Positions 1-36,658 of a stretch of 36,658 nucleotides of DNA are shown piece after piece. The stretch lies in the NCBI RefSeq assembly GCF_004345265.1, contig NZ_SLUM01000033.1, positions 1-36,658 of the forward strand. Direction: 5' to 3'. A program made the translations under genes and the position numbers. Below the pieces are notes generated by a model that was given only the letters and a program-made list of their open reading frames with translations, was not told the origin of the DNA and made no database searches. This DNA comes from Allofournierella massiliensis. Its GTDB lineage: Bacteria; Bacillota; Clostridia; Oscillospirales; Ruminococcaceae. The stretch's first letter is position 1, and every line of letters starts with the position of its first letter.

Positions 1-15
1 GTTTCAGACTACAAC

Positions 16-63
16 AAAAAATGAGATAGGCAACCCTTTCGGGGAAGTCTATCTCATTTTTTT
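16..63. terminator. Bidirectional intrinsic terminator
   Basis: AAAAAATGAGATAG at 16-29 is repeated in inverse at 49-62, with a CCC/GGG inner stem in the loop and runs of A and T on the two outer sides. It can terminate transcription on both strands. On the minus strand it lies 66 bp past the guanylate kinase stop; on the plus strand it would serve a gene ending before the window. Confidence 0.85.
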
Positions 64-128
64 CATTTTAGGCTATTTTGCAACAGCCCCTTTTGTTTGC
101 TTTATTTCAGGGAAAAACTGTTTGGTGA

Positions 129-821
129 TCAGTCCCGATGGATGGACAGAATCTCATCCGCCAGGTCGGACTGAGGCGTCAGCTCGCTTTCAATGTAGCT
201 TTCCAGGAAGGTGCGCATGCTGTTGCGGCTGTAGCGGTTGCCATGGATGATCTGGCCCAGGCGGCGAACGGTCTTTTCCACGGTATCGTTGATCAGAATG
301 TAATCATACTGACCGGCGCACAGAACCTCTTCCTGCGCAGTTTCCAGCTCATTGCGGATCTTTTCCTCAGTCTTGGTGGAATCTGCCCGCAGGCGGCGCT
401 CCAGCTCCTCCCAGGAGGGGGGCATGATGAAGATCAGGGTGGCGTCCGGGCAGAGGGTGCGGATCTTGGTGGCGCCCACCACGTCCACGTCCAGAATCAC
501 ATTGCGGCCGGCCCGGCGCAGCTTTTCCACCGCGTTCTTGGGGGTGCCGTAACCGTTCTGGCCCCGGTATACATACTCCAGCAGCTGCTGGGAACGGATC
601 AGCTGTTCGAATTCCTGATGGGTTACGAAGTAATGATCCTCACCATCTTCCTCATCCGCCCGGGGGGGACGGGTGGTCACGGAAACACATTTGCAGGCAT
701 TGGGATGCTCTGCGATGTAGTTGGTGATGACGGTGCTCTTGCCTACGCCGCTGGGGCCGGAAATGATAACCAGCTGGCCATATTCTGCGATTTTATCAAA
801 ATAAGATTTCTCAACGCTCAT
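129..821 (-). CDS. gmk: Guanylate kinase
   Basis: Phosphorylates GMP to GDP with ATP in the cytoplasm, for purine nucleotide supply. The 230-residue product has the P-loop GPSGVGKS at residues 22-29, followed by the GMP-binding stretch TTRPPRADEEDGEDHYFVT and a lid-like LERRLRADSTKTEEKI segment, all in family order. The length is slightly above the usual ~205 because of a short N-terminal lead. I start it at the ATG at 821: AGGTGG lies 12 bases upstream. An in-frame TTG at 845 has no better ribosome site. It has its own promoter (873-901) and is the last of three co-oriented minus-strand genes. Family assignment is certain; the start is probable. Confidence 0.96.
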   Translation of the reverse strand: MSVEKSYFDKIAEYGQLVIISGPSGVGKSTVITNYIAEHPNACKCVSVTTRPPRADEEDGEDHYFVTHQEFEQLIRSQQLLEYVYRGQNGYGTPKNAVEKLRRAGRNVILDVDVVGATKIRTLCPDATLIFIMPPSWEELERRLRADSTKTEEKIRNELETAQEEVLCAGQYDYILINDTVEKTVRRLGQIIHGNRYSRNSMRTFLESYIESELTPQSDLADEILSIHRD

Positions 822-872
822 AAATGAAAGCAACCACCTTTCCAAATAATGTGCGGGGGACCTGTTACCTTC

Positions 873-901
873 ATTATGGTACCTTTTGTGTTAAAAGTCA
901 A
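873..901 (-). promoter_or_regulatory. Sigma-A-type promoter of gmk
   Basis: On the minus strand TTGACT (901-896) is followed after exactly 17 bases by CATAAT (878-873), about 50 bp upstream of the gmk ATG. The surrounding 890-960 stretch is AT-rich, unlike the genes around it. Confidence 0.75.
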
Positions 902-968
902 TAAAAATAAAACAAAACATTGAAAAGTTTTCGATATCTTATACAACAACCTGTTTTAGTTAATCAAT

Positions 969-1439
969 TCACAACTCCAGAGCCTGTCCATTCAGCACTG
1001 CACCGGCAAGCCGGTCGCCCTGATAGCTGAGCTTGAGCAGGAAAAAGGGCTCTTCCCGGGCCAGCAGCTCCAGAAAAATCCGGTCGCCCTCCCACAGGTT
1101 CAGCGCGGGCACCTGCGCTTTCTTTATCCAGGCAAGCTCTCCTTCGTTACAATCGATGAGCCGGCCTTCGAAGCCGTCCGCGGTGAACAGGTGCATGTAT
1201 TCGGTGGGCCACTCGTCGGACACAAAGGTCACGATGCCCCGGCAGCGCCAATGGGTGAGGGTCAGGCCGGTTTCCTCCCGTACCTCCCGCACAAGGCATT
1301 CGTCCGGGCTTTCGCCATCCTCAAATTTGCCGCCAACGCCGATCCACTTGCCGGCGTTGGGATCCTGATGTTTCTTTACCCGGTGGAGCATCAGGTAGCT
1401 GTCGTCCTGTTCGATGTAGCAGAGAGTGGTGTTTTTCAT
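969..1439 (-). CDS. Nudix hydrolase, 8-oxo-dGTP diphosphatase-like (MutT family)
   Basis: A 156-residue Nudix protein, probably cleaving oxidised or non-canonical nucleoside triphosphates to monophosphates. The Nudix box G(5)E(7)REVREETGL is complete, starting at the glycine of GKFEDGE near residue 38. The preceding HRVKKHQDPNAGKWIGVGG is typical of Firmicute proteins annotated as 8-oxo-dGTP diphosphatase. AAGGAGAA lies 5 bases before the ATG. It sits 41 bp downstream of the ComM-like gene on the same strand, so the two may be co-transcribed. Substrate cannot be told from sequence; the hydrolase family is certain. Confidence 0.92.
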   Translation of the reverse strand: MKNTTLCYIEQDDSYLMLHRVKKHQDPNAGKWIGVGGKFEDGESPDECLVREVREETGLTLTHWRCRGIVTFVSDEWPTEYMHLFTADGFEGRLIDCNEGELAWIKKAQVPALNLWEGDRIFLELLAREEPFFLLKLSYQGDRLAGAVLNGQALEL

Positions 1440-1480
1440 ACGTTCTCCTTCTTTCGCCGGAAGCTTTCGGCGTGCCAGCT

Positions 1481-3010
1481 TTATCTGTCGTACCAGTATT
1501 TCCGATCCAGACTGCGGTATTGCAGCGCCTCGGCCACATGTACTGCCCCAATAGTTTTGCTGCCCGCAAGATCCGCAATGGTGCGGCTTACTTTTAAAAT
1601 GCGGTCGTGCGCCCGGGCGGAAAGCCCCAGCCGGTCAAAGGCGGCCCGCAGGGTGGCAGCGGCCGCGTCGTCCAACCGGCACACCTGACGCAGGGCCCGG
1701 CTGGGCAGATGGGCGTTGCACAGAACACCGGTGGTTTCAAAGCGGCTTTGCTGGATGGCCCGGGCGGCAAGCACCCGTTCCAGAATGGCGGCGCTGCACT
1801 CGCCTGGCTCCTCGGCGCTCAGCTCATCGTAGGCCACGGGGCTTACGTCCACATGCAGATCAATCCGGTCCAGCAGCGGGCCGGAAATCCGCTGGCGGTA
1901 CCGCTCCACTGCACTGGGCGGGCAGGTGCAGGGCCGGGTGGGATGGCCGAAATAGCCACATTTGCAGGGATTCATGGCGGCAATCAATACAAAGCGGCTG
2001 GGGTAGGTGGCACTGCCGGAGGCCCGGCTTATGGTAACCACGCCGTCCTCCAGCGGCTGGCGCAGCACCTCCAGCGCATCCCGCTGGAATTCCGGCAGTT
2101 CATCCAGAAACAGCACCCCGTTATGGGCGAGGCTCACCTCGCCGGGGCGGATCTGGGCTCCGCCGCCTGCCAGAGCCGGGGCGCTCACGCTGTGGTGAGG
2201 GCTGCGGAAGGGTCGCTGGGTCAAAAGACCGCTGCCCCCGGGCAGCAGCCCGGCCACCGAATAGATCTTGGTGCACTCCACTGCCTCCGGCCGGGTGAGG
2301 GGAGGCAGGATGCCCGGCATACGGCGGGCCAGCATGGATTTGCCGGTGCCCGGCGGGCCGATGAGCAGCACGTTGTGCCCGCCTGCGGCTGCAATTTCCA
2401 GTGCGCGCCGGGCCATCAGCTGGCCGCGCACGTCGGAAAAATCCAGACCTTCGGTATGCGTCTGCCCCAGAAAAGGCGGGCAGTCCGCGGCGGTCAGCTG
2501 TGCTTCGCCCCGCAGATGATCCGCCACCTGCCGGGCGGTGTGGGCCCCGTAAACGGTTACTCCTTCAGCGGTGGCGGCTTCTGCTGCGTTTTCGGCGGGA
2601 ACGAACAGCTCGGTCACGCCGCATTCCGCCGCCGCCAGCGCCATGGGCAGAATGCCCTGCACCGGCCGCAGCATGCCGTCCAGCGAGAGTTCGCCGATAA
2701 AGGCCTGATGGGTCCCGGGGGCAGGCAGCTGCCCGGCGGCACACAGGAGAGCAAGAAATACCGGCAGATCGTAAAGGGGGCCGGTCTTGCGCACGTCCGC
2801 CGGGGCCAGATTCACGGTGATCCGGCTGGTAGGCCAGGCAAACCCCAGATTCTTTACCGCGCTGCGCACCCGGTCCGCCGCTTCCTTGACCGCACTGTCC
2901 GGCAGGCCCACGATGGAAAGCTGGGGCAGCCCGCCGCTGATATCCGCTTCCGCTGTGACGGCAAAGCCTGCCAGGCCCCGCACGCCAAAGCTGTTCACTT
3001 TTGCAAACAT
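1481..3010 (-). CDS. comM: YifB/ComM family Mg-chelatase-like AAA+ ATPase
   Basis: A 509-residue protein of the ComM family. In Gram-negative bacteria ComM is a hexameric helicase that promotes branch migration during natural transformation; the role in clostridia is not established. Order of domains: an N-terminal ChlI/Lon-protease-like fold (about 1-190, VNLAPADVRKTGPLYDLPV), then the AAA+ core with Walker A GPPGTGKS near residue 219, Walker B LFLDELPEF, a cysteine-bearing MNPCKCGYFGHP loop, and the C-terminal sensor region RILKVSRTIADLAGS. Length is normal for the family. GGAGCG precedes the ATG. It is the first gene of the minus-strand run and has a promoter at 3051-3079. Confidence 0.95.
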   Translation of the reverse strand: MFAKVNSFGVRGLAGFAVTAEADISGGLPQLSIVGLPDSAVKEAADRVRSAVKNLGFAWPTSRITVNLAPADVRKTGPLYDLPVFLALLCAAGQLPAPGTHQAFIGELSLDGMLRPVQGILPMALAAAECGVTELFVPAENAAEAATAEGVTVYGAHTARQVADHLRGEAQLTAADCPPFLGQTHTEGLDFSDVRGQLMARRALEIAAAGGHNVLLIGPPGTGKSMLARRMPGILPPLTRPEAVECTKIYSVAGLLPGGSGLLTQRPFRSPHHSVSAPALAGGGAQIRPGEVSLAHNGVLFLDELPEFQRDALEVLRQPLEDGVVTISRASGSATYPSRFVLIAAMNPCKCGYFGHPTRPCTCPPSAVERYRQRISGPLLDRIDLHVDVSPVAYDELSAEEPGECSAAILERVLAARAIQQSRFETTGVLCNAHLPSRALRQVCRLDDAAAATLRAAFDRLGLSARAHDRILKVSRTIADLAGSKTIGAVHVAEALQYRSLDRKYWYDR

Positions 3011-3050
3011 GCCACACGCTCCATTTTTTCAAAATTTTCAGTTCCTTTCT

Positions 3051-3079
3051 AGTATACTTCCAGCAGGAGAAATGCACAA
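3051..3079 (-). promoter_or_regulatory. Promoter of the comM-nudix run
   Basis: Minus-strand TTGTGC (3079-3074), 17-base spacer, TATACT (3056-3051), 40 bp before the comM ATG. The -10 box is strong and the -35 box moderate. It is divergent from the phosphoglucomutase promoter at 3154-3182. Confidence 0.6.
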
Positions 3080-3153
3080 GGCACAGCTTCTGTGAAGAAT
3101 GCAGCATTTTAAAGTGCTGAACTTGTTCTCTTTCACAAAAAGAAACGGTTCGA

Positions 3154-3182
3154 TTGACATTTCGAACAGACTCTATTAGAAT
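3154..3182 (+). promoter_or_regulatory. Near-consensus promoter of the phosphoglucomutase gene
   Basis: TTGACA (3154-3159), exactly 17 bases, then TAGAAT (3177-3182). The predicted transcript start leaves a leader of about 50 bases before the ATG at 3242. Confidence 0.85.
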
Positions 3183-3241
3183 AATGTTGATAGATACTTT
3201 GTACAAAAGGTGTCGAAATAAACAAAAAGCAGGTGTGTGCA

Positions 3242-4954
3242 ATGTATAAAAATGAGTACGAGCGCTGGCTGGCGTTCGATCTGGATGACCCGGATCTGAA
3301 GCCCGAGCTGGAAAGCGTAAAGGATGACGACGAGGCCATTAAGGACCGGTTCGCCGTGTCGCTGAAGTTCGGTACCGCCGGTTTGCGCGGCGTGATCGGC
3401 GCGGGCACCAACCGGATGAATGTGTATGTGGTTCGTCAGGCCACCCAGGGCCTGGCCAACTGGGTCAAGACCCAGGGCGGCACCCAGACTGTGGCCATCA
3501 GCTACGACAGCCGCATCAAGAGCGATGTGTTTGCGAAAGCTGCTGCCGAGGTGCTGGCCGCCAACGGCGTAAAGGTACGCATCTATAAGGCTCTGATGCC
3601 TGTTCCCGCACTCAGCTTTGCCACCCGTTATTATAACTGCAATGCGGGCATCATGGTTACCGCCAGTCACAACCCTGCCAAATACAACGGTTACAAGGCT
3701 TATGGCCCGGACGGCTGCCAGATGACCGACGAGGCTGCCGATGTGGTCTACGCCGAGATTCAGAAGACCGACGTGCTCAGCGGCGCCAGGACCATGTCCT
3801 TTGAAGAGGGCATGGCCGCCGGCTTGATCGAGTATGTGGGCGAGGATTGCTACGAGGCCCTGTATCAGGCCATCGAGAGCCGCAGCGTGCGCCCCGGCCT
3901 GTGCAAGACTGCCGGCCTGAAGCTGGTTTACAGCCCGCTGAACGGCAGCGGCCTGGTTCCGGTGACCCGCGTTCTGGGCGACATCGGCATCACCGATATC
4001 ACCATCGTGCCCGAGCAGAAGGACCCGGACGGCAACTTCCCCACCTGCCCCTATCCCAACCCGGAGATCTTCGAGGCGCTGCGCCTGGGTCTGGAGCTGG
4101 CCGAGAAGTCCGGCGCGGACCTGATGCTGGCCACCGACCCGGACGCCGACCGCGTGGGCATCGCCGTGCGCTGCAAGGACGGCAGCTATGAGCTGCTGAG
4201 TGGCAACGAGGTGGGTGTTCTGCTGCTGGACTACATCTGCAAGGCCCGCATCGAGAACGGCACCATGCCCAAGGATCCCGTTATGGTCAAGAGCATCGTG
4301 TCCACCCCGCTGGCGGACGTGGTTGCCGCCCATTACGGCGTGGAGTGCCGCAACGTGCTCACCGGCTTCAAGTGGATCGGCGACCAGATTGCCCGCCTGG
4401 AAGCCGCCGGTCAGGTGGAGCGGTTCATCTTCGGCTTCGAGGAGAGCTACGGCTATCTGTCAGGCAGCTATGTGCGCGATAAGGACGCCGTTATCGGCAG
4501 CATGCTGATCTGCGAGATGGCTGCCTACTACCGCAGCATCGGTTCCTCCATCAAGGAAGAGCTGGACCGCATCTATGCGGAATACGGCCGCTACCTGAAC
4601 AAGGTGGACAGCTACGAGTTCCCCGGCCTGTCCGGCATGGACAAGATGGCCGGCATCATGCAGAAGCTGCGTCAGGAGCCCCCGACGGAGTTTGCCGGCT
4701 ACAAGGTGGTCACCGTGTCCGACTACCAGGCCCGCACCCGCACTGAGCTGGCCACCGGCAAGACCGAGGCCATCGACCTGCCCGCAGCCAATGTGCTGAT
4801 CTACGCGCTGGAAGGCGGCGCCACCGTGGTGGTTCGTCCCTCCGGCACCGAGCCCAAGATCAAGACCTATTTCACCACTCTGGGCAAGAATGTGGAAGAG
4901 GCCCAGGCCCAGAAGGATGCCCTGGCCGCCGCCCTCAAGCCCATCCTGGCCTGA
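3242..4954 (+). CDS. pgcA: Phospho-sugar mutase (phosphoglucomutase/phosphomannomutase, PgcA type)
   Basis: Interconverts hexose 1- and 6-phosphates, feeding glycogen, UDP-glucose and cell-envelope sugars. The 570-residue alpha-D-phosphohexomutase has the four expected sites in order: the phosphoserine loop TASHNP (Ser142), the metal loop DPDADR, the sugar-specificity loop FEESYG and the C-terminal phosphate loop RPSGTEPKIK. Length matches the long Firmicute type rather than the ~450-residue GlmM/ManB type. I use ATG 3242, which has AGG 8 bases upstream; an in-frame GTG at 3233 would overlap that site. The gene is monocistronic between a strong promoter and a strong terminator. Sugar preference is inferred from family. 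Confidence 0.94.
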   Translation: MYKNEYERWLAFDLDDPDLKPELESVKDDDEAIKDRFAVSLKFGTAGLRGVIGAGTNRMNVYVVRQATQGLANWVKTQGGTQTVAISYDSRIKSDVFAKAAAEVLAANGVKVRIYKALMPVPALSFATRYYNCNAGIMVTASHNPAKYNGYKAYGPDGCQMTDEAADVVYAEIQKTDVLSGARTMSFEEGMAAGLIEYVGEDCYEALYQAIESRSVRPGLCKTAGLKLVYSPLNGSGLVPVTRVLGDIGITDITIVPEQKDPDGNFPTCPYPNPEIFEALRLGLELAEKSGADLMLATDPDADRVGIAVRCKDGSYELLSGNEVGVLLLDYICKARIENGTMPKDPVMVKSIVSTPLADVVAAHYGVECRNVLTGFKWIGDQIARLEAAGQVERFIFGFEESYGYLSGSYVRDKDAVIGSMLICEMAAYYRSIGSSIKEELDRIYAEYGRYLNKVDSYEFPGLSGMDKMAGIMQKLRQEPPTEFAGYKVVTVSDYQARTRTELATGKTEAIDLPAANVLIYALEGGATVVVRPSGTEPKIKTYFTTLGKNVEEAQAQKDALAAALKPILA

Positions 4955-4992
4955 GTTCAAAGGTAGCCGTGAACGGCTGTAAAACAAGATAG

Positions 4993-5027
4993 AAAAATCC
5001 CCGGGGAGCGCTCCCCGGGGATTTTTT
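4993..5027. terminator. Perfect bidirectional intrinsic terminator
   Basis: A 17-bp perfect inverted repeat (AAAAATCCCCGGGGAGC and its complement) with A and T tracts on either side, lying between the converging phosphoglucomutase gene and asnB. It can stop transcription from both. Confidence 0.95.
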
Positions 5028-5049
5028 GTTTGATTGAAATGGAAAACAA

Positions 5050-6903
5050 TCAGCGCAGCACGAAGAACTGCTCATACCACAGAATGAAGCTGTAGAAGCT
5101 CCAGATCTGGGTCATGCCGCCGTTCTTGCCGCTCTTGTGCTCGTCCAGCAGGCGCAGCAGCTCGGGTACATTGAAGAACTTTTCGGCCACCTCGCCCTCG
5201 AACTTCTCACGCACCATGGCATAGTATTTATCCTGCCGCAGCCAGTCGTTCAGCGGCACCGGGAAGCCCAGCTTCTTGCGCTTGGCCACGCTCTCCGGCA
5301 GCTGCTTGAGGGCTGCACGGCGCAGCGCGATCTTGGTCTCGGTCTTGCTGGACCGGTATTGGGCGGGAATGGAGAGCGCCAGCTCCAGCATCTCCTTGTC
5401 CAGGAAGGGCACCCGCAGCTCCAGGCTGTTGGCCATGCTCATTCGGTCGGCCTTCAGCAGAATGTCGTAGAGCATCCAGGTGTGGATGTCCACCCACTGC
5501 AGCTGGGTGGGCTCATCCAGACCGGCCGAAGCGTCAAAGTAGGGCTTGAAGAACTCCTCGGGGGTCTTTTTGTGGTACTGCTTTTTCAGATATTTGTCCC
5601 GCTCGGCGGGGGTGGCGAACACATAGTTCGCACGCATGCACCGCTGCCAGGGCTCCTTTGCGCCACGCATCAAAAAGTTCCTGCCCTTGAAGTCCGGCAG
5701 AACACCGGCCACCGCGCCCGCGGCCTTGCGCAGAAAACGGGGGGTCTTGTGTTCGTACTCCTCAAAGTGATGGGCCGCGCAATACAGCGGATAGCCGCCG
5801 AACAGCTCGTCGGCGCCCTCGCCGGACAGCACCACCTTCACATAACGGGCGGCGTTTTTGGTCAGGAAATACAGCGGCACCTCGCTGGGGTTGGGCATGG
5901 GCTCATCCAGATACCACTGGATGGTCTTGTTGGCCTCGAAGAACTCGTCGGCGCTCACCTTGTTGGCGATGCTGGGCACGCCGATCTCCTTGCTGAAGGC
6001 CTGGGCATAGGGCAGCTCGGAGTACTTTTCCTCCTCATAGCCTACGCTGAAGCTCTTTACCTTGGGGGTGCCCTTGGCCACTTCATTCACCACAAAGCTG
6101 GAATCCACGCCGGAGGAGAGGAAGCAGCCCACCTCCACGTCCGCAATCTGGTGAACCTTCACGCTCTCGGCAAAGGTTTCGGTGATGGCCTTTTCCCAGT
6201 CCTCCATGCTCTTGGACTCGTCCACATGGTAGCGGATGTCGTAATACCGCTCCACCTTCAGTTCGCCCTTTTTCCAGGTGAACATGTGAGCGCCGGGCAG
6301 CTTGTACACGCCCTTGAACATGGTTTCCTCGTTGGGAATGTATTCGATGGAAAGATACTCCGGCAGCCGCTCCTCGTTCAGCTCCTTCTTGAAGCCGGGA
6401 TGGGGCAGAAAGCCCTTGATCTCGCTGCCGAAAATAAAGTGGCCGCCTTCATTGTAATAATAATAGGGCTTGATGCCGAAGATATCCCGTGCGCCGAACA
6501 GGGTTTCGTTCTTTTTGTCCCACAGGATAAAGGCGAACATACCCCGCAGCTTGGCGGGCAGGCCGCTGCCCCATTCCTCGTAGCCGTGGATCAGAACCTC
6601 GGTGTCGGAATGGGTGGCAAAGGTATGCCCGGCGGCTTCCAGCTGGGCACGCAGCTCCATGAAGTTGTAGATCTCGCCGTTGAACACGATGACGACGCTG
6701 CCGTCCTCGTTGAACATGGGCTGGCTGCCGCCCTCCAGGTCGATGATGGACAGCCGCCGATGCCCCAGAGCCACCTGCTCGTCCACATAAAAGCCCTCGC
6801 CATCCGGCCCGCGGTGGGCGATCAGGTCTGCCATCTGCTTGATGGTCTGTTTCGCCTGTTCGGCGTCATGCTTTGCACTGGCAAAGCCCACAAATCCGCA
6901 CAT
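5050..6903 (-). CDS. asnB: Asparagine synthase-type glutamine amidotransferase (first copy)
   Basis: A 617-residue class II amidotransferase/ATP-pyrophosphatase. Known family members make asparagine from aspartate, or amidate a free carboxylate in peptidoglycan precursors (D-Asp or meso-DAP). The N-terminal nucleophile Cys2 is present (MCGFVGF), followed by the glutaminase region (HRGPDGEG, FNGEIYN, SDTEVL) and the synthetase domain with the PP-loop SSGVDSS near residue 260 and SGEGADELFGGY. GGAAGG precedes the ATG. It lies 21 bp downstream of the ATP-grasp gene on the same strand, so the two form an operon. A second copy (8336-10168) is encoded divergently. Pairing with an ATP-grasp ligase suggests cell-wall amidation, but plain asparagine synthesis is equally compatible with the sequence. 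Confidence 0.93.
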   Translation of the reverse strand: MCGFVGFASAKHDAEQAKQTIKQMADLIAHRGPDGEGFYVDEQVALGHRRLSIIDLEGGSQPMFNEDGSVVIVFNGEIYNFMELRAQLEAAGHTFATHSDTEVLIHGYEEWGSGLPAKLRGMFAFILWDKKNETLFGARDIFGIKPYYYYNEGGHFIFGSEIKGFLPHPGFKKELNEERLPEYLSIEYIPNEETMFKGVYKLPGAHMFTWKKGELKVERYYDIRYHVDESKSMEDWEKAITETFAESVKVHQIADVEVGCFLSSGVDSSFVVNEVAKGTPKVKSFSVGYEEEKYSELPYAQAFSKEIGVPSIANKVSADEFFEANKTIQWYLDEPMPNPSEVPLYFLTKNAARYVKVVLSGEGADELFGGYPLYCAAHHFEEYEHKTPRFLRKAAGAVAGVLPDFKGRNFLMRGAKEPWQRCMRANYVFATPAERDKYLKKQYHKKTPEEFFKPYFDASAGLDEPTQLQWVDIHTWMLYDILLKADRMSMANSLELRVPFLDKEMLELALSIPAQYRSSKTETKIALRRAALKQLPESVAKRKKLGFPVPLNDWLRQDKYYAMVREKFEGEVAEKFFNVPELLRLLDEHKSGKNGGMTQIWSFYSFILWYEQFFVLR

Positions 6904-6924
6904 AGTGCCTTCCTTTCCGCCCGG

Positions 6925-8202
6925 TCAGTCACGCAGGCTCTTGTTGCCGAAATAGCGTTTGTATTTGCGGTAATTGTTCAGCTGGTTCTTGGCGTACCAG
7001 ATGGCCCGCTTGAGGGTAAAGTCCTCCTTGCAGAACAGCTGGTGGCTTACCTTGCCCTCCTTCATCAGCTTGCGCACCTCGGCCAGCAGCTTCTGGTCCT
7101 TCAGGTACTTCCTGATGATGCCGACGGGGGCGATCATCCACAGATGCCGGGTGTCGGCGATGGTCAGGCCCTGGGGCTTGTTCTCCACCACGTCCTCCAC
7201 CAGCCACTTGGCCAGGTTGTAGCCGCTGGCGGTCACAAAGAAGCTGGACCGGCCCTGACGGGGGTTCATCTCGAACAGCTTGTACTGGCCATCGCGGGAA
7301 TCGTACTTCATGTCGAAGTTGGAGAAGCCCTCCCAGCCCACGTCCTCCAGGAAGGCCTTCATCCGGCCCATCAGCTCCTCGTCTTTAATGGACATGATGG
7401 CCGCGTAGTTGCCGATGCCCTCGGGAGTCTGTTCCTCCAGCAGGGGGCGGCCCAGCGCCATCAGGTGAACCTTATGATCCCGGCCGGAGTAGCAGTTCAG
7501 CACCCGCATGCAGTTGTCGTCGCCGGGAATGTATTCCTGCAGCACCAGATTGTCCTGATAGCTGGAGGAGTAGATGGCCGCGCAGATGGCCTCGTATTCC
7601 TCCCGGTTGTAGGCCACGAACACCTTCTTTTTGTGGGGGAAACGGCAGTTCCAGTAGGCCACGCTGTTGCTGGCCTTGATGATGCAGGGGAACTCGAAGG
7701 GAATCTCCACGGTTTTCCAGTTCTGGTTGGTGCAGCCGAAGGTCTTGGGGTAGGCAAGGCCGTGGGCCTCGCAGGCCTTGTAGAAATACTCCTTGGTATC
7801 CAGCTGCTCCACCAGTTCGGGGGTGGGGCAGGCGAACCTGTAAAGGCCCTCCAGCGCGGAGCGGTTGCGGGCCATCAGGCCGGTGTAGTTGTCGCCGCAG
7901 CTCACCAGCACCAGCGTACGGCCGGTGTGGGCGGCGGCAAAGTCCTGCAGAGTCTTGACGAACACCGCGTCATCCTCCAGATTGAGCTCCACCACGGCCA
8001 TCTTCACCAGCTTGGAATTGGCGGTGGCGGCCAGCGCACCCTTGCCGATGGCAAGGCTGGTCACACCGTATTCCATATAGAAGCTGCGGGCCATGCCGTA
8101 AACGTTGGCGTCGCTGCCCAGCAGCACGGGAAGGATCTGTTCCATAGGTTTTTGTTTCACCTGAACTTTCCAAATTTTTTTCATCTTATCAGTATTGCTC
8201 AT
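6925..8202 (-). CDS. ATP-grasp carboxylate-amine ligase, D-aspartate ligase-like
   Basis: A 425-residue ATP-grasp protein. The start LLGSDANVYGMARSFY and the ATP-grasp core (CIIKASNS, LQEYIPGDD, then FEMNPRQGRSS with the Mg-binding E and N) resemble the D-aspartate ligase group, which in Enterococcus faecium adds D-Asp to the stem peptide of peptidoglycan precursors. In that and related organisms an AsnB-like enzyme then amidates the residue. Here asnB follows after 21 bp, which supports the same pathway by inference. Start: ATG 8202 has AGAAGGG just upstream, but a promoter at 8213-8242 would leave almost no leader; ATG 8184 or ATG 8145 (just before the conserved LLGSD) are alternatives. Other acceptor substrates cannot be excluded. 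Confidence 0.8.
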   Translation of the reverse strand: MSNTDKMKKIWKVQVKQKPMEQILPVLLGSDANVYGMARSFYMEYGVTSLAIGKGALAATANSKLVKMAVVELNLEDDAVFVKTLQDFAAAHTGRTLVLVSCGDNYTGLMARNRSALEGLYRFACPTPELVEQLDTKEYFYKACEAHGLAYPKTFGCTNQNWKTVEIPFEFPCIIKASNSVAYWNCRFPHKKKVFVAYNREEYEAICAAIYSSSYQDNLVLQEYIPGDDNCMRVLNCYSGRDHKVHLMALGRPLLEEQTPEGIGNYAAIMSIKDEELMGRMKAFLEDVGWEGFSNFDMKYDSRDGQYKLFEMNPRQGRSSFFVTASGYNLAKWLVEDVVENKPQGLTIADTRHLWMIAPVGIIRKYLKDQKLLAEVRKLMKEGKVSHQLFCKEDFTLKRAIWYAKNQLNNYRKYKRYFGNKSLRD

Positions 8203-8212
8203 AAGCCCTTCT

Positions 8213-8242
8213 ATTTTACTTCTTTTCTTTATGGATTGTCAA
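8213..8242 (-). promoter_or_regulatory. Promoter of the ATP-grasp/asnB operon
   Basis: Minus-strand TTGACA (8242-8237), 18-base spacer, TAAAAT (8218-8213). The implied transcript start is near 8206, only a few bases before ATG 8202, so either the messenger is nearly leaderless or a downstream ATG is used. Confidence 0.55.
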
Positions 8243-8255
8243 ACAAAAGCAATGC

Positions 8256-8284
8256 TTTTAAACCGGCCATTGATGTAGTATAAT
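8256..8284 (+). promoter_or_regulatory. Promoter of the second asnB gene
   Basis: TTTTAA (8256-8261), 17 bases, perfect TATAAT (8279-8284), about 50 bp before the ATG at 8336. The -35 box is weak. It is back to back with the promoter of the ATP-grasp operon, within a 133-bp divergent region. Confidence 0.6.
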
Positions 8285-8335
8285 AAAAGAATAATTGGGC
8301 AACTGTGCCCGTATGAGGGAAAGGACTATCACATC

Positions 8336-10168
8336 ATGTGTGGAATTGTTGGCTTTACCGGCATGCGCGCCGGGCGTGAAGCGATTTTGAAAGCAATGAC
8401 GGATGCCATTGCCCACCGCGGGCCGGACGGCGAGGGCAGCTATTTCGGCAGCGGGGTGGCGCTGGGCCACCGGCGGCTGTCCATCATCGACCTTGCGGGC
8501 GGCGCCCAGCCCATGTTCAACGAGAATAAAAATCTGGCCGTGGTATTCAACGGCGAGATTTACAATTTCATGGAGCTGCGTGCCCAGCTGGTGGAAGCAG
8601 GTCACACCTTCTCCACCGACCATTCAGACACCGAGGTTCTGCTCCACGGCTACGAGGAGTGGGGAGAGGGCATGCTGGCGAAGCTGCGGGGTATGTTCGC
8701 CTTTGCCATTTGGAACGAGGCCGAGCAGACCCTGTTCTGTGCCCGTGACCACTTCGGCATCAAGCCCTTCTACTACTATCTCACCGATGAGGGCGAGCTG
8801 CTCTTCGGCAGCGAGATCAAGAGTTTTTTGGCCCATCCCGGCTTCAAAAAGGAGCTGAACCAGAGCCAGCTGGAGCTGTATCTCAGCTATCAGTATTCCC
8901 CGGGGGAGGACACCTTCTTCAAAGGCGTGAAAAAGCTGCTGCCCGCCCACAGTCTGCTGTGGAAGGCCGGTCAGGTGGATGTGAAGCGCTACTGGGAGCC
9001 CCGCTTTGAGCCGGAGGAAGGCAAGAGCCTTTCCGACTGGGAAAGCCGGGTGGAAGAGGTCATGCGCCAGAGCGTGGCCGCCCACAAGATCAGCGACGTG
9101 GAGGTGGGCTCCTTCCTGTCCTCCGGCGTGGACTCCAGCTACATGGCCTACCTTGCCCATGTGGACAAGACCTTCACCGTGGGCTTTGCCAACAAGCAGT
9201 ACGACGAAACCGACTACGCTGCCGAGTTCAGCAAATTCATGGGCGTGAAGAACTACGCTTACCGCATCGAGCCGGAGGAATACTGGGAGAATCTGCCCCG
9301 CATCCAGTACCACATGGACGAGCCTCTGGCGGATGCCGCCAGCGTGGCCCTCTATTTTGTGAACCGGGAAGCGGCCAAGCAGGTAAAGGTCTGCCTGTCC
9401 GGCGAGGGTGCGGACGAGTTCTTTGGCGGCTACAACATCTACAAGGAGCCTTTCACCGTCTCCTGGTACGACCATATCCCCCTGCCCATCCGGCGGGCCA
9501 TCGGCGCGGTGGCGGAACAGCTGCCCCCGGTGCACGGCGTGAATTTCCTGGTACGGCGCTCCCGCCCGCTGGAAGAGCGTTACATCGGCAACACCAACCT
9601 GATGGGCGAGCGGCGGAAAAAACAGCTGCTGAAACACTATACCGGCGGCAAAAAACCGACCGATCTTTCCAGACCGTATTTCAAAAAGACCGCCGGGCAG
9701 GACCCGGTGACCCGGATGCAATACACCGACCTGCACCTGTGGATGGTAGGCGATATTCTGCTGAAGGCGGACAAAATGAGCATGGCCAACAGCCTGGAGC
9801 TGCGGGTGCCCTTCCTGGACAAGGAGGTCTTTGAGGTGGCGCGCCACATCCCGGTGGAGTGCCGGGCGGACGCGGAGCACACCAAGATGGCTCTGCGCGG
9901 CGCGGCGGCCCGGAGCATTCCGGAAAAGACCGCCGACAAAAAGAAGCTGGGCTTCCCGGTGCCGGTGCGTGCCTGGCTGCGGGAGGAAAAATACGCGGCC
10001 ATCGTGCGGGAAAAATTCCAGAGCGAATCCGCCGAAAAGTTCTTCAACACCCGCGAGCTGACCAAAATGCTGGATCAGCACATGAGCGAAAAGCGGGACA
10101 ACTGGCGTCAGATCTGGTGCGTGTTCATGTTCCTGACCTGGTACGAGGAATATTTTGTGAAGCGCTGA
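8336..10168 (+). CDS. asnB: Asparagine synthase-type glutamine amidotransferase (second copy)
   Basis: A 610-residue paralogue of the product of 5050-6903, with the same order of sites: Cys2 (MCGIVGF), HRGPDGEG, FNGEIYN, PP-loop SSGVDSS near residue 264 and SGEGADEFFGGY. The two copies are collinear and share long identical stretches such as FNGEIYNFMELRAQL, so they come from one duplication. This copy is followed on the same strand by murE after 131 bp. A cell that keeps two AsnB-type enzymes around a peptide ligase and a Mur ligase may use at least one on a peptidoglycan precursor; this is inference. GAGGGAAAGG lies about 11 bases before the ATG. Confidence 0.93.
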   Translation: MCGIVGFTGMRAGREAILKAMTDAIAHRGPDGEGSYFGSGVALGHRRLSIIDLAGGAQPMFNENKNLAVVFNGEIYNFMELRAQLVEAGHTFSTDHSDTEVLLHGYEEWGEGMLAKLRGMFAFAIWNEAEQTLFCARDHFGIKPFYYYLTDEGELLFGSEIKSFLAHPGFKKELNQSQLELYLSYQYSPGEDTFFKGVKKLLPAHSLLWKAGQVDVKRYWEPRFEPEEGKSLSDWESRVEEVMRQSVAAHKISDVEVGSFLSSGVDSSYMAYLAHVDKTFTVGFANKQYDETDYAAEFSKFMGVKNYAYRIEPEEYWENLPRIQYHMDEPLADAASVALYFVNREAAKQVKVCLSGEGADEFFGGYNIYKEPFTVSWYDHIPLPIRRAIGAVAEQLPPVHGVNFLVRRSRPLEERYIGNTNLMGERRKKQLLKHYTGGKKPTDLSRPYFKKTAGQDPVTRMQYTDLHLWMVGDILLKADKMSMANSLELRVPFLDKEVFEVARHIPVECRADAEHTKMALRGAAARSIPEKTADKKKLGFPVPVRAWLREEKYAAIVREKFQSESAEKFFNTRELTKMLDQHMSEKRDNWRQIWCVFMFLTWYEEYFVKR

Positions 10169-10299
10169 GCACAGCATCGCCCCGGCAGCAGAATTGGCAA
10201 GGCCGCGCCGCCGGGCGCATACATAAAAGCAGGGGCCTGCCCGAACCGGGCGCGCTCGCTGCGCATCGATCCCAAATCAAGCAGAGGGGGCATTTGACC

Positions 10300-11778
10300 A
10301 TGAAATTACAAGAACTGCTCAATGGGCTGGACTACACACTGGTGCAGGGCAGCCTGGACACCGAGGTGGTGGATATTGCCTACGACTCCCGTAAGGTACA
10401 GCCCGGCTGGGCCTTCGTGTGCATTGTGGGCACCAACCGGGACAGCCACGACTATGCCATGGATGTGGCCGGTCAGGGCGCTTCGGTGCTGGTGATCGAG
10501 CACAAGCTGGACGAGGTGCCCCAGGGCGTGACGGTGGTGCAGGTGGAAAGCAGCCGCCGGGCGCTGGCGCTGCTGTCCTGCAATTATTTCGGCCGGCCTG
10601 CGGAAAAGCTGATCACCATCGGTGTGACCGGCACCAAGGGCAAGACCACCACCGCACACATGATCCATTCCGTGATGAACGCGGGCGGTCACAAGTGCGG
10701 CATTATCGGCACCAACGGTGTGGCCTATCCCGGCGTGAACCGGGCTCTGGTCAACACCACCCCGGAAAGCTACGAGCTGCAGAAGATGTTCAGCGAGATG
10801 CTGGCTGCCGGCTGCGACAGCGTGGTGATGGAGGTTTCCAGCCAGGGCCTGATGATGGACCGGGTCACCGGCATCCACTTCAAGGTGGGTGTATTCACCA
10901 ACCTGTATCCGGATCACATCGGCGGCCCCGGCGAGCACGCCAGTTTTGAGGAATACCGGGCCTGGAAGGGCCAGCTGTTCCGCCGGTGCGACGTGGGCGT
11001 GGTGAATGTGGACGACAAGAACTGCAGCACCCTGCTGGCGGGCCACACCTGTAAGCTGGTCACCTATGGCATGCACCGCGAGGCCGACTTCCGGGCCAGC
11101 GAGCTGCATCTGCTGCGGGAGGAGAACTTCCTGGGCATCCGGTTCCATGTGTCCGGCCGGGAGGATATGGATGTGAAGGTGAACATGCCCGGCGAGTTCA
11201 GCGTCTACAACAGCCTGGCCGCCATTGCGGTGGGCCGTGTGCTGGGCGTTCCCCACGACGCCATCCACGACGGACTGATGAACATCTCGGTCAAGGGCCG
11301 GGTGGAGCTGGTGCCGGTGAGCAAGGACTTCACCGTGCTGATCGATTTTGCCCACAACGAGGCCGGCGCCGAGAGCCTGCTCACCACCCTGCGGGCCTAC
11401 GAGCCCAAGCGGCTGGTGGTGCTGTTCGGCTGCGGCGGCGACCGCAGCCGTCTGCGCCGCTATGGCATGGGTGAGGTGGCCAGCCGCAAGGCGGATTTCC
11501 TGATTCTTACCGAGGACAACAACCGCTTTGAATCGGTGGATCAGATCATCAAGGACATCAAGATCGGCATTGCCCAGGGCAACCCGGACGTGCCCTATGT
11601 GGAGATTCCGGATCGATTGGACGCGCTGCACTACGCGCTGGATCACGCCCAGAAGGGCGACCTGATCGCGGTGATCGGTAAGGGCCATGAGACCTACCGG
11701 GACCGGATGGGCAAAAAGACTCCCTTCCTGGAGCGGGAGCTGATTCTGGAATACGCGGCCCAGATCGGGCTGAAATGA
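10300..11778 (+). CDS. murE: MurE-type UDP-MurNAc-tripeptide ligase, divergent
   Basis: A 492-residue Mur ligase that would add the third amino acid to UDP-MurNAc-L-Ala-D-Glu in the cytoplasm. It has the uridine-nucleotide-binding N-domain (AYDSRKVQPGWAFV), the ATP loop GVTGTKGKTTT (from residue 108), the TTPES substrate loop, the central-domain lysine in AWKGQLF and the C-domain GCGGDRSR and GKGHETY motifs. The amino-acid-selecting motif reads DNNR (residues 406-409) instead of DNPR, typical of meso-DAP enzymes; the arginine that contacts DAP is kept, while lysine enzymes have DNPA-like motifs. The central motif is also unusual (NLYPDHIGGPGEH where NLSRDHLDYHG is usual). I start at ATG 10300, 9 bases after AGAGGGGG; the frame is open further upstream without a ribosome site. 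A DAP enzyme is most likely; a secondary MurE paralogue with another substrate is possible. Confidence 0.87.
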   Translation: MKLQELLNGLDYTLVQGSLDTEVVDIAYDSRKVQPGWAFVCIVGTNRDSHDYAMDVAGQGASVLVIEHKLDEVPQGVTVVQVESSRRALALLSCNYFGRPAEKLITIGVTGTKGKTTTAHMIHSVMNAGGHKCGIIGTNGVAYPGVNRALVNTTPESYELQKMFSEMLAAGCDSVVMEVSSQGLMMDRVTGIHFKVGVFTNLYPDHIGGPGEHASFEEYRAWKGQLFRRCDVGVVNVDDKNCSTLLAGHTCKLVTYGMHREADFRASELHLLREENFLGIRFHVSGREDMDVKVNMPGEFSVYNSLAAIAVGRVLGVPHDAIHDGLMNISVKGRVELVPVSKDFTVLIDFAHNEAGAESLLTTLRAYEPKRLVVLFGCGGDRSRLRRYGMGEVASRKADFLILTEDNNRFESVDQIIKDIKIGIAQGNPDVPYVEIPDRLDALHYALDHAQKGDLIAVIGKGHETYRDRMGKKTPFLERELILEYAAQIGLK

Positions 11779-11804
11779 CCCCTGCCGCCCGGATGGGCGG
11801 CCAC

Positions 11805-11839
11805 GCCGGGGCGGCTTTGCCAACAAAAGCAGCCCCGGC
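11805..11839 (+). other. Intergenic GC-rich hairpin without U-tract
   Basis: GCCGGGGC (11805-11812) pairs with GCCCCGGC (11832-11839), with a further GCTTT/AAAGC pairing inside the loop. No T-run follows, so it is not a standard terminator. It lies between murE and hscC and might modulate read-through or mRNA stability. Confidence 0.4.
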
Positions 11840-11871
11840 CATTCTATCGAAAGAAGGCAGTGAAACGACCT

Positions 11872-13629
11872 ATGGCCATTCTTGGCATTGACCTTGGAAC
11901 CACCAACAGTCTGGCCGCCGTCTGGAAGGACGGCCGCAGCCAGCTGATCCCCAACGCCTACGGCGAGACTTTGACCCCCAGCGCGGTGAGCATCGATGAG
12001 GATGGCACTGTGCTGGTGGGTGCGCCCGCTCGGGAGCGGCTGGTCAGCCACCCGGAGCGCAGCGCCACCGCGTTCAAGCGCAGCATGGGCACCGACCGGG
12101 TGTTCACCCTGGCCGGGCGGGAATACAGCCCGGAGGAGCTTTCCGCGCTGGTGCTGCGTCAGCTCAAGCAGGACGCCGAGGCCTTTCTGGGCGAGCCGGT
12201 CACCGAAGCGGTGGTCAGCGTGCCCGCCTACTTCAACCATGCCCAGCGGGCCGCCACCAAGCGGGCGGGCCAGCTGGCCGGCCTGACGGTGGACCGGCTC
12301 ATCAACGAGCCCAGCGCCGCCGCCCTGGCCTGCTACGACCCGGAAAAGGGCGACGCGGCCTTTCTGGTCTATGACTTCGGTGGCGGTACGCTGGATGTTT
12401 CGGTGGTGGACTGCTTTGAAAACGTGGTGAATATTCTGGCCGTCAGCGGCGACAACGCCCTGGGCGGCAACGATTTCGACGCGGCCATCGCCCACATGTA
12501 CTGCCAGAAAAACGGCATCGACTATCAGGCGCTGCAGCCCCGCCAGCGGGCAATTCTGCTGCGGCAGGCCGAGCAGTGCAAGCAGACCCTGACCCAGGCC
12601 CCCGTGGCCATGATGGTGCTGGAGCTGGATGGGCTGAAGGGCTCCATGGCTCTCACCGGCCAGATGCTGATTCAGCAGGCGCAGACCCTGTTCAGCCGCA
12701 TGCGCACCCCGCTTTTGCGTGCGCTGAAGGACAGCGGCCTTTCCCCCAGTGAGCTGCAGGCGGTGGTGCCGGTGGGCGGCAGCTGCAAAATGCCGGTGGT
12801 GCGCCAGTACTTAAACCACCTGCTGGGCCAGAAGCTGGCCAATCCCGGCAGCCCGGACACTGTGGTTGCTCTGGGCGCGGGCATGTACGCCGCCATGAAG
12901 GAGCGCCGCACCGAGGTGAAGGAGCTGGTTCTCACCGATATCTGCCCCTTTACCCTGGGCGTGGGTGTGTACAACCCGGCGGATGAGGACAACCTGCTTA
13001 TGAGCCCCATTATCGAGCGCAACAGCGCCCTGCCCACCAGCAAGGTGGAGCGGTACTACACCACAAGCGAGGGTCAGACCCGGCTGCGCATTCAGGTGTT
13101 TCAGGGCGAGGAGATGTACTGTCGTGAGAACCAGAAGCTGGGCGAGCTGGATCTTCCAGTGCCTGCCGCCCCGGCGGGCAAGGAGGGTGCGGATGTGCGC
13201 TTTACCTACGACATCAACGGCATTCTGGAGGTGGAGGCCACCAGCCTGACCACCGGCCGCACCATCAGCACCGTGCTGGTGGGGCAGGGCAGCGGCCTGA
13301 CCGAGGAGCAGGCCCGCCGCCGTTTGAAGGAGCTGGAGGGGCTGAAAATCCATCCCCGCGATCAGCAGGAGAACCGTCTGCTGCTGGCCAAGGGCGAGCG
13401 CCTGTGGCAGGAGGCTCTGGGCGAAGAGCGCCAGATCATCGGCCAGGCGGTGCAGCTGTTCGGCGAGGCACTGGCCAGCCAGGAGAACGGGCGTATCCTG
13501 CGGGCCCGTGCCCGCATTAAGGACCTGCTGGACCGGCTGGAGGCCGGCCTCTCGCTGGAAGGGCTGGATTTTTCCGGCTTTGACGATCCGGACGATGAAC
13601 CGGACGAGGATGAGGACGAAACGCTATGA
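11872..13629 (+). CDS. hscC: HscC-type Hsp70 chaperone
   Basis: A 585-residue DnaK-family ATPase. The start MAILGIDLGTTNSLAAVWK and the following LIPNAYGETLTPSAVSIDEDG match HscC rather than housekeeping DnaK. The nucleotide-binding domain (phosphate loops GIDLGTTNS and YDFGGGTLDVSVVD) fills about residues 1-370, a substrate-binding beta domain follows, and the helical lid is short and ends in an acidic tail rich in D and E. In E. coli HscC works with J proteins DjlB/DjlC. Here the stop codon overlaps the start of a J-like gene (ATGA at 13626-13629), which fits. I chose ATG 11872; an in-frame GTG at 11860 is only 2 bases past AAGAAGG. Confidence 0.92.
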   Translation: MAILGIDLGTTNSLAAVWKDGRSQLIPNAYGETLTPSAVSIDEDGTVLVGAPARERLVSHPERSATAFKRSMGTDRVFTLAGREYSPEELSALVLRQLKQDAEAFLGEPVTEAVVSVPAYFNHAQRAATKRAGQLAGLTVDRLINEPSAAALACYDPEKGDAAFLVYDFGGGTLDVSVVDCFENVVNILAVSGDNALGGNDFDAAIAHMYCQKNGIDYQALQPRQRAILLRQAEQCKQTLTQAPVAMMVLELDGLKGSMALTGQMLIQQAQTLFSRMRTPLLRALKDSGLSPSELQAVVPVGGSCKMPVVRQYLNHLLGQKLANPGSPDTVVALGAGMYAAMKERRTEVKELVLTDICPFTLGVGVYNPADEDNLLMSPIIERNSALPTSKVERYYTTSEGQTRLRIQVFQGEEMYCRENQKLGELDLPVPAAPAGKEGADVRFTYDINGILEVEATSLTTGRTISTVLVGQGSGLTEEQARRRLKELEGLKIHPRDQQENRLLLAKGERLWQEALGEERQIIGQAVQLFGEALASQENGRILRARARIKDLLDRLEAGLSLEGLDFSGFDDPDDEPDEDEDETL

Positions 13630-14597
13630 GCATCTGGGAGGTTTTGGGCATTGCGCCCACCACCGATAAGGCAGCCATCCGGCACGCCTATGCGCAGAAA
13701 ACACGCACCTGTCACCCGGAGGAGGATCCGGAGGGCTTTGATGCCCTGCATAAGGCCTTCACCGCCGCCATGCGCGCCGCCCGTCAGGGCGTGAATATGG
13801 CGGTAATGGAGCCGGAAAGTGCCCCGGTGCCCGCCGCCCCCGCCGCTGCAAAGGCAGACAGCGCCGAGGCCCGCCGTGCCGCTGCAAAGGCGGCCCGTGC
13901 CGCCCGCCGCGCCGCCGAACAGCAGGCGGTGGAGCAGTATGCCAGTCGGGCCCAGCGCCGGGCGGGCAGAATCATCCAGTTGGGGCAGGGCGAGCAGGAG
14001 GAGGGCCAGCAGTTTGACTTCGCGGCGGTGGACGCCGCCCCGGCACAGCCTGCGCCAAAGCAGAAAAACGAACCCGATCGTCCGCTTACCCATGAGGAGC
14101 TGGCCTGGCGCAACGGCCCGGCCCCCGTGCCGGAGCAGGCACAGCAGGAAAACGGGAAACAGGAGCGAAAGCCGATTTACCAGCAGCCGAAGCCGGAGGA
14201 AAATCCGGCCCGGCAGGCAGTTGCCGCAACGCGGCCCAAAAATGGATGGCGGATTGCCACGCTGCTTCTGACAGTCGGCCTTCTGGCTCAGCTTGTACGG
14301 GGCAGCTTTATCTGGGCCACCCTGCTGCTGATCGCCCTTTGCTGGTGCAGTATGCAGGGGGTGAACATCGACTGGAACCAGCCCCGGCCCAGCCGGCGGA
14401 TCATGGGCCTGTGGGGCGTGGGTCTGGTACTCATCCCGGTGCTCTGGTTCTTTGTGATGGCTGTTACCTGGGGGCTGCACGGTGCGCAGGATGCTGCACT
14501 GGATTATGCAGTGGGTGCTGTTTTCTTGAGCATTCTGGCAGCGCCGTTCGGAATTTGCTCCACACTGGTGGCACGGCAGCGTGCCCGCAATCGCTAA
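13626..14597 (+). CDS. J-domain-like membrane protein, probable HscC co-chaperone
   Basis: A 323-residue protein with a short J-like domain at residues 3-45 (WEVLGI, RHAYAQKTRTCHPEEDPEGF), an alanine/arginine/glutamine-rich low-complexity linker (about 50-200) and three predicted membrane segments in the last third (TLLLTVGLLAQLV region, GLVLIPVLWFFVMAV, AVFLSILAAPFGI). The HPD triad essential for Hsp70 stimulation in classical J proteins reads HPE (residues 30-32), as part of the HPEEDPEGF pattern. The related DDPEGF pattern is known from DjlB/DjlC-type partners of HscC. Translation is coupled to hscC through a 4-base overlap. The topology suggests it recruits HscC to the membrane; the client is unknown. 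Confidence 0.82.
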   Translation: MSIWEVLGIAPTTDKAAIRHAYAQKTRTCHPEEDPEGFDALHKAFTAAMRAARQGVNMAVMEPESAPVPAAPAAAKADSAEARRAAAKAARAARRAAEQQAVEQYASRAQRRAGRIIQLGQGEQEEGQQFDFAAVDAAPAQPAPKQKNEPDRPLTHEELAWRNGPAPVPEQAQQENGKQERKPIYQQPKPEENPARQAVAATRPKNGWRIATLLLTVGLLAQLVRGSFIWATLLLIALCWCSMQGVNIDWNQPRPSRRIMGLWGVGLVLIPVLWFFVMAVTWGLHGAQDAALDYAVGAVFLSILAAPFGICSTLVARQRARNR

Positions 14598-14610
14598 AAA
14601 CACATGACTG

Positions 14611-14657
14611 CCCCTCTTCGGCTCATATAAATGAGCGAAGGGGGGCGATTTTTTTGC
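14611..14657 (+). terminator. Terminator-like hairpin carrying the ribosome site of the PBP gene
   Basis: CCCCTCTTC-G-GCTCAT (14611-14626) pairs with ATGAGC-GAAG-GGGGG (14631-14645), and a run of seven T follows (14650-14655). It looks like the terminator of the hscC/J operon. However, its 3' arm GAAGGGGGG is the only good Shine-Dalgarno sequence for the PBP reading frame, whose TTG start lies in the T-run at 14654. It could act as an attenuator or as a ribosome-site lock. Confidence 0.6.
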
Positions 14658-16057
14658 AAAAACAAACACCACAGGCCGCCCAGAACCGGGGAATGAGACT
14701 TCGCACCCGGCTGGCGGCCGGTTTTTTTGTGGCTGTGTGCTTTTCCACGCTGGTGGGGCGGCTCTGGTATCTGCAAATCCATGAATACGATTTTTATGCC
14801 CAGCGGGCGGCGGGCCAACAGCTGCGGGACAGTGTGGTTCCCGCGCCACGGGGGGATATTCTGGACGCAAACGGAACTCCGCTTGCGGTGTCTGCCAGCT
14901 GCTGGACCATCCGGGCAGTGCCCCGGGAGATGGCGGATGAGGATGTGGCCGAGGCATCCGCCGCACTGGCCCGGATTCTGGAGCTGGACGAAACGGATGT
15001 GCTGGAAAAACTGGGCCAGCGCAAAAGCAACGACGCGCTGCTCAAGCGCCGGGTGGATCAGGCCACCGCCGACGCGGTGCGTGAAGCCTGCCTGGAAAAC
15101 GACTGGCAGGGCATCCTCATTTTGCAGGATACCAGGCGCTGGTACCCGGAGGGGGATTTTGCCGCCAGCCTGCTGGGCTTCACCAACGTGGACAATCAGG
15201 GTGTGGCCGGGCTGGAGCTGGAATACAACAGCCTGCTCACCGGGCAGGACGGCCGGGTGCTCAGCGCAAAAAATGCCTGGGGTTACGACATGCCCACCGA
15301 TTACGATACCTACATTCAGCCGGTGCAGGGCAACAGCCTGCAGCTCACGGTGGATGTGAATGTCCAGCATTATCTGGAAAACTATCTCTCCACGGCGGTG
15401 AAGGAGCACAGCGTCACCGCCCGCGGGGTGGGCATTGTGATGGAGGTGGATACCGGCCGCATTCTGGCCATTGCCACCAAGCCGGACTACGACCCCAACG
15501 AACCCCGGGTGATTCAGGATGAAACCGTGCGCGCCCAGGTGGATGCCCTTACCGGCGAGGAGCGAACCCAGGCCCTCACCCTGGCTCAGCAGACCCAGTG
15601 GCGAAACAAGGCGGTGAGTGACCTTTACGAGCCCGGTTCGGTGTTCAAGCTCATCACCTGTGCCGCCGCGCTGGACGCAGGCGTGGCCACCACCAGCGAC
15701 AGCTTTTTCTGCGGTGAGTCCTACGGGGTGGCAGGGGTTCATTTTCACTGTGCCAACCACAAGCAGCATGGGGTGCAGAATCTGGCTCAGGCCCTGCAGA
15801 ACAGCTGCAACCAGAGCTTCATTCAGATTGGCCAGCGGTTGGGCAAGGAGGCCTTCTGCGATTATTTCGCCGCCTTCGGGTTGCAGGAGGCCACCGGCAT
15901 CGATCTGCCTGCCGAACCAAAGAAAAGCGAGTTTTACACCGCCGACCGGATGGGTCCGGCGGTTATTTTGGCAAAAAGACCGCATAGCTCCCCGATGCCC
16001 CGGCATAGAATGGCAGCAAAGGTCCGCTGCGGGCCGGAAAGAGGGAATGAACATTGA
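14654..16057 (+). CDS. Penicillin-binding protein transpeptidase, 5' part of a split gene (FtsI/SpoVD-like)
   Basis: Class B PBP truncated by the intervening element. A short cytoplasmic start is followed by one membrane segment (LAAGFFVAVCFSTLVGRLWY), the dimerisation region with APRGDILDANG, and the transpeptidase domain with SVFK (Ser329-Lys332) and SCN (384-386). The host sequence ends at codon 435 (CCG, 15956-15958). The last 32 codons (AVILAKRPHSS onwards) come from the element. The third catalytic motif, K(S/T)G, is missing here and lies 12.2 kb away at 28438, so this product cannot be an active transpeptidase. Start: TTG 14654 has a strong ribosome site; ATG 14693 lacks one. The stop TGA (16055-16057) overlaps the TTG of the next small ORF. 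Confidence 0.9.
   Translation: MQKQTPQAAQNRGMRLRTRLAAGFFVAVCFSTLVGRLWYLQIHEYDFYAQRAAGQQLRDSVVPAPRGDILDANGTPLAVSASCWTIRAVPREMADEDVAEASAALARILELDETDVLEKLGQRKSNDALLKRRVDQATADAVREACLENDWQGILILQDTRRWYPEGDFAASLLGFTNVDNQGVAGLELEYNSLLTGQDGRVLSAKNAWGYDMPTDYDTYIQPVQGNSLQLTVDVNVQHYLENYLSTAVKEHSVTARGVGIVMEVDTGRILAIATKPDYDPNEPRVIQDETVRAQVDALTGEERTQALTLAQQTQWRNKAVSDLYEPGSVFKLITCAAALDAGVATTSDSFFCGESYGVAGVHFHCANHKQHGVQNLAQALQNSCNQSFIQIGQRLGKEAFCDYFAAFGLQEATGIDLPAEPKKSEFYTADRMGPAVILAKRPHSSPMPRHRMAAKVRCGPERGNEH
15952..15959 (+). repeat. attL core, left junction of the element
   Basis: GGGTCCGG is shared with 28149-28156. Wider similarity of the two junctions follows the pattern CCGGnnGGGTCCGGnGG. The PBP frame reads GGT CCG at 15953-15958. 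The element arm to the right (CGGTTATTTTGGCAAAA) is an imperfect inverse of the element arm at the other end (TTTTAGCCAAATTC), as expected for the two arms of an attP site. Confidence 0.75.
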
Positions 16058-16182
16058 AGGGAACACCGCGGATAACGGTTGCTTTTGAAGAGGGAGGGCC
16101 GCCGCTGGAGGAGCTGCTGCGGCAGATTCTGGAACAGGACGCTGCTTTCTGGCAGGAGGACGGATGGAACGGGACGCAATGA
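16054..16182 (+). CDS. 42-residue ORF coupled to the recombinase
   Basis: A TTG-started ORF (GAGGG 8 bases upstream) encoding a short acidic protein with ITVAFEEGGPPLEELLRQIL and two tryptophans near its end. The TTG overlaps the stop of the truncated PBP (TTGA at 16054-16057), and its own TGA overlaps an ATG of the recombinase (ATGA at 16179-16182). The position, directly upstream of a large serine recombinase and in one translational chain with it, suggests an accessory role such as a directionality or control factor. I recognise no family; the function is inference. Confidence 0.6.
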   Translation: MKGTPRITVAFEEGGPPLEELLRQILEQDAAFWQEDGWNGTQ

Positions 16183-17720
16183 CGACCCCCATCGCTCTCT
16201 ATCTGCGGCTCAGCTCGGCGGACGGGGAGGGGGCGGAAAGCGGCTCCATCGCCAATCAGCGCACCTATCTGCACCGGTGGGCGGAGGAAAACGGATTCCG
16301 GGTGGTGGCGGAGTTTCAGGACGACGGTTATACCGGCACCGACTTTGAGCGCCCCGGATTTCAGCGGTTGATGGCTCAATTGAAAAGCGGCCGCATTCGC
16401 TGCTTTGCCACCACCGACCTTTCCCGGCTGGGGCGCAACTGCGGCCAGGCGCTCACACTGGTGGAGGAGACCTTTCAGCGGTTGGGTGTGCGCTACATTG
16501 CGGTGAACGACGGCTACGACACCGGAAAAATGAGCCGGGAGAGCCTGGACCCCAGCGTGTTTAAATTTCTGCTCAACGAGCTGTATGCCAAGGATTGCAG
16601 CGCCAAGGTGCTGCGGGCAAAACGCACGCTGCAACGGGAGGGCAAATTTCTGGGCGGGCAGGCCCCCTATGGCTACCGCATCGACCCGGCGGACAAATAT
16701 CGCCTTTTGCCGGATGAGGAAACCGCCCCGGTGGTGCGCCGCATCTATCATTCGTTTCTGGCGGGGCAGACGCTGGGGCAGATCGCCCGCACGCTGGAAC
16801 AGCAGGGGATACCGTCTCCCGCTGCCCGCCGGGCGGGCCGGGAGGGCGGAGCATGGAGTACTGCCACCCTGCGGCGCATCCTGACCCTGCCCACCTACCG
16901 GGGAGCACTGACCCAGCATGTGACCGAGATGACCAGCTACAAGGTTCACACCCGCCGCCCGGTACCGCCCGGGCAGTGGATGGTATGCGAGAATACCCAC
17001 CCGCCGCTGGTGAGCGAAGAGGAGTTCCGGCAGGCGCAGGCGCTGCTGGGGCGGCGGCGCTATGCGAGCCGGACAGGGGAGCACGCGCTCAGTGGGCTGG
17101 TTGTTTGCGCCGACTGCGGAGGGCGAATGTATCCCCACCGGGTGGGAGGCTACTGCTATTTTATCTGTGGTACTTATGCCCGGAATTCAGGGCAGTGCAG
17201 TGCCCACCGTATTCGGGAGGACAGGCTGGAGCAGCTGGTGCTGGAACGGCTGCGGCCGCTTATGCAGTGTGCCGCGGCTTCGGAACAGCTTGCCCGCCGT
17301 CTGTGCGTCGACCTTTCTTTCGACCAAACGGCCCCGGAGCGTTTGCAGCAAAAGCTGGATCGCCTGGCAGCCCAGCGCCGTCAGGCTTATGCGGATCGGC
17401 TGGAAGGACTGATCGATGCAGGGGAATATGCCATAGTTTCCGCCCGGCTGCGGAAAAAGGAAGAGGGCCTGCGCTGCCTCTTGCAGAGGCAGACCAAACA
17501 AAAAACAGGGCCGGATTTGGAGGAGATGCGGAAGCGGGCCGAGGATCTGCTGGAGTTGAAGCGTCCGAACCGGGCGGTATTGGGCAGACTGATCCGAAAG
17601 ATTACAGTGGCAGAGGACGGCGGAGTGGAAATTTACTGTTCCTTTGCCCGACCACTGCCGGGGGATGGATGTGACAATGGGGCGGAAAAGGAAATCAATA
17701 CAAATGGCGCAATTTTTTAA
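16164..17720 (+). CDS. Large serine recombinase
   Basis: A 518-residue site-specific recombinase of the resolvase/integrase superfamily that includes SpoIVCA of the skin element. The catalytic domain starts with YLRLSS (nucleophile Ser17) and has the DLSRLGRN arginine motif and DDGYTGTDFERPGF. The recombinase domain follows (GGQAPYGYRID, then LGQIARTLEQQGIPSP), then a zinc ribbon CxxC...CYFICGTYARNSGQC around residues 310-350, and a coiled-coil tail (ERLQQKLDRLAAQRRQAY). All parts for DNA excision and integration are present with no frameshift. AGGAGG ends 4 bases before ATG 16164; ATG 16179 overlaps the upstream ORF's stop and is an alternative start. It is next to attL, so it very likely acts on the two GGGTCCGG junctions. 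Confidence 0.95.
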   Translation: MERDAMTTPIALYLRLSSADGEGAESGSIANQRTYLHRWAEENGFRVVAEFQDDGYTGTDFERPGFQRLMAQLKSGRIRCFATTDLSRLGRNCGQALTLVEETFQRLGVRYIAVNDGYDTGKMSRESLDPSVFKFLLNELYAKDCSAKVLRAKRTLQREGKFLGGQAPYGYRIDPADKYRLLPDEETAPVVRRIYHSFLAGQTLGQIARTLEQQGIPSPAARRAGREGGAWSTATLRRILTLPTYRGALTQHVTEMTSYKVHTRRPVPPGQWMVCENTHPPLVSEEEFRQAQALLGRRRYASRTGEHALSGLVVCADCGGRMYPHRVGGYCYFICGTYARNSGQCSAHRIREDRLEQLVLERLRPLMQCAAASEQLARRLCVDLSFDQTAPERLQQKLDRLAAQRRQAYADRLEGLIDAGEYAIVSARLRKKEEGLRCLLQRQTKQKTGPDLEEMRKRAEDLLELKRPNRAVLGRLIRKITVAEDGGVEIYCSFARPLPGDGCDNGAEKEINTNGAIF

Positions 17721-17733
17721 AAAATGGAAGAAT

Positions 17734-17753
17734 ATGGACAGGGCCCTGTCCAT
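17734..17753 (+). promoter_or_regulatory. 20-bp palindrome (operator copy 1) before the FtsZ-derived gene
   Basis: ATGGACA-GGGCCC-TGTCCAT is a perfect 20-bp palindrome. A -10-like TATACT follows at 17763-17768, which places the palindrome over the -35 region of a promoter for the gene at 17802. The same half-sites at the same 6-bp spacing recur at 19147-19166, and both copies carry the extension AATATGGACA on the left. Confidence 0.65.
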
Positions 17754-17801
17754 CATGGCCGTTATACTGGTAAAGAAAGGAAATCAAGGGGGAGAATGGC
17801 T

Positions 17802-18476
17802 ATGGGGGACATCTGGGCAGGGCAACGCAACCGGCCCCTTCGGCTTTTGGCGGTGCAGCTGGAAAAGACGAGGGACAACGGCACCCGGAACAGAGAATTC
17901 ATGGGGGAAGAGCTGGCCGGAGCAGATATTCTTTATCTGAACTCATCAGCCGAATCATACAGAGAAGTGTCAGAACTGGCTGACTGGGCAAGACAGCGGG
18001 GAATTCTGGTGCTCTGGAATCCGGGCAGGCTGAAAAATGCCCGGATGCTGCCCACCCGTGGATGTGTAATTCTGCAAAGCGAATTGAGCGCGGAAGATGA
18101 GCTGGAAGCATTGCGGGAATTGTTCTGTACGCCCAGTCTGACCACAACACTGGATCGGGAAACCCTGGTGCAGACGCTTCAGGAGGCTTCACGGGCCAGG
18201 CTGGCAATGGTGCAGGCCAGCGGCAGCGGGAAAAACCGCAATCTGGCGCGAAGTCTGGCTTGTCAGGGCTGGCAAATGCCTCGGGAAGGGGCTTTGGTGG
18301 TGAGCATTGGATCCAGTGCGGACTGCCGGTTGGAAGAGGTGGTGGAACTGTGGCACGGAACTGTGAAACGAACCGGAGAACTGGATGTACTGTGGGGAAC
18401 TGCGTTCAATCTGGAACAATCGGATACCCTGCGGCTGGTGCTGATGGCTGTGACACCGGGAATGCCGAATGGATGA
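17802..18476 (+). CDS. FtsZ-derived protein lacking the GTP-binding motifs
   Basis: A 224-residue protein. Its last ~70 residues align with the C-terminal subdomain of FtsZ: GALVVSIGSSADCRLEEV and LDVLWGTAFNLEQSDTLRL here, against [17 protein letters not shown] and [19 protein letters not shown] in this genome's FtsZ (31920-33083). The middle also follows FtsZ: LAGADILYLN for [23 protein letters not shown] for [25 protein letters not shown] for the T7 loop NLDFADVR. The Rossmann glycine loop and the tubulin signature GGGTGTG are gone, and T7 keeps only one acidic position. It cannot be expected to bind GTP. It may bind FtsZ through the conserved half and modulate or cap filaments; this is inference. 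Start 17802 is 7 bases after AAGGGGGAG. Its stop overlaps the next start. Confidence 0.75.
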   Translation: MGDIWAGQRNRPLRLLAVQLEKTRDNGTRNREFMGEELAGADILYLNSSAESYREVSELADWARQRGILVLWNPGRLKNARMLPTRGCVILQSELSAEDELEALRELFCTPSLTTTLDRETLVQTLQEASRARLAMVQASGSGKNRNLARSLACQGWQMPREGALVVSIGSSADCRLEEVVELWHGTVKRTGELDVLWGTAFNLEQSDTLRLVLMAVTPGMPNG

Positions 18477-19072
18477 TGCGCTGTTTTGAGCGCTGGCTTC
18501 ACCATACCGGAATGACCGAAACGGAAAAACAGGAGTGTCGTCGCCGGGCTGCACAGGGCTTTGAGCAGCCGGCAGAAATTTTTTTGCTGGGAGCCTCCCG
18601 AAAGCTCCAATGTCAGATGCTTCGTGCTTTGGGAACGCGGCCTGCCCGAAGACAGAGCAGCTGCCGGCTGGGCAACTGGCGGATCTGGCTTTGTTCATCG
18701 GATGAACACGAAAATCCGCACAACGGGTTCCTTGAACCGGGGCAGAAGTCCGCTGGAAAAGGCTGCGCAATTCTGTTGGCATGCGCCGGAAGAGGCGGCA
18801 GGCTTCGAGCCCGGGAGGCCTGGAACAGGGGCTGTGATGGTACGGCTGGACGGCTGCAGAATGTTCCGGTTCTGGCGGTGCAGATTGAATTCTGCACCCG
18901 GCTGGAGAATCGACAACTTGGCCGGCAGGAAAATCGGGAAGCGCTGTTGCAGCAGACGGCGGAGGACTTTCTGGGCCGGCAGGTGCCCACATTTACGGTG
19001 TCGGCGGGGCGGCGGGGGCGCTGCTGCAGAGAGCGCCTGTGGTATCAACTGGCCAAACTGCTGTGTGAATGA
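18473..19072 (+). CDS. Unknown protein coupled to the FtsZ-derived gene
   Basis: A 199-residue ORF whose ATG overlaps the stop of the FtsZ-derived gene (ATGA, 18473-18476) and whose stop lies at the edge of a strong terminator; both support it being real. I do not recognise the family. Hydrophobic strands alternate with helices (EIFLLGA, GCAILLACAG, NVPVLAVQIEF) and the end PTFTVSAGRRG...LAKLLCE is vaguely like the last strand and helix of a Ras-type GTPase domain, but no Walker A or NKxD motif is present. The middle is rich in arginine and tryptophan and less protein-like, so a frameshift there cannot be ruled out. Confidence 0.5.
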   Translation: MMRCFERWLHHTGMTETEKQECRRRAAQGFEQPAEIFLLGASRKLQCQMLRALGTRPARRQSSCRLGNWRIWLCSSDEHENPHNGFLEPGQKSAGKGCAILLACAGRGGRLRAREAWNRGCDGTAGRLQNVPVLAVQIEFCTRLENRQLGRQENREALLQQTAEDFLGRQVPTFTVSAGRRGRCCRERLWYQLAKLLCE

Positions 19073-19127
19073 AAAAAGGCGCGGATGTGTGCTCTGTGAA
19101 GAGCAGCATCCGCGCTTTTTCTTTTTT
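19072..19127 (+). terminator. Intrinsic terminator after the FtsZ-derived operon
   Basis: GCGCGGATG pairs with CATCCGCGC, with an inner TGCTCT/AGAGCA stem, preceded by six A and followed by a T-rich tract (CTTTTTCTTTTTT). It ends the two-gene unit 17802-19072 and, with its A-tract, may also act on minus-strand transcripts of the Xre gene. Confidence 0.9.
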
Positions 19128-19146
19128 CGATCAGTTGGAGTATAAT

Positions 19147-19166
19147 ATGGACAATGGTGTGTCCAT
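19147..19166. promoter_or_regulatory. 20-bp palindrome (operator copy 2) after the FtsZ-derived operon
   Basis: ATGGACA-ATGGTG-TGTCCAT, with the same half-sites and spacing as 17734-17753. It directly follows TATAAT (19141-19146, plus strand), and TATACT can also be read on the minus strand at 19144-19139. It lies between the terminator and the 3' end of the Xre gene. Confidence 0.6.
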
Positions 19167-19198
19167 GCAGAAGCGTAGCATGTAAGAAAAAGGGGCCT

Positions 19199-19546
19199 TC
19201 AGGGGACGATCAGTTCCAGTGCGTCATCCACCAGACGGGCGACAGCCTGAGCCTGCTGTGGAGTAAGCGTTCGCATTCGGTCGGTCACGTGTTGAATGGC
19301 CGCGGCATTGCCGTTTTCCTGTTCCGGAGCGGCCAGAAACAGCTCGGCCAGGCTGATTCCAAGCCCGGTGCAGACACGGGCGAGGGTGTATACAGTGGGG
19401 CAGCGCAGGCCGCGTTCCACATGGCCGAGAAAGGCCGGGTTCATGCCGCATTCCAGTGCAAGTTTTTCCAGGCTCATTCCCTGGTCCGTGCGCAGTTGGC
19501 GGATGCGGGCGCCCACCTGCCGTGCAATTGTTTTGCTTTCTGCCAT
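19199..19546 (-). CDS. Xre-family helix-turn-helix regulator
   Basis: A 115-residue DNA-binding protein. The HTH_3 domain covers residues ~8-65: IRQLRTDQGMSLEKLALECG, then MNPAFLGHVERGLRCPTVYTLARVCTGLGISLAELF. The rest is a short helical tail (LTPQQAQAVARLVDDALELI) likely for dimerisation. GGGAGAGG precedes the ATG. It is encoded divergently from the WYL gene across a 171-bp region that holds promoters for both and a 21-bp palindrome. It is a good candidate reader of the palindromes in this element, but which site it binds cannot be told. Confidence 0.9.
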   Translation of the reverse strand: MAESKTIARQVGARIRQLRTDQGMSLEKLALECGMNPAFLGHVERGLRCPTVYTLARVCTGLGISLAELFLAAPEQENGNAAAIQHVTDRMRTLTPQQAQAVARLVDDALELIVP

Positions 19547-19587
19547 GGTCCTCTCCCTTGGTTGTAGTTTTTGATTGTGTTTTCTTT

Positions 19588-19618
19588 ACTTTAGTGTATT
19601 TGAAACCGGTGTTCAAAT
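19588..19618 (-). promoter_or_regulatory. Xre promoter overlapped by a 21-bp palindrome
   Basis: Minus-strand TTGAAC (19616-19611), 17 bases, TAAAGT (19593-19588). The inverted repeat ATTTGAA-ACCGGTG-TTCAAAT (19598-19618) covers the -35 box and part of the spacer, the typical place for autorepression. Confidence 0.65.
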
Positions 19619-19641
19619 TAGTATTGATAGTGTGAACTGTA

Positions 19642-19670
19642 TTGAAAAGTATTAAGACAAAGGGTATACT
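19642..19670 (+). promoter_or_regulatory. Promoter of the WYL regulator gene
   Basis: TTGAAA (19642-19647), exactly 17 bases, TATACT (19665-19670), 48 bp before the GTG at 19718. Confidence 0.75.
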
Positions 19671-19717
19671 GAAAGGGTTAACCATAACCGTTTTTATTTG
19701 ATTTTGGAGGGAATGGC

Positions 19718-20719
19718 GTGCGCGATACAGAGATTGCCAGGAAACAGCACCGTCTGCTGGCTTTGCAGCAGGAGTTGCTGGGCGGCAGGGTGATCAATAA
19801 AAAGGAGTGGGCTGCCCGTTTCGGGGTGACAGAAAAAAGCATTCAGCGTGATCTGGATGATCTGAAAGCCTTTTTTGCGGAAGGGCGGGATGGCCGGGAG
19901 GTGCTGTATGATCCGGGCGCCCGGGGATATCGCCTTACCCGGCAGCAGACCTCCACCCTGACCAACAGTGAGGTGCTGGCGGTGTGTAAAATTCTGCTGG
20001 AAAGCCGCTCCATGGTGAAGGAAGAGATGTTCCCTATTCTGGATAAGCTCATCCAGGGCTGCACACCGGCTGCGCAGCTGCAGCAGGTGGAGGCACTGAT
20101 TCGCAACGAGAGATTCCACTATGTGGAGCCGCACCATGGCTGCCGGTTTATTGAGTCTCTCTGGCAGTTGGGAACCGCGGTGAAGGAGCAGCGGGTGCTG
20201 CATATTCGCTACCGGAAAATGGACGGAATCCTCTGTGACCGGGTGGTGGAACCGGTGGGAATTCTGTTCAGTGAGTATTATTTTTATCTGGCGGCTTTTA
20301 TCCGGGGCATCGATCGGCAGGAGCATTTTGAAAACCCTCAGGACAAAAGCCCTACCATTTATCGCATCGACCGAATCACTCATTTTCAGGTGACCGACGA
20401 GCATTTTCGGGTACCTTATAAAAACCGTTTTCAGGAAGGTGAGATGCGCAAGCGCATCCAGTTCATGTATGGCGGAAAACTGGAAAAGGTTCGGTTTGTC
20501 TATACCGGCCCCAATCTGGAGGCGGTGCTGGATCGGCTGCCCACCAGCCGGGTGGTGGGGCGCGATGCCCGGGGATACCCCATCGCTGAAGCTGAGGTAT
20601 TCAGCGGCAACGGCCTAGATATGTGGCTGAAAAGCCAGGGAGACTGGGTGGAACTGGAAAAAACCACCGATCAGAAGGAAAGCGATGCTTGCCCCCAAAG
20701 CGGCCATGGTGTACAATAA
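19718..20719 (+). CDS. WYL-domain transcriptional regulator
   Basis: A 333-residue regulator. A DeoR-like helix-turn-helix lies at about 1-65 (GGRVINKKEWAARFGVTEKSIQRDLDDL). The WYL domain follows in the middle, where the WYL core is the variant YYFYLAAF, preceded by the RKMDGILCDRVVEPVGI strand. A WCX-like C-terminal domain (KVRFVYTGPNLEAVLDRLP...SGDWVELE region) ends the protein. WYL proteins sense ligands, often nucleic acids or nucleotides, and frequently control phage defence or stress operons. Start: GTG 19718, 6 bases after GGAGGG. Its partner is the divergent Xre gene. cutC follows after 57 bp and may be co-transcribed. Confidence 0.9.
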   Translation: MRDTEIARKQHRLLALQQELLGGRVINKKEWAARFGVTEKSIQRDLDDLKAFFAEGRDGREVLYDPGARGYRLTRQQTSTLTNSEVLAVCKILLESRSMVKEEMFPILDKLIQGCTPAAQLQQVEALIRNERFHYVEPHHGCRFIESLWQLGTAVKEQRVLHIRYRKMDGILCDRVVEPVGILFSEYYFYLAAFIRGIDRQEHFENPQDKSPTIYRIDRITHFQVTDEHFRVPYKNRFQEGEMRKRIQFMYGGKLEKVRFVYTGPNLEAVLDRLPTSRVVGRDARGYPIAEAEVFSGNGLDMWLKSQGDWVELEKTTDQKESDACPQSGHGVQ

Positions 20720-20776
20720 CCCCAGACAAGCAGGCGGGCCGAATGTGGCCCGATGAAGAAAAAGGAGTTAACTATC

Positions 20777-21517
20777 ATGGAACATCTGCTGGAGATCTGT
20801 GTGGATTCGCTGGAATCCGCTCTGGCCGCCCAGGCAGGCGGCGCCGACCGTCTGGAGCTGTGTGGCAGTCTGATCATTGGGGGAACAAGCCCCTCCATTG
20901 CGCTGGTGCGCCAGGTGATGGAGCAGGTTCATATTCCGGTGAATGTGCTGCTGCGCCCCCGCTTTGGCGATTTCTGCTTCACCCCCTCTGAACAGGAGGC
21001 TACCCTGTGGGAGATTGAGCAGTGCCGTGCGCTGGGGGTGAACGGTGTGGTGTTGGGCGCTCTGCTGCCCAATGGCGCGCTGGACCGGGAATTTCTGGCC
21101 CGCTGTGTGGATGCGGCCGGCGGGCTTCACCGCACGCTGCACCGGGCATTTGATGTCTGCCGCGATCCCTTTGAGGCCTTGGAGGATGCGGTGGAGCTGG
21201 GCTTCGACACCATCCTCACCTCCGGCCAGCAGGCAAAGGCCGAGCAGGGCATTCCGCTGCTGACCCAGCTGGTGCAGCGGGCCGATGGCCGGGTGAACAT
21301 TCTGGCAGGCAGCGGCGTGAACCCCGGCAACATGGAAAAACTGGCTGCCGCCGGTGTGCGTCAGTTCCATTTCTCCGCCAAAAAGGCTGTAGAAAGCCCC
21401 ATGGCCTTCCGCCGGCAGGGCGTGCCCATGGGCTTGCCTGTGGCGGATGAATATCTGCGGGAATACACCGATGCGGCGCTGGTCCGCCAGGCCAAGGAGC
21501 TTCTTGCGGGCCTCTAA
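20777..21517 (+). CDS. cutC: CutC family protein
   Basis: A 246-residue TIM-barrel protein. The start LEICVDSLESALAAQAGGADRLELC, the GGTSPS loop, PVNVLLRPRFGDFCF and LHRAFDVCRDPFEALE are the conserved CutC blocks, in order. Historically linked to copper homeostasis, but its enzymatic role is not settled. AAAGGAG lies 9 bases before the ATG; the frame is open to 20753 without need. Probably co-transcribed with the WYL gene. No terminator is seen between it and the PTS leader, which has its own promoter. Confidence 0.94.
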   Translation: MEHLLEICVDSLESALAAQAGGADRLELCGSLIIGGTSPSIALVRQVMEQVHIPVNVLLRPRFGDFCFTPSEQEATLWEIEQCRALGVNGVVLGALLPNGALDREFLARCVDAAGGLHRTLHRAFDVCRDPFEALEDAVELGFDTILTSGQQAKAEQGIPLLTQLVQRADGRVNILAGSGVNPGNMEKLAAAGVRQFHFSAKKAVESPMAFRRQGVPMGLPVADEYLREYTDAALVRQAKELLAGL

Positions 21518-21616
21518 AGCCACAGATGGACACAAATTGCAAGGCATGAATTGCACAAAATACCGAAAAAATGTTTGTGCAAACAATAGAAAAGTATTCG
21601 ATCTTCTGGAAAAATG

Positions 21617-21645
21617 TTGACAGTCTGTGAACGGATTGGTAAGAT
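21617..21645 (+). promoter_or_regulatory. Promoter of the PTS operon
   Basis: TTGACA (21617-21622), exactly 17 bases, TAAGAT (21640-21645). The transcript would start about 10-15 bases before the antiterminator site, giving a ~130-base leader before licT. Confidence 0.85.
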
Positions 21646-21663
21646 TTAGCTGACAAGAACAGT

Positions 21664-21691
21664 GGGTTGTTACTGTACGGCAGGCAAGACC
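21664..21691 (+). promoter_or_regulatory. RAT: ribonucleic antiterminator of the LicT/BglG type
   Basis: GGGTTGTTACTG-TACG-GCAGGCAAGACC forms the asymmetric hairpin bound by LicT/SacY-type antiterminators (consensus GGATTGTTACTG...GCAGGCAAAACC). Its last bases overlap the 5' arm of the terminator at 21690, so the two structures are exclusive. Confidence 0.9.
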
Positions 21692-21748
21692 ATATTCAAA
21701 CACATCTCTTCCGCAGTGCGGAGGAGGGTTTTGAATATGGTTTTTTTT
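21690..21748 (+). terminator. Leader terminator of the PTS operon
   Basis: CCATATTCAAA (21690-21700) pairs with TTTGAATATGG (21730-21740), followed by eight T. It stops transcription before licT unless the RAT hairpin is stabilised by phosphorylation-controlled LicT. Confidence 0.92.
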
Positions 21749-21781
21749 ATTGCCTCGGCAAAAGGCGAGAGGAACGTGCGA

Positions 21782-22615
21782 ATGAAGGTACTCAAATCCA
21801 TCAACAATAACGTTGTGTCCTGCCTGGACGAAAACGGCCAGGAAGTGATCGCCATGGGCCGGGGGCTGGGCTTTTCCCTTCGCAGCGGCGACGAGCTGGA
21901 CGCAGCAAAGGTGGAAAAGCTGTTTCGCATGCAGACGCCGGATGAAGCGCGCCGCCTGACGGATCTGTTTTCCACTCTGCCGCCTCAGCAGATCGAGCTG
22001 TGCAGCCGCATTGTGGACCGGGCGACCGAAGATCTGGGCCGCAAGCTCTGCCCCAGCGTTTATCTGACGCTTACCGACCACATCTGTTTTGCCATTGAGC
22101 GGCTGCGCAAGGGCACCGTGTTCCAGAACACCCTTCTGGCAGAGGTGCGAACCTTCTACCCGCGGGAGTATGCACTGGGCAAATATGGTCTGGAGCTGCT
22201 GGAGCGGGAGCTGGGAATTCATTTCCCGGATGACGAGGCTGCCAACATTGCGCTGCATCTGGTGAATGCGGAGTACGAAAATTCCATCCGGGACACCCTG
22301 CGCATTACCCAGACCCTGCACGATGTGCTTACCAGCCTGGCGGGCTGGCCCCATCTGCATCTGGATCAGGAGAGCGGCTTTTACGACGAGTTTACCGTTC
22401 ATCTGAAATTCCTGGTATTCCGGGCCTTTTCCGGCCAGGAGCAGACCCAGAAGGATCCGCGCTTTGTGGAAGCGGTGCGGCAGTGTTACCCGGAAGAGTT
22501 TCACTGTGCACAGCAGATTGTGGAAGGACTGTGCAGCCGAAGCGGTACCAGTCTTCCCCCGGAAGAGCAGGCCTATCTGGCCGCCAGCCTGCACCGTACC
22601 TGCAGGAAAGTTTAA
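21782..22615 (+). CDS. licT: BglG/LicT-family transcriptional antiterminator
   Basis: A 277-residue RNA-binding regulator. The CAT domain is at about 1-55 (MKVLKSINNNVVSCLDENGQEVIAMGRGLGF in pieces), PRD1 at ~65-170 with LTDHICFAIERL and GIHFPDDEAANIALH, and PRD2 to the end with VHLKFLVFRAF and LPPEEQAYLAASLHR; these carry the histidines that PTS proteins phosphorylate. It would bind the RAT in its own leader and allow read-through into crr-ptsI-ptsH-nagE when sugar is being transported. I start at ATG 21782 (GAGAGGAA 8 bases upstream), because the upstream open frame runs through the terminator. Sugar specificity is inferred from the EIIBC gene. Confidence 0.94.
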   Translation: MKVLKSINNNVVSCLDENGQEVIAMGRGLGFSLRSGDELDAAKVEKLFRMQTPDEARRLTDLFSTLPPQQIELCSRIVDRATEDLGRKLCPSVYLTLTDHICFAIERLRKGTVFQNTLLAEVRTFYPREYALGKYGLELLERELGIHFPDDEAANIALHLVNAEYENSIRDTLRITQTLHDVLTSLAGWPHLHLDQESGFYDEFTVHLKFLVFRAFSGQEQTQKDPRFVEAVRQCYPEEFHCAQQIVEGLCSRSGTSLPPEEQAYLAASLHRTCRKV

Positions 22616-22706
22616 GCCGGCTGCCGCGTAACAATAAAACAGCATCCCCCGAATATTTCGATTTTGTATAACACAGGACGATCAAGGAAAGGAAGGAACC
22701 ATTATC

Positions 22707-23201
22707 ATGGGCATTTTCGACAAACTGTTTGGCAAGAAATCCAGCGACATCACTCTGGGTGCGCCGGTGGCCGGCGAGGCTGTTTCCCTGAACCAGGTCA
22801 GCGACCCCACCTTCGGTGAGGAGATCCTGGGCAAGGGTGTGGCCATCAAGCCCACCGGCAACCGTGTGGTTGCCCCCTGCGACGCCACCATAGATCTGAT
22901 GTTCGACACCGGCCATGCGGTAAGCCTGAAGGCGGACTGCGGCGCTGAGGTGCTGATCCATGTGGGTCTGGAGACCGTGTCGCTGAAGGGTGAGCACTTC
23001 ACCACCCACGCCAAGACCGGTGACCATGTGACTGCCGGCCAGCTGCTGATCGAGTTCGACCGGGAGGCAGTTGCCGCCGCCGGCTTCGACACCATCACTC
23101 CCATGGTGATCTGCAACACTGCGGATTACAAGGAAGTGAACGCACAGACCGGCGCCGCTGTGGCTGAGGGCGATACCGTTCTCACCCTGGTCAAGGAATA
23201 A
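22707..23201 (+). CDS. crr: PTS EIIA component, glucose-type
   Basis: A 164-residue EIIA-Glc-type protein that takes phosphate from HPr and passes it to EIIB. The active-site region GHAVSLKADCGAEVLIHVGLET contains the phosphoryl His85 and the helper histidine, and FTTHAKTGDHVTAGQLL is the usual second block. It begins like other free EIIA-Glc proteins (FDKLFGKK, then APVAGEAVSL). A strong AAGGAAAGGAAGGAA site precedes the ATG. It follows licT after 91 bp and precedes ptsI by 20 bp. In this operon it supplies the IIA function that the EIIBC at 25204 lacks. Confidence 0.95.
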   Translation: MGIFDKLFGKKSSDITLGAPVAGEAVSLNQVSDPTFGEEILGKGVAIKPTGNRVVAPCDATIDLMFDTGHAVSLKADCGAEVLIHVGLETVSLKGEHFTTHAKTGDHVTAGQLLIEFDREAVAAAGFDTITPMVICNTADYKEVNAQTGAAVAEGDTVLTLVKE

Positions 23202-23221
23202 GAGAGAGGAGAACAAACGCA

Positions 23222-24835
23222 ATGCGTCAGGGTACTGGTAGACCCGTATTTTCCGGCGTGGCCATCGGCCGTGCCTATGTGTACCGCCATCAGCAGGCGG
23301 AGCTGCCCGGCTCCTGCGGCGATGCCGCCGCCGAGCAGAAAAAATTCGACGAAGCCCGCGAGACGGCCCGCGCTCAGCTGACCGAGCTGTTTGAAAAGAC
23401 CAAACGGGAAATCGGTGAGGAGCAGGCCATGATTCTGGACGTTCAGATGATGATGCTGGACGATCTGGATTATCTGGAGGGCGTGCAGGACATGATTGCC
23501 GGAGGCGCCAGCGCGGCGCAGGCGGCTCACGAGACCGGCGATGCCTTCAGCGCAGCCTTTGCCGCCATGGACGACGCCTATATGCAGGCCCGTTCGGTGG
23601 ACGTAAAGGACATGGCCACCCGTCTGGTAAACATCCTGTGCGGCGGCAAGACCGGTTTTTCCATGGAGGAGCCCGGCATTCTGGTGGCCGAGGATCTGAC
23701 CCCCAGCGAGACCGTGCAGCTGCCCAAGGATAAGATCCTGGCCTTTGTGACCCGCCAGGGCTCTTCCAACAGCCACACCGCCATTCTGGCCCGCATCATG
23801 AACATTCCTTCTCTGGTGCAGGCGCAGATCACTCTGGACGACGATCTGGACGGCAAGATGATGATTGTGGATGGCTTCGAGGGCCGCTACTACATCGAGC
23901 CGGACGAGGATACCCGCGCCGCCATGGAGAAAAAGCGGGATGAGGCTCAGGCCTACCGCCAGCAGCTGGAAGCCTACCGGGGCAAGCCCACCGTTTCCAA
24001 GAGCGGCCGCAAGCTGAAGCTGTTTGCCAACATCGGCAACCCGGACGACGTGAAGTATGTGCTGGAGGGCGACGCCGAGGGCGTGGGCCTGCTGCGCAGT
24101 GAGTTCCTCTATCTGGGCCGGGATACCTTCCCCACCGAAGAGGAGCTGTTCCAGGCCTACCGCAAGGTGGTGGAAAGCCTGCAGGGCCGCCCGGTGGTCA
24201 TCCGTACGCTGGATATCGGCGCGGACAAACAGGTGGATTACTTCGGCCTGGAGCATGAAGAAAACCCCGCTCTGGGTTACCGGGGCATCCGCATCTGCCT
24301 GACCCGGGAGGACATCTTCCGGCCGCAGCTGCGGGCCATCTACCGTGCCAGCGCCTTCGGCCCCGTGAGCATCATGTTCCCCATGATCATCTCGGTGGAT
24401 GAGGTTCGCCGCATCAAGGCCTTCTGCGAGACCATCAAGGCCGAGCTTGCCGCCGAGGGCATCGCCTTCGGTGAGGTGGAGCTGGGCATCATGATCGAGA
24501 CTCCCGCTGCTGCGGTGCTCAGCCGCGAGCTGGCGAAGGAAGTTCAGTTCTTCAGCGTGGGTACCAACGATCTGACCCAGTACACGCTGGCCATCGACCG
24601 GCAGAATGCCAAACTGGATGAGTTCTACGATCCCCATCATCCTGCGGTGCTGGCGTTGCTGCGCATGATTGCCGAGAACGCCCATGCGGAGGGCATCTGG
24701 TGCGGCATCTGCGGTGAGCTGGGCGCGGATATTTCCCTGACGGAGACCTTCCTGGAAATGGGCTACGACGAGCTGTCGGTATCGCCCGGCCGGGTTTTGG
24801 AATTGAGAAAGAAAGTTTGCGAAAGCGAGGTATAA
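23222..24835 (+). CDS. ptsI: PTS enzyme I (PEP-protein phosphotransferase)
   Basis: A 537-residue enzyme I, the first step of the phosphotransferase relay from PEP to HPr. The HPr-binding and phosphohistidine domains hold GSSNSHTAILAR with the active His185. The C-terminal TIM barrel has GVGLLRSEFLYL, MFPMI, ELGIMIETPAA, FFSVGTNDLTQY and GICGELG. Slightly shorter than the usual ~570 residues, without obvious loss. It is followed by ptsH after 4 bp; ptsI before ptsH is the reverse of the common order. Its presence in the same operon as a sugar-specific EII makes the system self-sufficient. Confidence 0.97.
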   Translation: MRQGTGRPVFSGVAIGRAYVYRHQQAELPGSCGDAAAEQKKFDEARETARAQLTELFEKTKREIGEEQAMILDVQMMMLDDLDYLEGVQDMIAGGASAAQAAHETGDAFSAAFAAMDDAYMQARSVDVKDMATRLVNILCGGKTGFSMEEPGILVAEDLTPSETVQLPKDKILAFVTRQGSSNSHTAILARIMNIPSLVQAQITLDDDLDGKMMIVDGFEGRYYIEPDEDTRAAMEKKRDEAQAYRQQLEAYRGKPTVSKSGRKLKLFANIGNPDDVKYVLEGDAEGVGLLRSEFLYLGRDTFPTEEELFQAYRKVVESLQGRPVVIRTLDIGADKQVDYFGLEHEENPALGYRGIRICLTREDIFRPQLRAIYRASAFGPVSIMFPMIISVDEVRRIKAFCETIKAELAAEGIAFGEVELGIMIETPAAAVLSRELAKEVQFFSVGTNDLTQYTLAIDRQNAKLDEFYDPHHPAVLALLRMIAENAHAEGIWCGICGELGADISLTETFLEMGYDELSVSPGRVLELRKKVCESEV

Positions 24836-24839
24836 TCTT

Positions 24840-25097
24840 ATGAAAGAAATCAAACATGTAATCGCTGATCCCCTGGGCCTGCATGCCCGTCCCGCCGGCC
24901 TGCTGGTGAAAGAGGCCGCAAAGAACGCCTGCAATGTGACCGTTGCGGTAAACGGCACCTCCGTGGATGCCAAGCGCATCATGGGCGTGATGAAGCTGGC
25001 TGCCAAGCAGGGCATGGAGCTGACCCTGACCTTCGACGGCGCCGATGAGGAGGCTGCGGCTGCCTCCATGGCCGAGTTCCTGAAGGCCAACCTGTAA
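24840..25097 (+). CDS. ptsH: HPr phosphocarrier, without regulatory Ser46
   Basis: An 85-residue HPr. The phosphoryl site GLHARPAG carries His15, and it is 4 bp after ptsI. At position 46, where Firmicute HPr has the serine phosphorylated by HPr kinase (KSIMGVMSL), this protein has arginine (KRIMGVMKL), so it should not take part in CcpA-type carbon catabolite repression through P-Ser-HPr. The transport role should be intact. Whether another HPr with Ser46 exists in the genome cannot be seen here. Confidence 0.95.
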   Translation: MKEIKHVIADPLGLHARPAGLLVKEAAKNACNVTVAVNGTSVDAKRIMGVMKLAAKQGMELTLTFDGADEEAAAASMAEFLKANL

Positions 25098-25203
25098 GTT
25101 TGGGCAAAGAGGGGCGGCTGTGGGCCGGCCGTCCCTGTGCTGATAATTCGGTGTTTCGGCATTGCGGCCGGGCACCGGGATCTGTGTTAGGAGGATATTA
25201 CTT

Positions 25204-26646
25204 ATGATGCGATTTTTGCAACGCTTGGGCAAGTCTTTGATGCTGCCCGTGGCATGTCTGCCCATCGGCGGTATCCTGATGGGTATCGGTTACTGGATCG
25301 ACCCCACCGGCTGGGGCGCCAATAGCCTGCTCGCTCTGCTGCTGATCAAGGCCGGCGGCATTCTGATCGACAACATGGCCATTCTGTTCGCTCTGGGCGT
25401 AGCCATCGGCATGTCCAAGGATCAGGAGGGTACTTCCGCTCTGGCAGCCATCATCTCCTGGCTGACCGTGCAGACCATGCTCGGTACCAGTGTTGTTCAG
25501 CTGATTCTGGGTGCTGACGCCACTGTTCCCGCTGCATTTGCTAAGATCAACAACCAGTTCATCGGTATCCTGTGCGGCCTGATTGCTGCCGGATGCTACA
25601 ACAAGTTCTACAAGACCAACATGCCCGACTTCCTGGGCTTCTTCGCGGGCCGTCGTTTCGTGCCCATCATGACCGTGCTCACCACTCTGGTGGTCTGCAT
25701 CCCCCTGTACTTCGTATGGCCCGTTGTTTACGGCTTCCTGGTATGGGTTGGCGAGAGCGTTCTGGGCATGGGCGCTGTGGGCGCCGGCATCTACGGTTTC
25801 CTGAACCGTCTGCTGATCCCCATCGGCATGCACCACGCTCTGAACAGCGTGTTCTGGTTTGACGTTGCCGGCATCAACGATATCGGCAAGTTCTGGGGCA
25901 CCATGGAAGGCGGCGTTCTGGGTCAGACCGGTATGTACCAGGCTGGCTTCTTCCCCGTCATGATGTTCGGTCTGCCCGGCGCTGCGCTGGCCATGTACCA
26001 CACCGCCAAGGACAAGAAGAAGAAGGTTACCGCCGGCATCCTGCTGTCTGTTGCCCTGTGCTCCTTCCTGACTGGTGTTACCGAGCCCATGGAGTTCTCC
26101 TTCATGTTCCTGGCTCCCGCTCTGTACGTTGTGCACGCCCTGCTGACCGGCCTGTCTGTTGGCATCGTGGCTGCTCTGCCCATCCGTGCCGGCTTCAATT
26201 TCAGCGCCGGTTTCGTTGACTGGTTCCTGAGCTTCAAGGCTCCCTTCGCCATGAACTCCTGGCTGCTGATCCCCATCGGCCTGGTATTCTTCGTCCTGTA
26301 CTATGTGATCTTCCGCATCCTGATCGTCCAGCTGAATCTGAAGACCCCCGGCCGTGAGGACGACGACAATGCTGCCGAGATGAACATCGAGCTGGGCAGC
26401 AGCGATTACGCTGCCATGGCCGCTGCCATCCTGGAAGGCGTTGGCGGTGCTGCCAACGTGACCAACGTGGACAACTGCATCACCCGCCTGCGTCTGGAAG
26501 TTAAGGACCGCCTGCTGGTGGATGAGAAGAAGATCAAGGCTTCCGGCGCTGCCGGCGTGGTTCGTCCCGGCAAGACCAGCGTTCAGGTCATCATCGGACC
26601 CAAGGTTCAGTTTGTGGCTGACGAGTTCAAGAAGCTGGTCAAATAA
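25204..26646 (+). CDS. nagE: PTS EIIBC, N-acetylglucosamine type (NagE-like)
   Basis: A 480-residue membrane permease of the glucose superfamily. The EIIC part (about 1-380) closely follows NagE: NRLLIPIGMHHALNSVFWF, GFFPVMMFGLPGAALAMY, FLTGVTEPMEFSFMFLAPALY, IRAGFNFSAGFVDW, then LNLKTPGRED. The EIIB domain follows with NVDNCITRLRLEV, where Cys425 is the phosphorylation site. No EIIA domain is attached; the free EIIA at 22707 supplies it. GlcNAc is the likely substrate, with glucose or maltose as alternatives. Start ATG 25204 lies 8 bases after AGGAGG. The 106 bp before it hold a GGGGCGGC/GCCGTCCC hairpin that could lower or separate its expression from ptsH. Confidence 0.92.
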   Translation: MMRFLQRLGKSLMLPVACLPIGGILMGIGYWIDPTGWGANSLLALLLIKAGGILIDNMAILFALGVAIGMSKDQEGTSALAAIISWLTVQTMLGTSVVQLILGADATVPAAFAKINNQFIGILCGLIAAGCYNKFYKTNMPDFLGFFAGRRFVPIMTVLTTLVVCIPLYFVWPVVYGFLVWVGESVLGMGAVGAGIYGFLNRLLIPIGMHHALNSVFWFDVAGINDIGKFWGTMEGGVLGQTGMYQAGFFPVMMFGLPGAALAMYHTAKDKKKKVTAGILLSVALCSFLTGVTEPMEFSFMFLAPALYVVHALLTGLSVGIVAALPIRAGFNFSAGFVDWFLSFKAPFAMNSWLLIPIGLVFFVLYYVIFRILIVQLNLKTPGREDDDNAAEMNIELGSSDYAAMAAAILEGVGGAANVTNVDNCITRLRLEVKDRLLVDEKKIKASGAAGVVRPGKTSVQVIIGPKVQFVADEFKKLVK

Positions 26647-26731
26647 GAGACTGTTCCTCGCATCGGGGCGATGAACGGCGGCATGTCTGGGCCCACAAGA
26701 CATGTCGTGTCTGCCCGCCCCAACCTCATAC

Positions 26732-26786
26732 AAACGGTCAAGGCCGTATCCCTGCCAGGCAGTGGATGCGGCCTTGGCCGTTTTTG
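26732..26786 (+). terminator. Terminator of the PTS operon
   Basis: AAACGGTCAAGGCCG-T-ATCC pairs with GGAT-G-CGGCCTTGGCCGTTT, followed by TTT. A long GC-rich stem with a 12-base loop, 86 bp after the nagE stop. Confidence 0.9.
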
Positions 26787-26789
26787 CGC

Positions 26790-26839
26790 TTGACAGAAGG
26801 GGATAAAACAGTTATATTAGTATTTGCTTAAATACTTAA
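26790..26839 (+). promoter_or_regulatory. Promoter and ArsR-like operator of the 4Fe-4S operon
   Basis: TTGACA (26790-26795), 17 bases, TATATT (26813-26818). The near-palindrome TTAAATACTTAA (26828-26839) covers the expected transcript start, a usual place for ArsR/SmtB repressor sites. The operon's last gene encodes such a repressor. Confidence 0.7.
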
Positions 26840-26898
26840 ACAAAAAGCGCGGCTTGCGAAGAATGGAATGCTCCGCACCGCGCGGCAAGGGGGAACGT

Positions 26899-27105
26899 AT
26901 GCCGTCGAAACGATATGCCCGGGTGGACCGGGACTACTGTGTGGCCTGTGGCTGCTGCGTCAAGGTATGCCCGATGGATGCCATCGCCGTGTGGCATGGG
27001 GTGGAGGCCAGAGTGGACGAAGCCCGCTGTGTGGGCTGTGGCCGCTGCGCGAAGGAATGCCCGGCAGGGGCCATTGAACTTGCGGAAAGGGGGATCCGGC
27101 AATGA
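26899..27105 (+). CDS. Two-cluster 4Fe-4S ferredoxin
   Basis: A 68-residue ferredoxin with two motifs CVACGCCVKVCP and CVGCGRCAKECP, each fitting CxxCxxCxxxCP, so two [4Fe-4S] clusters. It begins at ATG 26899 after AAGGGGGAA; an upstream in-frame ATG at 26863 lacks a ribosome site. Its stop overlaps the start of the next gene (ATGA, 27102-27105). It most likely passes electrons to or from the membrane iron-sulfur protein that follows. Confidence 0.9.
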   Translation: MPSKRYARVDRDYCVACGCCVKVCPMDAIAVWHGVEARVDEARCVGCGRCAKECPAGAIELAERGIRQ

Positions 27106-27752
27106 AGAAGGCAAAACACTGGTATGATCATCTGTGGATTGTCACGCCCATCTATCTGGCGCTGGGCTTTTTCAATATCCTGTTTGCCTGGCTGGGCATG
27201 ATCTTTTTCTGCCTGCCGCTGTTCATTGCCATCTTTGGCGGCAGCAAGCTGTATTGCAACCGCTACTGTGACCGGGGGCAGTTTCTCTCGCTGCTGGGCG
27301 GCAGACTGAAGCTCAGCGCCAATCGCCCCACTCCGAACTGGATGCGCTCCAAATGGTTTCGTTACGGTTTTCTGGTCTTTTTCTTTGCCATGTTCTTTCA
27401 GATGCTCTGGGTCACCTATCTGGTGGGCTCCGGGGCACAGAATCTGAGCGAGACGGTCAAGCTGTTCTGGACCTTCCGCCTGCCCTGGGACTGGGCGTAT
27501 CACGGGGAAGCAGTGGCTCCCTGGGTGGCACAGTTTGCCTTCGGCTTTTACAGCCTGATGCTCACCTCCAACCTGATCGGCTGGATCGTGATGGCCCTGT
27601 TTAAACCCCGCAGCTGGTGTGTGTTCTGCCCCATGGGCACCATGACCCAGCTGATCTGTAAACTGCGCGCCCCCCGGGGGGAAAGTGTGCAGACTGCCTG
27701 CTCCGCGCAGGGGTGCGCCGGCTGTGCCGGATGCGGGAAAAAGGAGGAGTGA
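27102..27752 (+). CDS. Membrane 4Fe-4S protein (NapH/YccM-like)
   Basis: A 216-residue membrane protein with about four helices (IVTPIYLALGFFNILFAWLG, IFFCLPLFIAIFGG, YGFLVFFFAMFFQMLWVTYL, SLMLTSNLIGWIVMALF). It has two cysteine motifs of the NapH/NosR/YccM type, YCNRYCDRGQF and WCVFCPMGTMTQ, plus a cysteine-rich C-terminus (CSAQGCAGCAGCG). Such proteins transfer electrons across or along the membrane. It is coupled to the ferredoxin by a 4-base overlap and followed after 3 bp by an ArsR regulator. The electron acceptor is unknown. Confidence 0.85.
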   Translation: MKKAKHWYDHLWIVTPIYLALGFFNILFAWLGMIFFCLPLFIAIFGGSKLYCNRYCDRGQFLSLLGGRLKLSANRPTPNWMRSKWFRYGFLVFFFAMFFQMLWVTYLVGSGAQNLSETVKLFWTFRLPWDWAYHGEAVAPWVAQFAFGFYSLMLTSNLIGWIVMALFKPRSWCVFCPMGTMTQLICKLRAPRGESVQTACSAQGCAGCAGCGKKEE

Positions 27753-27755
27753 GCC

Positions 27756-28049
27756 ATGCGGGAACAGGCGCGGAAAATCGCGGAGCTGATGGGCCAGCTG
27801 GCCAACGAAAACAGGCTGCTGATCCTGTGTGCTCTGCTGGAAAAGCCCATGACCGTGGGTGAGCTGGCAGGTACGGTGCCGGGCATCAGCGGGCCCGCAC
27901 TTTCGCAGCATCTGCAAAAGCTGCGGGCAGGGCAGCTGGTGCAGGCACAAAAGGAGGGGCAGTTCGTACGTTATTCCATCAAGGATGAACGGCTGTATGC
28001 CCTGATGGCCCTTCTCAAGAAGGAATATTGCGGCGAAACCGCTTTATAA
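27756..28049 (+). CDS. ArsR/SmtB-family repressor
   Basis: A 97-residue winged-helix regulator: ANENRLLILCALLEKPMTVGELA, then GPALSQHLQKLRAGQLVQAQKEGQFVRYSI, the typical ArsR recognition helix and wing. It has only two cysteines (Cys31 and one near the C-terminus), without the CxCxxC metal site of ArsR, so the signal could be redox, metal or a small thiol. It probably represses its own operon from the site at 26828-26839. It is the last intact gene before the right end of the element. Confidence 0.92.
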   Translation: MREQARKIAELMGQLANENRLLILCALLEKPMTVGELAGTVPGISGPALSQHLQKLRAGQLVQAQKEGQFVRYSIKDERLYALMALLKKEYCGETAL

Positions 28050-28083
28050 TTACATTATTAAATAGTAAAAACAAGTGTATTCA

Positions 28084-28127
28084 CAGGCGGCAAAGCAGAT
28101 TTCTGCTTTGCCGCCTGCTTTTGTTTT
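28084..28127 (+). terminator. Terminator at the right end of the element
   Basis: CAGGCGGCAAAGCAGA pairs with TCTGCTTTGCCGCCTG, followed by CTTTTGTTTT. It isolates the 3' PBP part, ftsW and murA from element transcription. In an excised circle it would lie just upstream of the recombinase and could silence it. Confidence 0.92.
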
Positions 28128-28148
28128 AGCCAAATTCATCTGCCGGGC

Positions 28149-28156
28149 GGGTCCGG
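28149..28156 (+). repeat. attR core, right junction of the element
   Basis: GGGTCCGG, identical to 15952-15959. The PBP frame reads GGT CCG GTG GAA (28150-28161), so joining to the left copy keeps the frame. Confidence 0.75.
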
Positions 28157-29094
28157 TGGAATTGGCAAGCTGCTCTTTTGGCCAGTCCAGCAAAATTACA
28201 CCCATTCAGGTGATTACTGCAGTGAGCGCCATTGTGAACGGCGGCAAACTGATGCAGCCCTATGTGGTGGAGCAGGTGGTGAACGCTCAGGGAGATGTGG
28301 TGCAGAAGAATGAACCCACGGTGAAGCGGCAGGTCATCAGCGAGGAGGCAAGCGCTACCATGCGCCAGCTGATGCAGAGTGTGGTGCTGGAAGGCGGCGG
28401 CAGAAACGCCTACGTGGCGGGCTATGCGGTGGGGGGAAAGTCCGGAACCAGCCAGAAGCTGGACTCGGAGGACGAGGATGCCCGGGTGGCCAGCTTTGTG
28501 GGGGTGGCACCCATCGATGATCCCCGGATTGCAGTGCTTATTGTGCTGGATGAACCTCACAGCTATACCACCAGCGGCGGCGCGCTGGCAGCACCGGTGG
28601 TGGCCGGTATCATTGAGAATACGCTGGAATATTATGATACGCCCCGGCGCTACACCGAAGCCGAGCAGGAGCAGATGCAGGCTGTTGTGCCGGATCAGAC
28701 CGGGAAAAATACGGAACTGGCCGTCCAGCAGCTGCAGGAAAGCGGTTTTGCGGCCAAAACGCTGGGCAGTGGCGACGACGTGGTGACCCAGTACCCAGCA
28801 GGAGGGCTGACGTTGCCCCGGGGCAGCACAGTGCTGCTTTATACCGAGGAGGGGCTGGAACTGCTTGCCACTCAGGTACCCGCTGTGGATGGCCAGAGCC
28901 TGACACATGTGCAGGCAGAGATGCAGGCAGCCGGGCTGAATCTGCTGGCCGTGGGGGCGGTGCAGAGTGAAAATGCGGTGGCGGTAAACCAGAGTATGGC
29001 GGCAGGGGAGAGCGCCACCATGGGCACAGCGGTAACAGTGGTATTCCAGGATCCCACCATCCCGCCGGATGGCGATGATGTGAAGCCGGAATAG
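28150..29094 (+). CDS. Penicillin-binding protein, 3' part of the split gene, with two PASTA domains
   Basis: Continues the transpeptidase of 14654-15958: GPVELASCSFGQ, TPIQVITAVSAIVNGG and the third catalytic motif KSGT, codon 530 of the rebuilt gene. Two PASTA repeats follow (VVPDQTGKNTELAVQQLQESG and the one starting TQVPAVDGQSLTHVQAEM), then an acidic proline-rich end. There is no ribosome site and no conserved start on this side, so alone it is a non-functional fragment. Rejoined, the protein would be 747 residues, the size of SpoVD/PBP2x-type enzymes. ftsW follows after 59 bp, the usual partner of such PBPs. Confidence 0.9.
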   Translation, partial: GPVELASCSFGQSSKITPIQVITAVSAIVNGGKLMQPYVVEQVVNAQGDVVQKNEPTVKRQVISEEASATMRQLMQSVVLEGGGRNAYVAGYAVGGKSGTSQKLDSEDEDARVASFVGVAPIDDPRIAVLIVLDEPHSYTTSGGALAAPVVAGIIENTLEYYDTPRRYTEAEQEQMQAVVPDQTGKNTELAVQQLQESGFAAKTLGSGDDVVTQYPAGGLTLPRGSTVLLYTEEGLELLATQVPAVDGQSLTHVQAEMQAAGLNLLAVGAVQSENAVAVNQSMAAGESATMGTAVTVVFQDPTIPPDGDDVKPE

Positions 29095-29153
29095 CGGGCC
29101 GTGCGCTGGCCCATACTGCCACAAAACGAGCCGAAAAAGGAGGAGAATGCCCC

Positions 29154-30341
29154 ATGGAAAAGATTCGCCAGTCCGGAGAACGCAGTGTCGCCTCCGGGTC
29201 AGACAAACACTTTTTTCGGGAGCTTTGGGGTCATCAGCTCCCGCCCATGGATCTGCCCTTTCTGGTGCTGGTCCTCACACTGGTGAGCTTCGGGCTTGTG
29301 ATGCTGTATAGCGCCAGTTATGCGGTGGCCCTCTATCGCCGGGGCGATGCCTTTGCCTATATCCGGCCGCAGCTGCTGTTCGCGGCGGTGGGGCTGATTG
29401 CTTTGTATCTGGCCAGCCGGGTGGATTATCACATCTACCATAAACTGGCCTGGCCGATGTTGGGGTTGTCTCTGGTGTTGCTGGTGGTGGTGCTGTTCAT
29501 GCCGGAATACAACGGCTGCAAACGGTGGATTGTTCTGCCTGGTCTGGGAACCTTGCAGCCCAGTGAGATAGCAAAATTTTCCGTGATTCTCACCTTCAGC
29601 CATATCATTTCGCTAAACCATCAGAAGATGAAGCGTTTCTCGGTGGGGGTACTGCCCTTTGCGGCCATTCTGGGGGTGCTGGCAGTGCTTATGCTGCTGG
29701 AGCCTCACCTCTCGGGCACGCTGCTGCTGTTCGGCATCGGGGCGGTGCTCATGTTTGTAGGCGGCACCGGTATGCGCTGGTTTGCACTGGCTGGTGGTCT
29801 GGGCGCGGCAGCCATTGCCGGTGCGGTGATTCTGCTGCCGGATCTGGTGCCTTATGCGGCGGACCGGCTGTCCAGCTGGATCGATCCCTTTTCCGACCCG
29901 CTGGGCGATGGTCATCAGACCATCCAGAGCCTGTATGCCATCGGCAGCGGGGGAGCAACCGGTCTGGGGCTGGGCAACAGCCGCCAGAAATACCTGTATG
30001 TGCCCGAACCTCAGAACGATTTTATCTTTTCCATCCTTTGCGAGGAGCTGGGATTTCTCGGCGCCTGTCTGGTGATTTTGCTGTTCGTGATGCTTCTGCT
30101 GCGGGGAGCGGTGATCGCTCTGCGTGCGCCGGATAAATTCGGCGCACTGCTTACTGTGGGCTTTGTGGTGCAGGTGGTCATGCAGGCGGTGCTGAACATG
30201 GCGGTGGTCACCAACACCATTCCCAACACCGGCATCAGTCTGCCCTTTTTCTCCTCCGGTGGTACCAGTCTGATGATGCTGCTGGGCGAGATGGGCATTG
30301 TGCTTTCGGTGAGCCGGCAGGGCCTCCAGGAAAAATATTAG
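29154..30341 (+). CDS. ftsW: FtsW/RodA/SpoVE-family lipid II polymerase
   Basis: A 395-residue SEDS glycosyltransferase, which polymerises lipid II together with a class B PBP at the septum. About ten membrane helices begin with LPFLVLVLTLVSFGLVMLYSAS. Conserved blocks: KRWIVLPGLGTLQPSEIAK, the catalytic-loop region ending SDPLGDGHQTIQSLYAIGSGG, VPEPQNDFIFSILCEELGF and the C-terminal SLPFFSSGGTSLMM. It has a cytoplasmic N-tail of ~35 residues. AAGGAGG precedes the ATG. Its partner is the split PBP upstream, so in the integrated state it should lack its cognate transpeptidase unless another PBP replaces it. FtsW and SpoVE cannot be told apart here. Confidence 0.94.
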   Translation: MEKIRQSGERSVASGSDKHFFRELWGHQLPPMDLPFLVLVLTLVSFGLVMLYSASYAVALYRRGDAFAYIRPQLLFAAVGLIALYLASRVDYHIYHKLAWPMLGLSLVLLVVVLFMPEYNGCKRWIVLPGLGTLQPSEIAKFSVILTFSHIISLNHQKMKRFSVGVLPFAAILGVLAVLMLLEPHLSGTLLLFGIGAVLMFVGGTGMRWFALAGGLGAAAIAGAVILLPDLVPYAADRLSSWIDPFSDPLGDGHQTIQSLYAIGSGGATGLGLGNSRQKYLYVPEPQNDFIFSILCEELGFLGACLVILLFVMLLLRGAVIALRAPDKFGALLTVGFVVQVVMQAVLNMAVVTNTIPNTGISLPFFSSGGTSLMMLLGEMGIVLSVSRQGLQEKY

Positions 30342-30452
30342 GCTGCGATTTTCGACTTCCTCAAAAAGTTCCCTGTTCTTTTCACATCAAAATGCCCCGG
30401 CACATACATTGGGCTAAACACTTGGAAAATTCATGAAAAAGGGGCGATTGAT

Positions 30453-31730
30453 GTGGGGGAGTATCTGAAGATAACGGGTGGGCGACCGCTGTTCGGGCAG
30501 GCGATGGTGCCTGCGGCAAAAAACAGTGTGCTGCCGCTGATCGCGGCCAGTATGCTGTGCCGGGGAGAAACGGTCATCCGGCAGGCACCTGCGCTGGCGG
30601 ATGTGGAGCAGAGCCTTACCATTTACACCGCGCTGGGCGGGCAGGCACAGCGTCAGGGGCCGGCAGTGCGCCTGAGGGCCGCCGCCGCTCAGGGTCGGGG
30701 GATTCTGCCGGACGGCCCGGCCCGGTCCATGCGCAGCTCGGTGTTTTACCTGGCCCCGGCGCTGCACCGCTTCGGCCGGGTGCAGATGCCCATGCCCGGC
30801 GGCTGTAAGCTGGGGCCCCGGCCCATCGACATCCATCTGGAGGGATTGGGCCGCATGGGGGCTCAGACCCAGTGGGAGGACGGCCAGCTGGTCCTCACTG
30901 CGCCCCGTGGCCTGCATGGGGTGGATTACGCCCTGCGGCTGCCCAGTGTGGGTGCCACTGAAACCCTTCTCATGGCAGCGGTACTGGCCAAAGGGGAAAC
31001 GGTGCTGCGGGGTGCGGCCCGGGAGCCGGAGATCGTGGACCTGGCGGAATACCTGTGTGCCTGTGGAGCCTCCATTCAGGGAGCGGGCGGCCCGGTAATC
31101 CGGGTGCAGGGCCGCACGGAACTGCAAGGCACCGCTTATACCCCTATTCCGGATCGGATCTATGCCGCTACACTGGCGGCGGCAGTGGCCAGCGCGGGCG
31201 GGCAGGTGCGCATTCAGGGCTGCCCGGCGGAGTTTCTGGAGCCGGTGCTGGCGGTACTGGAGCTGGCGGGCTGCGGGGTGCAGCGGCAGGATCGGGCCTT
31301 TCTGGTGGAACGCAGTCGTACGCTGAAGGGAGTGGGCCGGGTATATACCGGGGTGTATCCGGCCTTCTGTACCGACGCCGCCCCGGTGGTGGCCGCGGCC
31401 CTGCTGTGTGCGGTGGGCCGCAGTGCGGTGGAGGATACGGTGTTTGAAAATCGTTTTTCCTGTGCGGCCGGATTTGCGGCCATGGGGGCGCAGGCCTGCC
31501 GGGCAGGCCGGGCGGTGGAGATCACCGGTGTGCGTCGGCTGAGCGGGGCAAAGGTGCAGGGCAGTGACCTGCGGGGCACTGCCGCACTGGTGGTAGCGGC
31601 GCTTGCAGCGGCCGGAGAAAGCCAGGTGTTCGGCCTGGAACATCTGCGCCGGGGCTATCTGGGCCTGCCCGCCACCCTGCAAAGCCTGGGGGCGCGGGTA
31701 CAGCTGGCAGTGCAGGAGGAGCAGGAGTGA
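30453..31730 (+). CDS. murA: UDP-GlcNAc 1-carboxyvinyltransferase (MurA)
   Basis: A 425-residue EPSP-synthase-fold enzyme that adds enolpyruvate to UDP-GlcNAc, the first committed step of peptidoglycan synthesis. KNSVLP keeps the catalytic lysine and asparagine, MPGGCKLGPRPIDIH has Cys118 (the fosfomycin-sensitive position), and YPAFCTDAAP has the catalytic aspartate. The sequence is rather divergent (alanine- and glycine-rich, YPAFCTD where YPGFPTD is usual), so it may be a second, MurAB-like copy. Start is GTG 30453, 8 bases after AAGGGG; the ATG at 30451 is in another frame. It stands where murG, murB or ftsQ would sit in a classical dcw cluster. Confidence 0.9.
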   Translation: MGEYLKITGGRPLFGQAMVPAAKNSVLPLIAASMLCRGETVIRQAPALADVEQSLTIYTALGGQAQRQGPAVRLRAAAAQGRGILPDGPARSMRSSVFYLAPALHRFGRVQMPMPGGCKLGPRPIDIHLEGLGRMGAQTQWEDGQLVLTAPRGLHGVDYALRLPSVGATETLLMAAVLAKGETVLRGAAREPEIVDLAEYLCACGASIQGAGGPVIRVQGRTELQGTAYTPIPDRIYAATLAAAVASAGGQVRIQGCPAEFLEPVLAVLELAGCGVQRQDRAFLVERSRTLKGVGRVYTGVYPAFCTDAAPVVAAALLCAVGRSAVEDTVFENRFSCAAGFAAMGAQACRAGRAVEITGVRRLSGAKVQGSDLRGTAALVVAALAAAGESQVFGLEHLRRGYLGLPATLQSLGARVQLAVQEEQE

Positions 31731-31783
31731 CAGCATCCCCCCAGATATGAGGAAAAAACTGTGAAATGGCGGCATTCTTGCAC

Positions 31784-31812
31784 TTGAATTTGTGCGCATT
31801 ATCTGGTACTCT
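31784..31812 (+). promoter_or_regulatory. Probable ftsZ promoter
   Basis: TTGAAT (31784-31789), 17 bases, TACTCT (31807-31812), in an AT-rich 189-bp gap before ftsZ. Other weak pairs exist nearby, so the exact start is uncertain. Confidence 0.45.
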
Positions 31813-31919
31813 ATTAATAGCTGTATTGATAATTATAGTGGCCTTTGTATGCCCGGTCGTTTTGCGCTGGGGCACGGCCTGATCAAATAGACGGAATAAT
31901 ACTTTAGGGGGAAGTTTCA

Positions 31920-33083
<1,164 letters not shown>

Positions 33084-33097
33084 ACAACGAAGTTTCG

Positions 33098-33127
33098 GGC
33101 CCCGCGGCATTTTTGTGCCGCGGGGCC
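33098..33127 (+). terminator. Hairpin after ftsZ
   Basis: GGCCCCGCGGCA pairs perfectly with TGCCGCGGGGCC across a 6-base loop, 15 bp after the ftsZ stop. No clean T-run follows (AACGTTTC), so termination may be partial and the next gene may be reached by read-through. Confidence 0.6.
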
Positions 33128-33167
33128 AACGTTTCTTGTGGAAAAAACAGCGAGGAGGGGCTGCCCT

Positions 33168-34148
33168 ATGGCAGAGCAGCAAAAGCCGGGCGAATTCAAA
33201 ACAGCGGTGGTGGGAGGCTTTAAAAAGGCCGATGTACTGGCCTATATCGAACAGCTCACTGCCCGGAATCAGGCGGAAAAGCAGGCGCAGCAGCAGGCGG
33301 CGGACAAGCTGCGTGAGGAAGTGGAGCAGCTGAAAAAGGACAAGCAGCTTCTGGTGGACAAGACCCGTGAAGTGTGCGACAAGCTGGCCGCTCAGGAAAA
33401 GCTCACTGCCCAGGAAACCGAGCGGGCCAGCGGGTTGGCAAGCCAGCTGCTCAGCGCCCGGGAAAATGCGGATACTTACCAGAAACGCCTGTGTGTCAAG
33501 GAGCAGGAAACGGTGGTTCTGCGGGCCGATCTGCAGAATCTGCAGCAGCTGCTGGCCAGCCGTCAGCAGGAGGTGGAGCAGGCCCGTCAGGCTGTGGAAG
33601 AGGAAAAGCAGGCATATGCCCGTCAGCTGGATCAGCAGCAGGAAAGCTTCCGCCAGAAGAGCCGGGAACAGGCTGCCCAGCTGATGAAAAATGTGGAGGA
33701 GCGCGGCCGCAGTCTGGATCTGCGCTTCCAGGAGCTGGAGGAAAAGAAACTGGCCCAGCGCCAGCAGCTTGCCGCCGAGCGGCAGCGCCAGCGGGATTAT
33801 GCCCGCGCTGAGCAGGCACGTCTGGCTGAAAGCAGCCGCCATGTGGCCGAGAGCATCCGGGAGCTGCGCCAGCAGCTGGCCCAGGTGGATGCCCAGATCA
33901 ATCAGGCGGCTCAGCAGCTGCAGCAGGCCACCGGCAGCATCTACGATGCACTGGGGGAGACCCAGCAGAGTCTGGATCGGCTGGAGAGTCAGGCAGCCCG
34001 TTATCCCCAGCCTGCCGCGGCGCCTAAACCCCGTCATTCTGTGGCCCCCAAGGCTCACAAGAGCTCGGAGCAGCCGCCCAAGACCTCGAAAGCGCCCTCC
34101 CGCAGCCAGAATCTGCTGGAGCTTCTGGACCGGCTGCTGCAAAAATAA
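33168..34148 (+). CDS. DivIVA-like coiled-coil protein
   Basis: A 326-residue protein. The N-terminus EFKTAVVGGFKKADVLAYIEQL resembles the membrane-binding DivIVA/GpsB domain, although shifted, followed by nearly continuous coiled coil (residues ~25-285, rich in Q, E, R, A, L) and a basic proline-rich end with a terminal amphipathic LLELLDRLLQK. DivIVA proteins mark curved membrane and organise division or pole growth. Position right after ftsZ supports a division role. GAGGAGGGG lies 7 bases before the ATG; a strong terminator follows. Confidence 0.75.
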   Translation: MAEQQKPGEFKTAVVGGFKKADVLAYIEQLTARNQAEKQAQQQAADKLREEVEQLKKDKQLLVDKTREVCDKLAAQEKLTAQETERASGLASQLLSARENADTYQKRLCVKEQETVVLRADLQNLQQLLASRQQEVEQARQAVEEEKQAYARQLDQQQESFRQKSREQAAQLMKNVEERGRSLDLRFQELEEKKLAQRQQLAAERQRQRDYARAEQARLAESSRHVAESIRELRQQLAQVDAQINQAAQQLQQATGSIYDALGETQQSLDRLESQAARYPQPAAAPKPRHSVAPKAHKSSEQPPKTSKAPSRSQNLLELLDRLLQK

Positions 34149-34166
34149 GGAAAACACAGCAAAAAG

Positions 34167-34203
34167 AAAAGCATGGAGCGGATTTACCGTTCCATGCTTT
34201 TTT
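34167..34203 (+). terminator. Terminator after the DivIVA-like gene
   Basis: AAAAGCATGGA pairs with TCCATGCTTTT, with an inner CGG/CCG, flanked by A and T runs. It also faces the converging HD-hydrolase gene and may work on both strands. Confidence 0.9.
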
Positions 34204-34229
34204 CGGTTTGGGAAGAAGCGGCGGGCCGG

Positions 34230-34808
34230 TCAGTGGCGGCCGGTGCCTTTTTCCATCAGATAAGTGGCGGTCAGGTCCGCCATGTGCAGCTTCACCGCCA
34301 GAGGGTAAGCGTCGTACGCCTGGCTGATCGCCCAGCTGCCGCCCCGTGCGGCATCGTCAAAGCCGCCCATGTGCCAGCGGATAGCCACCGCCTCGGCGGG
34401 CTTGAGCCGTACAAAACGTTCAATCAGAAACACGCTCTTCTCGCCGTGGCCGTAGGGAAACTGATCCTCCACATTGAAGGTGGGCACCTTTTCCCACTGA
34501 CCGGTGGCTTCGTTCTTCACGTTGCGGGTGCCCGCCTTGTAGTAATTGGCCTTGCACAGATCGTGGAGCAGGGTGCACAGGGTCACGCTCTCCAGATTGT
34601 CCACGCCTTCCTCATAGAAGCGGTCCATGAAGGCCTGATATACGTTCAGGCTGTGCATCACCAGACCCTGCTCGCAGGCCCCGTGGAACCGGGTGGATGC
34701 GGGTGCGCGGAAAAAGTCCGTGCCGGCCAGCCATTCCAGCAGCTTGTCCACGCCGTGGCGCTGCACCTGGCTGGAAAGCAGGCTGCAAAAATCCTCCTGG
34801 TAGCCCAT
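34230..34808 (-). CDS. HD-domain hydrolase
   Basis: A 192-residue metal-dependent phosphohydrolase of the HD superfamily. The metal ligands are in LVMHSLNVYQAF and LCTLLHDLCKANYY, with further histidines at RWHMGG and LHMADL. Proteins of this short type are often hydrolases of nucleotides or RNA ends, with unknown substrate. Its ATG overlaps the stop of the upstream gene by one base (TAATG at 34810-34806), so it is translationally coupled to the PC4-like nucleic-acid-binding protein, which hints at a nucleic-acid substrate. Confidence 0.85.
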   Translation of the reverse strand: MGYQEDFCSLLSSQVQRHGVDKLLEWLAGTDFFRAPASTRFHGACEQGLVMHSLNVYQAFMDRFYEEGVDNLESVTLCTLLHDLCKANYYKAGTRNVKNEATGQWEKVPTFNVEDQFPYGHGEKSVFLIERFVRLKPAEAVAIRWHMGGFDDAARGGSWAISQAYDAYPLAVKLHMADLTATYLMEKGTGRH

Positions 34809-35029
34809 TACAGCTCCAGTTCTTCCAGAATGCCCTTCAGAATGGCCATCTCGTCGTGGCTCAGGCTGATGCCCTTACCCATCTTGGTGCCGTCGGGGGA
34901 CCAGTCGCGGATGTCGTACTTGGGCTCACGGTCGTTCCAGCTTACCATATTCAGCTGACGCTCCCAGCCGTTGGCACTCTGGGACAGCACAGCGATGCGT
35001 TCGGTAATCTCATATTTGAATTCTGCCAT
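34808..35029 (-). CDS. YdbC/PC4-like nucleic-acid-binding protein
   Basis: A 73-residue protein of the YdbC type, which has the fold of transcription coactivator PC4 and binds single-stranded nucleic acid. The recognisable blocks are FKYEITERIAVLS, GWERQLNMVSWNDREPKYDIRDWSPD and MGKGISLSHDEMAILKGIL. The start is ATG 35029, 10 bases after AAGGAAGG; a longer open frame upstream has no ribosome site. It is coupled to the HD hydrolase. Confidence 0.88.
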   Translation of the reverse strand: MAEFKYEITERIAVLSQSANGWERQLNMVSWNDREPKYDIRDWSPDGTKMGKGISLSHDEMAILKGILEELEL

Positions 35030-35166
35030 GGGAAAATATCCTTCCTTTATCCATGAATTAGGAGGGGAACATACCCCCTCCCGGGGTATCATCAGACCTT
35101 ATTGTACTGGATGAAGGGAAAGAATGCAAGCCCTAACTGGAAAAATCAGGAATTTAACCGAAGCAT

Positions 35167-35367
35167 TCAGCCCTGTGGGAATTGCTCCTTGCTTTTCAGT
35201 TTGCTGCGCACGGTGGTTTCGTTTTCCACCCAGCCTTTGGGGCCTGGCAAAGCCTGCTGGCCGGTATAGGCCAGATCCGGTTGCAAGCTGCCTTTCTCCC
35301 GGGCCTTTGCGGCCCGGGCAGCGGGCTCGATGCAGTTGGAAACAGCATCAGCATTTTTACGTGTCAT
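35167..35367 (-). CDS. Small hypothetical protein
   Basis: A 66-residue basic protein starting MTRKNADAVSNCIEPAARAA and ending in KLKSKEQFPQG. No family recognised. Support comes from a good ribosome site (GGGAGGTG, 8 bases before the ATG at 35367) and from an otherwise empty 450-bp gap. The flanking region 35030-35166 shows nothing further. Codon choice is not decisive, so it remains a candidate. Confidence 0.5.
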   Translation of the reverse strand: MTRKNADAVSNCIEPAARAAKAREKGSLQPDLAYTGQQALPGPKGWVENETTVRSKLKSKEQFPQG

Positions 35368-35419
35368 TGTGGTCACCTCCCTGCTGTTAGTCTGCCCCGG
35401 AAAGGGAGAGGCTATGTGA

Positions 35420-35449
35420 TTGGAATCAAAAAGACGGATATGCTATAAT
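35420..35449 (+). promoter_or_regulatory. Promoter of the DUF3267-like gene
   Basis: TTGGAA (35420-35425), 18 bases, perfect TATAAT (35444-35449), 30 bp before the ATG at 35479; AGGGGGAG serves as ribosome site. Confidence 0.7.
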
Positions 35450-35478
35450 GGCATCAGAAAAGCAGGGGGAGTGGAAAC

Positions 35479-36135
35479 ATGGAAGAACGGCCAAATCGAA
35501 AACTTTCAAAGCAGGAACAGGCCCGGTATGAAGGGTATCAGCAACTGTGCCGCAGCATGGAGAAACAGGGATATCAGAGAGTGGATCTGACCGTGGATGT
35601 GGTGCGGGCCAATGTGCTTGCAGTGGTGATTATGCTGCCTTTTCTTGCGGTGGCGGCTGTTCTCTTCTTTGCAAAGAATCCACAGGGCAGCATTTATTTC
35701 TCGATGACAGAAATGCTCCTTTTTTTGGTGGCGGCCTTTGTTCTGGTGGTACTGCATGAGGTGATTCATGGCGTTACCTGGGCGTTGATGGCGCCCCGGG
35801 GGTTTGGAGCCATCGCCTTCGGCGTGATCTGGCAGATGCTCACTCCCTATTGTACTTGTAAAGACGGCCTGAAACGATGGCAGTATCTGCTGGGCGGATT
35901 GATGCCCACCCTGATTCTGGGCTTTGGGCTGGCGGGGCTTTCCATCCTGACAGGCAGCCTGGGGCTGTTTTTGCTGGCAGAGCTGATGATTCTGGGTGGT
36001 GGCGGGGATTTTCTGATTGCCTTGAAACTGCTGCGTTACCACCCACACAAAGCGGATGTCGTGTATTACGACCATCCTCTGGAATGCGGGCTGGTGGCGT
36101 TTGAATTGGCAGGCAGCAAGACAGCTGCCGGGTAG
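35479..36135 (+). CDS. DUF3267-like membrane protein with HExxH motif
   Basis: A 218-residue membrane protein with an N-terminal soluble part (1-45) and about five helices: VLAVVIMLPFLAVAAVLFF, MLLFLVAAFVLVVL, the motif helix HEVIHGVTWALM, LLGGLMPTLILGFGLAGLSIL and LFLLAELMILGGGGDFLIAL. HEVIH matches the zinc-peptidase HExxH pattern, and the later GGDF...ALKL region is where DUF3267 proteins place the third ligand. It is likely an intramembrane metalloprotease-like protein with unknown substrate. It forms a small operon with the next gene (17-bp gap). Confidence 0.82.
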   Translation: MEERPNRKLSKQEQARYEGYQQLCRSMEKQGYQRVDLTVDVVRANVLAVVIMLPFLAVAAVLFFAKNPQGSIYFSMTEMLLFLVAAFVLVVLHEVIHGVTWALMAPRGFGAIAFGVIWQMLTPYCTCKDGLKRWQYLLGGLMPTLILGFGLAGLSILTGSLGLFLLAELMILGGGGDFLIALKLLRYHPHKADVVYYDHPLECGLVAFELAGSKTAAG

Positions 36136-36152
36136 GGAAGGAGAGCCAGGTT

Positions 36153-36521
36153 ATGGATGTGGAGAGGTACTGGAGCGCTGCGCTGGCGCAGGAAGCAGAA
36201 ACGATGCGGCACTTTTTCCGGAAAGATGCGATAATCCGCTGGCCCAATACCAACGAGCAGTTTACGGTGGAGGAGTTTCTAAGGGCAAACTGCGAGTATC
36301 CCGGCAGCTGGGCCGGCGAGGTTGAGAGGGTGGAACAGATTGGAGATCTGATCATCACTGTGGTACATGTATATTCCCGGGATAAAACAGTTTCCTGCCA
36401 TGTAACTTCCTTCATGCGAACGGAAAATGATCGGATTGTTTTCCTGGATGAATACTGGGGCGATGACGGAAATCCGCCTCAGTGGCGGAAGGAAAAAGGA
36501 CTTGGAACCGCCATCCGATAA
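36153..36521 (+). CDS. NTF2/SnoaL-like protein
   Basis: A 122-residue single-domain protein. The order YWSAALAQEAETMRHFFRKDAIIRWPNTNEQFTVEEFLRAN in pieces, then EVERVEQIGDLIITVVHVYS, CHVTSFMRTENDRIVFLDEYWGDDG, is the cone-shaped NTF2-like fold (helices first, then curved strands). Close relatives are small proteins of unknown substrate in Firmicutes. Co-transcribed with the DUF3267-like gene; two terminators follow. Confidence 0.82.
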   Translation: MDVERYWSAALAQEAETMRHFFRKDAIIRWPNTNEQFTVEEFLRANCEYPGSWAGEVERVEQIGDLIITVVHVYSRDKTVSCHVTSFMRTENDRIVFLDEYWGDDGNPPQWRKEKGLGTAIR

Positions 36522-36526
36522 AAAGG

Positions 36527-36564
36527 AAAACGGCTCTCTGACCGCATTGTCAGAGAGCCGTTTC
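36527..36564 (+). terminator. Terminator after the NTF2-like gene
   Basis: AAACGGCTCTCTGAC pairs with GTCAGAGAGCCGTTT across a 5-base loop. The T-run is short (TTTC). Confidence 0.85.
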
Positions 36565-36574
36565 AGCCTGTAGA

Positions 36575-36614
36575 AAAACCTGCTTTGGCAATCAGGCCAG
36601 AGCAGGTTTTCTGT
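36575..36614. terminator. Second tandem hairpin
   Basis: AAAACCTGCT-T-TGG pairs with CCA-G-AGCAGGTTTT, followed by CTGTTT. It is a back-up terminator, or belongs to a minus-strand gene beyond the window. Nothing further is visible to the end of the sequence. Confidence 0.65.
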
Positions 36615-36658
36615 TTGAAAACAAGAAGACAGGTGGAAAAAGCAGTGAAATGTCAGGC

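Follow-up and report, generated by a model that had tools for sequence, protein, structure and literature searches.

In the window (the whole stretch of DNA that was analysed, 36,658 nucleotides, corresponding to contig C33 of a genome that comprises 3.73 Mb in 76 contigs), a gene encoding a SpoVD-type penicillin-binding protein (PBP) was found to be split by a 12,197-bp island carrying a large serine recombinase (LSR), and spoVD was cut at the same codon in 11 genomes, including the window genome, from three genera of one family. The split, the symmetry of the att sites, the selection acting on the halves, the conservation of the break and the promoter match are direct observations. In all likelihood, this spoVD-intervening element is a skin-like developmental switch that would be excised in the mother cell to rebuild spoVD; the excision itself, its timing, the sigma factor involved and the roles of a small ORF and of a terminator are inferred.

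The 5′ half of the gene (14654..15959, + strand) begins with a TTG codon preceded by an AAGGGG-like ribosome site that was identified by eye, and encodes the SxxK and SxN motifs of a class B PBP; its frame continues into the island to a stop at 16055-16057. The 3′ half (28157..29094, + strand) encodes the KSGT motif and PASTA and is preceded by an open stretch without a start codon accompanied by a ribosome-site pattern. Joining 14654-15959 to 28157-29094 gave a sequence of 2244 bases, comprising 747 codons and a stop, with no internal stops. According to Pfam, the left half contained the PBP dimer domain and covered positions 3-139 of the transpeptidase domain, and the right half covered positions 149-298 of the latter and contained PASTA. 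The NCBIfam model TIGR02214 (spoVD) was the top match for both the left and right halves (332 and 211 bits, respectively); as is to be expected of half genes, neither reached 688 bits, the cut-off for the whole protein. The two halves had the same orientation in all split genomes with both halves on one contig (n = 8, including the window genome). Consequently, the original prediction of a PBP gene split by a 12.2-kb element with its own serine recombinase held (break at 15959/28157, island of 12,197 bp), as did its claims of a repeat at both junctions with a single uninterrupted 747-codon frame upon joining, and of a complete LSR just inside the island, where three LSR domains were identified at 16164-17720.

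The joined protein was searched in 61 genomes, including the window genome, and spoVD itself in 71 genomes altogether, while the LSR was searched in 197 genomes of the family and then by profile in 396 genomes (no more than three candidates scored per genome). The split genomes included four from the Gemmiger group (the window genome, G001, G002 and G006), two from g13 (G018 and G159) and five from g78 (G179, G083, G247, G300 and G343), a related LSR being present in 11 of 11, and in all ten genomes other than that of the window the break was located at about query residues 1-436/431-747. The halves in G001, G002 and G006 were about 12.2 kb apart, and the islands were collinear with the window island; island sizes were thus about 12.2 kb (n = 4), 21 kb in G179, 27 kb in G083, 29 kb in G247 and 81 kb in G343. 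Both halves were on one contig in 8 of the 11 genomes, including the single-contig genomes G247 and G343; in G018, G159 and G300 they were on separate contigs, and contig C19 of G018 contained an inverted duplication. It should be noted that the LSR of G343 is itself interrupted, so excision in this genome is doubtful.

In the profile search, the LSRs of the 11 split genomes scored 640-926 bits, followed by G304 with 475 bits, and the rest of the 28 listed genomes did not exceed 421 bits; within the order, the LSR profile had matches in 2 of 394 genomes, namely, the window genome and G006. Split spoVD genes without an LSR of this type could escape the search, since spoVD was searched in 71 genomes only. 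No such cut was found in G304, G148 and G223, whose best matches (43-44%) are possibly an FtsI paralog. The comparison with related genomes proposed in the original prediction revealed an uninterrupted gene in seven relatives, namely, G003, G004, G005, G026, G014, G024 and G412 (the last from g78), the matched stretch of G024 containing one TGA and the match in G412 ending at residue 597. Within the genus of the window, four of the seven genomes were split and three were unsplit. Further fragmented PBP matches (e.g., in G010, G013, G017 and G048) break at other places.

The 8-bp direct repeat GGGTCCGG was found at 15952-15959 and 28149-28156 and was absent elsewhere in the window on both strands. 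This 8-mer alone is weak proof, because the 3.73-Mb genome contains 82 copies. The repeat is included in the attL core CCGGAT-GG-GTCCGG (15946..15959) and the attR core CCGGGC-GG-GTCCGG (28143..28156), to neither of which a strand was assigned and whose central dinucleotide is inferred to be GG. The Gemmiger group and g13 had a core of approximately CCGGRY-GG-GTCCGG; in G006, attR began with TCGG. The attR of G179 and G083 (g78) was CCGGGC-GG-GCCCGG, with flanks covarying around GG; in g78, attL and attR mismatched at the base after GGG or nearby, so that there was no exact 8-bp repeat. The circle site, attP, was rebuilt from the island ends, and its symmetry was scored out of 26 and compared with 5000 shuffles. 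The symmetry was 23/26 in both g13 genomes (G018 and G159) and 20/26, 23/26 and 22/26 in the g78 genomes G179, G083 and G343, respectively (0/5000 shuffles as good in each case), as well as 19/26 in G300 (1/5000 shuffles) and 20/26 in G247, without a shuffle comparison for the latter. No symmetry was detected in attB, attL and attR of the shuffle-scored g13 and g78 genomes. In the Gemmiger group, including the window, attP symmetry was weak (13-14/26; 8-20% of shuffles equal or better). The attP arms of this group were seen, by eye only, to match with a one-base shift. The att arms vary between genera, as would be expected of recombinases drifting together with their sites, and the rebuilt seam reads DRMGPVELASC in all 11 split genomes. 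The split rises above chance because other genomes share the break and because the att sites outside the genus of the window are symmetric.

Selection was evaluated as dN/dS by the Nei-Gojobori method, using six pairs among the four Gemmiger-group species; G247, G300 and G343 were left out. In the Gemmiger group, dN/dS was 0.03-0.10 for the N-half, 0.09-0.16 for the C-half and 0.11-0.23 for the LSR (six pairs each, no stops), with 0.03-0.07 for the neighbouring ftsW and 0.17-0.20 for the upstream neighbour. The corresponding values for the g78 pair were 0.10, 0.10 and 0.14, respectively. For the g13 pair (G018-G159), the C-half value was 0.13 and no value was available for the N-half; the ftsW value of this pair was dropped, since different paralogs had been compared. 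The halves remain open and constrained over dS 0.26-1.13, and the matched N-half is free of stops in all 11 split genomes. An island ORF at 18561 was less constrained, with a dN/dS of 0.83 (one pair) and three stops in G001. None of the 11 split genomes had a start codon accompanied by a ribosome-site pattern in the open stretch that precedes the C-half, and four of them (G002, G006, G018 and G159) lacked any start codon there. Rejoining therefore best explains the C-half, because selection has kept it without a clear translation route.

The LSR (518 aa, 16164..17720, + strand) is complete, lies just inside the left end of the island and contains resolvase, recombinase and zinc-ribbon domains (Pfam). 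Its RLS motif was invariant across eight aligned LSRs, and its relatives by profile were TnpX and YokA, the latter of which we take to be SprA of SPbeta. A 42-codon ORF (16054..16182, + strand) overlaps the LSR start; its counterpart precedes the LSR in all 11 split loci (read by eye), and a similar small ORF is also found before some LSRs outside spoVD. This ORF may encode an accessory protein or a recombination directionality factor, a role that is inferred, directionality not having been shown. The next ORF (17724..18476, + strand) resembles the C-terminal part of FtsZ (E = 3e-11 to the product of ftsZ at 31920-33083), had no Pfam match and yielded only a weak unrelated match to solved structures; it was weakly constrained (dN/dS 0.21-0.36, six pairs) and contained one stop in G006. 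The cargo, all on the + strand, included a WYL-domain regulator (19718..20719) and cutC (20753..21517), both identified by Pfam and comparison with congeners, a LicT/BglG-type antiterminator (21782..22615; domain scan run on 21662-22615), an N-acetylglucosamine-type PTS operon encoding EIIA, EI (ptsI), HPr and EIIBC (22707..26646), and genes for two 4Fe-4S proteins and an ArsR-type regulator (26824..28049; Pfam). No conjugation or phage genes, including structural and replication genes, were identified by Pfam among the 16 scanned ORFs of the 12-kb island; these ORFs partly overlap, some are perhaps not genes, and PHROGs were outside that scan.

The cargo varied with lineage, including the N-acetylglucosamine-type PTS, type I-E CRISPR-Cas and surface-glycan genes. 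The PTS genes had 95-100% amino acid identity in three congeners (G001, G002 and G006). Relatives of the island EI elsewhere in the window genome were only 42% and 37% identical; in relatives with the unsplit gene, identity was 41% in G005 and 52% in G003, and no relative was found in G004 at 1e-60. The G083 island carried cas3, cse1, cse2 and cas7-, cas5-, cas6-, cas1- and cas2-type genes, i.e., type I-E CRISPR-Cas. In G018, a tyrosine recombinase was located beyond the LSR, and the contig ending in the C-half contained glycosyltransferase, glycosidase-lectin, LicD and choline-kinase-type genes. Of the G179 and G247 islands (ORF translations read by eye), one carried sulfatase-, transporter- and glycosidase-like genes and the other a surface-polysaccharide cluster.

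Phylogenetic analysis grouped the LSRs of eight split loci into one clade (support 100/99), separate from nine other LSRs of the family picked from the 197-genome search; G247, G300 and G343 were in neither the spoVD nor the LSR tree. Identity to the window LSR within the spoVD group was 45-76%, and the wider LSR family was common, with a match at 1e-60 in 75 of 197 family genomes. The split label required two changes on the spoVD tree and one on the LSR tree, and the trees joined the three genera differently; one ancient insertion followed by losses and transfer into the same site both remain possible. Phages, plasmids and viral contigs were rejected as sources of the LSR: the listed rows did not exceed 35% identity for phages (8 of 785 records) and 34% for plasmids (5 of 511 records), all records in both sets being below 60%, and 70 loci of viral contigs reached no more than 36%. 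Hence, no close outside source was found among these phage and plasmid records and viral contigs.

A SigE-like promoter, ATA-N17-CATAGAAT (15984..16011, + strand), precedes the small ORF and the LSR. The motif ATA-N16/17-CATAnnAT was found upstream of the LSR in 6 of the 11 split genomes (the window genome, G179, G083, G247, G300 and G343). Its distance to the LSR start was about 180-209 bases, the values for G300 and G343 being approximate. In the 686,374 strand-bases fetched, to which the G300 locus did not belong, the motif occurred 12 times (two overlapping), five occurrences being LSR sites. The six promoter matches are not independent, since five of them come from one genus. In G001, G002 and G006, CATAGAAT was kept and the ATA -35 box was absent; in G018 and G159, no SigE-like promoter was found before the LSR, which reads in the spoVD direction from a start about 160 bases past attL. 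The SigE promoter of C. difficile spoIIID is written ATA-N16-CATATATA, and CATATTAT is a canonical mother-cell -10 element (PMC3789822). SigE controls the cortex genes spoVD and spoVE of B. subtilis (PMC517825). As to a possible SigE promoter upstream of spoVD, exact ATA-N16/18-CATAnnnT matches were found in 2 of 18 regions (G005 and G024), with CATA-type boxes in most others.

A strong intrinsic-terminator-like hairpin (28084..28127, + strand) is located directly before attR and is inferred to prevent island transcripts from reaching the 3′ half. A strong hairpin with a T-run before attR was found in six of the 11 split loci (Gemmiger group and g13), and it was weak or lacking in the five g78 loci. 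As for sporulation genes, SpoIVA was above the cut-off in all seven genomes of the genus, and a SigE-like factor was also found in all seven, yet with 326-340 bits against a curated cut-off of 348.6. The sporulation capacity of the strain and its relatives is therefore inferred, resting on gene content; the Gemmiger type species has been described as non-sporing. In two congeners, a SigK-like sigma gene is also split, by a different LSR.

Three more full-length transpeptidase matches and one partial match were found elsewhere in the window genome. One of these PBPs, on contig C4, was 46% identical to the joined protein and adjoined mraW, Mur ligase, mraY-type, ftsW-type and murG-type genes, which we take to be a dcw cluster, the names being assigned from Pfam families. 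Since it sits among these genes, it is probably the vegetative FtsI, and vegetative division would have its own FtsI and FtsW, an inference from sequence alone. Two findings would, together with an absence of empty-site and circle reads, have counted against the original prediction, namely, decay of the halves in relatives and a second intact copy of this PBP. The former was not observed, since the halves are open and evolve under purifying selection in the genomes for which it was measured; as to the latter, the 46%-identical PBP exists but belongs to the dcw cluster. Downstream of the 3′ half lie an ftsW/spoVE-family gene (29154..30341, + strand), which scored 338 bits with the spoVE model and 332 bits with the ftsW model, both under their cut-offs, and then ftsZ (31920-33083). 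Excision would probably also reconnect the ftsW/spoVE gene to the spoVD promoter, as judged from sequence alone.

According to the proposed mechanism, the gene would remain cut in growing cells, and the terminator at the right end of the island would silence the 3′ half. After asymmetric division, mother-cell SigE would drive transcription of the small ORF and the LSR. Recombination between attL and attR at their central GG, catalysed by the LSR, would release a 12.2-kb circle. Restored without a scar, spoVD would then be cotranscribed with the ftsW/spoVE gene downstream, and the island would stay in the lineage because the mother cell dies. The claim in the original prediction that programmed excision switches on a PBP beside ftsW is supported by comparative evidence; the excision product, its timing and sporulation were not shown. 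No empty-site (excised) or circle sequence of the split loci was found, and a search for the circle junction in viral contigs gave no match.

Programmed excision is favoured over decay because the split is conserved, the halves are under purifying selection, the att sites are maintained, the LSR clade is linked to the site, a SigE-like promoter is present in 6 of 11 loci and the island-free gene occurs in seven relatives. An unlikely alternative is that an ordinary site-specific mobile island disables spoVD and that excision serves transfer rather than development. This would agree with the commonness of the wider LSR family (75/197 family genomes at 1e-60), the change of cargo by lineage and the empty site in seven relatives; however, open halves constrained over dS 0.26-1.13 are unexpected of a dead gene, and Pfam revealed neither conjugation nor phage genes in the 12-kb island. 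That the halves are translated separately and act jointly as a two-piece protein, making excision unnecessary, would be consistent with the conservation of both, but it appears very improbable: the C-half has a start with a ribosome-site pattern in 0/11 genomes and lacks any start codon in 4/11, the split falls within the transpeptidase domain, and nothing would keep the att sites symmetric. An assembly artefact or misjoined contig, which the separate contigs of G018, G159 and G300 and the inverted duplication of C19 in G018 might suggest, is practically ruled out by the presence of both halves on one contig in 8 of 11 genomes, two of them single-contig (G247 and G343), and by collinearity in four species.

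A bolder reading of programmed excision, towards which we incline slightly less than against it, is that spoVD has long served the family as a docking site, with a stable module of recombinase and att sites that excises in the mother cell and with a cargo (genes for a PTS, type I-E CRISPR-Cas, the synthesis of glycans and carbohydrate use) that is swapped between lineages; genome loss would then both time cortex synthesis and shed the cargo from a terminal cell line. If the developmental switch is confirmed, spoVD, a cortex transpeptidase gene, joins the genes switched by DNA excision, in hosts that are Gemmiger-group bacteria and members of their family, not Bacillus or Clostridium. With a single LSR lineage occupying a single codon across three genera while the cargo is exchanged, the islands would offer a clean system for studying why sporulation genes hold excisable islands. 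For annotation, halves resembling pseudogenes may form a working gene, which bears on the designation of strains as non-sporulating.

The interrupted sporulation genes on record are sigK, spoVFB, spoVR, spsM, gerE and yabG (PMC5595907, PMC4191935, PMC10747680, PMC5025042). The word spoVD is absent from these four papers, and no developmental spoVD island was reported in the titles and abstracts of the literature searched (open-access only). As in the window, skin in sigK of B. subtilis and C. difficile is an LSR-bearing island cutting a mother-cell sporulation gene; its excision in C. difficile is controlled by SigE and SpoIIID (PMC5025042), and sporulation-phase expression of the recombinase is already known for B. 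subtilis skin, vfbin and gin (PMC5595907). The target of skin is a sigma factor, whereas that of the window island is a peptidoglycan transpeptidase, and no phage gene was recognised in the latter. The gin element in gerE of B. cereus ATCC10987 resembles the spoVD islands in its non-phage cargo, serine recombinase and short direct repeat in symmetric att sites, but it is 28.6 kb in size, has three recombinases and occurs in B. cereus and B. toyonensis strains (PMC5595907), whereas the window island is 12 kb, has one LSR and has kin in three genera. The elements vfbin (spoVFB), vrin (spoVR), SPbeta (spsM) and yin (yabG) also interrupt sporulation genes (PMC4191935, PMC10747680), although they are phage or phage-like and differ from the spoVD island in targets and hosts. 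A secondary ICEBs1 site in B. subtilis spoVD likewise places a mobile element in this gene, but the host is a laboratory strain, excision could not be detected and there is no developmental role, unlike what is proposed for the window (PMC3715440). Thus, the class of mechanism is known, and what is new is the target gene, the host group, the conservation of one codon in three genera and the exchanged cargo.

A hairpin was discerned by eye across the spoVD upstream region (window positions 14600-14660), and both CATATAAAT and the ribosome site were found, likewise by eye, within it. CATA boxes occurred 24-35 bases before the spoVD start in several relatives, and it is possible that a terminator and a promoter overlap upstream of this gene. 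Immediately 3' of the large serine recombinase (LSR) gene of the spoVD island, an ORF resembling the C-terminal part of FtsZ was identified (window 17724-18476), which was under weak constraint; the true ftsZ gene was located downstream of the island (window 31920-33083).

A type I-E CRISPR-Cas gene set (locus L065, 7436-16690) was contained in the spoVD island of the g78 genome G083, an island that the mother cell is predicted to lose. In G343, also a g78 genome, the spoVD LSR gene (loci L098, 4654-4878, and L099, 1-4610) was itself broken at approximately codon 85, where about 66 kb of additional DNA had inserted; near the end of this insertion two more LSR-like stretches were found, and the arrangement represents an island within an island. 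On contig C19 of the g13 genome G018 (locus L027), two copies of the spoVD 5' half and LSR gene were present in inverted orientation, a duplication that probably arose as an artefact of assembly.

A second split gene was found in two congeners, G001 (locus L103, pieces 875-1189 and 16384-16731) and G002 (loci L105 and L106), namely, a sigma gene that was the second match of the SigE model and whose designation as SigK-like is inferred. The break fell at approximately residues 101-105 of the matched piece, the pieces were 15 and 22 kb apart, and near the far end of the split lay an LSR different from that of spoVD (26-27% identity). The SigK-like gene was uninterrupted in the window genome and congener G005, was represented by two pieces on different contigs in G003 and G006, and by a single piece in G004. 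The split loci of G001 and G002 appear to be skin elements, within the genus to which the window genome belongs.
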